From positions 1 through 64,000 of the forward strand of contig JAUZOD010000013.1 of the NCBI GenBank assembly GCA_030706635.1: a stretch of DNA of 64,000 bases, read 5' to 3'. Below are positions 1 to 64,000 of this stretch, in pieces. Each line of letters starts with the position of its first letter. The stretch's first letter is position 1. The notes under the pieces were generated by a model that saw only the letters and a list, made by a program, of their open reading frames with translations, was not told the origin of the DNA and did no database searches. A program made the position numbers and the translations under genes. The stretch is from Bacteroidota bacterium. Its GTDB lineage: Bacteria > Bacteroidota > Bacteroidia > Chitinophagales > Chitinophagaceae.

Positions 1-68
1 TCCAGGAAGTTTTTAGTAACGGCCAATCCCAAATTGCCACTGGCGCCGGTAATGATGACTGTTTTCAT
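1..68 (-). CDS. SDR/NAD(P)-binding oxidoreductase, N-terminal fragment
   Basis: Only the first 22 codons are inside the window; the gene runs off the left edge. The ATG lies at 66-68 on the minus strand. Residues 7-14 read TGASGNLG, the glycine-rich nucleotide-binding turn at the start of a Rossmann fold in short-chain dehydrogenases and NmrA/epimerase-like proteins. A TATTTTTG box on the minus strand (89-96) lies 20 bases upstream and fits the Bacteroidota -7 consensus TAnnTTTG. Substrate and subfamily cannot be told from this fragment. Confidence 0.7.
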   Translation of the reverse strand, partial: MKTVIITGASGNLGLAVTKNFL

Positions 69-509
69 GCTGAATGCTGATGGTTAAACAAAAATAAATA
101 TACCTTTTTTTCAGCGTTGAAATTGCTCTGCATACTCAATCCGAACAGCGCGAATCTGGCAATTTTCTCCTGAACCGGAAGGGCAAACGTGGACATGCAA
201 AGCATTTTCTTTTGGGAGCATAACGATTTTATGATCCTCTGATAATCAGGAGCTAAGAATATATTTCTGCACCCAATCATTTTTGGCACGAATTTTTAAT
301 CTGTTCCGGTATGAATGGAATTGCCAAAATAGGTACCGTGTTGATGGCCAGGATTCTTGATTTTGCATTCTCCGGGTATGGCCTCGTGTGTGATGTGGTG
401 ATCCTGAAAATTCTTTTCCAGCATTTTCACTATCAGTGTATCCGCTGCCGGAATTTATGGATGGAAAGCCGGATGCGGTACAATGTCAGAGGAATACGTT
501 CTCAGATCC
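69..509. other. gene-free stretch
   Basis: I find no convincing gene in these 440 bases. Open frames on both strands are short, show no recognisable domain and are not preceded by a clear start signal. A few short minus-strand peptide runs look faintly protein-like but are broken by stops, so a decayed gene is possible but unsupported. The right end lies directly after the stop codon of the response regulator, so part of it may be its 3' untranslated region. Confidence 0.5.
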
Positions 510-1214
510 TTACACCTTGACGGGTACGACCAGGCGAAATCCGTTTCCGTGAATGTTGACAATTTCAATATTACTGTCGTCCCGCAGATATTTCCGGAGT
601 TTGGCAATATAAACATCCATACTTCTTCCGTTGAAATAGGTATCGCTTCCCCAGATTTTCTTCAGTGCGGCTTCCCTGGGTAACAGGTCATTCAGATGCT
701 CGGCAAGCATTTTCAGCAGCTCATTTTCTTTTGGTGAAAGCGTTTGCGTTTGACCGTTATGATTCAGTTCGCGCAGCTTCGGATTGAAATGGTAGGAACC
801 CATATCAAATTCCTTATTGTCTGCTTCTTTGTTGAAGTCATCATTTCTTTTCAGGATCGCCTTGATCTTCAGTAAAAGCACTTCGCTGTCGAAGGGTTTG
901 GTGATGTAGTCGTCAGCACCGAGCTTATATCCCTGAATGATGTCTTCCTTCATGGTTTTCGCACTCAGGAAAAAAAGAGGCACGTCGGGGTTTACATCCC
1001 GGATCTCTTCTGCAAGCGTGAATCCGTCCATGTGGGGCATCATCACATCCAGCAGGCAAAGGTCAACATGTTCTCGCTGAAAAGCGGCCAGTCCAAGCCT
1101 TCCGTCCCGCTCCAGGGTTACCTCAAAATCATTCAGCTCCAGATAATTCTTGAGTACCATCCCGAGGTTGGGGTCATCTTCGCACAATAAGATCCTGGCC
1201 TTCTTTCCTTCCAT
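510..1214 (-). CDS. OmpR-family response regulator (RprY-like)
   Basis: Two-component response regulator of 234 residues. The receiver domain (about residues 5-120) has the acidic pair E12/D13, the phosphoacceptor D56 in LLDVMMP, the switch residue S84 and the conserved K106 in TKPF. A winged-helix DNA-binding domain follows (about 135-230), with the typical run LSPKENELL and a C-terminal GNGFRLV hairpin. I chose the ATG at 1214; an in-frame TTG at 1232 would add six residues. No histidine kinase gene is adjacent: the downstream 440 bases are empty and the upstream gene is divergent lpxC-fabZ, so its sensor is elsewhere. The family is close to RprY of Bacteroides. Target genes are unknown. 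Confidence 0.93.
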   Translation of the reverse strand: MEGKKARILLCEDDPNLGMVLKNYLELNDFEVTLERDGRLGLAAFQREHVDLCLLDVMMPHMDGFTLAEEIRDVNPDVPLFFLSAKTMKEDIIQGYKLGADDYITKPFDSEVLLLKIKAILKRNDDFNKEADNKEFDMGSYHFNPKLRELNHNGQTQTLSPKENELLKMLAEHLNDLLPREAALKKIWGSDTYFNGRSMDVYIAKLRKYLRDDSNIEIVNIHGNGFRLVVPVKV

Positions 1215-1327
1215 ATTTTTGTTTGTATGCAAATAAAATTAATTCATTTCCGGTTAAGGATAACGCCCCGGTAATTTTTTGTTAATAGTGCCCGCCGGAC
1301 GGGGTATCCGGAATGCCACGCAAACTG

Positions 1328-1335
1328 TATCTTTG
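1328..1335 (+). promoter_or_regulatory. putative -7 element of lpxC-fabZ
   Basis: TATCTTTG matches the Bacteroidota sigma-A -7 consensus TAnnTTTG and ends 18 bases before the chosen ATG of lpxC-fabZ. I do not see a good TTTG -33 element at the expected distance, so this rests on the -7 box and its position. Confidence 0.45.
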
Positions 1336-1353
1336 CGCGTTATAACCAATCTG

Positions 1354-2763
1354 ATGGATGCAAATTTCAACCCGGATAAGCAACATACATTAAATCAGGC
1401 AATCAGCATTTCTGGAACCGGCCTGCATACCGGTATTAATGTGGATATGACGCTTCGTCCGGCTAATCCCGGGTTCGGTTTCCAGTTTCAGCGCATAGAC
1501 CTTGCCGGACGACCTCTGATTAAGGCCGATTGTGACCTGGTTACGGACACTTCCCGGGGAACCACGCTGGAAGATAACGGCGCCAAAATCAGCACGGTAG
1601 AGCATATTCTGGCGGCCCTGGTGGGCATGGGGATTGACAATTGCCTGGTAGAGCTGAATGGCCCTGAAATCCCGATCATGGATGGCAGTTCCGAGCCTTT
1701 TGTGGAGATCATTGAAGAAGTAGGACTGGAAGAACAGGACGCCGCCAAATCCTGGTACAGCATTGACAATAACATTACCTATTACGACGAGAAGAAAAGG
1801 GTGGAAATGACGGCCATGCCTGCCCTGGAGTATAAAGTGACCACCCTTATCGATTTTAACAGCCCGGTATTGGGGACCCAGCATGCGGGACTGAAATCCA
1901 TCCAGTATTTCAAATCCGATATTGCCCCCTGCCGTACGTTTTGCTTTTTGCATGAACTGGAGATGCTGCTGGACAATAACCTGATCAAGGGAGGGGACAT
2001 CAATAATGCCATCGTAATCGTGGATAAAAAGGTGACAAGGGAGGAAATGGACCGCCTGGCTAAAGCTTTCGGGCGGGAAAATATGGAGATCAAAAACGGC
2101 GGTTATCTGAATAATCTCGAGCTCCGCTTTCCGAATGAGCCCGCCCGGCATAAGCTGCTGGACGTGATCGGAGACCTGGCCCTGGTCGGTTTCCCGATAA
2201 AAGGGCATGTGATTGCCAGCAGGCCGGGACATTCCACCAATGTGGAGTTTGCCAAAAAGATCAAACAATACATCCGGAAAAACAAGCACCTCCGGAATAC
2301 ACCGGTTTATGATCCCAATCAGCAACCGATTTTCACCAGCCAGCAGATCGAAAGAACCCTTCCGCACCGCTATCCTTTTTTACTGGTGGACAAGATCATT
2401 GAACTAACGGATAAGCATATCGTCGGGATAAAAAATATAACCTTCAACGAGCCCTTTTTCGTGGGCCATTTTCCTGGCAATCCCATCATGCCGGGTGTAC
2501 TGCAGGTGGAAGCCCTGGCGCAGACCGGAGGCATCCTGGCCATCAATGCCATGGCCGGAGGCGGACAATACGATACTTATTTTCTGAAGATTGACAATTG
2601 TAAGTTTAAGCAGAAAGTGGTTCCGGGAGACACCATGGTCATGAAAATGGAACTGTTGAATCCCATCCGCCGGGGCATCGTGGAGATGCGCGGAACCGTA
2701 TATGTCGGCAACAAAGTGGTAACCGAGGCAGATCTGATGGCCCAGCTTGTAAAGCGAAGTTAA
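1354..2763 (+). CDS. lpxC: bifunctional LpxC deacetylase / FabZ dehydratase
   Basis: Fusion of two lipid enzymes, 469 residues. The N-terminal part (about 10-310) is LpxC, the zinc enzyme that deacetylates UDP-3-O-acyl-GlcNAc in the committed step of lipid A synthesis. Its likely zinc ligands are H84 (in TVEHILAALVG) and H266/D270 (HKLLD). The C-terminal part (about 325-469) is FabZ, the 3-hydroxyacyl-ACP dehydratase, with LPHRYPFLLVD and the catalytic pair H372 (GHFPGNPIMPG) and E386. This fusion is normal for Bacteroidota. The ATG at 1354 was chosen over an upstream in-frame TTG at 1279, because the homologous part begins just after it and a -7 box lies before it. lpxA follows 137 bases downstream. 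Confidence 0.97.
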   Translation: MDANFNPDKQHTLNQAISISGTGLHTGINVDMTLRPANPGFGFQFQRIDLAGRPLIKADCDLVTDTSRGTTLEDNGAKISTVEHILAALVGMGIDNCLVELNGPEIPIMDGSSEPFVEIIEEVGLEEQDAAKSWYSIDNNITYYDEKKRVEMTAMPALEYKVTTLIDFNSPVLGTQHAGLKSIQYFKSDIAPCRTFCFLHELEMLLDNNLIKGGDINNAIVIVDKKVTREEMDRLAKAFGRENMEIKNGGYLNNLELRFPNEPARHKLLDVIGDLALVGFPIKGHVIASRPGHSTNVEFAKKIKQYIRKNKHLRNTPVYDPNQQPIFTSQQIERTLPHRYPFLLVDKIIELTDKHIVGIKNITFNEPFFVGHFPGNPIMPGVLQVEALAQTGGILAINAMAGGGQYDTYFLKIDNCKFKQKVVPGDTMVMKMELLNPIRRGIVEMRGTVYVGNKVVTEADLMAQLVKRS

Positions 2764-2789
2764 TTTATCAGAAATGCGGCAAATAAGTT

Positions 2790-2797
2790 TATTTTTG
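2790..2797 (+). promoter_or_regulatory. putative -7 element of lpxA
   Basis: TATTTTTG fits TAnnTTTG and lies in the gap between lpxC-fabZ and lpxA, 103 bases before the lpxA ATG. No clear -33 element was seen. If real, lpxA has its own promoter besides read-through from lpxC-fabZ. Confidence 0.35.
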
Positions 2798-2900
2798 TAG
2801 GGCTGGGTTTTACTCAGCATTTTTTATGAAGGATCCTGCAATGTTTAAAGATGAAGTTTCACCCAGGCTGCCGGCCGTCAACCCTTCAACAGAGGAAAGA

Positions 2901-3707
2901 ATGATCCATCCCCATACATATATTCACCCCAACGCGCGCGTAGCTACAAATGTGAAGATTGACCCGTTTTCCGTTATCCATCAGGATGTGGAAGTTGGGG
3001 AAGGAACCTGGATCGGGTCCAATGTAACCATTATGGAAGGGGCGCGCATCGGGAAAAATTGCCGGATCTTTCCGGGTGCTGTAATCGCCGCCATCCCGCA
3101 GGATCTGAAATTCCAGGGCGAATATTCCAATGTGTTTATTGGCGACAATACCACCATCCGCGAGTTTGTCACCGTAAACAGGGGGACAAAGGATCGCGAA
3201 AAAACCTCCATAGGTGATAATTGCCTGATCCAGGCTTATTGCCATCTGGCGCATGACTGTATCGTGGGCAATAATTGCGTCATGAGCAATAATACCCAGG
3301 TGGCGGGGCACGTCATCATTGATGACTATGCCATTCTCGGGGGCATGTGCGCAATACACCAGTTTGTGAAGGTAGGTCGCCATTCCTTCATCCAGGGCGG
3401 TTCGCTCGTGGGAAAAGACATTCCGCCTTATATTAAGGCCGGAAGATTGCCGCTCAGTTATTGCGGTGTGAATTCCGTGGGTTTGAAAAGAAGAGGGTTT
3501 ACCATCGACAAGATCAACCACATCCTCGATATCTACCGCATCATTTATAACAAAGGACTGAATACTTCCCAGGCCCTTGAATTCCTGGAAGAAGAGTTTT
3601 CGGCTACGGATGAACGTGATGAAATCGTAACCTTTATCCGGGAAAGCGGACGGGGCATCATTAAACGCTACAGTAAAGCCAACCTCGATGAGGATTACGC
3701 TGACTGA
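2901..3707 (+). CDS. lpxA: LpxA, acyl-ACP--UDP-GlcNAc O-acyltransferase
   Basis: First enzyme of lipid A synthesis; it moves a 3-hydroxyacyl chain from ACP to UDP-GlcNAc in the cytoplasm. The 268-residue length is usual. Residues 1-190 form the left-handed beta-helix of hexapeptide repeats, and H118 in the LAHDC segment matches the catalytic histidine. The helical C-terminal part follows. I start at ATG 2901, preceded by AGAGGAAAGA; the open frame extends 25 codons further upstream, but that part has no similarity to LpxA. The stop overlaps the next ATG by 20 bases, which suggests coupled translation with the ABC ATPase. lpxD is not in the window. Confidence 0.97.
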   Translation: MIHPHTYIHPNARVATNVKIDPFSVIHQDVEVGEGTWIGSNVTIMEGARIGKNCRIFPGAVIAAIPQDLKFQGEYSNVFIGDNTTIREFVTVNRGTKDREKTSIGDNCLIQAYCHLAHDCIVGNNCVMSNNTQVAGHVIIDDYAILGGMCAIHQFVKVGRHSFIQGGSLVGKDIPPYIKAGRLPLSYCGVNSVGLKRRGFTIDKINHILDIYRIIYNKGLNTSQALEFLEEEFSATDERDEIVTFIRESGRGIIKRYSKANLDEDYAD

Positions 3708-4329
3708 TGCGGGAAAGCGGTTTAACCGGGAATGGATATTCCGACATCTGAACTACCAGTTTTCTCTTCCCGACGCTTATGCTATTACCGGACCAAACGG
3801 TTCCGGAAAATCCACCCTACTTCAGTTCGTCGGTGGCGCCCTGATGCCGAGCGAGGGGAAGATCTCCTATTCAAATGCCCGGGACATTCCGCCAACTGCC
3901 ATCTTTCAATATTTGTCCATTGCTGCGCCTTATCTGGAAACAGTTGAGGAAATGACAGCCAACGAATTTTTCAGGTTTCATCAGTCATTCAAGCCCTTTC
4001 TGCCCGGCATCAGCATACCCCAAATGCTGGATATTATCGGCCTTAGCGATGCAGGAGATAAACAGATCCGGTACTACTCCTCCGGAATGAAACAACGCGT
4101 CCGGCTCGCCCAGGCCTTCTTCTGCAACACGCCCGTGTTACTTTTGGACGAACCAACCACCAATCTCGATGCACCGGGCATAGCGCTGTATCATCAACTG
4201 ATCAAAACGTATTGCAGCGACCGGCTGGTACTGGTGAGCTCCAATGATCCACAGGAGTATGGATTTTGTAATCGGGTGATTGAAATGGAGAAAATCAAGA
4301 AGGGACAACGGATGACGAATGACAGTTGA
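3688..4329 (+). CDS. ABC transporter ATP-binding protein
   Basis: A 213-residue ATPase subunit. It has Walker A GPNGSGKST (about residues 38-46), signature YYSSGMKQRVRLA (about 129-141), where SSGMK replaces LSGGQ, and Walker B VLLLDEPTTNLD (about 149-160). No permease gene is next to it, so its partner and substrate are unknown. Its start overlaps the lpxA end by 20 bases, so it is probably cotranscribed with the lipid A genes, though this does not prove a role in envelope assembly. The last codons (MTNDS and the TGA stop) lie inside the left arm of an intergenic inverted repeat, so the natural C-terminus may have been altered by the repeat. Confidence 0.9.
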   Translation: MRITLTDAGKRFNREWIFRHLNYQFSLPDAYAITGPNGSGKSTLLQFVGGALMPSEGKISYSNARDIPPTAIFQYLSIAAPYLETVEEMTANEFFRFHQSFKPFLPGISIPQMLDIIGLSDAGDKQIRYYSSGMKQRVRLAQAFFCNTPVLLLDEPTTNLDAPGIALYHQLIKTYCSDRLVLVSSNDPQEYGFCNRVIEMEKIKKGQRMTNDS

Positions 4330-4430
4330 CGGACTTTATGTTCAGCATTCAGCCTTAAACCAATCAGCGTTTGCTGTTAGAATTCAATCCAGTCATCAAA
4401 CTTTTTGAGTAGTCCGTCAACCGTCATCCC
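4310..4430. repeat. intergenic inverted repeat A (7-mer type)
   Basis: Left arm 4310-4335 reads as the heptamers GATGACG AATGACA GTTGACG then GACT. Right arm 4411-4430, continuing into the alanine dehydrogenase stop region, is its inverse (on the minus strand GATGACG GTTGACG GACT). About 75 bases lie between. The element sits between two convergent genes, and both of their TGA stops fall in the arms. It may serve as a bidirectional terminator, but it has no T-run. It belongs with the repeats at 50681, 60197, 62184 and 63432. Confidence 0.75.
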
Positions 4431-5648
4431 TCACCGCTGACTCGCAATCAGCAAATTCAGATCCGTATATTTCAAATCAAAGCGCTGGCTGAGGTGAAAA
4501 TTGGTAAGCGCACCCTTGAACATGTAAATCCCGCTGCGCAAATGGATCTTGTGCCAGAGCAGGTTTTCAAATCCGCCTTCTTCAGACGCTTCCAGCAAAA
4601 GCGGGGTGATCACATTGCTGATGGCCTGGGAGGCTGTTCGGGCAAAACCGGAAGGAATATTCGGAACGCAATAATGGATCACACCATATTTAATGAACGT
4701 TGGATGTTCGTGGGAAGTAATTTCTGATGTTTCAAAACAACCGCCCCTGTCAATACTAACGTCTATGATCACACTACCCGCGCGCATATTGCTGACCATT
4801 TCCTCAGTAACCACCACCGGTGTGCGGCCGGTTTGCGAAGAAAGGGCGCCCACGGCTACCTCACAACTTTTTAATTGTTTGGAAAGAATCCGCGGTTCAA
4901 TCACGGAAGTATAGATCCGGAATCCGATATTGTTCTGGAGCCTTTTCAGGCGCGAGACGCTGTTGTCGAACACTTTCACCGAAGCGCCCAGCGCCAGGGC
5001 GGCCCGGGCGGCATATTCCCCTACAATGCCGGCACCCAGGATAATCACTTTTGTTGGTGGAATACCGGAAATGCCACCCAGCAATACCCCCTTGCCGTGA
5101 TTGGCCGAACTCAGATACTGAGCCGCCACCAGCATTACAGCGCCGCCGGCAATCTCACTCATGCTGCGCACAATGGGATAACTGCCGCTGTCGTCTTTTA
5201 AATTTTCAAATGAAATACCCGTAATGCGTTTGGACATCATCTTTTCCAGCAGGTCGGCTTTGAGGGCAGATAAATGAATGGGCGAAATGATCGTCTGATT
5301 CATCTGCAGCAGGGGCAGGTCCTCTTCCACTACAGGCGCGGATTTAATCAGGGTTGGACATTTATACACCTCGGCCTTGTCATATACGATTCGGGCCCCG
5401 GCTTCACTGTAATCCTTATCACGGTAGTGGGCTGCTTCGCCGGCGTCATGCTCAATCAGTATTTCGTGGCCATTGCTGATCAGCACGCTCACGGCTTCAG
5501 GTGTAAGACCAATCCTGTTTTCCTGAAAAGCGGTTTCCTTGGGAACCCCAATGCGAAGCACGCTGGATTTCGGTTTTATGTCAAGCGTCTCTTCTAAAGT
5601 TTCATAGCTGAAGGAAGTGCTGATAAAGGGTTTCTGTTGTTGCGCCAT
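4431..5648 (-). CDS. ald: alanine dehydrogenase
   Basis: NAD-dependent alanine dehydrogenase of the AlaDH/PNT family, 405 residues, interconverting L-alanine and pyruvate plus ammonia. The N-terminal domain has RIGVPKET and the segment IKSAPV, where a substrate-binding lysine is expected; the PIHLSA segment holds the likely catalytic histidine. The NAD-binding Rossmann turn is GAGIVGEYAARAAL (about residues 205-218). It has an N-terminal extension of about 30 residues, which I believe is usual for the Bacteroidota form. tsaE lies 81 bases upstream on the same strand and may be cotranscribed. The TGA stop lies in the right arm of inverted repeat A. Confidence 0.92.
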   Translation of the reverse strand: MAQQQKPFISTSFSYETLEETLDIKPKSSVLRIGVPKETAFQENRIGLTPEAVSVLISNGHEILIEHDAGEAAHYRDKDYSEAGARIVYDKAEVYKCPTLIKSAPVVEEDLPLLQMNQTIISPIHLSALKADLLEKMMSKRITGISFENLKDDSGSYPIVRSMSEIAGGAVMLVAAQYLSSANHGKGVLLGGISGIPPTKVIILGAGIVGEYAARAALALGASVKVFDNSVSRLKRLQNNIGFRIYTSVIEPRILSKQLKSCEVAVGALSSQTGRTPVVVTEEMVSNMRAGSVIIDVSIDRGGCFETSEITSHEHPTFIKYGVIHYCVPNIPSGFARTASQAISNVITPLLLEASEEGGFENLLWHKIHLRSGIYMFKGALTNFHLSQRFDLKYTDLNLLIASQR

Positions 5649-5729
5649 GGTTTCAGGACTTTTCCATCCGGTTTTATATCCGGAAAGGGTGGGGGTGAAA
5701 ATTACAATTTTATCCTGAATTCGTACGGA

Positions 5730-6143
5730 TTATGACCCCGTTACCTGAATTTTTCTGTGGGTTTTGTCAATCGTTTCAAAATGCGAATGCAAACTGCCGG
5801 GTGGGAAAATGCCAGGTGCTCTTTCCGGCCATTCCACCAAACAGATATCACCCGAATAAAGACAGTCTTCCACCCCGGCCCGTATAGCTTCATCCTCATC
5901 TTTTATCCGGTAAAGATCGATATGGAAAATCGTTCCGCCAGGATATCCGTACTCGTTGATGATGGAGAAAGTGGGACTGCTCACCGTATCCTGAACTTTT
6001 TTTACTGCACATAGTGCGTGGATAAAAGTCGTTTTTCCGGCGCCCAGCTGACCACTGAAACTGAATATTTTTTTGTCAGGATTACTTAACCAGAATTCCT
6101 CGGCCAGAGATTTCAGGTCTGAAAGGGTAAAAATTCGCTCCAT
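5730..6143 (-). CDS. tsaE: TsaE, tRNA threonylcarbamoyladenosine synthesis ATPase
   Basis: Small P-loop ATPase (137 residues) that works with TsaB, TsaC and TsaD to make the t6A modification next to the anticodon of ANN-decoding tRNAs. Walker A is GQLGAGKTTF (about residues 27-36), followed by SSPTFSIINEY and the Walker B-like FHIDLYRI. CLVEWPE near residue 105 is also typical. The length is normal. It is divergent from the copper ATPase gene, with about 95 bases between the start codons, and reads in the same direction as ald downstream. Confidence 0.95.
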   Translation of the reverse strand: MERIFTLSDLKSLAEEFWLSNPDKKIFSFSGQLGAGKTTFIHALCAVKKVQDTVSSPTFSIINEYGYPGGTIFHIDLYRIKDEDEAIRAGVEDCLYSGDICLVEWPERAPGIFPPGSLHSHFETIDKTHRKIQVTGS

Positions 6144-6203
6144 CCCGCAAAGATAGAATCCTTCTTAGTGCCGAAATAGATGATCTGCCCGCTGGGATTG
6201 TGG

Positions 6204-6211
6204 TAAATTTG
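6204..6211 (+). promoter_or_regulatory. putative -7 element of the copper ATPase gene
   Basis: TAAATTTG fits TAnnTTTG and ends 27 bases before the chosen ATG at 6239. No clear -33 box and no operator palindrome were found, so metal control is not visible. Confidence 0.4.
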
Positions 6212-6238
6212 CCCCTCGGTTTTACAGACAGCATCAGT

Positions 6239-8344
6239 ATGGAAACAATAAACTGGAAAGTGGAAGGAATGAGTTGCAGCGCCTGTGCGCAAACCGTTGA
6301 AGGATTTCTGCGGAAAAAAGGAATGCGGGAGGTTAGTGTAAGCCTTACCGCCGGGGAAGTGAGTTTTCAGCATGCCAATCCAATACCGGAGACTGAACTC
6401 AAAAAGGGCATTTCGAATCTTGGCTATTTTGTGGCCGATGGGTCTGTTCAGAAAAAACCCATAGACAAATTCCTTGTTTACCTGGCTGTTTGCATTCCCT
6501 TTACTTTGTTGCTGATGTTGCATATGTTTTCACATTGGCAACCGCTGCGCTGGTTAGGAGACGCCTGGGTGCAGCTTGTTTTATGTGTTCCGGTTTACCT
6601 CACAGGAATGTATTTTTTCGGAAGAAGCGCCATCGCCAGTCTGCTGATGCGGAAGCCGAATATGAATGTGCTGATTGCCCTGGGCGCAACGGCAGCTTTT
6701 GTTTACAGCCTGGCCGGAACCATCCTGCAGCTCGGGGAAGCATACTTGTTTTATGAAACGTCCGCAGCCATTATTACCCTGGTGTTTCTCGGAAATTATG
6801 TTGAAGAACGATCTTTACGCAGCACACAGCGGGCGCTCCGGCAACTCCTGAAATCCCAGGACCTCAAAGCCAATATGATTGCTTTTGATAATGAACATCG
6901 GGAAATCATTTTCCCGGTGGATGGCCGGCAACTGCGCAGCGGGGACCTGATCCTGATCAAAACGGGTGAACAGGTTCCAGCCGACGCAAAGATCCTCTGG
7001 GGAACGGCACAGGTGGACGAAGCCATTATTACCGGAGAAAGCTTGCCGCTTGGCAAAAAGCCGAAAGACCTGCTGATTGGAGGAAGTCTGATCCTGGATG
7101 GAACGGTGAAAGCCCAGGTAACGCATGCGGCAAAAGATTCAGTTTTGTCCAACGTGGTCAACCTGGTGAAAAGGGCACAACAGGATAAGCCCAAAATCCA
7201 GTTGCTGGCCGACCGGATCAGCGCCGTATTCGTTCCGGTCGTCATCGGCATCGCCGTTCTTTGTCTCGTAGTTAATTATATTCTGCTGCACAACCTCACT
7301 GCTTCCCTGATGCGAAGTATAGCCGTGCTCGTGATTGCATGCCCTTGCGCAATGGGACTCGCCACCCCGGCAGCCATAGCGGTGGGCCTTGGTCGCGCCG
7401 CCAGAAATGGAATTCTTTTCCGGCATGCAGACAGCCTTGAATTATTCAAGGATATCCGGCAGATTGTTTTCGATAAGACAGGCACCCTCACCACGGGGTC
7501 ATTCAGCATCAGCCGTTTTGAAATTCAGGATAAAACGATCTCCGAATCTGATTTCAAGCGCATTCTGTTTTCACTCGAAAAATATTCCAGTCATCCGATT
7601 GCTAAATCTGTAGCAAAGGCCTGGAAAGCACAACCGGAAATCCGGTGGACAAAGCTGGAAGAGATAAAGGGACTTGGTATCCGTGCCTCGGATGCGCACG
7701 GTAATGAATATAAGGCGGGATCAGGGAAATTTTTTCAGGAAGAAACCGCATCCGATCATTCTGTTTATATTTCGAAAAATGGTAATCTGATCGGCTGGGT
7801 CGATATCCAGGATGAACTCCGGCCCGAAGCGGCGGAAGTTGTCCGTTATTTTAAAGCGCGGGATATGCGGACCATTCTACTGAGCGGCGACCGGCTACAA
7901 AAGTGCAAGGATATTGCGGAGATCCTGGGCATTGACGAAGTGATCGCGGAACAATCTCCTTTGCAAAAGCTGGAACAAATAGAAAGACTTTCCGCTATTG
8001 CCCCAACGGCCATGGTCGGCGATGGGATTAACGATGCACCTGCGCTCGCCAAAGCAAGCCTTGGTATTTCGATGAGCGATGCATCACAGATTGCTCTGCA
8101 AACGGCAGACGTGGTGCTGATGAACAGCGGGCTGAAGAAATTACCCATGTCGCTCCAATTGGGTAAACTTACATTCTCCACGATCCGCCAAAATCTTTTC
8201 TGGGCTTTCGTTTACAATATCATTGCTATCCCGGTGGCAGCCATCGGTTTGCTTACGCCGGCAATCGGCGCGCTGGCCATGGCCCTGAGCGATGTGGTTT
8301 TGCTGATCAATTCCTCCAGGTTATTTGTAAAAAAGCTACAGTAA
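6239..8344 (+). CDS. copA: heavy-metal (probably Cu+) translocating P-type ATPase
   Basis: P1B-type ATPase of 701 residues that should export Cu(I) across the inner membrane. Order of parts: one heavy-metal-associated domain with the CxxC pair C13/C16 in GMSCSAC; four membrane segments; the actuator loop with TGES; the channel motif CPC in VIACPCAMGLATP; the phosphorylation motif DKTGTLT; the HP motif in SSHPIAKS; the hinge GDGINDAPAL; and two final membrane segments. The open frame starts 13 codons earlier, but METINW at 6239 is the natural start. One departure: the last helix reads MALSDVV, where classical CopA has MxxSS, so exact metal choice is less certain. No copper chaperone or regulator is adjacent. 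Confidence 0.92.
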   Translation: METINWKVEGMSCSACAQTVEGFLRKKGMREVSVSLTAGEVSFQHANPIPETELKKGISNLGYFVADGSVQKKPIDKFLVYLAVCIPFTLLLMLHMFSHWQPLRWLGDAWVQLVLCVPVYLTGMYFFGRSAIASLLMRKPNMNVLIALGATAAFVYSLAGTILQLGEAYLFYETSAAIITLVFLGNYVEERSLRSTQRALRQLLKSQDLKANMIAFDNEHREIIFPVDGRQLRSGDLILIKTGEQVPADAKILWGTAQVDEAIITGESLPLGKKPKDLLIGGSLILDGTVKAQVTHAAKDSVLSNVVNLVKRAQQDKPKIQLLADRISAVFVPVVIGIAVLCLVVNYILLHNLTASLMRSIAVLVIACPCAMGLATPAAIAVGLGRAARNGILFRHADSLELFKDIRQIVFDKTGTLTTGSFSISRFEIQDKTISESDFKRILFSLEKYSSHPIAKSVAKAWKAQPEIRWTKLEEIKGLGIRASDAHGNEYKAGSGKFFQEETASDHSVYISKNGNLIGWVDIQDELRPEAAEVVRYFKARDMRTILLSGDRLQKCKDIAEILGIDEVIAEQSPLQKLEQIERLSAIAPTAMVGDGINDAPALAKASLGISMSDASQIALQTADVVLMNSGLKKLPMSLQLGKLTFSTIRQNLFWAFVYNIIAIPVAAIGLLTPAIGALAMALSDVVLLINSSRLFVKKLQ

Positions 8345-8365
8345 TTTTATTTTGGATAGTATGAG

Positions 8366-10270
8366 ATGAACCGTTCACCTCGCGAAATATTGAAAGAATA
8401 CTGGAACTATGAATCGTTCCGGCCCATGCAGGAGGATATTGTGCAGTCGGTATTGTCAGGAAATGACACGCTCGCGCTAATGCCTACAGGCGGCGGAAAA
8501 TCCATTTGCTTCCAGGTGCCTGCCATGTCAAAAGAAGGAATCTGTCTGGTGGTAAGTCCGCTGATCGCCCTCATGAAAGACCAGGTTCAGCATCTCCGCA
8601 GCAAGGGCATCACGGCTTTTGCCATTTTCTCCGGGATGTCCCGGAAAGATGTTGTCGCAACATTCAAACTCGCCATTGCCGGCAACTGCAAGTTCCTGTA
8701 TGTCTCTCCCGAGCGTTTGGAAACAGACCTGTTTAAGGAATTTTTACCGGCGATGGATGTGAATCTGATCGCCGTGGACGAAGCGCATTGTATTTCGCAG
8801 TGGGGCTATGATTTCCGTCCGCCTTATTTACGCATCGTCGCGCTCAGGGAAGAACTTCCCGGAGTGCCGGTGCTGGCGCTGACCGCTTCTGCCACAAAAG
8901 AAATACGGGACGATATCTGCGTCCGGTTAAAAATGGTTCAACCCGTTATTTTCACCCAAACCTTCCTGCGACCCAATCTTTCGTTCAGCGCATTGAAAAC
9001 AACGTCTATTCTTAATACACTCACCGGCATTCTCCGGAGACAGGAGGGAAGCGCTATCATTTACTGCCGCAACCGGCGACGGACCAAAGAGATCAGTGAT
9101 CTGCTGAACATGCACGCGCTTTCCGCAGATTATTATCACGCGGGTTTATTGCAGCAACAGCGCAGCGAAAAGCAGGATCGCTGGCGGAAGAATGAAGTTC
9201 GGATCATGGTATGTACCAATGCCTTCGGCATGGGCATTGATAAACCGGACGTGCGGCTGGTGCTGCATGCCGATGTTCCGGACTGCCTGGAAAGTTATTA
9301 TCAGGAAGCAGGCCGTGCGGGGCGCGATGGAAAAAAAGCATTTGCGATCTTATTGTATAATGATCAGATGCTGGAGGATCTGGAAGGGCTGCATAAAATA
9401 CAATATCCCCCATTGGAATTTATTCGCAAAGTATATCAGGGGGTCTTTAATTATTTGCAGGTTCCGCTGGGAACCGTGGGCGTATATTATCCGTTTGATT
9501 TCGCTGATTTTCTGAAGCGGTTTTCTTTTGATGCCCAACGGACAAATGCGGCATTGCAGGTACTCGGCCAGGAAGACCTGCTCTCCCTGAATGAAACCGT
9601 TTTCAAGCCGGCAACGGCTTACTTTATTTGTGAAAAAGAAGTCCTTTACGCATTTGAAAATGAAAATCCACAGCTGGAACCCCTGATCAAAACCCTGCTG
9701 AGAACCTATTCCGGAATTTATGATCAGCCGGTTTTCATCCGGGAGAAGCAATTGGCCTACCTGCTGAAATGGCCACCGGAGCAGGTTATAAAAGGGCTTC
9801 ATCAACTGCACCGTTTTCAGCTGATTGAATACGTTCCCCAAAAAGAAGAACCGCAGATCTATTTTGATCAGGCCCGCAGAAAAGCAGCCGATGTTCAAAT
9901 CGATCGGAAAGCGTATCAGTTCCGCAAAGAGCAGTTTGTAAAACGCGTCCGGGCCATGCTCGGTTATATCGCCACGCCGAATTGCCGCAGCACCTATATC
10001 GCCCGGTATTTCGGAGAGACGTCACCTGAAGATTGTGGCATCTGCGACCAGTGTTTGCGAAACAGGCAACCCAGGCTCAGCGCAGACCAGTTTGCTGCCA
10101 TTTATAAAACCGTGATCGAACGAACCAGTCAGCAGCCCATTCCCGCTACTTCCCTCTTCGATCATTTCCCCGAGATCCATATCGAGCAACTGCGCAAGGT
10201 GATTGATTTTATGCAGGCGGAAAATAAATTAAGGGTGGACGCAGACGGGTTTGTATGGGTGGAGGGATGA
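8366..10270 (+). CDS. recQ: RecQ-family ATP-dependent DNA helicase
   Basis: 3'-5' superfamily 2 DNA helicase of 634 residues, acting in recombination and fork repair. Motif I is MPTGGGKSICFQVP, motif II is VDEAHCISQWGYDFRP with the RecQ aromatic loop, and motif VI is YYQEAGRAGRDG. A RecQ C-terminal zinc region follows, with cysteines in YIATPNCR and EDCGICDQC. The very C-terminus is short and I see no clear HRDC domain, as in several Bacteroidota RecQ paralogues. It starts 21 bases after the copper ATPase stop, so read-through is possible. The start ATG at 8366 follows the out-of-frame ATG at 8361. Confidence 0.95.
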   Translation: MNRSPREILKEYWNYESFRPMQEDIVQSVLSGNDTLALMPTGGGKSICFQVPAMSKEGICLVVSPLIALMKDQVQHLRSKGITAFAIFSGMSRKDVVATFKLAIAGNCKFLYVSPERLETDLFKEFLPAMDVNLIAVDEAHCISQWGYDFRPPYLRIVALREELPGVPVLALTASATKEIRDDICVRLKMVQPVIFTQTFLRPNLSFSALKTTSILNTLTGILRRQEGSAIIYCRNRRRTKEISDLLNMHALSADYYHAGLLQQQRSEKQDRWRKNEVRIMVCTNAFGMGIDKPDVRLVLHADVPDCLESYYQEAGRAGRDGKKAFAILLYNDQMLEDLEGLHKIQYPPLEFIRKVYQGVFNYLQVPLGTVGVYYPFDFADFLKRFSFDAQRTNAALQVLGQEDLLSLNETVFKPATAYFICEKEVLYAFENENPQLEPLIKTLLRTYSGIYDQPVFIREKQLAYLLKWPPEQVIKGLHQLHRFQLIEYVPQKEEPQIYFDQARRKAADVQIDRKAYQFRKEQFVKRVRAMLGYIATPNCRSTYIARYFGETSPEDCGICDQCLRNRQPRLSADQFAAIYKTVIERTSQQPIPATSLFDHFPEIHIEQLRKVIDFMQAENKLRVDADGFVWVEG

Positions 10271-10613
10271 CGGCTTTAATTGTGGCGAATTCGCCATAAT
10301 TTAAAAACCTCATATTTCCTGGCGCTCCAGACAATTTTCAACGGCGCTTTAAGGGTAGTTCCTGCTTATTGCTATCAATCCGATCAGGTTATTTCAGTTT
10401 TTTGGTAGCTGAATTGTTCAGTAATGTCTCCAACTTTACCAACACTTGATTTTTTGCATTAGGAGTTTGGCTTTCTACGCCATTTTGACAGTAAGACCAT
10501 TTTGCAGATATTGGGAAAGGAGGGAAGTTGCCCTGGAAACAGCATTAAATCGAAGGCCGATCAAAGGCCGATATTCCGGCAATAAATCATCTCGCGAATC
10601 CCATCAACTTTTG
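10271..10613. other. gene-free stretch between convergent genes
   Basis: No gene is supported in these 343 bases between the recQ stop and the permease stop. There is a short imperfect palindrome around GGCGAATTCGCC (about 10283-10294), with no T-run after it. A 60-codon plus-strand frame (10446-10628) overlaps the permease gene end and has no recognisable features. No member of the 7-mer or 8-mer inverted repeats is here. Confidence 0.5.
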
Positions 10614-12992
10614 TCAGTTCTCCCGTAAACTCGTCACCGGATTCATCAGGGCGGATTTAATGCTTTGGTAGCTCACCGTGAGCATCGCGATACCGATGGC
10701 CAGCAAGCCCGCCAGCGCGAAGATCCACCAGTCCAGTTGAATCTTATAGGCGTAGCCCGATAACCAGCGGGTCATGACGAACCAGCCCAGGGGCGTAGCG
10801 ATAGCGATTGCAATCAGCAGCAGTTTCAGGAATTCTTTGGAGAGCAGGCCCACCACGCCGGAAGCGGTGGCGCCCAATACTTTGCGAACGCCGATTTCTT
10901 TTGTGCGCTGGCCGGCTGTGAATGTTGCCAATCCAAAAAGACCCAGGCAGGAAATAAAAATCGCCAGCACGGCAAATATATTTGCCAGTTGCGAAACAAC
11001 TGCCTCGCTTTTATAAAGATTTGCGAATTCCTGGTCGGAGAAGGTATAGGTAAATGGAAATTTCGGATTTAGTCCGGCGCATATTTTTTGGAGACCCGCA
11101 AGGGTTTCTTTGGTTTGTCGGCCATTTACACGGACGAGGATTGTTCCCCAGGGCCAGTTTTCATCCAGCCGCACAATCAGCGGATCAATGGTCTGATGCA
11201 TGGAACTGAAATGAAAATCTTTGAGCACCCCGATAATTTTACCGGGATGATTTCCCCAGACTACGGTTTGGCCGACCGGGTTTTGAAATCCGATTTTATT
11301 TACCGCCGTTTCATTCAGTATAAAACCCAGCGAGTCCCCGGCAAAATCCCTGGAGAAATCGCGGCCTTCCAGCATTTTTAATTTCATCGTCTTTACGAAA
11401 TCATAACCCACCACGGCATCGGCAAATGAAAGCTGTGCGTTCGGATCTTTTCCGGGCCAGCTGATGCTGCCGGTGTGGTGTTCGATGATGGTCGGGGAAT
11501 TTCGCATTTTTGAAATGCTGAGGACGCCCGGTAAGTTTCCGGCTTCTTCTTTAAACAATTCGAATTTTTTTACCAGCTCTCCTTCAATCGGGATATAGAC
11601 CAGGTTCTCCCGATCATATCCCAGGTTTGTGGTTTGGATATAATTCACCTGGCGATAGATCACGATCATTCCCACGATCAGTAATATCGAAAGCACAAAC
11701 TGGAAAACAACCAATCCCTTCCGGAAGAACGTCGCCCGCCAGCTGAATTTCAAACTGCCTTTTAATACGCGCACGGGATTCAGGGACGACATGAACAGGG
11801 CCGGGTAACTGCCGGCTGCAAATCCGGTAAGGATCAGGAGAGCTGTTAATGCCAGCCAGAATAAGGGTTGGGCAAAAGGTATTGAAAGTTGTTTTCCAGT
11901 GAGGCTGTTAAAGGCCGGTATCAGGCTGGCTGCCAAAATAACGGCCAGGATAACCGAGAAGAAAGTGAGCATCATGGCCTCGCCCAGGAACTGACTGACC
12001 AGGGAAGAGCGGAAGGCCCCGATCACTTTACGCAGTCCAACTTCTTTGGCGCGTTTTGCTGATTGCGCCGTTGCCAGGTTCATAAAATTGATGCAGGCAA
12101 TCAGCAGGATGAAAATCGCTACCAGCGTAAACAGGTGAACATAGTCAATTCGTCCACCGTCCGGTTCTCCGTTTTTAAAGGTGGAATGCAGATATCTTTC
12201 CGGATAGGGCTGTAAACCCAGTTCGGTAAAAGACCCCTTATCCTTTTGTTTATACCGGTAAACAAAATATTTTATTGCTGCCGCCACTTTTGCCGGGTTC
12301 GCGTTTTTGTACAATTGGATATAGGTATCCGGGCTCGTATTCCCCCAGTTATGTACCCAGTTGTTTTGTTTCACATAATCGGTCCAGCTTCTTAAAAAAT
12401 CGAATTTCCTGGACGCGTGAGCGGGCAGGTTTTCAAATACAGCAGTTACCTTCAGGTCTTCTTTATTATCAAAGAGAATGGTTTTATTTATCGCATTTCC
12501 CGGACTTCCAAAAAAATCCTCCGCCATTTTCCGGGAAATGGCGATGCCCGCCGGCGCGCTGAGCGCTGTTTTTGGATTTCCCTGCAACAGGGGATAGCTG
12601 AACATGCTGAAGAAATCCTGGCCGGCAAAATTCCCGCTCTGCTTCATCACTTTATTCCCGGACTCAAATGTATTCATGGTGCCTGGCGCTGCCGCATAGT
12701 CCAGCGCGCTGGCATATTGCACTTCGGGAATGACTCTTTTTAATTCTTCGGCCAGCAAGCCCTGGGTGGGATATCCTGCATCAATTTTTCCATCATTATG
12801 ATCCCGTTCATAAACCTGGTATAACTGTTTGCCATTCGCATGGAAACCATCCACTGCTTTTTCGTCCTGCACCCAAAGTATAATCAGCAGACTGCAGGCC
12901 ATACCCAGGGCCATACCCAGGATATTGATTGCAGAAAAAGTTTTGTGCCGGAAAAGATTGCGGAAGGCGATTTTGAGGTAGTTTCTGAACAT
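10614..12992 (-). CDS. MacB-type ABC transporter permease (FtsX family)
   Basis: Membrane protein of 792 residues with the double-module layout common in Bacteroidota. An N-terminal membrane helix (about 20-42) is followed by a MacB-like periplasmic domain, three helices of a first FtsX domain (about 285-420), a second helix and periplasmic domain (about 430-660), and a second FtsX domain to the end. The motif AKRAKEVGLRKVIGA and its later copy GQRTKEIGVRKVLGA mark the two FtsX modules. Such proteins work with a LolD/MacB-type ATPase in export of peptides, lipoproteins or drugs. No ATPase is adjacent; two suitable ATPases lie far away at 48.2 and 49.6 kb. Substrate unknown. Confidence 0.9.
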   Translation of the reverse strand: MFRNYLKIAFRNLFRHKTFSAINILGMALGMACSLLIILWVQDEKAVDGFHANGKQLYQVYERDHNDGKIDAGYPTQGLLAEELKRVIPEVQYASALDYAAAPGTMNTFESGNKVMKQSGNFAGQDFFSMFSYPLLQGNPKTALSAPAGIAISRKMAEDFFGSPGNAINKTILFDNKEDLKVTAVFENLPAHASRKFDFLRSWTDYVKQNNWVHNWGNTSPDTYIQLYKNANPAKVAAAIKYFVYRYKQKDKGSFTELGLQPYPERYLHSTFKNGEPDGGRIDYVHLFTLVAIFILLIACINFMNLATAQSAKRAKEVGLRKVIGAFRSSLVSQFLGEAMMLTFFSVILAVILAASLIPAFNSLTGKQLSIPFAQPLFWLALTALLILTGFAAGSYPALFMSSLNPVRVLKGSLKFSWRATFFRKGLVVFQFVLSILLIVGMIVIYRQVNYIQTTNLGYDRENLVYIPIEGELVKKFELFKEEAGNLPGVLSISKMRNSPTIIEHHTGSISWPGKDPNAQLSFADAVVGYDFVKTMKLKMLEGRDFSRDFAGDSLGFILNETAVNKIGFQNPVGQTVVWGNHPGKIIGVLKDFHFSSMHQTIDPLIVRLDENWPWGTILVRVNGRQTKETLAGLQKICAGLNPKFPFTYTFSDQEFANLYKSEAVVSQLANIFAVLAIFISCLGLFGLATFTAGQRTKEIGVRKVLGATASGVVGLLSKEFLKLLLIAIAIATPLGWFVMTRWLSGYAYKIQLDWWIFALAGLLAIGIAMLTVSYQSIKSALMNPVTSLREN

Positions 12993-13001
12993 CGTTTAAT
13001 G

Positions 13002-13030
13002 GTGGATAGTATATGGTTGATAGTAAATAG
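13002..13030. repeat. single arm of the GTGGATA heptamer repeat
   Basis: The stretch reads as the heptamers GTGGATA GTATATG GTTGATA GTAAATA and matches, in the same orientation, the left arm of inverted repeat B at 13159. It ends nine bases upstream of the permease start codon (minus strand), so it is probably in that gene's leader. It could pair with the right arm of repeat B about 160 bases away. Confidence 0.6.
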
Positions 13031-13158
13031 ATATACGCATCCATCAGCAACGATATTTGTGCCGTTTCCTTAAATGGCTAATAATCAGAAATTTACAACT
13101 TCAGGGCCGGGGACAGCCGTCCGAATCCGAACAGTTGCTGTCCGTTCTCAGCTTACAG

Positions 13159-13216
13159 TGGATAGTAGATGGTGAATAGACCGTCAACCTTCATCCATTC
13201 ACTATCTACTATCCAC
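13159..13216. repeat. intergenic inverted repeat B (GTGGATA heptamers)
   Basis: Left arm 13159-13178 (GTGGATA GTAGATG GTGAAT) and right arm 13192-13216 are inverse copies with few mismatches around a 13-base loop that contains CCGTCAACC, a piece of the other heptamer family. The right arm ends two bases before the homoserine dehydrogenase stop codon. The hairpin could form in RNA from either strand, and no T-run follows, so terminator function is uncertain. Confidence 0.7.
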
Positions 13217-13218
13217 CT

Positions 13219-14475
13219 CTAAACAATGCCCGCCAGCTCCAAACTCTTCTTCCGGATCTTCCGGATTTCTACGTCTTCGATGATTGCATCCGGAGCAAGG
13301 ATGAGCGAGGTTTTGTTTTCCCGCCACCAGCTATTGTTCCGGAGCTCTTTGAATGGTAATACGCCGATCAGGTATTTGCGTTCACTCTCGGCGTGCCATT
13401 CTTCGATCCACTCGAATTTTTCTTTCGGGATATATTGCCAGTCGTCGAAACTGATATATGCTTTGATATAAAAATCATCGGCGAGTTCCAATGGAGCGTG
13501 ATGATATAATTTTTTGTATTCATATTGGTAGCCGTAACGGAGGGCGGAGAGATCGCTTAACACGGCGGAGGCGGTCGGGAAACTGCCGGCCCCTTTTCCG
13601 TAAAAGAATTGTTTGTCGGCAAACCCGCTTTCGATGACTACGCCATTGTACTCGTTCTTTACAAAACTGAGGTGGTCGTCTGCTTTTACAAACTGCGGCA
13701 GCACCAGCGCGGCTACTTTTCCACTCAGTAATTTTTTGGCCTGGGCAACAAGTTTAATGTCATAGTGTTTTTCCGCGGCAACCGTGGCATCGCCGGATTG
13801 TATATTCTGAATGCCATTAAATACGATGGATTGGGGATCCGTTACAATGCCATAAGCATGGGTGAGCAGCAGGGTCCATTTATTCACGGCATCAAAGCCT
13901 TCCACATCGAGGGCCGGATCGCTTTCTGCAAATCCCAGTTGCTGGGCCAGGAGCAGGGCTTGTTTGAAGTCGAGTTTCTCTTCAAACATCTTGGTCAGTA
14001 TGAAATTCGTGGATCCGTTAACGATAGCCCGGATGGAATGCAGCAGATCGTTATCATAATATTCTTCCAGGTTTCGGATAACCGGTATGGATGCGCAGGC
14101 GGCGGCTTCATAGAGCAGGGAATGGCCGGTTTGCTTTTGTAATCCGAGCAATTCCGGTAAGTTTTCAGCGAGCATTTTTTTACTGGCGCTGACTACATTT
14201 TTACCGTTTTTCAAAGCAGTGGACACGATCTCGAATGCTGGCTCCGTTTCATTGATCACTTCCACGATCACGTTGATCTCCGGATCATTCAGCAGGATAT
14301 CCCGGTCGGTGGTGAATAATTCTTCCGGTGCATTCCTGTTTTTACCCGGATGCTTGATACATACTTTCTTAATGGTTGCTTTCAGAGACGGCGTTTGTAA
14401 TAAAATGCGGTAAAGCCCTTCGCCGACTACGCCAAAGCCGAATAATCCGATCGTTAACTGCTTATGTGTATCCAT
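13219..14475 (-). CDS. hom: homoserine dehydrogenase
   Basis: NAD(P)-dependent reduction of aspartate semialdehyde to homoserine, the branch-point precursor of threonine and methionine. The 418-residue protein has the nucleotide-binding turn GLFGFGVVGEG (about 10-20), VSASKKML (about 115-122), the catalytic-domain run IVNGSTNFILTKM (about 167-179), FAESDPALDVEGFDA and GKGAGSFPTASAV. The C-terminal part is shorter and different from an ACT domain. It starts 13 bases after the PLP enzyme stop and must be cotranscribed with it, so it falls under the SAM-I riboswitch upstream. This supplies homoserine for methionine when SAM is low. Confidence 0.95.
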   Translation of the reverse strand: MDTHKQLTIGLFGFGVVGEGLYRILLQTPSLKATIKKVCIKHPGKNRNAPEELFTTDRDILLNDPEINVIVEVINETEPAFEIVSTALKNGKNVVSASKKMLAENLPELLGLQKQTGHSLLYEAAACASIPVIRNLEEYYDNDLLHSIRAIVNGSTNFILTKMFEEKLDFKQALLLAQQLGFAESDPALDVEGFDAVNKWTLLLTHAYGIVTDPQSIVFNGIQNIQSGDATVAAEKHYDIKLVAQAKKLLSGKVAALVLPQFVKADDHLSFVKNEYNGVVIESGFADKQFFYGKGAGSFPTASAVLSDLSALRYGYQYEYKKLYHHAPLELADDFYIKAYISFDDWQYIPKEKFEWIEEWHAESERKYLIGVLPFKELRNNSWWRENKTSLILAPDAIIEDVEIRKIRKKSLELAGIV

Positions 14476-14488
14476 GATGTATATGGTT

Positions 14489-15673
14489 TCAACAGGTTTC
14501 TAATTTTTGGAAATGAACGTTTTTCTTAACAACTATCCTGTCCAAACTGTTGCAAAGATCACGGATTAAATCTTCCGGTTCTTCGAGTCCCGTGGATAGT
14601 CGGATCAGACTGTCATTTACCCCTCCGGCTCTTCTTCTTTCCGCCGGGATGGTTTTATGGGTCATTTCCGCAGAATGACTGATCAGGCTTTTAATGCCGC
14701 CCAGGCTTTCCGCAAGCTTAAACAATTTTGTGCCGGTCACCAGGAATCTTGCCGCTTCCAGGGTATCTTCTTTCAAGGTAAAAGACACGATGCCACCGTA
14801 TCCCCGGGATTGCTTTTTAGCGACGGCATGATTCGGATGTGTAGCCAGGCCCGGATAGAACACACGGCCCACAGCCGGATGATCCTGTAGAAATTCCGCG
14901 ATCTGAAGGGCTGAAAAACAATGCTGCCTCATCCGCAAATGGAGGGTTTCAAGCCCCCGGATGACCAGCCAGCTGTCGAAGGGCCCCAGTATGGCGCCGC
15001 AGGCATTCTGATAGAACTTAATCTTTTCTCCCAATTCCTGACTGGCCGTTACCACGAGGCCGGCAATTAAGTCGCTGTGGCCTCCCAGGTACTTGGTGGC
15101 AGAGTGGATCACAATGTCCGCGCCCAGCGCAATGGGTTTCTGAAGAGCCGGGGAAGCGAAGGTATTATCCACACAAAGCAGGCATTGGCGGGTTTTGGCG
15201 ATCGACGCAATTGCTGCGATATCAGCAATTTTCAACGTGGGATTGCTCGGCGTTTCAAGCCAGATCATACGCGTTCTGGAGCTGATGGCCTGAAAAATGT
15301 TTTCTGGATCGGAGGCATCCACATAACGAACATTTACTCCGAATTTTTTGTAAACCTGTTCAAAAAGCCGGAAAGCGCCGCCATAGATATCATCCACGGC
15401 AACTATTTCATCCCCGCTCTGCAGTAGTTTGAGTACGGCATCAATGGCAGCCAGGCCGCTGGCAAAAGCCAGACCCGTGGCGCCGTTTTCCAGACCGGCA
15501 ATCAGGTTTTCCAGGACTGCCCGCGTGGGATTATTGCTGCGTGCATAGTCATAGCCCTTATTTACACCGGGAGCCCCCTGTACAAAAGTGGACGTTTGAT
15601 AAATGGGCACGGATACCGCACCGGTAAGCGGATCTACCGGAATGTTGTGAATGAATCGGGTAATTTCCTGCAT
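14489..15673 (-). CDS. metB: cystathionine gamma-synthase/lyase family PLP enzyme
   Basis: Cys/Met metabolism PLP enzyme of 394 residues. PLP is bound by K194 in HSATKYLGGHSD; other family marks are YARSNNPTRAVLE, LAFASGLAA and DNTFASP. In this position, first gene behind a SAM-I riboswitch and followed by homoserine dehydrogenase, it most likely makes cystathionine or homocysteine from an activated homoserine. Sequence alone does not separate cystathionine gamma-synthase, gamma-lyase and O-acetylhomoserine sulfhydrylase well, so the symbol is provisional. The start is marked by a perfect AGGAGG (15681-15686) seven bases before the ATG, which is unusual in Bacteroidota. Confidence 0.9.
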   Translation of the reverse strand: MQEITRFIHNIPVDPLTGAVSVPIYQTSTFVQGAPGVNKGYDYARSNNPTRAVLENLIAGLENGATGLAFASGLAAIDAVLKLLQSGDEIVAVDDIYGGAFRLFEQVYKKFGVNVRYVDASDPENIFQAISSRTRMIWLETPSNPTLKIADIAAIASIAKTRQCLLCVDNTFASPALQKPIALGADIVIHSATKYLGGHSDLIAGLVVTASQELGEKIKFYQNACGAILGPFDSWLVIRGLETLHLRMRQHCFSALQIAEFLQDHPAVGRVFYPGLATHPNHAVAKKQSRGYGGIVSFTLKEDTLEAARFLVTGTKLFKLAESLGGIKSLISHSAEMTHKTIPAERRRAGGVNDSLIRLSTGLEEPEDLIRDLCNSLDRIVVKKNVHFQKLETC

Positions 15674-15680
15674 AAAAAAT

Positions 15681-15686
15681 CCTCCT
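15681..15686 (-). promoter_or_regulatory. strong Shine-Dalgarno site of the metB-like gene
   Basis: AGGAGG on the minus strand, seven bases before the ATG. Bacteroidota rarely use such strong sites. A hairpin (CCCGGC 15690-15695 with GCCGGG 15699-15704) lies directly upstream of it. Confidence 0.75.
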
Positions 15687-15689
15687 GTT

Positions 15690-15704
15690 CCCGGCTTTGC
15701 CGGG
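15690..15704. other. GC-rich hairpin before the metB-like start
   Basis: CCCGGC-TTT-GCCGGG forms a tight six-pair stem. On the plus strand it is followed by CTTTTT, as in a terminator for rightward transcription. On the minus strand it lies just upstream of AGGAGG in the metB-like leader. It may stop antisense transcription or shape the leader; neither is shown. Confidence 0.55.
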
Positions 15705-15789
15705 CTTTTTGGGTGAACAAATGCTCTGGCAAGAAATACTCCGGAAAACCTTCTATAATTGCGGTCGGCGAGGGGTCGTTACCGGCAAT

Positions 15790-15824
15790 AAAAAAAGCTC
15801 TTCCGAACAGTCAGAAGAGCTTTT
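15790..15824 (-). terminator. intrinsic terminator of the SAM riboswitch leader
   Basis: On the minus strand the 11-base arm AAAAGCTCTTC (15824-15814) pairs perfectly with GAAGAGCTTTT (15803-15793) around a 10-base loop, and the RNA then runs into seven U residues (15796-15790). It lies about 35 bases after the SAM aptamer and 117 bases before the metB-like ATG, the expected place for a transcriptional riboswitch terminator. The stem is near-symmetrical, so it could also stop rightward transcription. Confidence 0.85.
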
Positions 15825-15858
15825 AATATATTGATAGATTAATAAGCTGTGGATCTGA

Positions 15859-15976
15859 CTTATCTGTCTCGTTTTTTAACGAGATGGAGTTGGCACCTTG
15901 CCCGGATCGCGTTACACAAATCGGAGCAGGTTGTCAAGGCTTCAGCGGGCCATTTCCCTCAGCCTTTCTTGATAAG
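15859..15976 (-). promoter_or_regulatory. SAM-I (S-box) riboswitch
   Basis: Minus-strand aptamer of about 118 bases. The P1 helix pairs CTTATC (15976-15971) with GATAAG (15864-15859). Between them, in order, come the conserved S-box segments: AAGAAAGGCTGAGGGA, then TGGCCCGCTGAAGCC, then GACAACC, and near the 3' end CAAGGTGCCAACTCC. A hairpin with arms CTCGTT and AACGAG follows (15868-15884), then the closing P1 strand. It binds S-adenosylmethionine and should turn off the metB-hom operon when SAM is plentiful, through the terminator at 15790-15824. A -7 promoter box lies 20 bases upstream. Confidence 0.93.
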
Positions 15977-15995
15977 CGTTTGATAAGAACTGGGT

Positions 15996-16003
15996 CAAAG
16001 ATA
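15996..16003 (-). promoter_or_regulatory. -7 promoter element of the SAM riboswitch leader
   Basis: TATCTTTG on the minus strand fits TAnnTTTG. It ends 19 bases before the aptamer begins, so transcription would start just ahead of the P1 helix. A weak TTTTCC lies where the -33 element is expected. The resulting leader is about 310 bases long. Confidence 0.65.
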
Positions 16004-16135
16004 AAAATGGGATTCGAATTCCGGAAAATTATTTTTTTCATGGCCATTATTTTAACAGAGGTCTATATTCCGGAGCACGCGCACAACCTTCCGACCCACG
16101 ATTTGTTGTTAACTTTACCGACTCCATATTTATTT

Positions 16136-18994
16136 ATGATTGAATTGAATGATCCGCCTGCACCGGCAGTTGATGAAATGATTGAAGTGTTTGGCGCCCG
16201 GGTGCATAATCTCAGGAATATCGATATTTCCATTCCAAAAAATCAGCTGGTGGTAATCACCGGCATCAGCGGCAGTGGTAAATCGTCCTTGGCCTTTGAT
16301 ACCATTTATGCCGAGGGCCAGCGCCGCTATATGGAAAGCTTTGGTGCCTACGCCAGGCAGTTTATCGGGGACATGGAGCGGCCTGACGTTGACAAAATCA
16401 CCGGGTTGAGTCCGGTGATTTCGATCGAACAGAAAACCACCAACCGCAATCCGCGCAGCACGGTGGGCACCGTTACGGAAGTATATGATTTTCTGCGTTT
16501 GCTGTATGCCCGCATCGGGCAGGCTTTTTCCTACAACACAGGCAAGCAGATGGTGAAGTTCAGTGAGGAGGAGATCGTGGAGAATATTTTTCAGAAATTT
16601 AAAAACAAAAAGATATCGGTGCTGGCGCCCATTGTACGGGGACGGAAAGGACATTACCGGGAATTATTTGAAGACATCCGCAAAAAAGGTTTTGTGAAAG
16701 TACGGGTCGACGGAGAGGTGAAAGACCTGGTGGCGAAGATGCAGGTTGACCGGTATAAAATTCACGATATAGAAGTGGTGATTGACCGGCTTGCGGTAAC
16801 CCCCGATATGAGAACGCGCGTTAGTCAGAGCATTCAGCGTGCGCTCGGGATGGGGAAGGACCTGATGTTTCTTCTGATCAACGACAGCAATCAGGTGGTT
16901 CAGTATAGCAAACACCTGATGTGTGAGGATACGGGTATCAGTTATGAAGAACCTTCGCCGAACAGTTTCTCTTTTAATTCTCCTTACGGCGCCTGTCCGG
17001 TGTGTAAGGGATTGGGCGCCGTATACCGGGTAAGCATGAACGCCATCATACCGGATAACGGCAAGACTGTAAATGAAGGCGCTATTATTCCGCTGGGCGG
17101 TGAACGCGAGGCCTACGTATTTAACCAGGTTCAGAAACTGGCGAAGAAAAATAAATTCAGCCTGGATACTCCGGTGAAAGAGATGCCTCAAAAAGCATTG
17201 AACCTGATCCTCTATGGAACCCAGGAGACTGTTCCGGAAAACAGCCTGGATTTTGATGAAAATGATACAGCAGCGGGCAATCCTGAATACGAGGGCCTGA
17301 TTCCGATGTTGAAAAGATGGTTTGGCGCTTCCGGAACGGATTCTCTCAGGGAATGGGTGGAAAAATTCATGGAATTAAAAACCTGTGGTTCCTGTGGTGG
17401 GGCAAGGCTGAGGAAAGAGAGTTTGTGGTTTCGGGTTGATGATAAGAATATTGCAGAACTGAATGAACTGAACCTGGATAAATTATATCACTGGTTTGAA
17501 GGCATTGAAAAAAGATTAAGTAATAAACAAAACACGATCGCCAAAGATGTTTTAAAAGAAATCCGGGAGCGCATCTTATTCCTGCTGGATGTAGGGCTGA
17601 ATTATCTCACCCTGAACCGCGGTACCAGAACCCTGAGCGGCGGTGAATCCCAGCGTATACGGCTGGCTACGCAAATCGGATCGCAATTACAGGGAATCAC
17701 CTATATTTTGGATGAACCAAGCATCGGTTTGCATCAGCGCGATAACCAGCGGCTCATCCTGGCTTTACAGAACCTGCGGGATATCGGTAACAGCATCCTG
17801 GTGGTGGAGCATGATAAGGAAATCATGATGGCTGCGGATTACCTGATAGATATCGGCCCGAAGGCAGGCCATCATGGTGGCCGTATCGTAGCCCAGGGAA
17901 CACCGGAGGCCATGCTGAAGCTCAATACCCTTACGGCTGATTATTTGAATGGTCATTTGCAGATACCCGTTCCGGCAGAACGCCGGCAGGGGAATGGGAA
18001 AGTGCTGGAACTGAAAGGAGCGAAGGGAAATAATTTAAAAAATGTGGATGTTGAGTTTCCATTGGGAAAATTTATTGCCGTGACGGGTGTCAGCGGAAGC
18101 GGGAAATCCACTTTGATTAACGAAACGTTGTATCCGGTTTTGAGCCATCACGCCTTCGGCTCACGCGCTGAGGCGATGGAATATAAAGGCATAAAGGGAC
18201 TGGAGCATATTGACAAGGTGATTGAAATTGATCAGTCACCCATCGGGCGAACCCCGCGAAGTAATCCGGCCACCTATTGTGGTTTCTTTACCGATATCCG
18301 GACCCTTTTTGCCTCTGTGCCGGAAGCGAAGATCCGCGGGTATAATGCGGGCCGGTTTTCTTTCAATGTGAAAAGCGGCCGTTGTGATGTTTGTGAAGGT
18401 GGCGGAATGCGCATGATTGAAATGAATTTTTTGCCGGATGTATATGTACGCTGTGAAAAATGCAACGGTAAAAGATACAACCGGGAAACCCTGGAGATAC
18501 GTTATAAGGGTAAGTCCATCAGCGATGTACTGGATATGACCGTTGATGAAGCCGTGGAATATTTCCAGAATGTTCATTACCTATACCGGAAAATTAAAGT
18601 ATTGCAGGAAGTGGGGTTGGGATATATAACACTCGGGCAATCTGCGGTAACACTCAGTGGAGGAGAAGCGCAGCGGGTAAAGCTGGGCACCGAATTATCC
18701 AAACGGGATACAGGTAAAACATTTTATATCCTCGACGAGCCCACGACGGGATTGCATTTCGAAGACATCAGTCATTTGCTGCTGGTATTGAACAAATTGG
18801 TTGACCGGGGTAATACCGTACTGGTGATAGAGCACAATATGGATGTTATCAAAGTGGCAGACCACGTAATAGACCTGGGCCCGGAAGGTGGAGACGGGGG
18901 CGGCCGGATTCTCTTTGAGGGAACACCGGAAGAGCTCATCGGGGTGAAAGAAAGTTTTACAGGAAAATTCCTTAAAGCAGAGTTGAAGCGCTAA
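16136..18994 (+). CDS. uvrA: UvrA, excinuclease ABC subunit A
   Basis: DNA damage-recognition ATPase of nucleotide excision repair, 952 residues from the chosen start. It has two ABC modules: Walker A GISGSGKSS near residue 42 and GVSGSGKST near residue 650, each with its own signature (TLSGGESQRIRLA, TLSGGEAQRVKLG) and Walker B (YILDEPSIGLH, YILDEPTTGLH). Zinc-finger cysteines occur in CPVCKGLG/CGSCGGAR and CDVCEGGG/CEKCNGKR. The open frame extends 84 codons upstream, but that part lies over the SAM riboswitch and its promoter on the other strand and has no UvrA similarity. ATG 16136 gives the normal length. No uvrB is nearby. Confidence 0.97.
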   Translation: MIELNDPPAPAVDEMIEVFGARVHNLRNIDISIPKNQLVVITGISGSGKSSLAFDTIYAEGQRRYMESFGAYARQFIGDMERPDVDKITGLSPVISIEQKTTNRNPRSTVGTVTEVYDFLRLLYARIGQAFSYNTGKQMVKFSEEEIVENIFQKFKNKKISVLAPIVRGRKGHYRELFEDIRKKGFVKVRVDGEVKDLVAKMQVDRYKIHDIEVVIDRLAVTPDMRTRVSQSIQRALGMGKDLMFLLINDSNQVVQYSKHLMCEDTGISYEEPSPNSFSFNSPYGACPVCKGLGAVYRVSMNAIIPDNGKTVNEGAIIPLGGEREAYVFNQVQKLAKKNKFSLDTPVKEMPQKALNLILYGTQETVPENSLDFDENDTAAGNPEYEGLIPMLKRWFGASGTDSLREWVEKFMELKTCGSCGGARLRKESLWFRVDDKNIAELNELNLDKLYHWFEGIEKRLSNKQNTIAKDVLKEIRERILFLLDVGLNYLTLNRGTRTLSGGESQRIRLATQIGSQLQGITYILDEPSIGLHQRDNQRLILALQNLRDIGNSILVVEHDKEIMMAADYLIDIGPKAGHHGGRIVAQGTPEAMLKLNTLTADYLNGHLQIPVPAERRQGNGKVLELKGAKGNNLKNVDVEFPLGKFIAVTGVSGSGKSTLINETLYPVLSHHAFGSRAEAMEYKGIKGLEHIDKVIEIDQSPIGRTPRSNPATYCGFFTDIRTLFASVPEAKIRGYNAGRFSFNVKSGRCDVCEGGGMRMIEMNFLPDVYVRCEKCNGKRYNRETLEIRYKGKSISDVLDMTVDEAVEYFQNVHYLYRKIKVLQEVGLGYITLGQSAVTLSGGEAQRVKLGTELSKRDTGKTFYILDEPTTGLHFEDISHLLLVLNKLVDRGNTVLVIEHNMDVIKVADHVIDLGPEGGDGGGRILFEGTPEELIGVKESFTGKFLKAELKR

Positions 18995-19220
18995 ATGATT
19001 TCGATAAAAACCTGGATAAACAAAAAAACAAGCGGACGGCAATTACTCATCGCCGGCCGTTGAGGACATTGGAGAAGCCAAAAAAGGTATGAGGCCAATA
19101 AGGGAAGCGGGATTTAATCAATAAAATCTTTGGGTACGAAAAATAGGGAACGGATCAGGTCTTACTTAACCTTCGGATATACGGATTTTACCAATTTTCC
19201 CGCCGCTTATTGGTTTGAGT

Positions 19221-19616
19221 TTAGTTTTTTCTTACGGTGAGCATTCCGTTTTCCACTTTTTGGTCATTTACAAATACTTCGTACAGATATCCTCCCGAAT
19301 TGATCTCCGGCAGAATGCTGGTTTCGTGGTTCCGGATGGCTGACTGGGTAACCAGTTTTCCCTCCAGATCGAATACATACAGTGTGTACTGATTTCCATT
19401 CACACCATCTACAGTAAATAAAAGTGTTTTGGAATCGGACGCAGTAAAAAGCCTGATCTTATGCCTTTTGCTGTTCTGGTTTTTGGTAACGACAACCGCC
19501 GTCGGATAAGAAGGCAGACTGCCTGCAAAGGAAAGGGCGGTTGAGGTGACAAAAACCACAGACATGATCATGGTTATCCATCTGCCTGAAAATTTACGGG
19601 ATAAGGGTTGCTTCAT
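19221..19616 (-). CDS. small exported protein, probable T9SS sorting-type domain
   Basis: A 131-residue protein with a long N-terminal signal sequence (membrane run MIMSVVFVTSTALSFAGS, about residues 16-33). The C-terminal 75 residues look like a type IX secretion (Por) C-terminal domain: beta strands YTLYVFDLEGKLV, then NSGGYLYEVFVNDQ, then a short basic tail GMLTVRKN. Such domains normally follow a large secreted cargo; here almost nothing precedes it. It may be a minimal cargo, a remnant, or an unrelated beta-sandwich. It lies 41 bases after the outer-membrane protein gene on the same strand and is probably cotranscribed. Function unknown. Confidence 0.7.
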   Translation of the reverse strand: MKQPLSRKFSGRWITMIMSVVFVTSTALSFAGSLPSYPTAVVVTKNQNSKRHKIRLFTASDSKTLLFTVDGVNGNQYTLYVFDLEGKLVTQSAIRNHETSILPEINSGGYLYEVFVNDQKVENGMLTVRKN

Positions 19617-19657
19617 AAGTGTTAAAAAAATTAAGGGTACGGATCAACAAAAACTAT

Positions 19658-20632
19658 TTAGAATCTCAACAATGGACATCTAGTTGAGTTGTCATAAGTG
19701 TGGTCACTTCCAAGGCGAACACCCAGCTTAAGGCCAAACGTGAAATAGGCATCGTTCTGGGTAGGATCTCCTCTTTTATCGCCTGGATTATAACCACTGC
19801 CGGCAACGCCCTGCAAGGGACTTTTGTTGGACATGGCAGCGGCGATCTGTGCGGTACCGGCCGGAAGATGGGCAGCGAATACGCTTGGATCTACAAAATT
19901 TGTGCTCAGGTCATCTATATAATCCGTGAATGTTTTTCTATGAATGACCTCGAAAGAAATGTTTACTTTCTCGCTGATATAATATTTGATCCCGGCGCCC
20001 ATCGGTATATTCATTTGGGTCAGATTATAATTCTTCCGGTTAGGATATTCGGGAAATCCTTCGCCTTCTGTATGGAGCGGCTGAAGATAGACCCAGGAAG
20101 ATTGCGAGGTGTTGGGATCAATATAAGAACCCATCGGATTAAAATGAAATACGCCTACGCCGATCAGTCCGTACGGTCTCAAACGTCCGGTCAGTTCCGT
20201 GGGGAAATCTTCAAATAATACGGTAGGATAAATTTCGGCCATCAAAGTAGCTTCACTGATATTAGATTTGAAATTGAGGTTTCTGTTTAAACGCGCTTCC
20301 TCAAGACCGCCTTTACCTTTAATATAATTATCATCCCCGTCTATTTTTCCAAAATTGACGGAAAGACGAAATCCTAAAACTTCATTGGGATGCGCTGCGA
20401 GATAAATGCCGTAAGAGAGTTTAGTGGCATTCATATTGTAATCCTTCAGAAATGGAGTTCCTTTTCCTATATGCCCCCCGAGATCGCCGAGAAATACCAT
20501 CGGACCAACAGTAAAACCCGCTTCAAAATAATTACCGGCGGAAAGTTGACTGAAAGAGGGTAAAGACAAGGCCAGCAGAATGGCCAGCGAGCACAAACAC
20601 TTCCGTAAATAGGAGTGTAGACCTGTTTTCAT
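19658..20632 (-). CDS. outer-membrane beta-barrel protein, DUF6089-like
   Basis: A 324-residue exported protein with a signal peptide (about residues 1-28, ending SLPSFSQ). The mature part alternates polar and hydrophobic residues as in a beta-barrel: ELTGRLRPYGLIGVGVFHFNP, then PMGAGIKYYISEKVNISFEV, and the late strand YFTFGLKLGVRLG. The segment EAGFTVGPMVFLGDLGG at the mature N-terminus is typical of the Bacteroidota DUF6089 group, whose role is unknown; surface location is inferred. An Asp/Thr region with FTDYIDDLSTNFVDP is also usual in these barrels. The next gene downstream is a small exported protein. Confidence 0.8.
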   Translation of the reverse strand: MKTGLHSYLRKCLCSLAILLALSLPSFSQLSAGNYFEAGFTVGPMVFLGDLGGHIGKGTPFLKDYNMNATKLSYGIYLAAHPNEVLGFRLSVNFGKIDGDDNYIKGKGGLEEARLNRNLNFKSNISEATLMAEIYPTVLFEDFPTELTGRLRPYGLIGVGVFHFNPMGSYIDPNTSQSSWVYLQPLHTEGEGFPEYPNRKNYNLTQMNIPMGAGIKYYISEKVNISFEVIHRKTFTDYIDDLSTNFVDPSVFAAHLPAGTAQIAAAMSNKSPLQGVAGSGYNPGDKRGDPTQNDAYFTFGLKLGVRLGSDHTYDNSTRCPLLRF

Positions 20633-20782
20633 GGAATATCGATTTAGTTTTCGGCGGTTTGGATTTCGGTTCTTAAATAATTAAAAAACCGGTTACCCTA
20701 CAAGAACGGGAATTATTCTTGAAATGGTGTAGTCAGGATAAACTATATTATTTGGACAAATTCCAAATACTGGAATGCAGGT

Positions 20783-21229
20783 TCATTTTGGATTTATCAA
20801 CATTTCAACGTGTTGAATATTGTCTTCCAGGTAGATTTCACTGTCTTTTATAAAGCCAAAGCCGGCATAAAAATCCTGAAGATATAATTGAGCACCAATG
20901 CGAATGGACTCCGTTTGAAAAAGTTGGCGCACGCGTAGTATGCTTTCCCGCATGAGTTCTTTTCCCAGTCCTTTTCCCCTGACTTCAGGGGAACTTACTA
21001 CCCGACCAATCGAAGTTTCCCGATAGGAAACCCCGGCCGGGATCAATCTGGCGTAAGCCAGCAGTTTTCCATTTTGCGTGCCCATTAAATGCCAGCACTT
21101 AAAATCCTTATTATCGCAATCCGGATAAGGACAGTTTTGTTCCACAATAAATACCTCATTACGTAATTGTAAAATGGCATATAGTTCGTGTACGGAAAGC
21201 TCATCGAATTTTTTGCAGGTCCAGGTCAT
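20783..21229 (-). CDS. GNAT acetyltransferase, ElaA-like
   Basis: A 148-residue GNAT-fold protein of the ElaA group. Marks are the N-terminal LRNEVFIVEQNCPYPD, the core strand SIGRVVSSPEVRGKGLGKELM with the acetyl-CoA loop RGKGLG (about residues 84-89), and FYAGFGFIKDSEIYLEDNIQHVEM at the end. The substrate of ElaA proteins is not established. Its start codon is three bases from the left arm of a long inverted repeat, whose right arm abuts the start of the divergent FAD oxidoreductase, so the two genes share near-identical leaders. Confidence 0.9.
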   Translation of the reverse strand: MTWTCKKFDELSVHELYAILQLRNEVFIVEQNCPYPDCDNKDFKCWHLMGTQNGKLLAYARLIPAGVSYRETSIGRVVSSPEVRGKGLGKELMRESILRVRQLFQTESIRIGAQLYLQDFYAGFGFIKDSEIYLEDNIQHVEMLINPK

Positions 21230-21232
21230 GAG

Positions 21233-21480
21233 GTTAATGTGCTGATGTAAAAATGCGCTAATGTGTTAATGCTTTGCCCACCCTAGCTTTAGCGAAGGTG
21301 GTGGAAATGTTTTTCCAGTCAATGCGAGCCGATAGCTAATTTCGGAATTTGATCATAATCAGCCTCAGTTAATCAAATAAAACTTTTTCTGTTACACCGG
21401 TCATTTACATATTTTCCCCCACCTTCGCTAAAGCTAGGGTGGGCAAACACATTAGCGCATTTTCACGTCAGCACATTAAC
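21233..21480. repeat. inverted repeat C1 with REP-like palindrome (8-mer type)
   Basis: Left arm 21233-21304 and right arm 21415-21480 are inverse copies about 66-72 bases long, the longest pair in the window. The outer half of each arm is built of octamers of the form NNNATGTG (TTAATGTG, CTGATGTA, CTAATGTG). The inner half is the shared 26-base module 21276-21301, inverted at 21419-21444. That module is itself a near-palindrome (CCCACC to GGTGGG), as in REP elements. The left arm has about seven extra bases. The arms lie three and zero bases from the start codons of the divergent flanking genes. Confidence 0.85.
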
Positions 21481-23028
21481 ATGCGTCTCCTTTTCATCTT
21501 CTTATCCGTTCTTTCCATTTCCGGGCTCGGTGCGCAGAAAATCCGATCAGTGGACATCTGTATCTATGGATCCACCTCAGGAGGCGTGATCGCAGCCTAT
21601 ACGGCAGCAAAGATGGGAAAAAAGGTGCTGCTGGTAACGCCAGACAACCACCCGGGGGGAATAACATCCGGGGGATTGGGCATGACCGATATTGGTAATA
21701 AATCTGCCATCACGGGAATTGCACGGGATTTTTACCGCCGCATTGGGGAACACTATGGAAAACGGGAGCAGTGGATCTTTGAGCCTCATGTGGCGGAGGC
21801 GGTGTTTAACACGTATCTGCGTCTCGGAAAAGTAGAAGTGTGGTACGGCCAGGGCCTCTTATCCGTGGTCCGGAACAAACAAAAGATTCAGGAAATAGAA
21901 ACCGGTAGTACACAAAAGACGGATGCTGATCGCCGGACCGTTAGGGCTGCTGTATTTATAGATTGTTCTTATGAAGGAGACCTCATGGCGAAAGCAGGTG
22001 TTTCTTATACCATTGGCCGTGAGCCAAACAGTCTCTATCACGAAACTTACAATGGGGTTCAGTTACGGGATAAACATCAGTTTCCCGACGCCGTGGATCC
22101 CTACCGGATTCCTGGAGATTCCCAAACTGGTTTATTATGGGGCATCAGTGCAGAACAACTGGCTCCGGATGGCACGGGGGATAAGAAAATCCAGGCTTAC
22201 AATTTCAGGGTTTGTTTAACGGACAGTGTGGCTAACCGGATTGATATTACCCGGCCAGCAGGATATGATTCCTCCCGGTATCTTTTGCTTTTACGTTATC
22301 TCGAAAAAAAGAATCCGGCCTCGCTGGATGACGGTGTGCTGAATATTAACCTGATGCCGGGCAGGAAAACAGATATCAACAACAACGGCCCTTTCTCCAC
22401 CGATATGATCGGCATGAATTATGACTATCCGGAAGCCGGACCGGGAACCAGGAAAGAAATCATTCTTCGGCACGAAATCTATGTAAAAGGCCTATTGTAT
22501 TTTTTGGGCCATGACGAACGCGTGCCGACACATTTACGGAATGAAATGCTCCGTTGGGGTTATCCGAAGGACGAGTATCAGGACAATGATCATTGGTCGC
22601 CTCAGCTATACATCCGCGAGGCGCGACGCATGACCGGAGAATACATTATGACACAGGCGAATTGTACAGGCATGGAGAAAGTCGCTGACGGTATCGGCAT
22701 GGCTGCGTACACCATGGATGCTCACAATTGCGAAAGGGTTATTGTAAATGGGATGGTGAAAAATGAAGGAGACGTGCAGATCGGCGGGTTTCCGCCTTAT
22801 CCCGTTTCCTACCGGGCCATTGTTCCGAAAACAAATGAGTGCAGCAATCTGCTGGTTCCGGTTTGTTTGTCAGCCAGCCATATTGCTTATGGCTCCATTC
22901 GTATGGAGCCGGTATTTATGGTACTCGGCCAATCCGCTGCCCTGGCGGCGGTGCTGGCATTAAATCTGCACCTGACAGTTCAGCAGGTGAAAATTGAGGA
23001 TATCCGGAGGATGCTGAGGCAAATGTGA
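21481..23028 (+). CDS. exported FAD-dependent oxidoreductase
   Basis: A 515-residue protein with a signal peptide (MRLLFIFLSVLSISGLGAQ) and a flavin-binding fold that starts at once: ICIYGSTSGGVIAAYTAAKMG, then VLLVTPDNHPGGITSGGLG. This fits the FAD_oxidored family (PF12831) often annotated as xanthan lyase-like or putative sugar oxidoreductase in Bacteroidota. The C-terminal FAD contact region is near APAIL/SIRMEPVFMVLGQSAALAA. The true substrate is not known. I start at ATG 21481; the longer frame would read through the inverted repeat arm. The TGA stop lies in the left arm of repeat C2. Confidence 0.85.
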   Translation: MRLLFIFLSVLSISGLGAQKIRSVDICIYGSTSGGVIAAYTAAKMGKKVLLVTPDNHPGGITSGGLGMTDIGNKSAITGIARDFYRRIGEHYGKREQWIFEPHVAEAVFNTYLRLGKVEVWYGQGLLSVVRNKQKIQEIETGSTQKTDADRRTVRAAVFIDCSYEGDLMAKAGVSYTIGREPNSLYHETYNGVQLRDKHQFPDAVDPYRIPGDSQTGLLWGISAEQLAPDGTGDKKIQAYNFRVCLTDSVANRIDITRPAGYDSSRYLLLLRYLEKKNPASLDDGVLNINLMPGRKTDINNNGPFSTDMIGMNYDYPEAGPGTRKEIILRHEIYVKGLLYFLGHDERVPTHLRNEMLRWGYPKDEYQDNDHWSPQLYIREARRMTGEYIMTQANCTGMEKVADGIGMAAYTMDAHNCERVIVNGMVKNEGDVQIGGFPPYPVSYRAIVPKTNECSNLLVPVCLSASHIAYGSIRMEPVFMVLGQSAALAAVLALNLHLTVQQVKIEDIRRMLRQM

Positions 23029-23121
23029 AAATGTGGAAATGTGCTGATGTGTAAATGAGGATCAGTCAGTACTATTGTGAATTCTATTTTCACATTAGCA
23101 CATTTCCACATCAGCACATCA
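23021..23121. repeat. intergenic inverted repeat C2 (8-mer type)
   Basis: Left arm 23021-23051 is a run of octamers AAATGTGA, AAATGTGG, AAATGTGC, TGATGTG. Right arm 23091-23121 is its inverse (minus strand CTGATGTG GAAATGTG CTAATGTG), with a 39-base spacer. It lies between two convergent genes, and the TGA stops of both fall in the arms (23026-23028 for the oxidoreductase, 23119-23121 for rarA). Same unit as repeats C1, D and I. Confidence 0.8.
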
Positions 23122-24387
23122 ATACTTATACTTCTCCTTCCACAGACCCCTCAAATGCTTCCTCAGTTCTTCTTCCCGCGCATTATTACCGGGTTCATAG
23201 AAAACACTTCCACTGATCTCGTCCGGAAGATATTCCTGCGGGGAAAAATGGTTATCATAACTGTGACTGTACTGATAGCCTTTCCCGTAGTCCATGTTTT
23301 TCATCAGTTTTGTAGGCGCGTTGCGGATGTGTAGGGGTACCGGTAAATCACCAGTTTGCTTTACCATGGCCAGGGCTCCGTCAATGGCTGTATAAGCGGC
23401 ATTGCTCTTTGGGGAAGATGCGAGATATACAGCGCATTGAGAAAGTATGATGCGGGATTCCGGGTATCCGATTTTGTTCACAGCTTCGAAGCTGGCATTG
23501 GCCAGGAGCAGGGCGTTGGGATTGGCATTGCCGATGTCCTCACTCGCCAGGATCAGCATCCGGCGGGCAATGAACTTCACATCTTCGCCTCCTTCAATCA
23601 TCCGGGCAAGCCAGTAAACCGCCGCATTCGGGTCGCTTCCGCGCATGGATTTAATAAAAGCGGAAATGATATCGTAATGCTGTTCCCCTTTTTTGTCGTA
23701 TAAAGCGATCCGTTGCTGCGCCGTATCCATGACCAGTTGATCGGTGACTATGATTTTTTTTGTGCCCGCGGAATCAATGACCAATTCCAGGAGATTGAGA
23801 AGCTTCCTGGCGTCCCCCCCCGAAATATTGATGAGCGCCTCGGTGTCTTTGAGTTCAATTTGTTTTGCCTGAAAAGACGGATCATGCTTTATGGCCGACT
23901 TCATCAGCTGGACGAGGTCTTCCTGGTTGAGCGGTTTCAGCACATAAACCTGGCACCGGCTCAGCAACGCACTGTTTACTTCAAAAGAAGGATTTTCCGT
24001 TGTGGCACCAATCAGGGTGATAATCCCTTTCTCCACCGCGCCGAGGAGGGCATCCTGCTGGCCTTTGTTAAACCGGTGGATTTCATCAATAAAAAGGATC
24101 ACTTTTTCTTTTTGTCTGGCTTCTTCGATCACCTCTCTGACCTCTTTAACGCCTGAGGAAATGGCGCTCAGGGTATAAAATGGCACATCCAGCGTATGGG
24201 CGATGATGTGGGCGATGGTGGTTTTCCCGGTTCCGGGAGGACCCCAAAGAATCATGGATGGCACTTTCCCCTGCTCTATAGCATTTCTGAGAATACTCCC
24301 CTTACCGGTAAGATGCCGCTGCCCCACCAACTGGTCGAGCGATTCAGGTCGGAGCCTTTCTGCCAACGGTGACTGAGAAGAAGCCAT
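23119..24387 (-). CDS. rarA: RarA/MgsA replication-associated AAA+ ATPase
   Basis: Clamp-loader-like AAA+ ATPase of 422 residues that acts at stalled replication forks. It has [19 protein letters not shown] at the N-terminus, Walker [13 protein letters not shown] (about 49-60), Walker [19 protein letters not shown], sensor 1 [12 protein letters not shown] and arginine finger LLSRCQVY. The C-terminal oligomerisation part includes [29 protein letters not shown] use the ATG at 24387 (MASSQSPLA); ten more codons are open upstream but not conserved. The gene is divergent from the protease gene, with 69 bases between the starts. Confidence 0.95.
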
Positions 24388-24456
24388 AGAAAAAAGTTTA
24401 CCTTTAAACAACAACAAGTTAGCCCTTTTAAGGTTCTATATACAGGAGATGAAATC

Positions 24457-25842
24457 ATGAAAACCCGACTTCCGTTTTTAAGGTCATTTTTTGCCTGGGC
24501 CTTACTGGGTTCTTCCATATTTACGCCAACACAAGCGCAGAAATACACGGCAGTCCAAAACTATGGCATCAACCGCCCGGGCGTGGTGATGATCCGTACT
24601 GTTTTTTCGGCCGATGTCTACGTAAATAATATGCGGCTGGATTCGCGCAATTTCAACCATTTGCTGGATTCCCTGCAAAAAATAGATAGCAGCGGGGCTA
24701 TTTTTACTCCCGAACAAAAATTAGACATCGTACTGACCGAGATCAGCAATAATCCTAACCGCTTTTTTAAAGCATCCCTGGATTATATAAAACAGCCGGA
24801 AGAAATCACTTCCAGCGGAACGGGCTTCCTGATAACCGGAGATGGGTATGTGGCTACGAATTGTCACCTGATAGACCGGGATAAAGCATTTATCCGCCGC
24901 CAGTTTATTCTTTCCGCTTTCCAGCAGATCACGGAGGCGAATATTTCTGCTTTTGAAAATGCCTGGGCAACCCGTTTTTCCGAGCAGCAGAGAACACTTC
25001 TTTATAATACCTACGCCTCTGTTTATGCCCGTTTGTTCTCTATGGCTCTTTATGATCTGAAAAAAGACATATTCGTAGAGTACAGTGCGGATTCAACAAA
25101 TGGCTCAGCCGCCACGGTAAAGAAAATAGCGCATATCGTAATAAGAGGCCAGCCCATGCCAGGGAAAGATATTGCCATTCTTAAAATAGATGGCGACAGT
25201 TCCCTGCCTACCCTGAAGATTGCGGTGGACGACCTTCCCCGGGTAGGCGAACAATTGTTTGTATATGGTTTTCCGGGACCGGTAACCAATAATAATTATG
25301 TGGCGACAGAATCAGCCATCGAACCCACACTGACCACGGGCATTGTGAGTGCGCTTAAAAAATCGGTGGAAGGCTGGCCGCTGATTCAGATGGATGCCAA
25401 TATCAACCGGGGCAGCAGCGGTGGTCCGGTTTGCAATGAGAAGGGAGAAGTTGTTGGACTGACCACCTTTGGTAGTATTGAGAACAGCGGGGGTTTGGCC
25501 GCAGGTCTGAATTTCGCGATCCCCGTATCCATTTTGGAAGAATACCTGGACAGCGCTGAAGTGGTTGCCCGTCTCAGCGATATTTCCATCGTATTTGCAG
25601 ACGGGGTTCTATTATACGACCAGGAATATTACCGCGACGCGCTACGGAAATTTCAGCAGGTTAAAAAGATCAATAATAAATTTCCCGGATTGACGAGTTA
25701 TATCAATGATTCCGAAAAACGCCTGCATCAAAATAATGAGCGCAAGGCATCGATGATCCGGAATGATCTTTTGATACTGGGTCTGCTTTTATTTATCGCC
25801 CTGGTATTATTCAGGTTCCTGAAGAAACGCAGGCTTGCCTGA
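24457..25842 (+). CDS. membrane-anchored trypsin-like serine protease (S1C)
   Basis: A 461-residue protein with an N-terminal signal (about residues 1-28, ending PTQAQ). The chymotrypsin-type protease domain has probable catalytic H137 in VATNCHLID, an aspartate in the GKDIAILKIDGD segment (about 235-245) and nucleophile S321 in RGSSGGPV. There is no PDZ domain of the DegP kind. After the protease part comes a helical, TPR-like stretch (YYRDALRKFQQVKKINN) and a C-terminal membrane helix (about 432-454) ending KKRRLA, so the protease domain should sit in the periplasm. A long insert follows the histidine. Substrate unknown. ATG 24457 follows AGGAGATGAAATC. Confidence 0.88.
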   Translation: MKTRLPFLRSFFAWALLGSSIFTPTQAQKYTAVQNYGINRPGVVMIRTVFSADVYVNNMRLDSRNFNHLLDSLQKIDSSGAIFTPEQKLDIVLTEISNNPNRFFKASLDYIKQPEEITSSGTGFLITGDGYVATNCHLIDRDKAFIRRQFILSAFQQITEANISAFENAWATRFSEQQRTLLYNTYASVYARLFSMALYDLKKDIFVEYSADSTNGSAATVKKIAHIVIRGQPMPGKDIAILKIDGDSSLPTLKIAVDDLPRVGEQLFVYGFPGPVTNNNYVATESAIEPTLTTGIVSALKKSVEGWPLIQMDANINRGSSGGPVCNEKGEVVGLTTFGSIENSGGLAAGLNFAIPVSILEEYLDSAEVVARLSDISIVFADGVLLYDQEYYRDALRKFQQVKKINNKFPGLTSYINDSEKRLHQNNERKASMIRNDLLILGLLLFIALVLFRFLKKRRLA

Positions 25843-25853
25843 TTTCCGCCTTT

Positions 25854-26966
25854 TTAATTCAGCTTCGCAAACTCATTACAAATTGCCTTATATGTATTCG
25901 CAGGCGAGATCTCTTTTGCCGGGATTTCTCCGTAATACTCCCTGATAAACTGGGCCGGGCTGCTCCAGGTGGTTTCCAGAATGCCCAGGAAACGGTCTCT
26001 CATTTCCGGGGTGGAATTGGTCCGGAAGTTTTCCATGTCCTTAATCTGTTGCACTGCGTATCCGGGATTTTTCCAGGGACAGGTAAGCACCCTTAATCCT
26101 TTCATGGCAAAATAAACTGCGGTCTTGTCTGCCCGGTCGTAGTGCCAGTCAGTGATCACCACATCTTTCGGAATCATGTCCACGGCGCGCCAGGTATCAT
26201 TATAACTGGCTTCCCATTCGCCAATGCCCGTGGTGCGTCCGTCAATAAGCCTGTCTCCCCAGATCCACAACTCTTTGTTTCTTTTGGCCAGATGATCGCG
26301 GAAGGCGGTAACCTCATCAGCAAATAATCTGGACTTGTCGTGATGGGCACAGCGGGGGCACCGGTCATCTCCGATGATAAATACTTCATCCATTCCGGCA
26401 TGAAAAGCGTCCGATTCAAACACATCGACCAGCTCATCCATTACGTCAAAAACAACTTTGTGCACTTCGGGAAGCAGGGGGCAATAGCTTTTGCAATAGA
26501 GGCTGTCTGCGTTGGGCCATTTGTAAACGGCGGGCATCTTTATCCAGGGGGTTTCATCAAACTGGGGATATTTTGTCAGGAGCATGTTGGGCTTATTTGC
26601 CCAGGACTGGTGGCCCAGCATGTTAATCTGGGGAATGAGCCGGATATGGTTTTTTCGGCATGCGGCAACAATTTTTTTTACATCCGCTTCAGACAGTGCG
26701 GCCGAATCGGCCAATTCCGGATGGGATTTGAACTGGTAACGGTATTCCACCTGGAGGATAAGCAGGTTTATTTTTTTCGCAGCCATGCCCTGATCAATAA
26801 AGGTTACAAAAGAGTCGACCGCATTGGGCAAAGGTGCACCGATACACAGGCCACGTACCGGAATAATGCTATCCAGCTTCTCCTGTGCCTTCAATCCCCA
26901 AAAGGGTAATAACATCAGACATATCATCAGGCTGTGTACGCAGAGTATACGTTTCAAAGTGATCAA
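25854..26966 (-). CDS. exported glycoside hydrolase, GH20-type catalytic domain
   Basis: A 370-residue protein with a signal peptide (MITLKRILCVHSLMICLMLL to LKAQ). It has the TIM-barrel landmarks of family 20 hexosaminidases: RGLCIGAPL, IPQINMLGHQSW and the catalytic pair D-E in FHAGMDEVF (about residues 190-198). It lacks the usual N-terminal GH20b domain, so it is a short form, and the sugar specificity is uncertain. The only good start giving a full signal peptide is TTG at 26966; the first ATG (26927) would cut off the basic part of the signal. It is convergent with the protease gene, with 11 bases between the stops. Confidence 0.8.
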   Translation of the reverse strand: MITLKRILCVHSLMICLMLLPFWGLKAQEKLDSIIPVRGLCIGAPLPNAVDSFVTFIDQGMAAKKINLLILQVEYRYQFKSHPELADSAALSEADVKKIVAACRKNHIRLIPQINMLGHQSWANKPNMLLTKYPQFDETPWIKMPAVYKWPNADSLYCKSYCPLLPEVHKVVFDVMDELVDVFESDAFHAGMDEVFIIGDDRCPRCAHHDKSRLFADEVTAFRDHLAKRNKELWIWGDRLIDGRTTGIGEWEASYNDTWRAVDMIPKDVVITDWHYDRADKTAVYFAMKGLRVLTCPWKNPGYAVQQIKDMENFRTNSTPEMRDRFLGILETTWSSPAQFIREYYGEIPAKEISPANTYKAICNEFAKLN

Positions 26967-27094
26967 TTTTGGAAAGTTAGAAAAGAAGTTGGTCCGACAT
27001 AGCAGTCGCTTCCTTATGAAGAATTCCGCATGCGGCCAATGCCCCGAATCCGAATTTACTGAAATGAACTAATTTCGAGGTTGAAATTTATTGA

Positions 27095-27787
27095 ATGCTT
27101 GTGTCTGGCCCGGGAATTTCTTCCTACATTGATCACACGAACTTAAAACCGGTTAGCCGTTTTGCAGAAATTGTTCAGTTGTGCAGGGAGGCGGTTCAAT
27201 ACGGATTTGCTGCGGTTTGTGTTCCGCCTTTTGTCGTTGACCGTGCTGTAAGGGAAATAAAAGGAAGCAGTGTAAAAATAGCCACAGTTATCGGTTTCCC
27301 GCTGGGATATGCCGCTGCCGGTGCCAAATGGGACGAATGCCTGAGGGCCATGGAAGACGGGGCCGATGAACTGGACGTGGTGATCAATCTGCTGGCGTTG
27401 AAGAACGGGCTGTGGAACTACCTGGCAGGCGAAATGGATCCGCTTGTTGCCGCGATCCATGAAAAAGGCCGGATCATTAAAGTAATCGTGGAAAGCGGAA
27501 TGCTCAGCCGTGAAGAGATCGTGCGTTGTTGTAATCTATATGGAAACATGGGCATTGATTTTATGAAGACCTCTACCGGGTATGCGGAGAAAGGGGCATC
27601 GGTGGGAGACGTCCGGCTGATGCGGCGAGAGCTTCCGGCGCAGGTGGGGATCAAGGCTTCCGGGGGGATCAGAACCTATGGTTTTGCCAGAGAGCTGGTG
27701 GAAGCGGGCGCCACACGCATCGGATGCAGCGCAAGCCTTGCCCTTGTTGCCCAGGAAAAAGAATGGTTTACAACTGAAAAAAAATGA
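27095..27787 (+). CDS. deoC: deoxyribose-phosphate aldolase
   Basis: Class I aldolase (230 residues) that splits 2-deoxyribose 5-phosphate into glyceraldehyde 3-phosphate and acetaldehyde in deoxynucleoside breakdown. Typical segments are YIDHTNLKP at the N-terminus, FAAVCVPPF, VIGFPLGYA, DELDVVINL, KVIVESGMLS, the catalytic lysine in DFMKTSTGYAEKGAS, and GIKASGGIRTY. It is the first gene of a tight plus-strand block. The last codons overlap the next ATG by four bases (ATGA). Confidence 0.96.
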   Translation: MLVSGPGISSYIDHTNLKPVSRFAEIVQLCREAVQYGFAAVCVPPFVVDRAVREIKGSSVKIATVIGFPLGYAAAGAKWDECLRAMEDGADELDVVINLLALKNGLWNYLAGEMDPLVAAIHEKGRIIKVIVESGMLSREEIVRCCNLYGNMGIDFMKTSTGYAEKGASVGDVRLMRRELPAQVGIKASGGIRTYGFARELVEAGATRIGCSASLALVAQEKEWFTTEKK

Positions 27788-28197
27788 TGAAGTCCATTTA
27801 TCTTTTGACCCTGTTATTTTGCGGAACCGTTTATGCCCAGGACTCTGCATTGACTGCGGCTTCGATCCACAAAGACCCGCGCATCGATTCTTTAATCAAG
27901 GTGCAGATCCACATCAACGATGTCAGCACGCGGGAAAGCAGAAGGAACCAGCCGGGATACAGGATCCAGGTGGCCAATTCGAATGACAGAAACAAGGTCT
28001 TTGCCATCAAAACAAAGATCTACCAGCAATACCCCGAACTTAAACCTTATCTGATCTATCAGCCTCCCAATTATAAACTGAAAGTCGGCAATTTCAAAAC
28101 GCAGGAGGAAGCGCAACCCTATATTGAAAAGCTGACCCGTTTTTTCCCGGATGGTGTTTATATTGTCCCCGATATTATTGAAGTGAAACCCGAGTAA
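27784..28197 (+). CDS. exported SPOR-domain protein
   Basis: A 137-residue protein with a signal peptide (MMKSIYLLTLLFCGTVYAQ). The C-terminal 75 residues form a SPOR domain (RNQPGYRIQVANSNDRNKV to KLKVGNFKTQEEAQPYIEKL), which binds glycan strands of septal or denuded peptidoglycan. Between them is a short linker. The start overlaps the deoC stop by four bases, so translation is probably coupled. A link between deoxynucleoside metabolism and cell wall is not implied; this pairing with deoC may simply be a conserved operon in the group. Confidence 0.85.
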   Translation: MMKSIYLLTLLFCGTVYAQDSALTAASIHKDPRIDSLIKVQIHINDVSTRESRRNQPGYRIQVANSNDRNKVFAIKTKIYQQYPELKPYLIYQPPNYKLKVGNFKTQEEAQPYIEKLTRFFPDGVYIVPDIIEVKPE

Positions 28198-28206
28198 TCC
28201 TTAATT

Positions 28207-29391
28207 ATGCTGAAAGAAAAGATCCACCAACTGGCAAAGCAATATGCACCCGAAACCATTGATATCCGCCGGCACCTGCATGCACATCCGGAATTGAGTT
28301 ATAAAGAGTTTGAAACTTCGGCCTATGTTCAGGGGAAATTAAAACACCTGGGTATTCCCTATGAAGTGAAGGCAACAACCGGCGTGGTTGGGATGATCAG
28401 GGGAAAAAATCCGGAGAAGCGCGTCATTGCCTTACGGGCCGATATGGATGCCCTGCCCATCAGGGAAGAAAATGCGGTTGCTTACAAGTCGCAAAATGAC
28501 GGTGTTATGCACGCCTGCGGTCATGATGCACATACCAGTATCCTGCTGGGGGCATCTAAAATACTCCAGGAGCTCAGGGAAGAATGGGAGGGGACAGTGA
28601 AACTGATTTTCCAGCCCGGAGAGGAAAAAAATCCCGGGGGCGCCAGTCTCCTCATCAAAGAAGGCGTTCTGCACAATCCCCAGCCGCTGGCCATTTTTGG
28701 CTTGCACGTGCATCCGGGCCTGGAGATCGGAAAACTGAGTTTCCGGAGCGGACCCTCTATGGCTAGTGCAGACGAACTATATATCACGGTACGCAGCAAG
28801 GGCGGACATGCCGCAACGCCGCAGCTCACTGTGGATACCATCCTCGTTGCATCCCAACTGGTGGTTTCCCTGCAACAGATCATGAGCCGGAATAAAAATC
28901 CGTTCACTCCATCTGTGCTTTCCATTAGCTCCTTTCAGGGAGGATATACAACCAATGTAATTCCTTCTGAAGTAAAACTGATGGGCACTTTTCGGGCAAT
29001 GGATGAAGCCTGGCGTTTCCAGGCCCATAACCTGATCCGGAAAATGGCCAAGGGGCTGGCCATATCTACAGGAGCCGAGATTGATGTGCTGGTAGACGTA
29101 GGATACCCGGTGGTGAACAATGATGAAAATCTATATCCTGTGGCCCGGGCCCGGGCGGAGGAATATGCGGGTAAGGAAAATGTTCTGGAAACAGAGGTGC
29201 GGATGGGGGCGGAGGATTTCGGATACTACACACAGGAAATCCCTGGATGTTTTTACCGCCTCGGCGTGATGAATGAAGCAAAGGGCATTACCTCCAGTGT
29301 TCATACTCCTACATTTAATATCGACGAATCGGCTATTGAAACAGGTATGGGCATGATGGCCTGGCTTGGCGCCAGTGTTTATTCCAGTTAA
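28207..29391 (+). CDS. M20-family amidohydrolase (N-acyl amino acid hydrolase)
   Basis: A 394-residue zinc hydrolase of the M20D group (hippurate/IAA-amino acid hydrolase type). Marks: RRHLHAHPELSYKE, ALRADMDALPI, HACGHDAHTSILLGA with metal-binding C/H residues, FQPGEEKNPGGASLL with the catalytic glutamate, FGLHVHPGLEIGK, and the lid domain run RSKGGHAATPQ. The final HTPTFNIDE motif also binds metal. There is no signal peptide, so it acts in the cytoplasm, removing acyl groups from amino acids or peptides. It begins nine bases after the SPOR gene in the same block. Confidence 0.93.
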   Translation: MLKEKIHQLAKQYAPETIDIRRHLHAHPELSYKEFETSAYVQGKLKHLGIPYEVKATTGVVGMIRGKNPEKRVIALRADMDALPIREENAVAYKSQNDGVMHACGHDAHTSILLGASKILQELREEWEGTVKLIFQPGEEKNPGGASLLIKEGVLHNPQPLAIFGLHVHPGLEIGKLSFRSGPSMASADELYITVRSKGGHAATPQLTVDTILVASQLVVSLQQIMSRNKNPFTPSVLSISSFQGGYTTNVIPSEVKLMGTFRAMDEAWRFQAHNLIRKMAKGLAISTGAEIDVLVDVGYPVVNNDENLYPVARARAEEYAGKENVLETEVRMGAEDFGYYTQEIPGCFYRLGVMNEAKGITSSVHTPTFNIDESAIETGMGMMAWLGASVYSS

Positions 29392-29399
29392 TTTATTTC

Positions 29400-31730
29400 A
29401 TGCAAAAAAAGCAACTCCGCAAAGAAGAAGCACTTGAATACCACGCCAGGGGCAGGCCGGGTAAAATTGAAGTGATTCCTACTAAGGAAGCTAAAACGCA
29501 GCGGGACCTTTCCCTGGCTTATTCACCGGGTGTTGCGGAACCCTGCAAAGAAATCATCAACAACGTCGAGGAAGTTTACAGATACACAGCCAAGGGGAAT
29601 CTGGTTGCCGTGATCACCAACGGCACTGCGGTATTGGGTCTGGGAGATATCGGCCCGGAAGCATCCAAACCCGTAATGGAAGGTAAAGGGGTTTTGTTTA
29701 AAATTTTTGCGGACATAGATGTATTTGATATCGAAATCAACGAAAGAGATCCGGAGAAGTTCGTGCAGATCGTAAAAGCACTTGAACCGACATTTGGCGG
29801 AATTAACCTGGAAGATATCAAAGCGCCGGAATGTTTTTATATTGAAAAACAACTGCGCGCATCCCTGAAGATTCCCGTGATGCACGACGATCAGCACGGA
29901 ACAGCCATCATCAGCAGCGCGGCCCTGATCAATGCATTGGAATTGCAGCGGAAAAAAATTGATAAAGTGAACTTTGTCATCAATGGCGCCGGAGCCGCTG
30001 CCATGGCTTGTATGAAATTGTATATGGCGCTGGGGGCCAGACCGGGAAATTTCCTCGTGTTTGATAAGGATGGGGTCATTCATAAAAACAGAACGGATCT
30101 GGATGAGGACCGGCTGCTGTTTGCGGTTGACAAACCGGATTGGACCCTCGAAAAGGCCATGAAGGATGCGGATGTTTTTGTGGGGCTGAGTGTGGGTAAC
30201 GTGGTGACTCCGGAAATGGTGAAGAGCATGGCCAAAAAACCCATTGTATTTGCCATGGCCAATCCCGATCCTGAAATTGCTTATGAAGCGGCCACATCCG
30301 TTCGGGATGATCTCATTATGGCGACAGGCCGGAGTGACTACCCAAACCAGGTGAACAATGTTTTGGGTTTCCCTTTCATATTCAGGGGTGCGCTTGATGT
30401 TCGCGCCACGCAGATCAATGAAGCCATGAAACTGGCGGCCGTGAAGGCACTGGCGGATCTGTCTAAGATGGTTGTTCCCGATATCGTGAATATGGCCTAT
30501 AACGAAAAAACAATCAGTTTCGGCCCGCAGTATATTATTCCCAAACCACTCGATCCGCGGCTGCTCTCCACGGTGGCACCGGCAGTTGCAAAAGCAGCCA
30601 TCGACAGTGGCGTGGCCCAGAGCCGAATTGACAACTGGGAGCTGTATGCCATTGAACTCAACAAGCGGTTGGGACTGGATAATCAGCTGATCCGGGTATT
30701 GGGCAGCAAAGCCCGGCGTGATCCGAGGCGGCTGGTATTTGCTGAAGCCGATAATATCAAGATCCTGAAAGTGGCGCAGATATTATATGATGAAGGGGTG
30801 GCCTATCCGATCCTGCTGGGCAATAAAGAAAAAATTCAATCCATTGCGGCAAAGAACAATATCGATATCGAGGAATTGCCGATTGTCGATTCCCGGGCCG
30901 ATGATCAGGAAGAACGCAGAAAAGTGTTCGCTGAAATTTTTTTCCGCAAAAGACAGCGGCGTGGATTCAATAAATATGAATCGCAGAAAATCATGCGGGA
31001 CAGAAATCATTTTGGTTGCATGATGGTTGAAACGGGTGAAGCGGATGCCATGATTTCCGGCCTCACGAAAAACTACCCGGATACGATTCGTCCTGCCATA
31101 GAAATCATCGGCACGGAAGAGGGGGTGAAAAAAATTGCTGGTATGTATCTTCTGCTGACTAAAAAAGGACCTCTTTTTTTAGCGGATACCACAGTGAATT
31201 TCAATCCTACCGCGGAAGAGCTGGCTGATATCACCCTGCTCGTGGCAAAAGAAGTCAGGCATTTTAACCTGGTGCCCCGTGTGGCGATGCTGAGTTATTC
31301 CAATTTCGGAACCAGCAATTCGCCGGAGGCTCGTCTGGTGGCCAGGGCCACAGCAATAGTGAAAGAAAAAGATCCGGATCTGATCGTTGACGGTGAAATG
31401 CAGGCCAGCATCGCGTTGAATAATGAGATCCTCCGCGAGAATTATCCTTTCAGTACCCTGGTGGATCAGGAAGTCAATACCCTTATTTTCCCCAACCTGG
31501 CGGCGGGTAATGTGGCTTATAACCTGCTGAAAGAAGTGGGCGGCGCTGATGCGATCGGTCCCATTCTGCTGGGTATGAAAAAGCCGGTGCATGTTCTTCA
31601 GTTGGGCAGCTCAGTAAGGAATATTTATAATATGGCCCTGGTTGCTGTAATTGATGCCCAGATCAAATGTGCGTCCACGCCGGCCGAAACGCTGAAGCAG
31701 ACCGGCGGATGGAAACGAACCAAAAAATAA
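29400..31730 (+). CDS. maeB: NADP-dependent malic enzyme with PTA-like domain
   Basis: Two-part protein of 776 residues. The first part (about 1-425) is malic enzyme, converting malate to pyruvate and CO2 with [56 protein letters not shown] and the dinucleotide turn [10 protein letters not shown]. The second part (about 440-776) resembles phosphotransacetylase, with [24 protein letters not shown] and [24 protein letters not shown]. In MaeB proteins this second part regulates rather than catalyses. The length is normal. Placed nine bases after the M20 gene. Confidence 0.96.
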
Positions 31731-31757
31731 ATTGTACTTTCATTCCAGTAATCACCC

Positions 31758-32495
31758 ATGAATATATTTACAGAGTTTGGGCGTTATTTATTGATGCTGA
31801 AAGATATGTTTTCCAAGCCGGAAAATATGAAAATGTACTGGAAGGAATTAATGCATCAGTGTGTTGAAATTGGTATCCGTTCCCTGGGCATCGTGGTGAT
31901 CATTTCCTTTTTCATGGGGGCGGTATCGGCATTACAAACGGCTTATCAGCTGGTGAGCCCGCTCCTGCCCAGGTCCACCATCGCGCTGATTGTAAGGGAT
32001 ACGGTTATTCTTGAATTCGCGCCTACGCTCGTCTGTATTGTGCTGGCCGGCGTGGTCGGCAGCAAGATAGCCGGAGAGCTCGGTAACATGCGGGTGAGTG
32101 AACAGATCGATGCCCTGGAAATCATGGGGATCAACACCCGCACCTACCTGGTTCTTCCGAAAATTCTTGCTGCTATGATCACGATACCCCTGCTGGTGGT
32201 TATTTCCATGGTATTGGGCATCTGGGGTGGGAGGCTGGCCAGCGTTGCCACCGGCATCGTGGCGGCGTCCCAGTTCGATAAGGGGTTATTGCAAAATTTC
32301 CTTCCTTATAATGTCTTCTTCGCCCTGGCCAAGGCGTATACCTTTTCGTTTATTATTTCCAGCATTTCGTCTTTTTACGGGTATTACGTAAAAGGCGGAT
32401 CGCTGGAAATCGGAAGGGCCAGCACCCAGTCCGTCATTGTAAGCTGTGTACTTATCCTGCTGGCAGATTATGTTCTTTCAGCCGTATTACTATAA
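31758..32495 (+). CDS. mlaE: MlaE-family ABC transporter permease
   Basis: Inner-membrane permease of 245 residues for phospholipid transport between the envelope membranes. It has five or six membrane segments and the family run GPLLPR-like region SPLLPRSTIALIVRDTVILEFAPTL, then VGSKIAGELGNMRVSEQIDALEIMGIN (the MlaE cytoplasmic loop). The C-terminus FYGYYVKGGSLEIGRASTQSV is also typical. The ATPase gene follows 11 bases downstream. The substrate-binding MCE (MlaD) protein that should complete the system is not in this window. Confidence 0.94.
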   Translation: MNIFTEFGRYLLMLKDMFSKPENMKMYWKELMHQCVEIGIRSLGIVVIISFFMGAVSALQTAYQLVSPLLPRSTIALIVRDTVILEFAPTLVCIVLAGVVGSKIAGELGNMRVSEQIDALEIMGINTRTYLVLPKILAAMITIPLLVVISMVLGIWGGRLASVATGIVAASQFDKGLLQNFLPYNVFFALAKAYTFSFIISSISSFYGYYVKGGSLEIGRASTQSVIVSCVLILLADYVLSAVLL

Positions 32496-32506
32496 GCATT
32501 TCATTC

Positions 32507-33316
32507 ATGATCGAAATAAAAGATTTAAAAAAGACATTTGGCGACAAAACAGTTATTGACGGTGTCAGCGCGGTGATGCAGACGGGCAAATGCAATCTGA
32601 TCATCGGTTCCAGCGGAAGCGGGAAAACGGTTTTTATGAAATGCCTGGTGGGCCTTTTTGAGCCGGATTCCGGTGAAATCCTTTACAGCGGAAAGAACTT
32701 TACCACCATGAATGAAGAAGAGCGGAAAGAGTTGCGTCAGCAGATAGGCATGCTTTTTCAGGGGTCTGCCTTATTCGACAGCATGACGGTTGAACAGAAT
32801 ATCATGTTTCCACTGGATATGTTCACCAAAGTTTCTTTCCAGGAAAAACTAAAACGCGTAAATGAAGTGCTTGCCCGGGTGAATCTGGAAAATGTAAATG
32901 ATAAATTTCCGGCAGAGATTTCCGGAGGAATGAAAAAACGGGTAGGCATCGCCAGGGCCATTGTGCTCAATCCGAAGTATCTTTTTTGTGATGAACCGAA
33001 TTCCGGACTTGACCCGCAAACCTCCCTGCTCATCGATAAACTCATTAAGGAGATTACGCTCGAATATAAAATTACCACGGTGGTGAACACCCATGATATG
33101 AACAGCGTTATGGAAACCGGCGATCACATCATTTATATGCATCAGGGTATTAAAGAGTGGGAGGGAACGAATAAGGAAATTATCTTCAGCAAGAATCAAA
33201 AACTCAATGAGTTTATTTTTGCATCTGAATTTCTGCAGGATGCCAAGGACATGCGCATGCTGGAAATGAAGGGTAAAATTGATAATAACCGGAATATGGA
33301 TGAATTGCTGAAATAA
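32507..33316 (+). CDS. mlaF: MlaF-type ABC transporter ATPase
   Basis: ATP-binding partner of the preceding MlaE, 269 residues. Walker A IGSSGSGKTVFMKCLVG (about 33-49), Q-loop IGMLFQGSALFDSMTVEQNI, signature EISGGMKKRVGIARAI and Walker B YLFCDEPNSGLDP are all present. The C-terminal tail is longer than usual (about 25 residues, ending NNRNMDELLK). Together with MlaE it should power lipid movement across the periplasm. Because mlaD is missing here, the full complex must be encoded elsewhere. Confidence 0.93.
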   Translation: MIEIKDLKKTFGDKTVIDGVSAVMQTGKCNLIIGSSGSGKTVFMKCLVGLFEPDSGEILYSGKNFTTMNEEERKELRQQIGMLFQGSALFDSMTVEQNIMFPLDMFTKVSFQEKLKRVNEVLARVNLENVNDKFPAEISGGMKKRVGIARAIVLNPKYLFCDEPNSGLDPQTSLLIDKLIKEITLEYKITTVVNTHDMNSVMETGDHIIYMHQGIKEWEGTNKEIIFSKNQKLNEFIFASEFLQDAKDMRMLEMKGKIDNNRNMDELLK

Positions 33317-33317
33317 C

Positions 33318-33325
33318 TAATTTTG
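33318..33325 (+). promoter_or_regulatory. putative -7 element before sucD
   Basis: TAATTTTG fits TAnnTTTG. It starts just after the mlaF stop and ends 33 bases before the sucD ATG, so sucD may have its own start within the block. No -33 box at the right distance. Confidence 0.4.
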
Positions 33326-33358
33326 CGGCTCAGACAGAAATATCCTAAACTCGACTCA

Positions 33359-34231
33359 ATGGCAGTTTTAGTAAATAAGGAATCAAAGATCATTGTTCAG
33401 GGATTCACGGGCACCGAGGGAAGTTTTCATGCTTCCCAGATGATAGAATATGGATCGAAAGTGGTTGGCGGGGTAACTCCGGGTAAGGGAGGAAACAAAC
33501 ATCTTGACCGTCCCGTATTCAATACAGTCGCCGATGCGGTTAAAGAAACCGGCGCTGATGTGTCCATTATTTTTGTTCCCCCTGCATTTGCGGCAGATGC
33601 GATTATGGAAGCCGGGGAAGCCGGCATTGCGCTGGTGGTTTGCATCACAGAGGGCATTCCCGTACAGGACATGGTTAAAGTAAAAAATTATCTGGCCGGA
33701 AAAAGCACCCGGCTGATTGGTCCTAACTGTCCTGGCGTTATCAGTGCCGATGCCTGTAAAGTGGGCATCATGCCCGGATTTGTATTCAAAAAAGGAAGAA
33801 TTGGCATAGTATCTAAATCCGGAACGTTAACCTATGAAGCGGCTGACCAGGTGGCCAAGGCCGGGCTCGGTATTTCCACAGCCATTGGCATTGGAGGCGA
33901 TCCGATCATAGGAACCACCACCCGGGAAGCCGTAGAGTTGCTGATGAATGACCCCGAAACCGATGGCATTGTCATGATCGGAGAGATCGGTGGAAATATG
34001 GAAGCGGAAGCGGCGCGCTGGGTGAAGGCCAATAACCGGAAACCGGTGGTTGGTTTTATTGCCGGCCAAACTGCGCCTGCGGGTCGCCGGATGGGTCATG
34101 CAGGCGCCATCATCGGCGGGGCCGAAGATACGGCTGCCGCAAAAATGAAGATCCTGGGTGAATGCGGAATACATGTGGTTCAAAGTCCAGCGGATATTGG
34201 TGCAACGATGGCTAAAGTGATTAAAAAATAA
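33359..34231 (+). CDS. sucD: succinyl-CoA ligase alpha subunit
   Basis: TCA-cycle enzyme subunit (290 residues) that binds CoA and carries the phosphohistidine. Segments: [20 protein letters not shown], the CoA-binding turn, [35 protein letters not shown] and the active-site histidine in [13 protein letters not shown] start at ATG 33359 (MAVLVNKE); 12 further codons upstream overlap the -7 box. The beta subunit gene sucC is not adjacent, as is common in this phylum. Last gene of the block; a terminator follows. Confidence 0.96.
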
Positions 34232-34236
34232 AAAAC

Positions 34237-34258
34237 CCGGCTTTTTGCCGGATTTTTT
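34237..34258. terminator. terminator after sucD
   Basis: CCGGC (34237-34241), a five-base loop, GCCGG (34247-34251), then A and six T residues. A run of A residues precedes the stem, so it may work for both strands and also serve the minus-strand gene at 34309. Confidence 0.85.
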
Positions 34259-34308
34259 ATTGAACAGGCATATGCCGGATGTTTTCTACAGAAATCTATT
34301 GACCCAAT

Positions 34309-34572
34309 CTAATGTGTATGATGGGTATGTCTGTGGCCGTGATGATGCCTTCTGTGCTTTCTCATTTCACGACGGTCATTTCGGAATTCTCGCTTATCAT
34401 TTCTCAGCTCGCGGTAATCCCTGGAAACCTCGTTTCGGCCGTAAGTCATTTCATGCCGGTCGCGCCTCCCGTCGCGGCTGTCTTTATAGCTGCCTGGAAA
34501 TTGTGCCTGTGATGCAGTGGCCAGGAATAATCCGGCCGCAATCAGTAAGACGAATTTCGCTTTCATAATCAT
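34309..34572 (-). CDS. small exported Arg/His-rich protein
   Basis: An 87-residue protein with a clean signal peptide (about residues 1-23, ending ATASQAQ). The mature 64 residues are extremely charged: repeated R/D/E runs such as RNDKREFRNDRREMRKHRR, followed by a histidine cluster ending HTHHTH. No known domain is visible; it may be a disordered or helical periplasmic protein that binds metal or acidic polymers, which is inference from composition alone. The ATG may be either 34572 or 34566 (MKAKF). It is convergent with sucD, and the terminator lies between. Confidence 0.7.
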   Translation of the reverse strand: MIMKAKFVLLIAAGLFLATASQAQFPGSYKDSRDGRRDRHEMTYGRNEVSRDYRELRNDKREFRNDRREMRKHRRHHHGHRHTHHTH

Positions 34573-34717
34573 TATTTTTAGGTGAGTAAAAGGAATGCCC
34601 TTTTAAGAAGGCAGGAGCATTCAGAAGTTAAATCTGGCATCGTTATAGTTTAGTTAAACGGTATGGAATCGGAAAATCCGGCATCCTTAGCGGGAACCCA
34701 TCTATAAACCCATCCTT

Positions 34718-37700
34718 ATGCAGTGCTTTTGGATAAAAAACAACGATATAACGTTAAAATCGATCCTGCTTTTATCTGCAGTCCTGTTCATTTATGCGAG
34801 GTCTTTTGCCCAAACTTCTTTTCCGTATGACCGGAGCTGGAAGAAGATCGATTCACTGATCTGGCAAAAAGGTCTTCCAAAGTCCGCGCTTGAAGAAGTG
34901 AACAGACTCTATGTGGCGGCAAAGAAGGAAAAACAGGAGGCGCAGTGGGCAAAGGCCCTAGTCTATCAGCAGGAACTTCAGCAGCCTGATAACGACAATA
35001 TGGTGAAATCCTGGAAACAACTGGAAAATGAAGAAGATTCCACGCCGCCACGGGTAGCCGCAATGCTGAAAAGTCTGGAAGCCGGTTTGTTCTTTAACTT
35101 TCTCCAACAGCGACGGTACAGCCGATCCGGAAGAACTGAAGTGGTGATTGATTCTTCGGAAGATATAAGCACCTGGACCGACGGGAAGCTGAATAAAAAA
35201 ATCAGGGAACTGTACCTGGGGTCATTAAAGGACGAAAATCTCTTACAACAGACGAACGCCGATGCATTTGATGTGATGATACGCAAAGGAAACGTGCGAT
35301 ATCTGCGTCCCACTTTATATGATTTCCTTGCCTACCGTGCCCTGGAATATTTTCAATTTGACGATCCCGAAAAGCCGATGCCGGAAGATGCCTTCGAGAT
35401 GGATAATCCGGCCATTTTTTTACCAGGTCGTCAGTTCATGGAATATGATTTTCGCGATCCGGATAGTTTATCGAACCACCAGACTGCGCTGAAACTATTT
35501 CAGAACCTGCTGCGTTTCCATGCGAAAGATACGAAAACTGATGCCTGGATTGATGCCGATATCAGCCGGCTCATTTTTGCAAAACGATATGCCGTAATAG
35601 CCGCCAGGGATTCCCTTTATCTTTCCTCACTGCAGCAAATCACGGAACAGCACCCTACACAGCCATCATCGGCGAAGGCCTGGTATCTGCAGGCAGCTTA
35701 TTATGCAGGAAGGGCCGCCGCCTTTAATCCGATAACAGACACGGCTCATCAATACGAATATGAGAAAGCCCGTGCCATCTGCGAAATGGTTTCGAAACAA
35801 AAAGATTCATCCGAAGGGAAAACCAACTGTTATATTCTGCTCAACAACATCCTTCGGAAAACTTTTCGTCTGCAGACTGAAAAAGTAAACATTCCGGATC
35901 TGCCGTTCAGGGCCCTGGTTACCTATAAGAACATTCATCATATTTATGCGCGTATCATTCGTATTGATGACGCCACGCGGGATGATCTTCAGTACGGATC
36001 ATACCCAGACTCCTGGAAGAAACTGCGGCATTTTCCGGCATTGAAAAGTTTTGATCAGGCGCTTCCGGAAAGCAGGGATTACCAGGAGCACTCCGTGGAA
36101 ATTAAAGTGGACGCGCTGCCAGCCGGACAATATGCTTTATTTACCTGCCCGGATTCTTCTTTTGAATCCGTGCTGGGGGTACAATATTTTTTTTGTTCCT
36201 CCATTGCTTTCGTAAACCATGGACCGGACTATTTTGTGGTAGACAGGAACACGGGTCAACCCCTTGCCGGCGTGAATATTCAATCTCTTCACCGGGTGTT
36301 TGATCCCACCATGCAAAAAAATATTTACAGGAAAGGCAGTGTTTATAAAACCGATCAGCATGGCTATTTCCGGCTCATCCGCCATAAGAATGTGCGCGAA
36401 GATAACAGCAGGTTGGAATTTTATTATGGCAGAGATTATTTGTCCTTTACCGGGGAGAACATCTATTCCTATAACAGCATGGATAATGATACGAACGTGG
36501 ATGCGGCGGCTTATGAGAAAAAAAAGCGGAAGGATATTCTTTTTACGGATCGCGCCATTTACAGGCCAGGACAGACCGTTGGTTATAAGGGATTGATGAT
36601 CACAAAAGATTTCAATACCAAAAGATACAAGGTCGTCGAAGGGATCAAATCAAAATTGTATCTGCTGGATGCCAATGATCAGCGTGTGGATTCCGCCATG
36701 GTTCAGCCGGATGAATACGGATCTTTCCAAGGGAGTTTTAAATTGCCGGGTAATTTGCTGAATGGCGAATTCCGCATCCGGGACACAGAAACGGATGACA
36801 GTTATGGTTTTTCTGTTGAAGAATATAAGCGTCCCGGATTTTATGTGGTCTATGATCGGGTAAAAGGAAATTATAGTGTCGGCGACAGTATTCGCATCAG
36901 CGGATCGGCGAAAGGTTACGCCGGAAATTCTGTTAATGGTTCCAGGGTCATTTACAGGGTTTTTCGTGAGTCCCGTTTCCCATATCCCTGGTATTTCCGC
37001 AATATCCCATCGTCTGCAGGGCAGGAAATACGACATGGGGAAACCAGTACGGATGCGGATGGTCTGTTTAAGATTAACTTCCTGGCGCTGGCCGATCAGA
37101 CGATTAAAAAAGAATCTAAGCCGGTTTTTACATACCGGATTGAAACGGATATTACTGATCTGAATGGTGAAACCCGGTCCGCTGCAACATCCGTCGCGGC
37201 CAGTTACGAATCATTCCAGATCGTTTCCCCGCTTCCACAGGAAAGCCGGACGACTTGGGACAGCCTGCAACAGATACCGGTCACCACACAAAACGCTTCC
37301 GGAGAATTCCAGCCGCAGTTGCTAACGGTAAGTTTGTACCGGCTGAAGGCGCCGGCTCGCCTGATTAGAAAAAGATATTGGGGTCAGCCGGATCAGTTTA
37401 TCATGCAGAAGGACGAGTATGTAAAGAATTTTCCGAATGATGAATATAAAGACGAAGCCAATAAAGCATCCTGGGAAAAGCAGATCAAGTTTGAAAAAAC
37501 AGACAGCACCCGGGCATCGGGATTATTTCCCGGCTGGGCTGATGGGAAAACCCCGGCATCCGGATGGTATCTGATGGAATTCAAATCGAAAGATAAGAAC
37601 GGAGACTGGATAATCGACAGGAGATTCATTGAGCTGTGTAAAAGTGAAGAAAATAAGCCGGCTTATCCAACATACAATGCCATTGTTTCAGAGGATCAGA

Positions 37701-40700
37701 CAGGTGAACCGGGAGGTACGCTGAACATCAGAAGCGGAACTTCTGTTCGGGATGTGTGGGTTATTCGATCCAGGGAAACTGCGGAAGATACGCTGACCCA
37801 ATATTCCTTTTACGGATTGAATGAGGAGATTAAAACCACTGCGCTGAAGATCACCGACAACGACCGTGGTGGGTTTGCCATGAATGATGTATTTATTAAA
37901 AACAACCGCTGGTACAGTATTATCCACATTATCCATGTGCCCTGGACAAACAAGGAATTGCGTGTGAGTTATGAAACCTGGCGGAATAAGTTATTGCCCG
38001 GCAGTGTTGAAAAATGGAAAATAAAGATCAGCGGGGATAAAAAGAACCGGGTAGCTGCCGAAGTAATGACGGCCATGTACGATGCTTCCCTGGACCAGTT
38101 TAAAAAACAGGCCTGGGAAATACCGGACCTCTACCCTGTGTTTTCGGCTGAAAATGCGTGGAACGGCGTTAGTGATTTTGATGACCAGGTTTCTCTGCAA
38201 AAACCATTGCCGGATAAATGGACAGAACATTTCTATGAGCGTTATGATGAACTGGTCATTTATCGTGCAGAGAACAGACAATATAAAAGAGATTTAATGG
38301 CATTTGATGTCGCCCTGCAATCTCCGGAGCGGATTAGAATGAGCTTTAGTATGAAGACATCCAAAGCAGAAGAAGAAAAATTCACGTCTGCCAAAATAGA
38401 AAAGGATGATGGGATAAAAACTCTGCGAATTGATCCTTCCGCTATCCAGATCCGCAAAAATTTTAATGAAACCGCTTTTTTCTTTCCCGACCTCAAAACG
38501 GATGAGGCGGGCGATGTGGAAATTTATTTTACGATGCCCGAGGCATTGACCCAATGGAAGTGGATGATCTTTGCACATACCAAAGACCTGGCTTTTGGTT
38601 ATTCCGAAAAAAAGGTGATCACGCAAAAAGAATTGATGCTGCAGCCCAATATGCCACGCTTTTTCCGCGAGGGTGACTCCATGCGGCTGCCGGTGAAAAT
38701 TTCGAATGTTTCCGCGGAAGCCATGACCGGAACGGTTAATCTGGATTGGCTGGATGCCGGCAATAGTAGTAATCAGAATGCATTGTTTCAGAATAAAACC
38801 ATCAGTCAGTCATTTCATGTGCCCGCGGGACAAAGCACGGTGCTGTATTTTTCAACGGTAATTCCGGATCATTTCCGGCAGCCCGTTGTCTATCGGATTC
38901 AGGCAAAAACAAATACCGGAAATCACAGTGACGGGGAGGAAGGCATAGTACCGGTAATGGGTAACCGTATGCTCGTTACGGAAACTCTTCCGCTGAATAT
39001 GGCAGGCCGGGAAAGGAAATCATTTTCATGGGGGAAATTGCTGAAAAGTAAAACCAGTTCCACATTAGAAAACCAGTCGCTGACATTGGAATATACAACC
39101 AACCCCGCCTGGTATGCGGTCCAGGCGCTTCCATACCTGATGGAATTTCCCTACGAATGTGCGGAGCAAACCTTCAACCGGTTTTTTGCCAATGCACTGG
39201 CCATGCAGATCGTGAACAGCGCTCCCGGCATCCGGGCAATTTTTGAGAAATGGAGAAATGTGAATAGTTCCGCCCTGTTGAGTAATCTTCAAAAAAATGA
39301 AGAATTGAAAACGGTGCTTCTCCGGGAAACGCCCTGGGTGCTGGACGGGGAGAATGAGGCACAGCAGAAGAAAAACATGGCCTTCTTATTTGATCTGGTT
39401 AAAATGAGTAAAGCACTGAACTCCAACCTGGATAAGTTAAAACAGATGCAATCCGCAGCTGGAGGTTTTCCCTGGTTTAAGGGAGGCAGGGATGACCGGT
39501 ATATTACGCAATATATTATTTCAGGCATAGGGCATCTAAGGAAATTGAACGCCATTCCTGATGCTGAACGGAACGGGTTGGATCAGATGAGCAAATTCGC
39601 CATAGCATTCCTTGACAGGCAACTGAAATCCGACTATGACCATCGTCAGAAAAAGGAGAAAGAAGATATATCGGCAACGCAGATTCAATATTTATACATG
39701 CGCAGTTTCTTTCCCGAAACCGGGTTACCCGGATCGGTATTCCCGACCATGAATTATTACCGCAAGCTTGCAGTGCAGAACTGGGCAAAACAAAATATGT
39801 ATTTGCGTGGAATGATCGCCCTGTTTTTATACCGGACAGGCGATCGTAAAACAGCGAGGGACATTATCAGTTCGTTGAAAGAAAATGCGACCTCGTCGGA
39901 GGAATTGGGAACGTACTGGAAATCCGTCAGGCCGGGGTACTACTGGCAGGAATCGCCGGTGGAAACGCAGGCCTTGCTCATTGAGGCATTCAGTGAAATC
40001 AGTCCGGATTCTGCCCTGACCGATCAGATGAAGTATTGGCTGTTAGAGCAGAAGCATACCCGTCAGTGGAGTAATACCAAATCAACGGCCGACGCGTGTT
40101 ACGCACTTTTGATGAAAGGCAATAACTGGCTGGGCGCTGCGCAAAGTGTTAAAATAAATTTGGGTGGATTCAAGGTTTCTAGTTCGGATGAAGAAGCGGA
40201 AGCGGGAACAGGGTATCTGAAGAAGGTAATCCCTGCGGAAAGGGTTCAGCCGTCCATGGGCAATATTGAGGTGAGTATTCATCATGAAGGCAATGTGGAA
40301 GCTGCGCCGTCATGGGGTGCTTTATATTGGCAGTATTTTGAAAATGCTGACAGGATAACAAGCGCAGAATCTCCTTTATCTGTTCGTAAGGCGCTATATA
40401 TTATACAGAATACCGGTGCCGGGCCGGTGTTGGAAACAGTAAATACAGAGCGCATTTTGAAACCGGGAGATCAGTTGGTCATACGAATCATCATAAAAGC
40501 CGATCGAGACATGGAATATGTCCATTTGAAAGACATGCGGGCTGCCTGTCTTGAGCCCAAAAACGTATTAAGCGGTTATCACTGGCAGGGCGATCTGGGT
40601 TATTATGAAACAACGAGAGATGAAAGTACCAGTTTCTTTTTCGACTATTTGCCCAAAGGAACACATGTGTTTGAATATCCTTTGTATGTTAGTACGGCGG

Positions 40701-40798
40701 GCGACTACAGCAATGGCATCAGCACGCTGGAGTGCATGTATGCACCGGAATTTGCTGCTCATACTGAAGACATGCGCATCCGGGTGCATGGAAAATAA
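34718..40798 (+). CDS. alpha-2-macroglobulin family protein
   Basis: Very large exported protein (2026 residues) with a signal peptide (about 1-32, ending RSFAQ). The N-terminal third is helical and ends with a carboxypeptidase-regulatory-like Ig fold (VDRNTGQPLAGVNIQSL, about 505-520). MG2 follows, with DRAIYRPGQTVGYKG (about 610-625), then further MG domains and the A2M core FFPDLKTDEAGDVEIYFTMPEALTQWKWM. The thioester motif is CAEQ with C1481 (PYECAEQTFNRF), followed by the alpha/alpha complement-like barrel and a C-terminal receptor-type domain. Family members trap attacking proteases in the envelope. It is not a clear lipoprotein. The next gene starts five bases after its stop. Confidence 0.93.
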   Translation: MQCFWIKNNDITLKSILLLSAVLFIYARSFAQTSFPYDRSWKKIDSLIWQKGLPKSALEEVNRLYVAAKKEKQEAQWAKALVYQQELQQPDNDNMVKSWKQLENEEDSTPPRVAAMLKSLEAGLFFNFLQQRRYSRSGRTEVVIDSSEDISTWTDGKLNKKIRELYLGSLKDENLLQQTNADAFDVMIRKGNVRYLRPTLYDFLAYRALEYFQFDDPEKPMPEDAFEMDNPAIFLPGRQFMEYDFRDPDSLSNHQTALKLFQNLLRFHAKDTKTDAWIDADISRLIFAKRYAVIAARDSLYLSSLQQITEQHPTQPSSAKAWYLQAAYYAGRAAAFNPITDTAHQYEYEKARAICEMVSKQKDSSEGKTNCYILLNNILRKTFRLQTEKVNIPDLPFRALVTYKNIHHIYARIIRIDDATRDDLQYGSYPDSWKKLRHFPALKSFDQALPESRDYQEHSVEIKVDALPAGQYALFTCPDSSFESVLGVQYFFCSSIAFVNHGPDYFVVDRNTGQPLAGVNIQSLHRVFDPTMQKNIYRKGSVYKTDQHGYFRLIRHKNVREDNSRLEFYYGRDYLSFTGENIYSYNSMDNDTNVDAAAYEKKKRKDILFTDRAIYRPGQTVGYKGLMITKDFNTKRYKVVEGIKSKLYLLDANDQRVDSAMVQPDEYGSFQGSFKLPGNLLNGEFRIRDTETDDSYGFSVEEYKRPGFYVVYDRVKGNYSVGDSIRISGSAKGYAGNSVNGSRVIYRVFRESRFPYPWYFRNIPSSAGQEIRHGETSTDADGLFKINFLALADQTIKKESKPVFTYRIETDITDLNGETRSAATSVAASYESFQIVSPLPQESRTTWDSLQQIPVTTQNASGEFQPQLLTVSLYRLKAPARLIRKRYWGQPDQFIMQKDEYVKNFPNDEYKDEANKASWEKQIKFEKTDSTRASGLFPGWADGKTPASGWYLMEFKSKDKNGDWIIDRRFIELCKSEENKPAYPTYNAIVSEDQTGEPGGTLNIRSGTSVRDVWVIRSRETAEDTLTQYSFYGLNEEIKTTALKITDNDRGGFAMNDVFIKNNRWYSIIHIIHVPWTNKELRVSYETWRNKLLPGSVEKWKIKISGDKKNRVAAEVMTAMYDASLDQFKKQAWEIPDLYPVFSAENAWNGVSDFDDQVSLQKPLPDKWTEHFYERYDELVIYRAENRQYKRDLMAFDVALQSPERIRMSFSMKTSKAEEEKFTSAKIEKDDGIKTLRIDPSAIQIRKNFNETAFFFPDLKTDEAGDVEIYFTMPEALTQWKWMIFAHTKDLAFGYSEKKVITQKELMLQPNMPRFFREGDSMRLPVKISNVSAEAMTGTVNLDWLDAGNSSNQNALFQNKTISQSFHVPAGQSTVLYFSTVIPDHFRQPVVYRIQAKTNTGNHSDGEEGIVPVMGNRMLVTETLPLNMAGRERKSFSWGKLLKSKTSSTLENQSLTLEYTTNPAWYAVQALPYLMEFPYECAEQTFNRFFANALAMQIVNSAPGIRAIFEKWRNVNSSALLSNLQKNEELKTVLLRETPWVLDGENEAQQKKNMAFLFDLVKMSKALNSNLDKLKQMQSAAGGFPWFKGGRDDRYITQYIISGIGHLRKLNAIPDAERNGLDQMSKFAIAFLDRQLKSDYDHRQKKEKEDISATQIQYLYMRSFFPETGLPGSVFPTMNYYRKLAVQNWAKQNMYLRGMIALFLYRTGDRKTARDIISSLKENATSSEELGTYWKSVRPGYYWQESPVETQALLIEAFSEISPDSALTDQMKYWLLEQKHTRQWSNTKSTADACYALLMKGNNWLGAAQSVKINLGGFKVSSSDEEAEAGTGYLKKVIPAERVQPSMGNIEVSIHHEGNVEAAPSWGALYWQYFENADRITSAESPLSVRKALYIIQNTGAGPVLETVNTERILKPGDQLVIRIIIKADRDMEYVHLKDMRAACLEPKNVLSGYHWQGDLGYYETTRDESTSFFFDYLPKGTHVFEYPLYVSTAGDYSNGISTLECMYAPEFAAHTEDMRIRVHGK

Positions 40799-40803
40799 TT
40801 TTT

Positions 40804-41862
40804 ATGGAGAAAGTGGATGTCTTGATTGTTGGTCAGGGGCTGGCGGGCAGCTGGTTAAGCTGGTGGCTGGATCGAACCGGACTTTCATACCGGGTAATGG
40901 ATGATGCCGATCCTTCATCTGCGTCCAGGCATGCAGCCGGACTCATCAATCCGGTAACTGGCAGAAGAATGGTAAAGACGTGGATGATTGATGAACTCAT
41001 GCCTTTTGCCTGGAGAGCTTACCAGGATATGGGCGGGTTCCTCCAAACGAATCTGATCACAGAAACATCGGTCATTGATTTTTTCCCTAACGTGCAGATG
41101 TTACAGGCATTTCAAAAAAGATCTGCTGAAGAACCGTCTTACCTGACCTATGGACAAAATGCAACCATGTATAATACATGGTTCCGATACGATCTGGGAT
41201 GGGGAGTCATCCATCCCTGCTATCTTGTTCAGACGGAAAAATTGTTGTTTACCTGGAGAAGCCGTCTGCTGGATAAGGGCAGTTTAAGGGAAGAGGAATT
41301 CAACATGGATAAGCTGGTTGTCAGGGAGCCGGTTTATCAATACGAGGACCTGAGCGCCCGCTACATTATCTTCTGCGATGGAAAAGTTTCGGCAGGGAAT
41401 AAATTCTTTGAAAAACTGCCATTTGCTTTAAACAAAGGAGAGGGGTTGCTGGTGGAAATACAGGAGATACCGCAAACCACGATATTTAAAAAAGGCATGA
41501 GTCTTATACCCTGGAAGGATCATGTTTTTTGGGTTGGATCCTCTTACCAATGGGAATTTTCAGACGACCAGCCTTCAGAGAATTTCCTTCGTAGCACGGA
41601 AAACTGGATGAAGAACTTTCTTCAGGTTCCATATAAAATCGTGGATCATTTTGCTGCGGTTCGTCCGGCTACCCTGGAAAGGCGTCCCTTTGTGGGCTTT
41701 CACCCGCAATATGCTGGCATGGGAATTCTCAACGGATTGGGTACAAAGGGTTGTTCACTGGCCCCCTATTTTGCTGCCCAGCTGGCGGAAATAATGGCCG
41801 GCCGTGGCGTTATAGACCCATTGGCAGATATAAAACGATTTCGGAAAATCTTATTGAAATAG
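40804..41862 (+). CDS. FAD-dependent oxidoreductase (DAO fold)
   Basis: A 352-residue flavoprotein of the D-amino-acid oxidase fold. The FAD-binding turn is VDVLIVGQGLAGSWLSWWL (about residues 4-22). RHAAGLINPVTGRRM (about 40-54) and VRPATLERRPFVGFHPQ (about 289-305) are also typical, as is NGLGTKGCSLAPYFA near the end. There is no signal peptide. Its substrate is unknown; a small amine or amino acid is likely from the fold. It lies five bases after the alpha-2-macroglobulin gene and is surely cotranscribed, but a functional link is not obvious. Confidence 0.88.
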   Translation: MEKVDVLIVGQGLAGSWLSWWLDRTGLSYRVMDDADPSSASRHAAGLINPVTGRRMVKTWMIDELMPFAWRAYQDMGGFLQTNLITETSVIDFFPNVQMLQAFQKRSAEEPSYLTYGQNATMYNTWFRYDLGWGVIHPCYLVQTEKLLFTWRSRLLDKGSLREEEFNMDKLVVREPVYQYEDLSARYIIFCDGKVSAGNKFFEKLPFALNKGEGLLVEIQEIPQTTIFKKGMSLIPWKDHVFWVGSSYQWEFSDDQPSENFLRSTENWMKNFLQVPYKIVDHFAAVRPATLERRPFVGFHPQYAGMGILNGLGTKGCSLAPYFAAQLAEIMAGRGVIDPLADIKRFRKILLK

Positions 41863-41958
41863 GGGGAGCCCGTTTTTCGATGAAATCCCACAAAGTGGTA
41901 TTTGCCGGAATGGAGTGCTGCCTGGCTTTGGGTAATGATTTACTTAAACCCGATTTTT

Positions 41959-42180
41959 ATGACAGTATCGGCGAAAAAGACAGAAATTGCTGACGAGCAT
42001 ATCATCAGTAAGATACAAATGGTACGGGAGCAAAAGGTAAAGATAGACCGCGATCTGGCCGAAATATACGGTGTGGAAACAAAACGCCTGAAAGAAAAAA
42101 ATATCTTACCATCAACCGTTATCCGTCAGAGCTGTATTTTATCAGGTTTTTGACGATACACATAAAGCTCAGTTTTGCCT
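41959..42180 (+). pseudogene. remnant of ORF6N-domain protein, frameshifted
   Basis: The frame from 41959 encodes an ORF6N-like start: ISKIQMVREQKVKIDRDLAE then IYGVETKRLKEKN, close to the usual domain beginning. After about 42100 the similarity continues only in another frame (INRYPSELYFIRFLT, where the family has N-x-RFPEDFMFQLT), so one frameshift has occurred. The reading then stops, without the remaining half of the domain or the C-terminal part. ORF6N proteins are DNA-binding proteins common in phages and in Bacteroidota accessory DNA. No intact copy is nearby. It lies in a 458-base gap between the FAD oxidoreductase and mtfA; the rest of the gap shows nothing. Confidence 0.75.
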
Positions 42181-42320
42181 TTTTGCAATGCTGAACCAAT
42201 TCTGCGGTGGCATGCCGGTTCTTCTAAGACAAGGGGGTTTATATGACGGGAATTTGCACAATGCCATAAAACGAGTGGAAAATGCCCATTTGGTGCTTCC
42301 AAATGAAAGTTGTAGCTACA

Positions 42321-43157
42321 CTAGTTTAAGTTGCCGGCTTCCGCCTTAACAGTCTTCAACAGGAAAATGGCTTTCCCGTTGCGTGTTTGTAAAGGATCCT
42401 GCTTTAAAAGTCTGGCCATCGCTTCATAAAGTTCCGGTAAATCCTGCTTTAAGCATACGGGGTTTTCGAAAAAAGTTTCTACAGCTACCGCCCAGAACTC
42501 ATGGTAGTTAACGGCTGCATATTCACCAAGCAGATTCCGGTTTCCTTCCTGCATGCTGGTAAAGATCGGGCGGGCGACCTTGGAGAAATTTTTAAACTCC
42601 TTCTTAAAATGCTTGTCCTCTTCCGTTTCCGTAATAAAAGTTACGTAAGCCAGCGCATGGCCCATTTCATGCAACCCCATATTGCAATAGGGCGTTAGTC
42701 CGCTGATGCCTTTGATGAAATTGTCCCAGGACAGGTATATGCCACTCTGGTCCACATGCCCCATAAAGGGACGTGAATAGAACCCGTAGTGATAATCATC
42801 TTTCAGAACGAAAATATCGTTGAAATAATTAAGCATGAATTTGTCCAGACCGAAAGTGAGCTGAACGGCCACTGCACTGATCAGAATGGGCATTTCCGGG
42901 CTTTCCGTTACTTCGATATAGTGAAACTTGCGCGCTTTTTTAAAAAGGAAGGTGCGGAACAGAAACTTACGCTGATCATCCAGGCCCAACTTGTTGTAAA
43001 ACCGGATGTATTTGGAAACGATGCTGTGATAAAAGGTTTCGTTTGCGATAAATTTATGCTGCTGGCGGCGGACATAAAACTTATTAAAAAGCTCTGAGAG
43101 CGTCCGGTGCAGTATCAATACGCCAACTACCAGGGATACAATGATAATGATCTCCAT
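42321..43157 (-). CDS. mtfA: MtfA-like zinc peptidase (M90)
   Basis: A 278-residue protein with one N-terminal membrane helix (about residues 2-18) and a metallopeptidase domain with HExxH in NMGLHEMGHALAYV (about 162-175). A downstream glutamate lies in FWAVAVETFFENP, as in the MtfA/anthrax lethal factor-like fold. In Escherichia coli MtfA interacts with the Mlc repressor and processes peptides; no Mlc gene is visible here and the Bacteroidota role is not known. The spacing of VTESPEMPILISAVAVQLTFGL is also characteristic of the family. Confidence 0.88.
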   Translation of the reverse strand: MEIIIIVSLVVGVLILHRTLSELFNKFYVRRQQHKFIANETFYHSIVSKYIRFYNKLGLDDQRKFLFRTFLFKKARKFHYIEVTESPEMPILISAVAVQLTFGLDKFMLNYFNDIFVLKDDYHYGFYSRPFMGHVDQSGIYLSWDNFIKGISGLTPYCNMGLHEMGHALAYVTFITETEEDKHFKKEFKNFSKVARPIFTSMQEGNRNLLGEYAAVNYHEFWAVAVETFFENPVCLKQDLPELYEAMARLLKQDPLQTRNGKAIFLLKTVKAEAGNLN

Positions 43158-43369
43158 AAGGTCCTTTTTTCTTTTTGCTTGCTTCAGGTCGGTCGATCAG
43201 GAACAAATGGCCTTACACGGGTGTTGGATGAACAGGGCTACAGGTAAGAATAGGATTACCTATTTAAGTTTAATCAGAGGAGAGTGAATTGTACGGATGC
43301 TACAAGATAAAAACTATTTTTTAGAAATGAAAGTGGCCGACGCCGGTTTTTTAATTTTTTTTAAACCTT

Positions 43370-43399
43370 TTTGGCCTACGTGTCATTGCCCTACCTTTG
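43370..43399 (+). promoter_or_regulatory. aspS promoter (-33 TTTG, -7 TACCTTTG)
   Basis: TTTG (43370-43373) and TACCTTTG (43392-43399) are separated by 18 bases, close to the Bacteroidota consensus TTTG-N19-TAnnTTTG. The -7 box ends 23 bases before the aspS ATG. This is the best-formed promoter in the window. Confidence 0.7.
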
Positions 43400-43422
43400 C
43401 CGGCTGAATCAAGAGACCAATT

Positions 43423-45246
43423 ATGTATAGAACACATGACTGTGGCGAACTTCGGCTGGGAGATGTTTCCAGGGAAGTGACCCTGGCTGGATGGGTGCAA
43501 AGCATCCGGAAGTTTGGCAGTATCAGCTTTATAGACCTGCGTGACCGGTACGGGATTACCCAGCTGCTGATCGGAGAGGCATTGAATGAATATCTTACGG
43601 AAACGCCTTTGGGCAGGGAATTCGTGATCCAGGCCACCGGAATCGTGTCTGAGCGTTCGAATAAGAACCTGCAAATCCCAACCGGGGAAATTGAGATCAA
43701 AGTGAGCCGGTTTACCATTTTGAATAAATCGGCAACCCCGCCTTTTACCATACAGGACGACACGGACGGCGGAGACGATCTCCGGATGAAATACCGGTAT
43801 CTCGATCTACGCCGGAATGAGGTAAAAAAAAACCTGGAACTTCGTTATGCCGTGAACCGGGCGGCCAGAGATTATCTGCACCAGCAGAAGTTCATGGATA
43901 TAGAAACACCTTTTCTGATCAAATCCACTCCAGAGGGCGCTCGCGACTTCGTGGTGCCGTCCCGCATGAATCCAGGTCAGTTTTATGCTCTTCCCCAGAG
44001 TCCGCAGACTTTTAAGCAATTGCTGATGGTGAGCGGCTACGACCGCTACTACCAGGTGGTAAAATGTTTCCGCGACGAAGATTTGAGAGCTGACCGCCAA
44101 CCGGAATTTACCCAGATTGACTGCGAAATGAGTTTTATCGAGCAGGATGATATCCTCCGGATGTTCGAAGGCCTGATCAAATTTATTTTTAAACAGGTAA
44201 AAGGTATTGACTACACAGAATCAGTTGAAAGAATGAGTTGGGAAGATGCGATGTGGAATTATGGGAACGATAAACCGGATATCCGGTTCGACATGAAAAT
44301 AACCAATATCAAATCTCCTTTAAAGAGAAATGGGGCGCTGGAGGCAGAAGGGCAGATCATTGGCCATGCAAATTTTAATGTATTTGATCAGGCTGAAACT
44401 ATACTTGCCATTTCCATTCCTGCGGCTGCGGCCTGGACCCGCAAACAATTCGACGCCTGGACAGATTGGGTAAAACGTCCACAGATCGGTATGCAGGGCC
44501 TCGTATACATCCGATATAATGAAGATGGTACAATAAAGAGCAGTGTTGATAAATTTTATAATGAAGAAAGGCTTGCGGCCATCGCCGGTTTCTGCGAGGC
44601 AAAAAAAGGAGACGCCATCCTGATTCTTGCCGGCAGGGAAGAGAAAACGCGGAAAGCCATCAGCGAGTTGCGTTTGGAAATGGGGGAACAAATGGGATTG
44701 AGAAATAAAGACGAATTCAAATTGTTGTGGGTGCTTGATTTTCCCTTATTCGAATACAGTGAGGAAGACAACCGCTGGGTGGCCCGTCATCATCCTTTTA
44801 CTGCACCCAAACCTGACCAGATAGCCGTGATGATCAACAATGATCCTGCTATCCGCCGCGCTGAACAATATCTGGAGCATCCGTACGCAGGAATCAAGGC
44901 CAACGCCTACGATATGGTGTTGAATGGGAATGAGATCGGCGGCGGTTCGATCCGTATATATCAAAGGGAACTCCAGGAAAAGATGTTCGACGCGTTGGGC
45001 ATGACCCGCGAAGAAGCGAATCATAAGTTTGGATTTTTGCTTGGTGCGTTTGAATATGGGGCGCCCCCCCATGGCGGAATCGCCTTTGGATTCGACCGGC
45101 TTTGCGCCATACTTGGAGGAAGTGAAAGCATCCGGGATTTTATTGCCTTTCCCAAAAACAACAGCGGACGGGATGTGATGCTGGATGCGCCTTCAACGAT
45201 TGATGATAAACAACTTAACGAGCTTTCTATTGAAATTAAAGCGTAA
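43423..45246 (+). CDS. aspS: aspartyl-tRNA synthetase
   Basis: Class IIb synthetase of 607 residues that charges tRNA-Asp. It has the N-terminal OB-fold anticodon domain ([24 protein letters not shown]), motif 2 [21 protein letters not shown], the bacterial GAD insertion (about 300-420) and motif 3 [10 protein letters not shown] near residue 546. The length is that of the bacterial type. gatC, a subunit of the transamidation system, occurs later in this window, so a non-discriminating role on tRNA-Asn is possible, but the sequence does not decide it. Confidence 0.97.
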
Positions 45247-45272
45247 GGACAAATGCTCCTTATGCTTTAATT

Positions 45273-46836
45273 TCATTCGGTAATCCTGATCAGGCCGCCT
45301 CCATTGTACGAGTGATATTCTCCGTTATACATGCCATCTGCGCTAACCGGTCCCATTTTAAATACACCGGGAGAAACAGCCCGCACGGCATGATAGTAGG
45401 TCGGCCGTGGATTATTTAAATTCACGAACAGATTAATGCGGTCGTCCCGAACGTCCAGTGCGGTGGGTTTATAGTCGTCTTTGATCCATTCCATGCCCGG
45501 TATCTCTTTCGTTCTTGGATTCTCCATCTCAAATCCGGCAGGCAGGAGATCCGTGACCACTAAGCTTTCTGCATCGCCACTGAATGATTTCTGAACACTG
45601 ATCTGCACGATCAGCAATTCATTCTGTTTGAAGCTTTTTCCGGAAACCGGTGTTCCGTAGCGATTGAAAAAACGTTTCCTGACCCTGATAAAATTATCAG
45701 ACTCCTTCACGGTGCCGTTTGCGGAAATACCTTCCTGCATCCCGTAATAATTGATATTCCCCTTTCTGCTTCTGATGATTTCCGGGCTTCCGGACCTGAT
45801 AGCAGGTTCCAGTTCACCGAATGTGATGTTATTGAAATAATCCTCCTGCAAAGTGCCGCCGATTTTTCCGTGCAGTCCTTTATGGAGGTTAAGCTGATAA
45901 CTTTTTTCGGCATCAAATTGATCGCTATGGATCTGCAACCCGTTTTCTGTTAGCTCCGCATTGAATTTTACCGAGGGGTTTATTTTTATATAGGATGCCA
46001 GATCGGTTGCACTCACTTGCTCGCTGGTAAAGACCTGGATGGTACCGCCGGCCCCTTCCTGATTAGACCTGACTTCATTAACGCGCAAACTTAGGGTGAC
46101 GGGATCAGCGAACTGATTTCCGTCATCTGCGTTGTGCCTATATTTCCATCAACGGGAACGAGTCCTTTATCCAGGATGATCTTTGTCTCATAATCCTTAT
46201 CCTCATTTTGACCCCGGTCAGCCTCAGCGATATCCTGGCGGAAGGAGAAAGAGTTTGCAATATAAAGGTGCCGCCTTGCCATCTATAGAACGTTTCATCT
46301 TCTCTTTCGGCAAGGCCGGATCGAGTGGGTAGTTAAAATATGATTCCACCTGCGGAAGTGCCAGGTTGCTGTTTTTCGTCTGGCAGCACCCATTGGGCCT
46401 TCGTATTCTCCAGTTTTAACGCGGCCGTATGGAAATGGATCTCATCGGCATTTTTGAAATGATCATATTTACTGTATTGAAGAATATCCTTGTTGAGGAC
46501 GGCTTTATAATTGGTTACCAGAGATAGAGGCCCGGAACGGGAAAAGATCAACTCATCTGTATGTTCCCAGCGGAACTTCCCGGGAATAGCCGGTTCAAAA
46601 GAGCTATAGTGAGAGGAAACCCAGTGGTTGGTAAGCGAATCATTGACGAGGGATTTGTCAAACCGGAAGATCAGGTTAGTCAGGGCAGGCACTTCCTCTT
46701 TTACATTGGTATAATCCGGGCGCACCAGATTCCGGTTACAGGCCAATAAAAAAATAATGAGCCCGCAGGTTATCCACACCGGATGTTTTAAGCGTACGGC
46801 AGATGGGTCAAAAAGTTTATGGGTGTTAATATACAA
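45273..46836 (-). pseudogene. degenerate alpha-2-macroglobulin lipoprotein gene with large internal deletion
   Basis: Three minus-strand frames together follow the order of one YfaS-like alpha-2-macroglobulin. Frame one (46836-46333) has a signal with lipobox LLAC (LIIFLLACNRN) and the first Ig-like domain. After a frameshift near 46380, the text continues as QVESYFNYPLDPALPKEKM in another frame. Then comes 46282-46091 (DYETKIILDKGLVP), and after another shift near 46090 the frame 46088-45273. In this last frame an N-terminal segment (GGTLQEDYFNNITFGELEP) is joined almost directly to the C-terminal domain (VVTDLLPAGFEMENP, SPGVFKMGPVSADGMYNGEY). All middle domains and the thioester are gone: about 1.56 kb remain of an expected 5.5-6 kb. 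Confidence 0.88.
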
Positions 46837-46912
46837 AAAAGCATATGTTTTAGAACGCGTTGCCGTTGGAAATATCTTCTTATTTTTACCAACATAAAAT
46901 TTACCCGGGCTT

Positions 46913-47746
46913 ATGGCTTACCAACTGCTCAAAGGAAAGAAGGGAATTATTTTCGGTGCGCTCGACGATAAATCGCTGGCGTGGAGAACGGCACTACGTT
47001 GTTATGAAGAAGGCGCCGCCCTGGTACTGACCAATGCGCCTGTAGCCCTGCGTTTGGGAGAGATCAATAAACTGGCGCTGAACGTAAAAGCGCCGGTGAT
47101 TGCTGCAGATGTTACCAATATGGAGGATCTGAAAAAGCTTTTTGAAGGAGCCATGAATCATTTCGGCGGAAAGATCGACTTTATCCTGCATTCTGTAGGC
47201 ATGAGCCTGAACATCAGAAAAAATAAGCCCTACACCGGATTGGATTATGGATTTAACCAGAAAACGCTGGATATTTCTGCCGTATCGCTGCACCGCGTTT
47301 TACAAACGGCATATGAGATGGATGCCATCAATGAGTGGGGCAGCGTGGTTGCGCTGAGTTATATCGCGGCGCAACGGGTGTTTCCGGATTACAATGAAAT
47401 GTCTGATGCCAAGGCCCTTCTGGAAAGTATAGCGCGAAATTTTGGTTATTATTTTGGTGTTAAAAATAAGGTACGTATCAATACAATTTCCCAATCGCCA
47501 ACGAAAACAACGGCCGGGAGCGGAGTGAAAAGTTTTGACGGATTTCAGGCCTATGCAGAAAAAATGAGTCCCCTGGGAAATGCCAGTGCGGATGACTGTG
47601 CGGGTTATTGTGCAACCTTATTCAGCGATCTTACCCGAATGGTCACCATGCAGAATCTTTTTCATGATGGAGGCTTTTCCTTTACCGGTGTCACAGAGGC
47701 GATTATTCTGGAAATAGAAAAAAACCACGAAGAAATCATTAAATAA
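46913..47746 (+). CDS. fabI: enoyl-[acyl-carrier-protein] reductase
   Basis: SDR-fold enzyme (277 residues) that performs the last reduction in fatty-acid elongation with NAD(P)H. Segments: KGIIFGALDDKSLAW near residue 10, DFILHSVGMS, and the catalytic Y-x6-K in SYIAAQRVFPDYNEMSDAKALLES (tyrosine and lysine pattern of FabI). INTISQSPTKTTAGSGV and the TMQN-like GGFSFTGVTE end follow. The length is typical. A TATTTTTA box (46881-46888) lies 24 bases before the ATG. A strong terminator follows the gene. Confidence 0.96.
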   Translation: MAYQLLKGKKGIIFGALDDKSLAWRTALRCYEEGAALVLTNAPVALRLGEINKLALNVKAPVIAADVTNMEDLKKLFEGAMNHFGGKIDFILHSVGMSLNIRKNKPYTGLDYGFNQKTLDISAVSLHRVLQTAYEMDAINEWGSVVALSYIAAQRVFPDYNEMSDAKALLESIARNFGYYFGVKNKVRINTISQSPTKTTAGSGVKSFDGFQAYAEKMSPLGNASADDCAGYCATLFSDLTRMVTMQNLFHDGGFSFTGVTEAIILEIEKNHEEIIK

Positions 47747-47794
47747 GGGGCAAGTATGATCCTGACGGTCGCTGGAAGAGGCTGTTAAAAAAAT

Positions 47795-47822
47795 AAAAAT
47801 CCCTCCAAAGAGGGATTTTTTT
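47795..47822. terminator. bidirectional terminator after fabI
   Basis: AAAATCCCTC (47796-47805), loop CAAA, GAGGGATTTT (47810-47819), continuing to a run of seven T. The preceding A-run makes it suitable for both fabI and the convergent DUF2795 gene. Confidence 0.88.
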
Positions 47823-47839
47823 ATCCACATGGTGATTTT

Positions 47840-48061
47840 TTAATATTCATCCTCATTAAAGAAGAAATCTTCCTGGCTGGGATAGTCCGGCCAGATATCG
47901 TCTATCCCCTCATAAATCTCACCCTCATCTTCCAATTCCTGAAGGTTTTCTACCACTTCAATCGGGGCGCCCGAACGGATTGCATAATCAATCAATTCGT
48001 CTTTGGTGGCGGGCCAGGGGGCGTCTTCAAGATAACTGGCTAACTCGAGTGTCCAAAACAT
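47840..48061 (-). CDS. DUF2795 domain protein
   Basis: A 73-residue acidic protein. The first 50 residues match the DUF2795 fold: YLEDAPWPATKDELIDYAIRSGAP then VVENLQELEDEGEIYEGIDDIWPD. The tail is very acidic (DFFFNEDEY). These proteins are short, helical and of unknown function; in other bacteria they occur as part of or near membrane and DNA-associated proteins. The gene is monocistronic here, with a 186-base gap to the next gene on the other strand. Confidence 0.88.
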   Translation of the reverse strand: MFWTLELASYLEDAPWPATKDELIDYAIRSGAPIEVVENLQELEDEGEIYEGIDDIWPDYPSQEDFFFNEDEY

Positions 48062-48236
48062 CTTTATTCCTGTATTTAATTACTGAATTATTAATAAGGT
48101 CAGATCAACGGCAGCCTTCCGGAGAATAGGGGAAAACGCTGCCTTTAATTTTTCGCAAAAGTAATTTTTATAATGAAACCACCAAATACCATTTATAGGA
48201 GGTAAACGGGGGGAATCCCGCTTAAAACAAGGTTGT

Positions 48237-48244
48237 TATATTTG
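48237..48244 (+). promoter_or_regulatory. -7-like box three bases from the lolD-like ATG
   Basis: TATATTTG fits TAnnTTTG but ends only three bases before the ATG at 48248. A transcript from it would begin at or inside the start codon, giving a leaderless message, unless the box is a chance match. Confidence 0.4.
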
Positions 48245-48247
48245 CGG

Positions 48248-48925
48248 ATGATCCCATCAGAAGCTTCCCCGGCCATCCTTTCGGCCAGAAATATCGAAAA
48301 ATACTACGGCAAACTGCATGTTCTAAAGGGGGTAAACCTTGATATTAACAAGGGAGAGATCGTAAGTATGGTTGGTCCTTCCGGATCTGGGAAAAGCACG
48401 CTTTTGCATATTTTGGGCACACTGGATGAGCCGGCCTCGGGGGAGATCTTTTTGGAGAACCGGCGTCTGCAGACTTTGAAAGGAAAATCTTTGGCAGCGT
48501 TCCGGAACCGCCATATCGGGTTCGTATTTCAATTTCATCACCTGTTGCCGGAATTTACCGCGCTGGAGAACGTATGTATACCGGGATGGATCGCCGGCCG
48601 GAAAAAATCGGAAGTTAAGGAGCGGGCAATGCAACTATTGGAAATACTGGGCGTAAGCCACCGGACCGAAAACAAACCCTCCGCTTTATCGGGCGGTGAG
48701 CAACAACGGGTTGCCGTAAGCCGTGCCCTGATCAATAATCCGGATATTGTTTTCGCCGATGAACCCACAGGAAACCTGGACTCTGCGAATGCCCGAGAAC
48801 TGCATCAGCTTTTTTTTGATCTGCGCAAACAATTTAATCAAACCTTCCTGATCGTAACCCACAATGAAGCGCTGGCCGAGCAGAGTGACCGGGTGCTGAG
48901 GATGCGGGACGGGATGATAATTTGA
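48248..48925 (+). CDS. lolD: LolD-type ABC transporter ATPase
   Basis: A 225-residue ATPase of the LolD/MacB class. Walker [20 protein letters not shown] (about 38-56), Q-loop FQFHHLLPEFTALENV, signature ALSGGEQQRVAVSRALINNP and Walker [17 protein letters not shown] are complete. It most likely drives lipoprotein release from the inner membrane with LolCE-like permeases, which are not in the window. The start used is ATG 48248, five codons inside the longest frame. The TGA stop (48923-48925) is provided by the repeat octamer ATTTGAAA of inverted repeat D. It is convergent with the cobalamin adenosyltransferase gene. Confidence 0.85.
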   Translation: MIPSEASPAILSARNIEKYYGKLHVLKGVNLDINKGEIVSMVGPSGSGKSTLLHILGTLDEPASGEIFLENRRLQTLKGKSLAAFRNRHIGFVFQFHHLLPEFTALENVCIPGWIAGRKKSEVKERAMQLLEILGVSHRTENKPSALSGGEQQRVAVSRALINNPDIVFADEPTGNLDSANARELHQLFFDLRKQFNQTFLIVTHNEALAEQSDRVLRMRDGMII

Positions 48926-48994
48926 AAATTTGAAAATGAATCGGCTCTGTCTTCGTCATTTTCAAATTGCCAGATTTTCAAATTTTCAAATTGT
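48917..48994. repeat. intergenic inverted repeat D (8-mer type)
   Basis: Left arm 48917-48940 (ATAATTTG AAAATTTG AAAATGAA) and right arm 48956-48994 (minus strand ACAATTTG AAAATTTG AAAATCTG GCAATTTG AAAATGA) enclose a 15-base loop. It overlaps the 3' ends of both convergent neighbours: TGA stops at 48923-48925 and 48978-48980 lie inside it. Same octamer series as repeats C1, C2 and I (NNNATKTG). Confidence 0.8.
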
Positions 48995-49550
48995 TCCTGG
49001 GTACCCATGGAATCTCCTCTGATCCCAGCAAATGACCTGCATACCTGGCCAGGATGAACAGGTAGTCGCTCAGACGGTTGAGGTATTTGATGATCAGGAT
49101 CTGACCGATGGGCTCTTCTGCATCCAGTTGTACGGTCATACGCTCTGCGCGGCGGCAAACGCAGCGACAGATATGAGCCGTTGAAACCACTGGATGACCC
49201 CCGGGCAGAATAAAGGATTTCATGGGGGGTAATATCCCGCTCATCCGGTCTATTTCCTTTTCCAGCAGCAGTACGTCTTCTTCCCGCAGGTCGGGAATTT
49301 TTAATGCAATTTCCTTCTGCGGATCGCAAGCCAGCGCAGAACCGATGGTAAAGAGCCTGTCCTGGATCTCTTTTAGCATGGCACGACCGGTTTCATCGGG
49401 ATACTGATCAGCCAAAAGGCCAATAAAAGAGTTCAGTTCGTCAATATCGCCATAAGCTGCAATGCGAATATTGCTTTTGGAAACCCTGGTTCCTCCGAGC
49501 AGGCTGGTTTTGCCTGCATCCCCTGTTTTTGTATAAATTTTGAGTGACAT
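48978..49550 (-). CDS. PduO-type cob(I)alamin adenosyltransferase
   Basis: A 190-residue enzyme that makes adenosylcobalamin from cob(I)alamin and ATP. The ATP-binding N-terminus KIYTKTGDAGKTSLLGGTRV, the run KSNIRIAAYGDIDELNSFIG and the later VCRRAERMTVQL are typical of the PduO (ATR) family. It should supply coenzyme for mutases or reductases, which are not in this window. Its last residues (NNLKI, TGA) lie in the right arm of inverted repeat D, so the extreme C-terminus may be repeat-derived. The upstream ATPase gene is 14 bases away on the same strand. Confidence 0.93.
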   Translation of the reverse strand: MSLKIYTKTGDAGKTSLLGGTRVSKSNIRIAAYGDIDELNSFIGLLADQYPDETGRAMLKEIQDRLFTIGSALACDPQKEIALKIPDLREEDVLLLEKEIDRMSGILPPMKSFILPGGHPVVSTAHICRCVCRRAERMTVQLDAEEPIGQILIIKYLNRLSDYLFILARYAGHLLGSEEIPWVPRNNLKI

Positions 49551-49564
49551 GATGCAAGAGACAA

Positions 49565-50278
49565 TTACAATGCGGCTTCATATACCCCTTGTCTTCTTTT
49601 GTCGGTTTCGATAATCCCGTCTTTAAGTCGCACCACCCGGTGAGCATAGTTGGAAATATCTTCTTCGTGTGTAACCAGAGCGACCGTGTTTCCGGCGGCT
49701 TGTATTTTGTTGAATATTTCCATGATTTCGATGGAAGTCTTTGAATCCAGGTTACCTGTAGGCTCATCCGCCAGGATGAGCGAAGGATTATTGACCAATG
49801 CCCTGGCTATCGCTACCCTTTGACACTGGCCACCCGACAGTTCATTGGGTTTATGATGACTTCTATCCGTAAGACTTACTTTTTCCAATACCTCCATCGC
49901 CATTTCTATCCGGGTCTTTTTTGCGACGCCCGCATATACCAGGGGAAGCGCAACGTTCTCGGCAGCCGTGAGTCTCGGTAATAAATTAAACTGCTGAAAT
50001 ACAAATCCGATTTCTTTATTGCGTACTTCGGCCAGATCATCATCCGCCATCTGACTTACATCATGCCCGCTTAATACGTATTTCCCTTCCGTCGGGGAGT
50101 CCAGACATCCCAGGATATTCATAAGCGTACTCTTGCCTGAACCGGAGGGCCCCATCAGGGCAACGTATTCATTTTTTAGTATTTCCAGACTGATTCCTTT
50201 CAAAACGGGAACGGCCTGCTTTCCCATAAAGTAACTTTTTTGAATCCGTTCGAGCAGAATGATCGTGTTTGAACTCAT
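49565..50278 (-). CDS. MacB/LolD-type ABC transporter ATPase
   Basis: A 237-residue ATPase with Walker [21 protein letters not shown] (about 40-59), signature [20 protein letters not shown], Walker [21 protein letters not shown] and the H-loop [16 protein letters not shown]. The segment [20 protein letters not shown] is typical of the MacB group, so it should partner a FtsX-type permease such as the lone one at 10.6 kb, though no pairing is shown. It is the second such ATPase within 1.4 kb. Its downstream neighbour is the cobalamin enzyme; gatC lies 26 bases upstream on the same strand. Confidence 0.9.
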
Positions 50279-50304
50279 AGAATGGTTATACTGTTTAATG
50301 CCGG

Positions 50305-50604
50305 TTAGGCGGAAGGACTTTTTACTACCCTGGGGACCTTAAAATATTCATCATCCGCTAGCGGAGAATTCCTTAAAGCCTCTGTGCGGGACAGGGAAGT
50401 CTCTAAAATGTCTTCCCTTAGAACATCTGTTTCTTCTCCCATGTATAACAGAGGATTCACGCCGGTAACATCGAGAGCATTCAGCTGCTCTACGAAACCA
50501 ATCATTTTTTCGAGATCTTTTTTAATCTCCTGCATTCCGGCTTCGTCGAACTCCAGATTGGCCAGTTTGCACAAATGTTCAATAAGCGCATCATTTACTT
50601 CCAT
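50305..50604 (-). CDS. gatC: GatC, Asp/Glu-tRNA amidotransferase subunit C
   Basis: Small linker subunit (99 residues) of the GatCAB complex that converts Glu-tRNA-Gln and/or Asp-tRNA-Asn to the amide forms. Recognisable parts are [13 protein letters not shown] near the start, [19 protein letters not shown] (about 31-49) and the C-terminal [17 protein letters not shown]. gatA and gatB are not in the window. First gene of a possible gatC-ATPase-cobalamin operon on the minus strand. The divergent trpS lies beyond repeat E. Confidence 0.95.
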
Positions 50605-50680
50605 GAAACGGGATTACAGACAAAAATAATGGATTCAGGGAGAAATTCTGCACCCGGATAAAGTATGGAGGGCCTTTTAA

Positions 50681-50770
50681 CAGTTGACGGTTGACAGTTG
50701 TCGGTTGACGGACTTTAGGCCCGAATTCGCACCTGATTACGGTCAACCGTCAGCGGTCAACCGTCAACTG
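50681..50770. repeat. intergenic inverted repeat E (7-mer type), divergent gap
   Basis: Left arm 50681-50711 (CA, GTTGACG GTTGACA GTTGTCG GTTGACG G) and right arm 50741-50770 are inverse copies around a 29-base loop (50712-50740). The outer 15 bases of the arms pair perfectly. It lies between the divergent gatC and trpS starts, so it cannot be an ordinary terminator of either. The loop contains CGAATTCGCAC, a near match to CGGATTCGCAC in the loop of repeat H. Confidence 0.85.
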
Positions 50771-50819
50771 ACGACCCGGGTACTCAGAAATCATCAGTTT
50801 TGTTACCTTCGTCCTCCTC

Positions 50820-51815
50820 ATGGAAAAAAAGAAAGAAATCGTGCTGAGTGGGATCCGGCCAACCGGATTCCTGCACCTGGGCAACTATTTTGGCGCCTTG
50901 CGTAACTGGGCCCGCATGCAATATGAATATGATTGCTATTTTTTTATTGCGGACTGGCACAGCTTAACCACACATGCTGATACCAAAGACCTGAAAGTCA
51001 ATACCCGCAGACTGGTTTCAGAACTGATTGCCGGAGGCCTTGATCCGGAAGCCTGTGTGATCTATTCGCAGAGTGATATTCCGGAAATAGCCGAGCTCTA
51101 TCTCTATCTGAATATGCTGGCTTACCGGGGTGAACTGGAAAAAACGGCCACTTTCAAAGATAAAGTGAGGCAACAACCGGAAAATGTCAATGCCGGTCTG
51201 CTCACTTATCCTGTTTTGCAGGCTGCTGACATCCTGATCCACCGGGCTCTGAAGGTACCCGTGGGGAAAGATCAGGAGCAGCATATTGAGATGACCCGCA
51301 ATTTTGCAGAACGGTTTAACTACCGTTATGGAAATGTATTTCCACTTCCCGTTGCCTTCAGTTACGGAGGAGAACTGCTGAGGATCCTGAACCTCGATGG
51401 CACGGGAAAAATGAGTAAGAGTGAGAACCCGATGAATACGATCTACCTGAACGATGATGATGCGCTGATCACTAAAAAGATCATGAAAGCGAAAACAGAT
51501 CAGGGTCCGGCGGTGGAAAATATGCAAAAGCCGGATTATATCCAGGGGTTATTCACGTTGCTCCGACTGGTGAGTGAATCCGACGTAGTGGAAAAATATG
51601 AGAGCGACTTTAATCAATGTGTGATCCGGTATGGGGACATGAAAAAGCAGTTGGCTGAGGATATGGTCAGTTTTATACGTCCGCTGAGGGAAAAAGCGCA
51701 AAACCTGCAAAGCGATCCGGCGCATATTGACGAGATCCTGTCAGAAGGTGCAGTAAAGGCAAGGAAGAGTGCAGCGGCAACCCTGCTAAAAGTGCGGGAG
51801 GTCATGGGGTTTTAG
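50820..51815 (+). CDS. trpS: tryptophanyl-tRNA synthetase
   Basis: Class I synthetase (331 residues) that charges tRNA-Trp. It has the HIGH-like PTGFLHLGNYFG (about 14-25), the segment YFFIADWHSLTTH, the KMSKS motif in GTGKMSKSENP (about 195-205) and VGKDQEQHIEMTR. The length is typical for the bacterial enzyme. No T-box or attenuator is seen upstream; the only leader feature is inverted repeat E about 50 bases before the ATG. A TACCTTCG box near 50803-50810 is a possible weak -7 element. Confidence 0.97.
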   Translation: MEKKKEIVLSGIRPTGFLHLGNYFGALRNWARMQYEYDCYFFIADWHSLTTHADTKDLKVNTRRLVSELIAGGLDPEACVIYSQSDIPEIAELYLYLNMLAYRGELEKTATFKDKVRQQPENVNAGLLTYPVLQAADILIHRALKVPVGKDQEQHIEMTRNFAERFNYRYGNVFPLPVAFSYGGELLRILNLDGTGKMSKSENPMNTIYLNDDDALITKKIMKAKTDQGPAVENMQKPDYIQGLFTLLRLVSESDVVEKYESDFNQCVIRYGDMKKQLAEDMVSFIRPLREKAQNLQSDPAHIDEILSEGAVKARKSAAATLLKVREVMGF

Positions 51816-51875
51816 TACCCGCTTTTGCAAAACGATTCTTTTTTATATTTCCATCATAAGACTTTACATTTAGGA

Positions 51876-52511
51876 ATGGCAAAAACGAAGAAACCAAAGC
51901 ACATCGCTGTGGCAGGTAATATTGGTGCAGGAAAAACTACCCTTACCGAATTGCTGAGCAAACATTATAAATGGATACCTCAGTTTGAAGATGCCGATCA
52001 TAATCCATATCTGAACGATTTTTACGACGACATGCCCCGGTGGAGTTTTAATCTTCAGATTCATTTTCTCAATGGACGTCTTAATCAATTGCTGGAAATT
52101 TACAGCGGTACGGAAACGGTGATTCAAGATCGTACTATCTATGAAGATGCTCACATTTTTGCGCCAAACCTCCATGATATGGGGCTGATGAGCAAACGCG
52201 ACTATAATAATTATTTCCAGTTCTTTCAAACTCTGAAACGAATGGTTCAGCCGCCGGATCTGCTGATTTATCTGCAGGCTTCGGTTCCGACGCTGGTTGG
52301 ACAGATTCAGAAAAGAGGTCGTGAATACGAAGAGAATATCCGCCTGGACTATCTCAAGCGCCTGAACGATTTATACAATAAGTGGATTGACGGATATAAA
52401 GAAGGCGGTCTTTTGGTGATTAACGTGGACAAAAATAAATTCCCCGAAAATGAAGAACATCTCGGGGAAATCATCACCCGGATTGATGCCCAGCTGTACG
52501 GACTGTTCTAA
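51876..52511 (+). CDS. deoxynucleoside kinase
   Basis: Salvage kinase of the dNK (dAK/dGK) family, 211 residues, phosphorylating deoxyadenosine, deoxyguanosine or similar. P-loop AVAGNIGAGKTTLTELLSK (about 11-29), the DRx-type motif QDRTIYEDAHIFA and lid RGREYEENIRLDYLKRL are present. ATG 51876 is chosen; a longer frame from 51825 has no similarity. A TACATTTA box ends just three bases before the ATG. A clear terminator follows the gene. Confidence 0.92.
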   Translation: MAKTKKPKHIAVAGNIGAGKTTLTELLSKHYKWIPQFEDADHNPYLNDFYDDMPRWSFNLQIHFLNGRLNQLLEIYSGTETVIQDRTIYEDAHIFAPNLHDMGLMSKRDYNNYFQFFQTLKRMVQPPDLLIYLQASVPTLVGQIQKRGREYEENIRLDYLKRLNDLYNKWIDGYKEGGLLVINVDKNKFPENEEHLGEIITRIDAQLYGLF

Positions 52512-52515
52512 AATA

Positions 52516-52545
52516 AAAAAAGCTCTTCACCAGAAAGAGCTTTTT
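52516..52545 (+). terminator. terminator after the deoxynucleoside kinase gene
   Basis: AAAAAGCTCTT (52517-52527) pairs with AAGAGCTTTTT (52535-52545) around CACCAGA. The stem carries the same GCTCTT core as the riboswitch terminator at 15.8 kb. Runs of A and T on both sides make it usable in both directions. Confidence 0.85.
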
Positions 52546-52637
52546 ATAGCAAACAACGTTAAAGGTCGTTAGATGAAGTGCAAACAGCGTCCAAGATGGT
52601 GAATTATTTTTATTAAATGGACATTTTTCGGGTTTTT

Positions 52638-54233
52638 TTAAAAATCCGGGGCGCCATTTAAAATTTCTCCAGGGACCTGATTTTCATATTTTTTAAAATT
52701 ATCTATGAACTGCATGGCCAGTTCCCGGGCTTTTGCCTGATATTCCTTTGGATTTTTCCATGTATTTTCCGGATCCAGTATCCTGTCGGGTACTCCGGGA
52801 CATGTTTCCGGCATGGCGAAGTGGAAAACCGGATGCACCTTCCAGTTAGTATTGCCCATTCTGCCCTCCAATACGCCGCTAACAAGCGACCTGGTGTAGG
52901 ATAAAGGGATCCTTTCTCCTTTTCCATAGGCACCGCCACTCCAACCGGTATTAACCAGCCAGACCCTCACCTGATGCCTGCGAATTTTCTCTCCCAGCAT
53001 CCGGGCATAGAATCCGGGGTGTAGGGGAAGGAAGGGTGCTCCGAAACAAGCGCTAAAAGTGGATTTTGGTTCTGTAATGCCGGCCTCTGTTCCTGCGATC
53101 TTCGCTGTATATCCGGAAATGAACTGGTACATGGCCTGTTCCGGCGTCAATCGGGATATGGGCGGCAGAACACCCGAGGCGTCACAGGTGAGGAAAAAAA
53201 TATTGGAAGGGTTGATGCCTATGGACGGTGTTACGGAATGGGGGATATAATCCAGGGGATAAGATACCCTTGTATTTTCAGTTTTGGAGGCGTCCTCATA
53301 GTTCACGTGGTTAGTGCCCGGGAAAAAACCTGTATTCTCCAGTAAGGCGCCAGAACGTATAGCCCGAAAAATATCGGGTTCGTTTTCTTCTTTCAGGTGA
53401 ATGCATTTGGCATAACAGCCACCCTCAAAATTAAAAATGCCCTTGTCTGTCCAGCCGTGTTCGTCATCTCCGATCAGCATCCTGCTCCGGTCAGCACTGA
53501 GCGTGGTTTTGCCGGTACCACTCAATCCGAAGAAAATTGCCGTATCGCCATTCCTTCCCATATTGGCTGCACAATGCATGCCCAGCACCTGTTTGTGAAA
53601 AGGCAGAAGATAGTTTAGCACCGAGAATACAGATTTCTTTATCTCCCCGGTATAACCTGTGCCGGCCAGAATGATCACCTGTTTTTTTAAAGATATGATC
53701 ACGGCATTCTGTTGCCGGATACCACAGTGCTCCGGGTCCAGTTTCAGACCAGGGGCAGCCAGGATATGCCAGTCTGCCTTGAGCCCTTCCTGTTCCGGCC
53801 GGAGAAACATGTTGTAAGCAAAAAGATTCATCGCGGGTGTTTCTGTGATCACCCGCAGCTGGAGGCGGTATTCCGGATCTGCGCAAACGGCACTGTCCCG
53901 CACCCATATCTCGGGAAGCTGGTTCAGATAATCCGTGACCAGCTTAAAGATCTGGTCAAATTGCCTTTCCCCGATGGGCTGATTAAAATTGTTCCAGTCC
54001 ACAGTAGTTGCCGAAACATCATCCCTCACCAGATATCTGTCTTTGGGGCAGCGCCCGGTAAATTCACCCGTGTTTACAGATAGTGCGCCGGTGTCAGTAA
54101 GAATCCCTTCATGCCTTTGTACACATTGGCTTGCCAGCTCTTCCGGGCTTAACTGATAATGGATATCGCCGGTAACCTTTAATCCGAGGTTTATTAATTT
54201 TTTAAGCGGAAGCTGCATAACAGGAGATGACAT
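52638..54233 (-). CDS. pckA: phosphoenolpyruvate carboxykinase (ATP)
   Basis: Gluconeogenic enzyme (531 residues from the chosen start) that turns oxaloacetate and ATP into phosphoenolpyruvate. Marks: TGRCPKDRYLVRDD, the P-loop FFGLSGTGKTTLSADR (about 238-253), GDDEHGWTD with metal ligands, and the C-terminal nucleotide site RIPLSYTRSLV. The longest frame begins at TTG 54254; ATG 54233 (MSSPVMQ) is more likely, and another ATG lies at 54218. The divergent gap to the aminopeptidase gene (about 200 bases) is AT-rich and holds no obvious repeat. Confidence 0.96.
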   Translation of the reverse strand: MSSPVMQLPLKKLINLGLKVTGDIHYQLSPEELASQCVQRHEGILTDTGALSVNTGEFTGRCPKDRYLVRDDVSATTVDWNNFNQPIGERQFDQIFKLVTDYLNQLPEIWVRDSAVCADPEYRLQLRVITETPAMNLFAYNMFLRPEQEGLKADWHILAAPGLKLDPEHCGIRQQNAVIISLKKQVIILAGTGYTGEIKKSVFSVLNYLLPFHKQVLGMHCAANMGRNGDTAIFFGLSGTGKTTLSADRSRMLIGDDEHGWTDKGIFNFEGGCYAKCIHLKEENEPDIFRAIRSGALLENTGFFPGTNHVNYEDASKTENTRVSYPLDYIPHSVTPSIGINPSNIFFLTCDASGVLPPISRLTPEQAMYQFISGYTAKIAGTEAGITEPKSTFSACFGAPFLPLHPGFYARMLGEKIRRHQVRVWLVNTGWSGGAYGKGERIPLSYTRSLVSGVLEGRMGNTNWKVHPVFHFAMPETCPGVPDRILDPENTWKNPKEYQAKARELAMQFIDNFKKYENQVPGEILNGAPDF

Positions 54234-54438
54234 ATTCAACCGTTTGAACCCCAAAACTAAAATTAAATTTTATCTAAAAAAAGCCTTTTTTATGGCCATA
54301 CAATTTGATAATATCTATTAATATGCGATTTATATGCTTATTGTCTAAATTATTAAGTTTGCCGGATATGGATTCCCCTGTTTCTTCACGCCCAGGTTCT
54401 CCGTGGTGGTTTCATCAATCCTCCCTACTTTTACAAGG

Positions 54439-55728
54439 ATGAAATACCTGGCGCTCAATCCCTTGATATTTAAGCAGAACCGTCAAAGATTTCAAAAGGA
54501 AATGCTGGCTTCCTCCGTGGCCATTTTCGTCAGCAACGACGAAATGCCTTCCAACGGGGATGCGACATACCCATTTAAACAGAATAGTGATCTTTACTGG
54601 CTAACAGGGATCGTTCAGGAAGACAGCATGCTTATTCTCTTTCCGGATCATCCCGATCACAAATACCGTGAAGTGCTGGTGCTGACAAGACCAAATGAAT
54701 TGAAAGAGAAATGGGATGGCAAAAGGCTGCGTGCTGAAGAAGGTAAAGCCATATCGGGAATAGATACGGTCATCTGGCTTGACGTTCATGACTCCCTGTT
54801 GCAGACATGGATTCATCTGGCAAAATATATTTACCTGGATTCGAATGAAAACGATCGCAAGAGCAGCGTTGTCCAGACGCGTACATACCGGTTCATTGAA
54901 GAGAGCAAAAAACGCTATCCGCTGCATCAATATCTTCGTTCCGCACCGATTCTGAAAGCATTGCGCTCAGTCAAAACGCCGGAAGAGGTGGAAGTGATTC
55001 AGAAAGCCATCGACATTACGCACAATACATTCAACCGGGTGATGCAATTTATGCGTCCGGGTGTTTTTGAATTTGACGTGGAAGCCGAGATCCAGCATTC
55101 TTTTTTATCCCAGAGAGCCACCGGCCCTGCCTATGGCAGTATCCTGGCTTCCGGCGGAAATGCGTGCATCCTGCACTATGTTGCCAATAACCAGGAATGC
55201 AGGAACGGAGATATGATCCTGATGGACTTTGGAGCGGAATATGGCGGTTACTGTGCTGATCTTAGTCGCACAATTCCCGTGAATGGAAGGTTTACCAAAC
55301 GTCAGAAGGAAGTGTACAATGCCTGTCTTCATTTACACAGGTTTGCTAAAAGCCTGCTCAAACCGGGAACCATCATCAACGAATATCATCAGCAGGTGGG
55401 AGACGAAGCGGACATCATTTTTCAAAAGATCGGGCTTATCAGTAAATCGGATGTGAAGAATGCCACGCGCGAGAATCCGGCTTACTGGAAATATATGTAT
55501 CATGGCATTTCCCATCATCTTGGCATTGATGTGCATGATCTGGGAACACGCACCGAACCTTTACGGGCAGGCATGGTGCTTACGGTGGAACCCGGAATTT
55601 ATATTGAGGAAGAAAAACTGGGAATACGTATTGAAAATAATGTGTGGCTTACAAAGAATGGAAATAGAGACCTGATGAAGAACATACCGATTACGGTAGA
55701 AGACATCGAAGCCGCAATGAAACACTGA
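54439..55728 (+). CDS. pepP: Xaa-Pro aminopeptidase (M24B)
   Basis: Metallo-aminopeptidase of 429 residues that removes N-terminal residues preceding proline. The N-terminal domain has NDEMPSNGDATYPFKQNSDLYWLTG. The pitta-bread domain carries the five metal ligands: D in LMDFGAEYGGYCADLSRT (two), H in YHGISHHLGIDVHD, E in LTVEPGIYIE and E in GIRIENNV. I start at ATG 54439 (MKYLALNP); the frame is open 12 codons earlier. TACTTTTA ends five bases before this ATG, so a true start further downstream is not excluded but unlikely. Confidence 0.95.
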   Translation: MKYLALNPLIFKQNRQRFQKEMLASSVAIFVSNDEMPSNGDATYPFKQNSDLYWLTGIVQEDSMLILFPDHPDHKYREVLVLTRPNELKEKWDGKRLRAEEGKAISGIDTVIWLDVHDSLLQTWIHLAKYIYLDSNENDRKSSVVQTRTYRFIEESKKRYPLHQYLRSAPILKALRSVKTPEEVEVIQKAIDITHNTFNRVMQFMRPGVFEFDVEAEIQHSFLSQRATGPAYGSILASGGNACILHYVANNQECRNGDMILMDFGAEYGGYCADLSRTIPVNGRFTKRQKEVYNACLHLHRFAKSLLKPGTIINEYHQQVGDEADIIFQKIGLISKSDVKNATRENPAYWKYMYHGISHHLGIDVHDLGTRTEPLRAGMVLTVEPGIYIEEEKLGIRIENNVWLTKNGNRDLMKNIPITVEDIEAAMKH

Positions 55729-55771
55729 CCCGGACATTAAACCCGAACCCGAGACAAACCCGCATATTTTC

Positions 55772-56536
55772 ATGAAACAACTCCCGAATCTCTTTACATT
55801 ACTGAATTTGTTTTTTGGTTGCATTGCCCTGATCTGCATTTTACAAAACGGCATCAGTATTGTGTACACCGGCGATGGAATACAATATGTGGACATTCCG
55901 GAAAAGATATGGCTCGCGCCGCTGTTCATTGGCCTCGCCGCTGTTGCCGATTTTATAGACGGTCTTGTGGCGAGGCTGCTGAAAGTCTCCTCTCCACTTG
56001 GTCGTGAACTGGATTCGCTGGCCGACCTGGTGAGTTTTGGTGTGGCTCCCGGTATGATCATCTACCAGTTTTTAAGGATGAGTTTTATGAGGCAACCGGA
56101 TGGCGCGGATATTTCCCTCGTCTGGTTATTTCCAGCGATGATCCTGCCTTGTGCTGCCGCCGTTCGGCTTGCCCGGTTTAATCTGGATGTATCACAGTCT
56201 CATTCCTTCAAAGGTGTTCCCGTGCCCGCCATAGGATTGCTGATCGCTTCCTTTCCGTTAATCTACTGGACAAAAAACAGCAACCCAGTCATCAGCATCC
56301 TGCTGAATAAATGGTTTTTATATGGTCTCGTACTTGTTTTAAGTTATGCTATGGTCAGGCGTTTTCCTGTAATGGCTATGAAATTTAACAAAGCATCTGT
56401 GGGTCAGCAGCTTCCCCGCATCATCCTGCTGCTCATTTCCCTGATCTCTCTTTTCTTTTTGCAATGGCTGGCCGTTCCGGTCATTTTCCTTTTTTACATT
56501 GTATTATCTTTGATCTTCAAAAACAGGATCGTATGA
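55772..56536 (+). CDS. pssA: phosphatidylserine synthase
   Basis: CDP-diacylglycerol--serine O-phosphatidyltransferase, 254 residues, an integral membrane enzyme of phospholipid synthesis. The CDP-alcohol transferase motif D-x2-D-G-x2-A-R-x8-G-x3-D-x3-D is seen as DFIDGLVARLLKVSSPLGRE then LDSLADLVSFG (about 63-93). Six to eight membrane helices follow or flank it. Phosphatidylserine would be decarboxylated to phosphatidylethanolamine. Its stop overlaps the purS start by four bases (ATGA). Confidence 0.94.
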   Translation: MKQLPNLFTLLNLFFGCIALICILQNGISIVYTGDGIQYVDIPEKIWLAPLFIGLAAVADFIDGLVARLLKVSSPLGRELDSLADLVSFGVAPGMIIYQFLRMSFMRQPDGADISLVWLFPAMILPCAAAVRLARFNLDVSQSHSFKGVPVPAIGLLIASFPLIYWTKNSNPVISILLNKWFLYGLVLVLSYAMVRRFPVMAMKFNKASVGQQLPRIILLLISLISLFFLQWLAVPVIFLFYIVLSLIFKNRIV

Positions 56537-56778
56537 ATTTTTCCGTGCAGGTTAAGGTGATGCCGCTGAAAGAATTACTGGATCCCCAGGGCAAAGCCGT
56601 TATGGGTGGTCTTCGTAATCTTGGCTTACAATCGGTCCGGGACGTCCGGATTGGAAAAACCATCCAGCTTCAGGTGGAGGCGCAGTCTTCAGAACAGGCA
56701 AAAGAAATTGCCGAAGAAGCAAGTAAAAAACTGCTGGCAAATCCTGTGATGGAATATTTTGAGGTGTCTGTTCAATAA
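56533..56778 (+). CDS. purS: PurS, FGAM synthase subunit
   Basis: An 81-residue subunit of phosphoribosylformylglycinamidine synthase, which with PurQ and small PurL makes FGAM in purine synthesis. Segments: VKVMPLKELLDPQGKAVMGGL, LGLQSVRDVRIGKTIQLQVE and the C-terminal ANPVMEYFEVSV. It is translated in overlap with pssA. PurQ and PurL are not in the window. The TAA stop is one base before the left arm of inverted repeat I. Confidence 0.93.
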   Translation: MNFSVQVKVMPLKELLDPQGKAVMGGLRNLGLQSVRDVRIGKTIQLQVEAQSSEQAKEIAEEASKKLLANPVMEYFEVSVQ

Positions 56779-56903
56779 GAATTTGAAAATTTGAAAATGT
56801 GCTGATTTGAAAATGATTTCAGGCACAGGCTTATAAAGCTCAATACAGAAATCTGAATTTGTTTTCATTTTCAAATTTTCAAATCAGCAAATTTTCAAAT
56901 TCC
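56779..56903. repeat. intergenic inverted repeat I (8-mer type)
   Basis: Left arm 56779-56816 (GAATTTG AAAATTTG AAAATGTG CTGATTTG AAAATGA) and right arm 56866-56903 (minus strand GGAATTTG AAAATTTG CTGATTTG AAAATTTG AAAATG) enclose about 49 bases. Units with ATTTG and with ATGTG are mixed here, which ties the D type and C type together. It lies between co-directional purS and rsmI; the right arm ends two bases before the rsmI ATG. Confidence 0.82.
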
Positions 56904-56905
56904 CC

Positions 56906-57571
56906 ATGCTTTACCTTGTTCCTTCCCCCATAGGCAATCTGCAGGACATCAGCTTCCGGGCTCTGGACACACTTAAGAAAGTCGATTTGATTTTGGCGGA
57001 AGATACGCGTACCTCGCTAAAGCTCCTGAATCATTATCAAATCATCAAGCCCCTTACGCCTTATCATCAGCACAACGAGCACAAAGTGTTGCGTCACCTG
57101 GTTGATCAGTTGCTGCAGGGTAAAATAATGGCCCTGCTTACGGATGCGGGTACGCCTGGAGTCTCCGATCCCGCTTTTTTGCTGGTAAGGGAGTGTATCC
57201 AGGTGAATATCCGTGTGGAATGCCTGCCCGGGGCAACGGCATTTGTTCCGGCGCTACTGAACAGCGGCCTTCCCATGAACCGTTTTTGTTTTGAAGGGTT
57301 TTTACCCTTGAAGAAAGGAAGGCAGAGCCTGCTGAAGAATCTGGCTGCCGAACAGAGGACCATGGTTTTTTATGAATCACCCTTGAGACTTGTGAGAACA
57401 TTGCAGGAATTCATACTGTATTTTGGAGCAGACAGAAAATGTTCTGTCAGCCGGGAGCTGACCAAACTTTATGAAGAAAATATTCGCGGAACACTCCGTG
57501 AAGTCGCCGATCACTTTATTGAAAAAGGGGTTAAGGGTGAGATCGTGCTGGTGGTCGAAGGTATTGGATAA
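56906..57571 (+). CDS. rsmI: RsmI, 16S rRNA C1402 2'-O-methyltransferase
   Basis: SAM-dependent methyltransferase of the tetrapyrrole-methylase fold, 221 residues, which modifies C1402 in the ribosomal P site. Marks: LYLVPSPIGNLQDISFRAL, ILAEDTRTS (about 32-40), ALLTDAGTPGVSDPAFLLVREC and PSR-like ELTKLYEE. The start codon directly follows the right arm of repeat I, so its leader consists of repeat sequence and lacks a normal A-rich leader. Length is slightly shorter than in E. coli. Confidence 0.95.
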   Translation: MLYLVPSPIGNLQDISFRALDTLKKVDLILAEDTRTSLKLLNHYQIIKPLTPYHQHNEHKVLRHLVDQLLQGKIMALLTDAGTPGVSDPAFLLVRECIQVNIRVECLPGATAFVPALLNSGLPMNRFCFEGFLPLKKGRQSLLKNLAAEQRTMVFYESPLRLVRTLQEFILYFGADRKCSVSRELTKLYEENIRGTLREVADHFIEKGVKGEIVLVVEGIG

Positions 57572-57598
57572 TGTTTATCTTTTTAAATCGTTCATTAT

Positions 57599-59479
57599 AT
57601 GATGAGGCAGTCGCGTGTTTTTTTGAAAACATTTTTTCGTCCGGCAGCCTGTATGCTTATCGTGCAGTGTATTGCTGTTTTTTGTTTTGCCCAGCCTGAC
57701 CGATGGCAGCAGCGCGTGAAATATTTTATGGATATCGACATGAACGTTGTCAATAACCGGTTTGACGGAAAGCAGCATCTGGAATACAGCAATCATTCAC
57801 CAGACACCCTGCGTAAGATTTTCTATCATTTGTATTGGAATGCTTTTCAGCCGAACAGCATGATGGACAACCGGAGCCGCGTACTGGGGCAAACACTCAT
57901 CAACGACAATCCGGATTGGGACGATCGTGTCAGAGACAGGATACTGCATTTAACACCCGCAGAGATTGGTTATCAGAGAATACTGTCCCTCAAAATGAAT
58001 GGTGTTGAGCAGCCATTTAAGGTGGAAGAGACCATTCTTGAAGTAACCCTGACCAAGCCCATTCTTCCGAATAGCACCGTAAATCTGGACATGGAGTTTG
58101 AAGCGCAGGTGCCTTTGCAAATCCGCCGGAGCGGCCGGGATAACCCGGAAACCCAGGTGCGTTATTCCATGAGCCAGTGGTATCCCAAACTATGCGAATA
58201 CGATTATGCAGGATGGCATCCTACACCCTATGTAGGACGTGAGTTCTATGGCGTCTGGGGTGATTTTGATGTTAAGATCCGTATTGACAAAACCTATATA
58301 CTGGGAGGAACCGGCTATTTACAGAACCCCAACCAGATCGGCTACGGATATGAATCTCCAGGTACGAAAATTATCCGGCCCAAAGGGGAAAAACTAACCT
58401 GGCATTTCTATGCACCCAACGTGCATGATTTTGTTTGGGCAGCCGATCCGGAGTTTAAACATGCCAGTAAGAAAATCCGTGAAGGGCTGACCCTGCATGT
58501 ATTGTATAAGACCAACAAAACCCCCGAGAAGAAATGGTTAAATATTCTGGATCAGGCCGCACTGGCATTGCCGTTTATTGAAAAGACCTTCGGCCCCTAT
58601 CCCTACAAACAGTATTCATTTATTAATGGCGGAGATGGTGGCATGGAATACCCTATGGCAACCCTGCTGAAGGATTCTGGTGGCTGGATGCATGAGTTTA
58701 TGCATAGCTGGAACCAGGGCATGCTGGGTACGAATGAATTGAAATATCCCTGGATGGATGAAGGATTTACTCAGTACGCCGGCGCCCGGGTTTGGGGATA
58801 TTTAAATAAAGACACATCGGACGATCAGATCTATAAAAATGAATACAATCATTATTTCTCTCTGGCTAAAAGCAATTTGCAGGAACCCCTGAGTACATAC
58901 GCAGATTTTTACAATACCAATATGGGTTATAATCTTTCTGTTTATTATAAAGGAGCCGTTTTTATGGTTCAGCTGGGGTATATTGTCGGAGATCAGGTGC
59001 TGGACAGGATACTCCTGGAATATTACCGGGAATGGCGTTTTAAACATCCAAATGCCGACGATTTTTTTCGCGTGGCGGAAAAAGTGAGTGATCTGCAGCT
59101 CGACTGGTACAAGGATTTTTGGATCAACAGCATCAAAACGGTGGATTATGGAATAGACAGCCTCTGGGAAGTGAACGGGAAAACCAGGATTCGTTTACGC
59201 ATGATCGGGAAAGTTCCGATGCCCCTGGATGTGTTGCTGCAGTTCAAAGATGGCAGCCGGGAAATGGCGTATATACCTCAGTACCTGATGTTCGGATCGA
59301 AACCGGTGGAAGATAAATCCATTCCACGCATCGTTTATGAACCCTGGAAATGGACCAGTCCCGATTATGAGTTTGAAATCAATCACCGGCTTACGGACCT
59401 CAAAGAAATAGAAATAGATCCTTCACACCGGATGGCAGACTTGAATCGGGGAAATAATCGTCTGGAGCTGAAATGGTAG
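57599..59479 (+). CDS. exported M1-family metallopeptidase
   Basis: A 626-residue zinc peptidase with a signal peptide (about 1-32, ending VFCFAQ). The N-terminal beta domain is followed by the substrate-binding GGMEYP motif and HExxH-x18-E zinc site: GGWMHEFMHSWNQG then EGFTQYAG (about residues 364-394). GGMEYP replaces the GAMEN motif of classical aminopeptidases. A second M1 gene lies at the right end of this window. It likely trims peptides in the periplasm; specificity is unknown. It starts 27 bases after rsmI. Confidence 0.92.
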   Translation: MMRQSRVFLKTFFRPAACMLIVQCIAVFCFAQPDRWQQRVKYFMDIDMNVVNNRFDGKQHLEYSNHSPDTLRKIFYHLYWNAFQPNSMMDNRSRVLGQTLINDNPDWDDRVRDRILHLTPAEIGYQRILSLKMNGVEQPFKVEETILEVTLTKPILPNSTVNLDMEFEAQVPLQIRRSGRDNPETQVRYSMSQWYPKLCEYDYAGWHPTPYVGREFYGVWGDFDVKIRIDKTYILGGTGYLQNPNQIGYGYESPGTKIIRPKGEKLTWHFYAPNVHDFVWAADPEFKHASKKIREGLTLHVLYKTNKTPEKKWLNILDQAALALPFIEKTFGPYPYKQYSFINGGDGGMEYPMATLLKDSGGWMHEFMHSWNQGMLGTNELKYPWMDEGFTQYAGARVWGYLNKDTSDDQIYKNEYNHYFSLAKSNLQEPLSTYADFYNTNMGYNLSVYYKGAVFMVQLGYIVGDQVLDRILLEYYREWRFKHPNADDFFRVAEKVSDLQLDWYKDFWINSIKTVDYGIDSLWEVNGKTRIRLRMIGKVPMPLDVLLQFKDGSREMAYIPQYLMFGSKPVEDKSIPRIVYEPWKWTSPDYEFEINHRLTDLKEIEIDPSHRMADLNRGNNRLELKW

Positions 59480-59503
59480 AATAATCGGAAAATAGAATCC
59501 GGT

Positions 59504-60166
59504 CTATCTCCTGAAATATTTGTTGATTGCCTCCACCCGGTTTCCTACGTGCAGTTTTTCATAGATGTGGTACACATGTTTGCGTACAGTCTCCTGACTG
59601 ATATAGAGGTTAGCGGCGATTTCCTTATACAGGAATCCAAGGGAAAGTTGCTGCAGGATCTCATTCTCCCGGTTTGATAAAACGGGCAATGGTTTTGCCT
59701 TTCCTGAGAAAGATCCTGCCCAGATTCCCCGTACGGAAGAAGTATGTTGAAAAGCGTTCACCACTTTCCTGGCGATCTGGCTGCTCATAGGTGCTCCGCC
59801 TTGCGTCAATTCCCTGATCGCTTCCAGCAGGCGGTCGGGATGTGTTTTCTTCAGAACATATCCGTGGGCGCCGGCATTCAGTGCTTCGAATATTTTCTCA
59901 TCGTCGTCGTATACCGTACAAATCAAAAACAGCAGCCCGGGATATTTTGGTTTGAGTTCCCGTATAATGTCTATTCCGCTCTCTTCATCGCCCAGATTGA
60001 TATCAATTAAAGTGACCTGTGGCCGGAGAGCCGGAATCAGGATAATGGCTTCCTGAAATCCGGAACAACTGCCAGCCAGTTCAAAATCCTCTGTTCTCAG
60101 GATCAATAACTCCATTGCATTGCGTATTTCCGGGTGATCTTCAACGATGCATACGGAGATGGACAT
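59504..60166 (-). CDS. NarL/LuxR-family response regulator
   Basis: A 220-residue regulator. Receiver (about 1-120): acidic pair in VCIVEDH, phosphoacceptor aspartate in VTLIDINLGDEESG, switch residue in ICTVYDDD and lysine in VLKKTHP. The LuxR-type helix-turn-helix is at the C-terminus: LSNRENEILQQLSLGFLYKEIAANLYISQETVRKHV is split here as LSNRENEILQQL and LYISQETVRKHVYHIYEKL. No histidine kinase is adjacent. It is convergent with the M1 peptidase gene, with 24 bases between the stops. Repeat F lies 30 bases upstream. Confidence 0.9.
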   Translation of the reverse strand: MSISVCIVEDHPEIRNAMELLILRTEDFELAGSCSGFQEAIILIPALRPQVTLIDINLGDEESGIDIIRELKPKYPGLLFLICTVYDDDEKIFEALNAGAHGYVLKKTHPDRLLEAIRELTQGGAPMSSQIARKVVNAFQHTSSVRGIWAGSFSGKAKPLPVLSNRENEILQQLSLGFLYKEIAANLYISQETVRKHVYHIYEKLHVGNRVEAINKYFRR

Positions 60167-60196
60167 GGGTTGAATATTTGTAGATGAGGATTTTCG

Positions 60197-60276
60197 GGTT
60201 GACGGTTGACAGTTGACGGTTGACCGATTTCAGGGCGGACTTCGAAAGAAAAGTCGGTCAACCGTCAACCGTCAAC
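60197..60276. repeat. intergenic inverted repeat F (7-mer type)
   Basis: Left arm 60197-60227 (GGTTGAC GGTTGAC AGTTGAC GGTTGAC CGA) and right arm 60254-60276 are inverse copies; the stem extends inward as CCGATTT with AAGTCGG. The loop is about 25 bases. It lies between two co-directional minus-strand genes (rsmG upstream, the regulator downstream). Confidence 0.85.
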
Positions 60277-60332
60277 TCTTTAACCCGGGATAATTAAATT
60301 TACCGTACCTCTCCGGAGCACGAACAGTAAAA

Positions 60333-60992
60333 TCACCCTCTGCCATAGGGTATATGCAGGAGATACTTCTCAATAAATGCAGGTTCGGGAAATAGTTGGT
60401 GCACATCGGTGATGCCGGGGCGGCTGCCACTGTCTGAGATTTCAGAATTGAGGTCGCCCCCCTTTAAACAGATGAGGCCGCTGGCAAAGGGGCGTCCATT
60501 TTCTGAATCCCGGGTTTGCTGGGGCATTTGATTTTTCAGCAATGGCCGGGACCATTCCCATAATTCCCTTAACGAAGCCGCCGCGCGGGAAACTGCAACA
60601 TCAAATTTCCTTCCTTTGATTTCCTCTGCCCGGATATGTTCGGTGCTTACATTTTTTAAGCCGAGAGCTTCTTTTATCCCTTCTACTACTTTGAGTTTTT
60701 TTCCAATGCTGTCTACCAGGTGAAAATCAACCTCAGGAAAAAAAATAGCCAGTGGAATGCCCGGAAATCCGCCACCGGTGCCGATATCAATCACCCGGCT
60801 GCCGGGCGGGAAATCAAATACGGCGGCGATGCTCAGGGAATGCAGTACGTGTTTTTCATAAAGGCTCCCAATGTCTTTCCGGGAGATTACGTTGATTTGC
60901 GTATTCCAATGACCATACAATGCCTCCAGCGCACCAAGCTGTTCCAGTTGTTCCGGTGTAAAATCAGCGAAATAACGGGTAACTATCTCCAT
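60333..60992 (-). CDS. rsmG: RsmG, 16S rRNA G527 methyltransferase
   Basis: SAM-dependent methyltransferase for m7G527 of 16S rRNA, 219 residues from the chosen start. The N-terminus reads LGALEALYGHWNTQINVISRKD. The SAM-binding turn is VIDIGTGGGFPGIPLAIFFP (about 72-91), followed by VDSIGKKLKVVEGI and the catalytic-region VSRAAASLREL. The long frame extends upstream through the end of the glycosyltransferase gene; MEIVTRYF at 60992 overlaps that gene by ten bases and fits the family start. ATG 61013 is an alternative. Loss of RsmG confers low-level streptomycin resistance in other bacteria. Confidence 0.93.
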   Translation of the reverse strand: MEIVTRYFADFTPEQLEQLGALEALYGHWNTQINVISRKDIGSLYEKHVLHSLSIAAVFDFPPGSRVIDIGTGGGFPGIPLAIFFPEVDFHLVDSIGKKLKVVEGIKEALGLKNVSTEHIRAEEIKGRKFDVAVSRAAASLRELWEWSRPLLKNQMPQQTRDSENGRPFASGLICLKGGDLNSEISDSGSRPGITDVHQLFPEPAFIEKYLLHIPYGRG

Positions 60993-62119
60993 TCCATGCG
61001 GGGCTTCTTCCATAATAATGAAGGTGCAAAAATGAGATAATATCCGATCATCCAGATATCCAGTAACCACCAGAAAGGAAAAAGATCGGCTTCGTTCAGT
61101 TTTTTCATGACCCTGAAATAAATAAATCCCTGCAGTAAAAAACGCAATCCAAAAACAGCCAGGGTCCAGGTCCAGTGAAAATAGATCAGGCTGATGATGA
61201 ACGCCGGATAGAATAAAAACTGGCTTACCGAATATAAGCCGAGCAGCCATTGTTGTTTCGGCCGGTAAAATTTTCCGGTGCTATGATGACGGTTTTTCTG
61301 CCGGACCCATTCGCGAAATGTTTTTTTGGGTTCCGATAACGTAAAAGATTCCGGATCGATCACGATCTGTGTATTGGCTCCATGGGCAACCTGGTTGATG
61401 AACAGGTCATCATCGCCACCAGGTAAATGATTTACAGAGGAAAATCCCTTATTCTTAAAAAACAAATCCTTTTTATAGGATAAATTTCTTCCTACGCCCA
61501 TATAGGGCCGACCTGCCAGGGCATAGGAGAAATATTGGAGGGCCGTATGAAAGGTTTCAAAGCGGATCAGTTTATTAAGCACACCCGGCTGCTTCCGGTA
61601 TGGACTGTATCCCAGCACCACCTGTATCCCTTCATCATAACCATCCTGCATTCTTTCTATCCAGCATTCGCTTGCCGGAACACAATCGGTATCCGTAAGC
61701 AAAACCACCTCATGTTTAGCCTCTTTGATGCCTATGCTGAGCGGGTATTTTTTCCCCGGAATTCCTTTGGCTTCATATTCCAGATTCACGATATGTAATC
61801 CTTTATACGTCTTCTTGAATTCTTCCAGCAGGTAGCGGGTATCATCCTGACTGTTGTGGTTGACTACAATCACTTCGTAGGTGCTGGGATAAGTCTGCAC
61901 CAGAGATCCGGGAAGATTGGCAGCCAGATTGGGCGCTTCATCCCGGGCGCAGATGATTACACTTACGGGATGTTGCTGGGATTTTTCTTTCACCGGTTTG
62001 CGGAAGAAAGCCAGTCTTTGAAAAAACCACGTGTAGTAGAAAACCTGGATACCCGTGATCAGACAAAAAATCGTAAACCAAATCTCACTCCAGGATAAAT
62101 AGGACGGCAGTTTATACAT
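60983..62119 (-). CDS. membrane glycosyltransferase family 2
   Basis: A 378-residue inverting glycosyltransferase with an N-terminal membrane helix (about 10-30) and C-terminal helices (about 285-365). The GT-A domain has HPVSVIICARDEAPNLA, the DxD-type LLTDTDCVPASE, the acceptor region GGDDDLFINQVA and a QxxRW-like RQKNRHHSTGKF. This is the pattern of processive or polyprenyl-linked transferases on the cytoplasmic face of the membrane. Product unknown; no polysaccharide cluster surrounds it. Its end overlaps rsmG by ten bases, so the two are probably cotranscribed. Confidence 0.9.
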   Translation of the reverse strand: MYKLPSYLSWSEIWFTIFCLITGIQVFYYTWFFQRLAFFRKPVKEKSQQHPVSVIICARDEAPNLAANLPGSLVQTYPSTYEVIVVNHNSQDDTRYLLEEFKKTYKGLHIVNLEYEAKGIPGKKYPLSIGIKEAKHEVVLLTDTDCVPASECWIERMQDGYDEGIQVVLGYSPYRKQPGVLNKLIRFETFHTALQYFSYALAGRPYMGVGRNLSYKKDLFFKNKGFSSVNHLPGGDDDLFINQVAHGANTQIVIDPESFTLSEPKKTFREWVRQKNRHHSTGKFYRPKQQWLLGLYSVSQFLFYPAFIISLIYFHWTWTLAVFGLRFLLQGFIYFRVMKKLNEADLFPFWWLLDIWMIGYYLIFAPSLLWKKPRMEWR

Positions 62120-62183
62120 TCAATGCTACAGTTAGTTAGGGACGGTAAATTTACGTAATAATACGGTTTCCCGGGATCAATTC

Positions 62184-62269
62184 GCTGACGGTTGACAGTT
62201 GACGGTTGACCGATGTCAGCCACGAATGTGCATGTGAAGGCCTTCAACCGTCAACTGTCAACCGCCAAC
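62184..62269. repeat. intergenic inverted repeat G (7-mer type), divergent gap
   Basis: Left arm 62184-62213 (GCTGACG GTTGACA GTTGACG GTTGACC GA) and right arm 62240-62269 (minus strand GTTGGCG GTTGACA GTTGACG GTTGAAG) enclose a 26-base loop. It lies between the divergent glycosyltransferase and tgt start codons, 65 and 22 bases away. The loop carries CGAATGTGCATGTGA, related to the loop of repeat E. Confidence 0.85.
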
Positions 62270-62290
62270 CCTAACTTGCAGGTTTATCTC

Positions 62291-63430
62291 ATGCCGCATC
62301 TATCCTTTAATCTCATTGCCACTGATCCTTCTTCCAAAGCCCGCGCCGGTCTTATACAAACTGATCATGGGGATATTCCAACACCCATTTTCATGCCTGT
62401 CGGTACAGCGGGTAGCGTAAAAGCAGTCACTGCCGGCCAGCTGGAACAGGAAGTGAAGGCCCGGGTCATCCTGGGCAATACCTATCATCTTTATTTGCGG
62501 CCGGGTACCGGGGTGCTGGAAAATGCCGGCGGAATTCATCGTTTTATAAACTGGAGCAGACCTGTGCTCACCGACAGCGGCGGATACCAGGTTTTTTCTC
62601 TCGCCGGGACCCGGAAGATCACGGAAGAAGGTGTTGTGTTCAAATCTCATATTGACGGATCCGCTCATTTGTTCACGCCGGAAAAAGTAATGGATATTCA
62701 ACGCAGCATAGGCGGCGATATCATCATGGCTTTTGATGAATGCCCGGCTTTCGGAGCAGGGTATGAATATGCCAGGTCCTCCATGGATCTTACACACCGC
62801 TGGCTGGACAGATGTCTGGCGCGGTTCGCCGGTACGCCGGACAAATACGGATATGCTCAAAATCTTTTTCCGATCGTGCAGGGTGGGGTCTTTGAGGACC
62901 TGCGCCGGGAATCCTGCGAATTTATTTCTTCCCGGAATGCATTGGGAAATGCCATCGGCGGATTAAGTGTAGGTGAGCCGGATGAGCAATTATATGAAAT
63001 GACAGCTCTTTGCTGCGAACATCTGCCCCCGGAAAAGCCCCGCTATCTGATGGGTGTCGGCACGCCATGGAATCTATTGGAATGCATCGCCCTGGGTGTT
63101 GACATGTTTGATTGCGTGATGCCTACGCGAAACGGAAGGAATGGTATGCTTTTCACCTCGAAGGGGGTGATTAATATTGATAATAAAAAATGGGAAAATG
63201 ACTTTTCGCCGATTGACGACGGCATTGATTGCACTTTAAGCAACCAATATAGTAAAGCGTATCTCCGGCACCTTATCAAAAGCAAAGAACTTACGGCTTT
63301 AACTATCGCCAGCGTGCATAATCTTTCGTTCTATCTGCATCTGGTAAAGGAGTGCCGTGAACATATCCTGCAGGGAGATTTTGCCAGTTGGAAAAATCAG
63401 CAGGTGGAATTACTTAAACAAAGGCTGTGA
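62291..63430 (+). CDS. tgt: tRNA-guanine transglycosylase
   Basis: Queuosine-pathway enzyme (379 residues) that swaps guanine 34 for preQ1 in tRNAs with GUN anticodons. The segments TDHGDIPTPIFMPVGTAGSVKA, the catalytic aspartate in LTDSGGYQVFSLAGT, GGDIIMAFDECPAFG, GGLSVGEP, YLMGVG and DMFDCVMPTRNGRNG with the zinc-binding C-terminus are all present. ATG 62291 (MPHLSFN) is used; the 26 codons upstream lie within inverted repeat G. The stop (63428-63430) is right at repeat H. Confidence 0.97.
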   Translation: MPHLSFNLIATDPSSKARAGLIQTDHGDIPTPIFMPVGTAGSVKAVTAGQLEQEVKARVILGNTYHLYLRPGTGVLENAGGIHRFINWSRPVLTDSGGYQVFSLAGTRKITEEGVVFKSHIDGSAHLFTPEKVMDIQRSIGGDIIMAFDECPAFGAGYEYARSSMDLTHRWLDRCLARFAGTPDKYGYAQNLFPIVQGGVFEDLRRESCEFISSRNALGNAIGGLSVGEPDEQLYEMTALCCEHLPPEKPRYLMGVGTPWNLLECIALGVDMFDCVMPTRNGRNGMLFTSKGVINIDNKKWENDFSPIDDGIDCTLSNQYSKAYLRHLIKSKELTALTIASVHNLSFYLHLVKECREHILQGDFASWKNQQVELLKQRL

Positions 63431-63431
63431 G

Positions 63432-63485
63432 AAGTTGACGGAACTCAATTGCGGATTCGCACACAAGGGCCGTCAACCGTCAACC
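63432..63485. repeat. intergenic inverted repeat H (7-mer type), short arm
   Basis: Left arm 63432-63441 (AAGTTGACGG) and right arm 63470-63485 (minus strand GGTTGACG GTTGACGG) enclose a 28-base loop with GGATTCGCAC. The pairing is only eight or nine bases, the weakest in the set. It lies between convergent tgt and the M1 peptidase gene, one base from each stop. Confidence 0.65.
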
Positions 63486-63486
63486 A

Positions 63487-64000
63487 TTATCTAGACGTCC
63501 AAACATTATTGCTCTCATTATTATCCGGCAGGACTTTATCCGGATCAATGGTCACCGTTTCAATTTTGCGGGTTGAAGGATAGAAAAATTTCCAGACCGG
63601 TCCGTGCATCCACACTTCCACAGGCAACTTTACACGCCCTGTTTTTCCCCCGGTCTCTTTTACCTCCACCGTTACGGGCATCGGAAGTTGCTCCCGGTTT
63701 TCAATGGTAATGATGGCACCGTTGGCTGGACTGGATTCGGGATAATCCACATCCATGACCGCCTGATCTATTCTCCAGTTGTTGAGAAACCATCCGCGCC
63801 AGAACCAATCCAGGGTTTCCCCGCTGTAATTTTCGATCGCATGAAAGAAATCCCACGGCGTTGGATGCTTATATGCCCAGCTGCTGATATAATAGCGAAA
63901 GGCATTATCGAATTTTTCTTCCCCTAAAATTTGTTCCCGTAATAATTCCAGCCCCATGGCCGGTTTGTCGTACGCATTCGCGGCCAGATAGCGGGGATTG
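63487..64000 (-). CDS. M1-family metallopeptidase, C-terminal fragment
   Basis: The gene runs off the right edge; the last 170 codons are visible. The text matches the C-terminal part of Bacteroidota M1 peptidases: KPAMGLELLREQILGEEKFDNAFR, PTPWDFFHAIENYSGETLDWFW, then a beta domain with LPMPVTVEVKETGG. The zinc site lies beyond the window. It is distinct from the complete M1 gene at 57.6 kb. The TAA stop is one base from repeat H. Confidence 0.9.
   Translation of the reverse strand, partial: NPRYLAANAYDKPAMGLELLREQILGEEKFDNAFRYYISSWAYKHPTPWDFFHAIENYSGETLDWFWRGWFLNNWRIDQAVMDVDYPESSPANGAIITIENREQLPMPVTVEVKETGGKTGRVKLPVEVWMHGPVWKFFYPSTRKIETVTIDPDKVLPDNNESNNVWTSR

Follow-up and report, generated by a model that had tools for sequence, protein, structure and literature searches.

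Intergenic hairpins with tandem heptamer arms in a Chitinophagaceae genome: candidate members of a two-part element with IVP genes

Hairpins in the 64-kb window

The window, a stretch of 64,000 nucleotides at the start of a contig of a Chitinophagaceae bacterium (JAUZOD010000013.1), carries intergenic hairpins whose arms consist of short tandem units (Table 1). Five inverted repeats made of GTTGACN-type heptamers had been reported in a first-pass annotation, and all were found at the positions given there. Arms of two to four units had been described for them; the hairpin at 63434-63484 has a single unit in its left arm and two in its right arm. When folded as single-stranded DNA, each of the five performed better than all 200 of its dinucleotide shuffles (z from -3.3 to -7.2). 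The earlier reservation, that similar arms could arise at equal rates in shuffled intergenic sequence, does not hold.

Five further hairpins of the same build are composed of other units, 7-mers in one and 8-mers in four, with ATGTGNNN and ATTTGNNN among the 8-mer words. Folding was done for four of them (all except 21233-21480).

Table 1. Hairpins with tandem-unit arms in the window
Feature	Position	Organization	Folded
Hairpin	4313-4433	GTTGAC/GATGAC-type 7-mer arms (4313-4335 / 4411-4433), 75-nt centre	yes
Hairpin, other 7-mer unit	13158-13216	GTGGATA/GTAGATG/GTGAATA	yes
Hairpin, 8-mers	21233-21480	ATGTGNNN in the outer arms; within them a second inverted repeat (35 nt) around a centre of 105 nt	
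Hairpin, 8-mers	23023-23119	ATGTGNNN	yes
Hairpin, 8-mers	48915-48992	ATTTGAAA	yes
Hairpin	50681-50770	GTTGACN units, four in each arm and in part imperfect; core of 32 nt	yes
Hairpin, 8-mers	56779-56902	ATTTGAAA/ATGTGCTG	yes
Hairpin	60198-60276	GTTGACN units, four in one arm and three in the other; core of 32 nt	yes
Hairpin	62184-62269	GTTGACN arms	yes
Short hairpin	63434-63484	GTTGACN units, one in the left arm and two in the right; core of 32 nt; occupies a convergent gap	yes

The GTTGAC family in the genome and its turnover

A search of the whole genome with the arm heptamers, using GTTGACNGTTGACNGTTGAC with at most one mismatch, gave 144 + 103 matches, compared to 29 + 9 for the reversed pattern. 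Copies follow one layout, (GTTGACN)n, a near-palindromic core of about 32 nt and the inverse arm, and at least about 75 of them exist in the genome. In 26 copies the arms are separated by exactly 32 nt; alignment of these loops yielded GGACTTTAGTTGCGAATTCGCACCTGAAGTCG as consensus, in which 13 of 16 positions are self-complementary. The family is thus neither limited to the five window copies nor devoid of a conserved loop. Within it, the two arms of one copy resemble each other barely more than arms taken from separate copies do (0.752 vs 0.736, with 320 of 5000 permutations as high), and a mirror-image match of the two arms was set aside as weak.

The period of the arrays is restricted almost entirely to 7 or 8. 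In 848 kb of this genome, composed of contigs picked for having hits and not a random sample, 58 tandem arrays have period 7 and 13 have period 8, the double periods 14 and 16 account for 15 arrays each, periods 11 and 12 for three and one, and none were found for periods 4, 5, 6, 9, 10, 13 and 15. Block-shuffled sequence contained no array at any of the 13 periods tried. Stop codons in all frames were discarded as the cause of period 7, some units having no stop codon when inspected by eye.

Inverted copies follow the supply of gaps. Among 36 of them, 22 lie in co-directional, eight in divergent and six in convergent gaps and none within an ORF, while 165, 96 and 57 gaps of at least 60 nt, respectively, are available; these counts, like those of gene neighbours below, are based on crude, greedy long-ORF calls. 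Because gap types match availability, the hairpins are not simply terminators, as had been proposed from the window alone.

Comparison of orthologous gaps among congeners revealed gain and loss of hairpins. The gap at 50681-50770 corresponds to a GTTGAT hairpin in genome G006 and to no hairpin in G017, and that at 60198-60276 to GTTGAC hairpins in both G006 and G019. At the gap orthologous to 62184-62269, congeners have different units or lack an array of such kind, and at that of 63434-63484 no hairpin is present in G006 and an AAAGCCT hairpin in G017. Units of the arms were swapped and the core retained, as judged from the orthologous gaps and one core that were compared. By eye, no target-site duplication was recognised at five presence/absence sites, with flanks that differ by about 16-32%. 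The first-pass inference of a dispersed non-autonomous element holds, given the number of copies with a conserved core and their presence or absence in orthologous gaps. A plasmid collection queried with one hairpin returned no match.

IVP genes within inverted arrays

The genome contains three genes of the 23S rRNA intervening-sequence protein family (IVP; PF05635/TIGR02436), a four-helix bundle. All three are located between protein genes inside operons, and each is enclosed in inverted arrays with a unit of its own. Such genes, annotated as “four helix bundle protein”, are common in this order and present in 34 of 57 relatives.

Flanks of IVP genes were compared in two sets, with an IVP profile of 12 seeds. 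Set 1 comprised the three loci of this genome, 29 from relatives (together L071-L102) and 60 chosen stretches, same genus first; its 92 loci hold 94 IVP frames, 90 of them with enough flank, and the second frame of L135 repeats L088. Set 2 consisted of the 80 top-ranking matches among 580 that were confirmed, from many phyla and ranked by protein similarity alone, of which 79 remained after L199 was left out for its short flank. Several IVP frames are partial or interrupted by stops. At an arm score of at least 18, a threshold picked on set 1 and kept unchanged for set 2, inverted arms flank 62/90 IVP frames and 3/193 other ORFs in set 1, and 42/79 IVP frames and 5/162 control ORFs in set 2; roughly one frame in three of set 1 and one in two of set 2 fall below 18. 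In both sets, arm identity has its maxima at lags of 7, 14 and 21. A clear flank period was detected for 91 of 168 IVP frames (period 7 in 73, period 8 in 16), compared to any period in 21 of 355 controls. The unit, of 7 and sometimes 8 nt, differs from locus to locus and is common to both arms of a locus. The association between hairpins and IVP genes is strong, and of all genes tested it is those for IVP that arms regularly enclose. IVP genes with arms include those of L071 (GTTGAC), L104 (GTTGGCG) and L121 (AAAGCCT) and, in cultured non-pathogens, those of Geobacter sp. AOG1 (L192) and Flavobacterium cellulosilyticum (L168). No Rfam match to rRNA was obtained in 40 scanned loci of the 80 named. 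Searches of the open-access PMC library turned up no title or beginning of an abstract in which IVP genes are connected with tandem heptamers or intergenic hairpins.

IVP genes compared here are under purifying selection, with dN/dS of 0-0.28 across the 22 closest pairs, and are not recent duplicates, the closest pair within a genome sharing 62% identity. At non-homologous sites, arm units become more alike as IVP identity rises (4.77 of 7 positions vs 3.63, sd 0.15, after permutation; 35 pairs of at least 60% identity). The choice between 7- and 8-nt periods as a property of protein clades was dropped as weak: the period changes 12 times on the tree, shuffling gives a mean of 14.9 changes, and 9 of 300 shuffles reach a value as low.

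Units of IVP loci also occur in trans, and hairpins without an IVP gene multiply within one clade. AAAGCCT arrays are abundant only in the two genomes in which IVPs with AAAGCCT arms were read. The core model R1, scored on up to 150 candidates per genome so that counts in G000 and G006 are lower bounds, matches in 10/13 IVP-bearing and 1/20 IVP-less congeners, kinship being ignored. GTTGAC arrays are carried by 7/13 IVP-bearing congeners (8/13 with G026) and 0/20 IVP-less ones (one-sided exact probability 4e-4 without G026, kinship ignored); counts do not exceed the reversed-pattern control in G026 (16 vs 29) and G022 (6 vs 10). The latter genome, 78% complete, has 15 weak core matches and no IVP match. 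In 200 kb taken at arbitrary places from seven IVP-less congeners, arrays with a period of 7 or 8 were absent (at 18 of 21 or better). Amplification in every IVP-bearing species is contradicted by G009, G014, G020 and G026, with few arrays away from the IVP gene. G017 has TTATGGG arrays and no cognate IVP among those examined, and the genome studied here also holds GTGGAT/GTATAT hairpins, a unit absent from the arms of its three IVPs.

A possible two-part element and its relation to known systems

That many bacteria have an IVP gene inside the same type of hairpin, with ever-changing words, points toward a genetic element of two parts, hitherto undescribed. We consider it somewhat probable that the window hairpins are its non-coding members and that the IVP gene within a hairpin of the same build is the other part, in an arrangement resembling REPIN-RAYT in which IVP takes the position of the transposase. 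That IVP contributes to the spread of hairpins is what we infer from these patterns. An IVP oligomer could bind the repeated 7-nt units of a folded arm and favour copying or survival of hairpins that bear its unit, with cutting and synthesis presumably supplied by host enzymes. Slippage by one unit and arm-to-arm copying would keep the arms alike and let the unit drift. The mode of action would be akin to that of RAYT with REPINs, in this case without an HUH transposase.

The search for a mobiliser covered Y1 transposases and reverse transcriptases in this genome. The suggested REP-associated Y1 transposase did not materialize: PF01797, a profile that matches in 5/14 control genomes, had no match here, and membership in REP/RAYT was rejected on this basis. 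PF00078, the reverse transcriptase profile (3/14 controls), likewise gave no match, which also led us to discard a retro-mechanism via Avd.

A passenger role, in which MITE-like hairpins are moved by another transposase and IVP genes ride inside or are favoured nearby with no part in the movement, appears improbable. It draws on the fact that movement must need catalysis, and we know of no catalytic site in IVP; the search in this genome was confined to the two enzyme classes above. Such a transposase would need to tolerate dozens of unrelated end sequences, and the regular enclosure of IVP among tested genes, seen across many phyla, together with units that track the protein, speaks against mere passengers. 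Plain replication slippage, by which chance expansion of 7-mers in gaps forms hairpins and IVP genes mark tolerant places, could account for uninverted tracts such as the 13 perfect GTTGACA copies at L049:8680-8769. It would not select periods 7 and 8 while skipping 4, 5, 6, 9 and 10, and is further opposed by the array-free 200 kb from seven IVP-less congeners and by a core conserved across dozens of loci, so that we regard it as very improbable.

An RNA device is unlikely, if less so than these two. Here, IVP would bind its own message at the RNA stem, cutting of that stem by RNase III would follow, and this would set stability or ratio for the genes on either side, IVP-less hairpins being the gene-free form of the device. 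Genomic position agrees with it: IVP genes point the same way as the gene on each side in 69/89 and 57/74 cases, above the 169/427 of short background genes, and persist at operon junctions, for example sdhA/sdhB (14 loci) and moxR/DUF58 (6 loci). RNase III cutting is described for rRNA intervening sequences (PMC4990558). Selection for a sense-RNA stem had to be rejected, since, read on the sense strand, mismatches in the arms are not more often G.U (155) than A.C (213); moreover, IVP-less hairpins do not prefer co-directional gaps, and a period that is kept while the sequence is not would be left unexplained.

For the two-part element, a further-reaching version is put forward tentatively, as possible and on the whole doubtful. 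It would be a new class of bacterial element set by the length of its repeat and not by sequence, in which an IVP four-helix-bundle oligomer might measure out and copy arms in steps of 7 (or 8) nt, with a word and a cognate protein particular to each lineage, seeding IVP-less hairpins over the genome and rewriting arms in concert around a fixed core; rRNA intervening sequences would be a special case. A repeat class kept by length alone, with both arms changing together, would demand a special mechanism of copying or pairing, and to our knowledge none such is familiar from REPs, MITEs or microsatellites. The rule that an IVP gene lies between inverted 7-nt arrays, that the unit tracks the protein and that the same unit can disperse in trans offers a testable substrate for IVP genes and rRNA intervening sequences. 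It may also explain anonymous 7-nt genomic repeats and advises caution in calling them terminators or regulators.

REPIN-RAYT systems comprise hairpins scattered between genes, each with two inverted repeats and a spacer between them, and a protein gene that stands apart in single copy, is inherited vertically and has the same repeat at its flanks (PMC8049555, PMC3733652). Both traits recur here, with dispersed two-arm hairpins and with IVP, instead of RAYT, as the single-copy, long-inherited gene that has the repeat on both sides. The protein differs, being a four-helix bundle and not an HUH tyrosine transposase, none of which was found in this genome; arms are tandem 7- or 8-mers of free sequence, and in the GTTGAC family it is the core that is conserved and not the arm. 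The GTAG/CGTC end tag of REP superfamilies is not general: inspection by eye shows CGTC in the GTTGACG arm, and neither tag in AAAGCCT, TTATGGG or ATGTGNNN. MITEs are similar in being short, non-coding and multicopy, with inverted ends and presence/absence among relatives; the elements studied here differ in that their ends vary in sequence between loci and species, and neither a parent transposase (Y1 searched) nor a target duplication (five sites, by eye) was recognised for them.

Intervening sequences of 23S rRNA are described as an inverted-repeat stem around an IVP/S23p ORF, regarded as selfish, with function and origin still termed unclear 25 years after discovery (PMC4990558). IVP-bearing copies share the ORF within such a stem; intervening sequences reside in rRNA genes, whereas the elements studied here lie between protein genes of operons (rRNA unmatched in 40 loci scanned), have tandem 7-nt arms and are accompanied by IVP-less copies in trans. 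Avd of diversity-generating retroelements (PMC10053308) belongs to a protein family related to IVP, with a weak match to NF033474, far under its cut-off; those retroelements differ in their reverse transcriptase, unmatched in this genome. TAACTGA heptamers of Beggiatoaceae, cyanobacteria and a few Bacteroidetes are likewise tandem 7-nt units in intergenic DNA; that report describes a single word repeated in direct orientation, for the most part immediately upstream of start codons, with one inverted case and no linked gene named (PMC4679880). Long, internally repetitive terminal inverted repeats are also a feature of Foldback/Galileo of Drosophila, a eukaryotic transposon and thus an analogy only.

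Tandem-unit hairpins and their period rule

The five intergenic inverted repeats that the first-pass annotation described in the window are real, each folding better than all of its shuffles, and they belong to a family distributed through the genome (4.58 Mb in 162 contigs, nearly complete, and probably Bacteroidota judging from related genomes; the window belongs to contig C35). The pattern (GTTGACN)x3, with at most one mismatch, has 144 + 103 matches there, compared with 29 + 9 for the reversed-pattern control. In a sample of 848 kb, comprised of the window and 40 stretches picked on contigs with hits, we found 45 clusters of at least three units. The majority have inverted arms, and total cluster lengths proceed mostly in steps of 7 (51, 58, 72, 79, 86, 93 nt). 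In 26 copies the inter-arm distance is exactly 32 nt, and the core there is conserved and nearly self-complementary. A covariance model of the family (58 positions, E up to 1e-4) gave at least 150 matches in the genome, which corresponds to at least about 75 copies because listed copies match on both strands. Among congeners, the same search gave at least 149 matches in G006, 101 in G019, 2 to 23 in eight others and none in 22. A REP-associated Y1 transposase, suggested earlier as a possible mobiliser, has no match in the genome, and neither has a reverse transcriptase.

Units of the hairpins follow a rule of 7 or 8 nt. When the 848 kb were scanned for tandem arrays with at least 18/21 identities at a given lag, period 7 accounted for 58 arrays and period 8 for 13; each double period had 15, period 11 three and period 12 one. 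Periods 4, 5, 6, 9, 10, 13 and 15 yielded none, as did shuffled sequence at every period tried. The same pattern was observed in G006 and G019 (period 7, n = 46; period 8, n = 15; period 6, n = 1). Within the window, five more hairpins share this build but differ in unit; four consist of 8-mers and the fifth of 7-mers. In congener G015 (locus L245), the gap orthologous to window 62184 contains a GAGTTAT array inside the loop of a TAACGCC hairpin, an arrangement that resembles the insertion of one element into a second.

Features with coordinates or genomic context
Feature	Location	Arms or units	Remarks
SAM riboswitch	window 15857-15978 (minus strand)		RF00162, 76.7 bits
Nested hairpin	window 21233-21480	8-mer outer arms	inner inverted repeat of 35 nt with 97% complementarity; centre of 105 nt
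Tandem array	locus L049:8680-8769	13 perfect GTTGACA units	without inverted partner
IVP gene 1	between MoxR ATPase and DUF58 gene	GTTGACN
IVP gene 2	between ABC transporter genes	AATGGAC/AATTGAC
IVP gene 3	between the flavoprotein and iron-sulfur genes of succinate dehydrogenase	8-mer, ATGTGNNN	internal stop

IVP genes within inverted arrays

Two GTTGAC arms separated by about 500 nt have a gene between them that matches PF05635 (23S rRNA intervening-sequence protein, IVP) and the four helix bundle family TIGR02436, with PDB relatives 2gsc and 2rld. The genome has three IVP genes, all outside the window; each lies within inverted tandem arrays of a different unit, and each unit is also found in gene-less hairpins or arrays of this genome.

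IVP genes occur in 34 of 57 relatives, up to 13 per genome. To detect arms, the 300 nt preceding a frame were aligned to the reverse complement of the 300 nt following it, with a threshold score of at least 18. It was reached by 62/90 IVP frames from this genome and its relatives vs 3/193 other ORFs of the same loci (Fisher 2e-36); one of the 90 is a repeated frame, which scores 16. The same threshold in named genomes, represented by the best 80 of 580 confirmed matches of a protein-similarity scan, gave 42/79 vs 5/162 (Fisher 1.5e-19). According to record titles, the loci above threshold include Bacteroidota, Clostridia, Geobacter and other deltaproteobacteria, Betaproteobacteria, Acidobacteria, Nitrospirae, Omnitrophica, Cloacimonadota, Phycisphaerales and Kaiserbacteria. 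In our element-rich genome, 7/491 genes reach the score, and in six of them the matched arm has array units, as for genes between two separate copies.

Arms scoring at least 16 have identities of 0.59, 0.56 and 0.53 at lags 7, 14 and 21 (68 arm pairs), and 0.56, 0.55 and 0.50 (55 pairs). Other lags stay at 0.24-0.36, lag 8 being the highest, and control arms (n = 34) are nearly flat (0.35, 0.38, 0.35). A clear flank period characterizes 91/168 IVP frames (73 of period 7, 16 of period 8, one each of periods 9 and 13) and 21/355 controls. Distinct period-7 units number 45 in the first set of loci and 52 in the named one. For L166, whose contig title names a Klebsiella pneumoniae MAG, both flanks of the IVP site group with Flavobacterium L168 and Mucilaginibacter L224, and one IVP pair of these three is 93% identical; the title or binning of this contig looks doubtful.

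The same operon junctions keep IVP hairpins over long times. The sdhA/sdhB junction holds them in 14 loci, 12 from named genomes of several families, and moxR/DUF58 in six congeners; other junctions, by gene domains, are enoyl-CoA hydratase/thiolase, semialdehyde dehydrogenase/aminotransferase and methionine synthase. IVPs that share a site are between 19 and 93% identical, and their arm units differ. The sdh-site members need four changes on the tree, and some repeated arrival or loss is therefore likely. The gene sits in 8-mer arms at sdhA/sdhB in our genome and G006, and the arms are present without it in G014; the gap is at most 61 nt in 10/29 loci, and other loci have different sequence or another gene. 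In methionine synthase operons of different Bacteroidota (L172, L168), an IVP occupies two junctions, homocysteine methyltransferase/MetH and MetH/MTHFR. A table of PMC5524665 places guanylate kinase, a four helix bundle protein and nicotinate-nucleotide adenylyltransferase consecutively, as phage elements, in both Flavobacterium columnare strains, perhaps another such junction.

Both neighbours are co-oriented with the IVP gene in 69/89 and 57/74 cases vs 169/427 short background genes. Read inward, the first arm contains more G than C in 103 cases and more C than G in 17, compared with 26 and 29 in controls. This skew is a polarity of the element, not of transcription, because the hairpin reads alike from both strands.

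Purifying selection acts on the compared IVP genes: dN/dS is 0-0.28 for the 22 closest pairs, most of which have saturated dS. They include no recent within-genome duplicates, the closest such pair among the IVPs read from 19 genomes being 62% identical. The gene is not recently duplicated, and the IVP-less hairpins are amplified.

Covariation of unit and protein, and turnover of arms

Arm units covary with the protein. For IVP pairs without detectable flank homology, unit similarity (out of 7) lies at or slightly below the permuted level under 40% IVP identity and is 3.69 vs 3.66 at 40-50%, 4.12 vs 3.66 (sd 0.08; 168 pairs) at 50-60%, and 4.77 vs 3.63 (sd 0.15; 35 pairs) at 60% or more. For pairs inside the genus, among them pairs at one site, the mean climbs from 3.48 to 5.19, and base composition of different groups therefore does not account for the trend.

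Only G017 (425 hits) and G005 (171) are rich in AAAGCCT arrays, and these are the two genomes in which an AAAGCCT-armed IVP was read. TTATGGG arrays occur in G006 (66), G019 (55) and G017 (47); a TTATGGG-armed IVP is present in the former two and absent among those read in G017, which is 74% complete and had one IVP left out. GTTGAC arrays number 247 in our genome, 195 in G005, 113 in G017, 107 in G006, 76 in G019, 66 in G015 and 38 in G025; matches in G026 (16) and G022 (6) are not above their controls. One or more of the three units thus form clear arrays in 7/13 IVP-bearing vs 0/20 IVP-less congeners, uncorrected for kinship (8 if G026 were counted). The core model matches in 10/13 IVP-bearing genomes vs 1/20 without IVP (G022, 15 weak matches). 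Amplification is restricted to one clade: 200 kb of the IVP-bearing G009, G014, G020 and G026 contain one array of period 7 and one of period 8, and 200 kb of seven IVP-less genomes neither; at 16/21 identities, period 7 gives 13 vs 2. Our genome also has GTGGAT/GTATAT hairpins, although this unit surrounds none of its three IVPs and is found instead around the orthologous IVP of G019, which counts against a strict one-unit rule.

Hairpins also turn over in place. Congener units in the window 62184 gap were read by eye (26/30 loci readable): GTTGAT in G006 and G019, TAACGCC in G015, TAAAGCC in G017, an 8-mer in G014, and no such array in others. G006 lacks the 63434 copy, and G017 has an AAAGCCT hairpin in its place; the 50681 copy corresponds to a GTTGAT hairpin in G006 and is missing in G017. 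Further absences concern L045:11801 in G006, the 8-mer hairpin L045:6030 in G017 and L069:2449 in G005. Searched with arms removed (E up to 0.5), the core is flanked in our genome by GTTGAC (30), GTTGAT (4), GTGGAT/GTATAT (5), GATGAC (1) and unclassed arms (2), and in G006/G019 by GTTGAC (15), GTTGAT (9) and unclassed arms (2); 200 kb of IVP-less genomes had no match. The same core thus stands between arms of different units, and entire arms swap unit while the core is retained. In the GTTGAC family, arms of one copy match each other only slightly better than arms across copies.

Proposed mechanism and classification

A solved Xanthomonas relative of IVP is a homopentamer of four-helix bundles, according to PMC4990558. 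Most probably, an IVP oligomer would bind the repeated arm units, perhaps one unit per subunit, and promote spread or survival of hairpins with its unit. Host enzymes would carry out the chemistry, and slippage and arm-from-arm copying would maintain likeness of the arms. As an alternative, the hairpin might act in the transcript as an RNA-processing device. This explanation is weakened by arms without G.U excess (155 G.U vs 213 A.C) and by hairpins indifferent to gap type, but may still hold for IVP-bearing copies.

The proposed binding and spread of hairpins by IVP would work like the RAYT/REPIN organization, as described in PMC8049555; RAYT/REPIN differ in their defining transposase, for which the genome search was negative. 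Intervening sequences (IVS) are defined by rRNA location, whereas no rRNA was found in any of the 40 loci scanned out of the 80 named IVP loci. Because the element lacks a defining feature of each of these neighbouring systems, we rate it as a new kind; a reader taking IVS as the kind may consider it a far variant.
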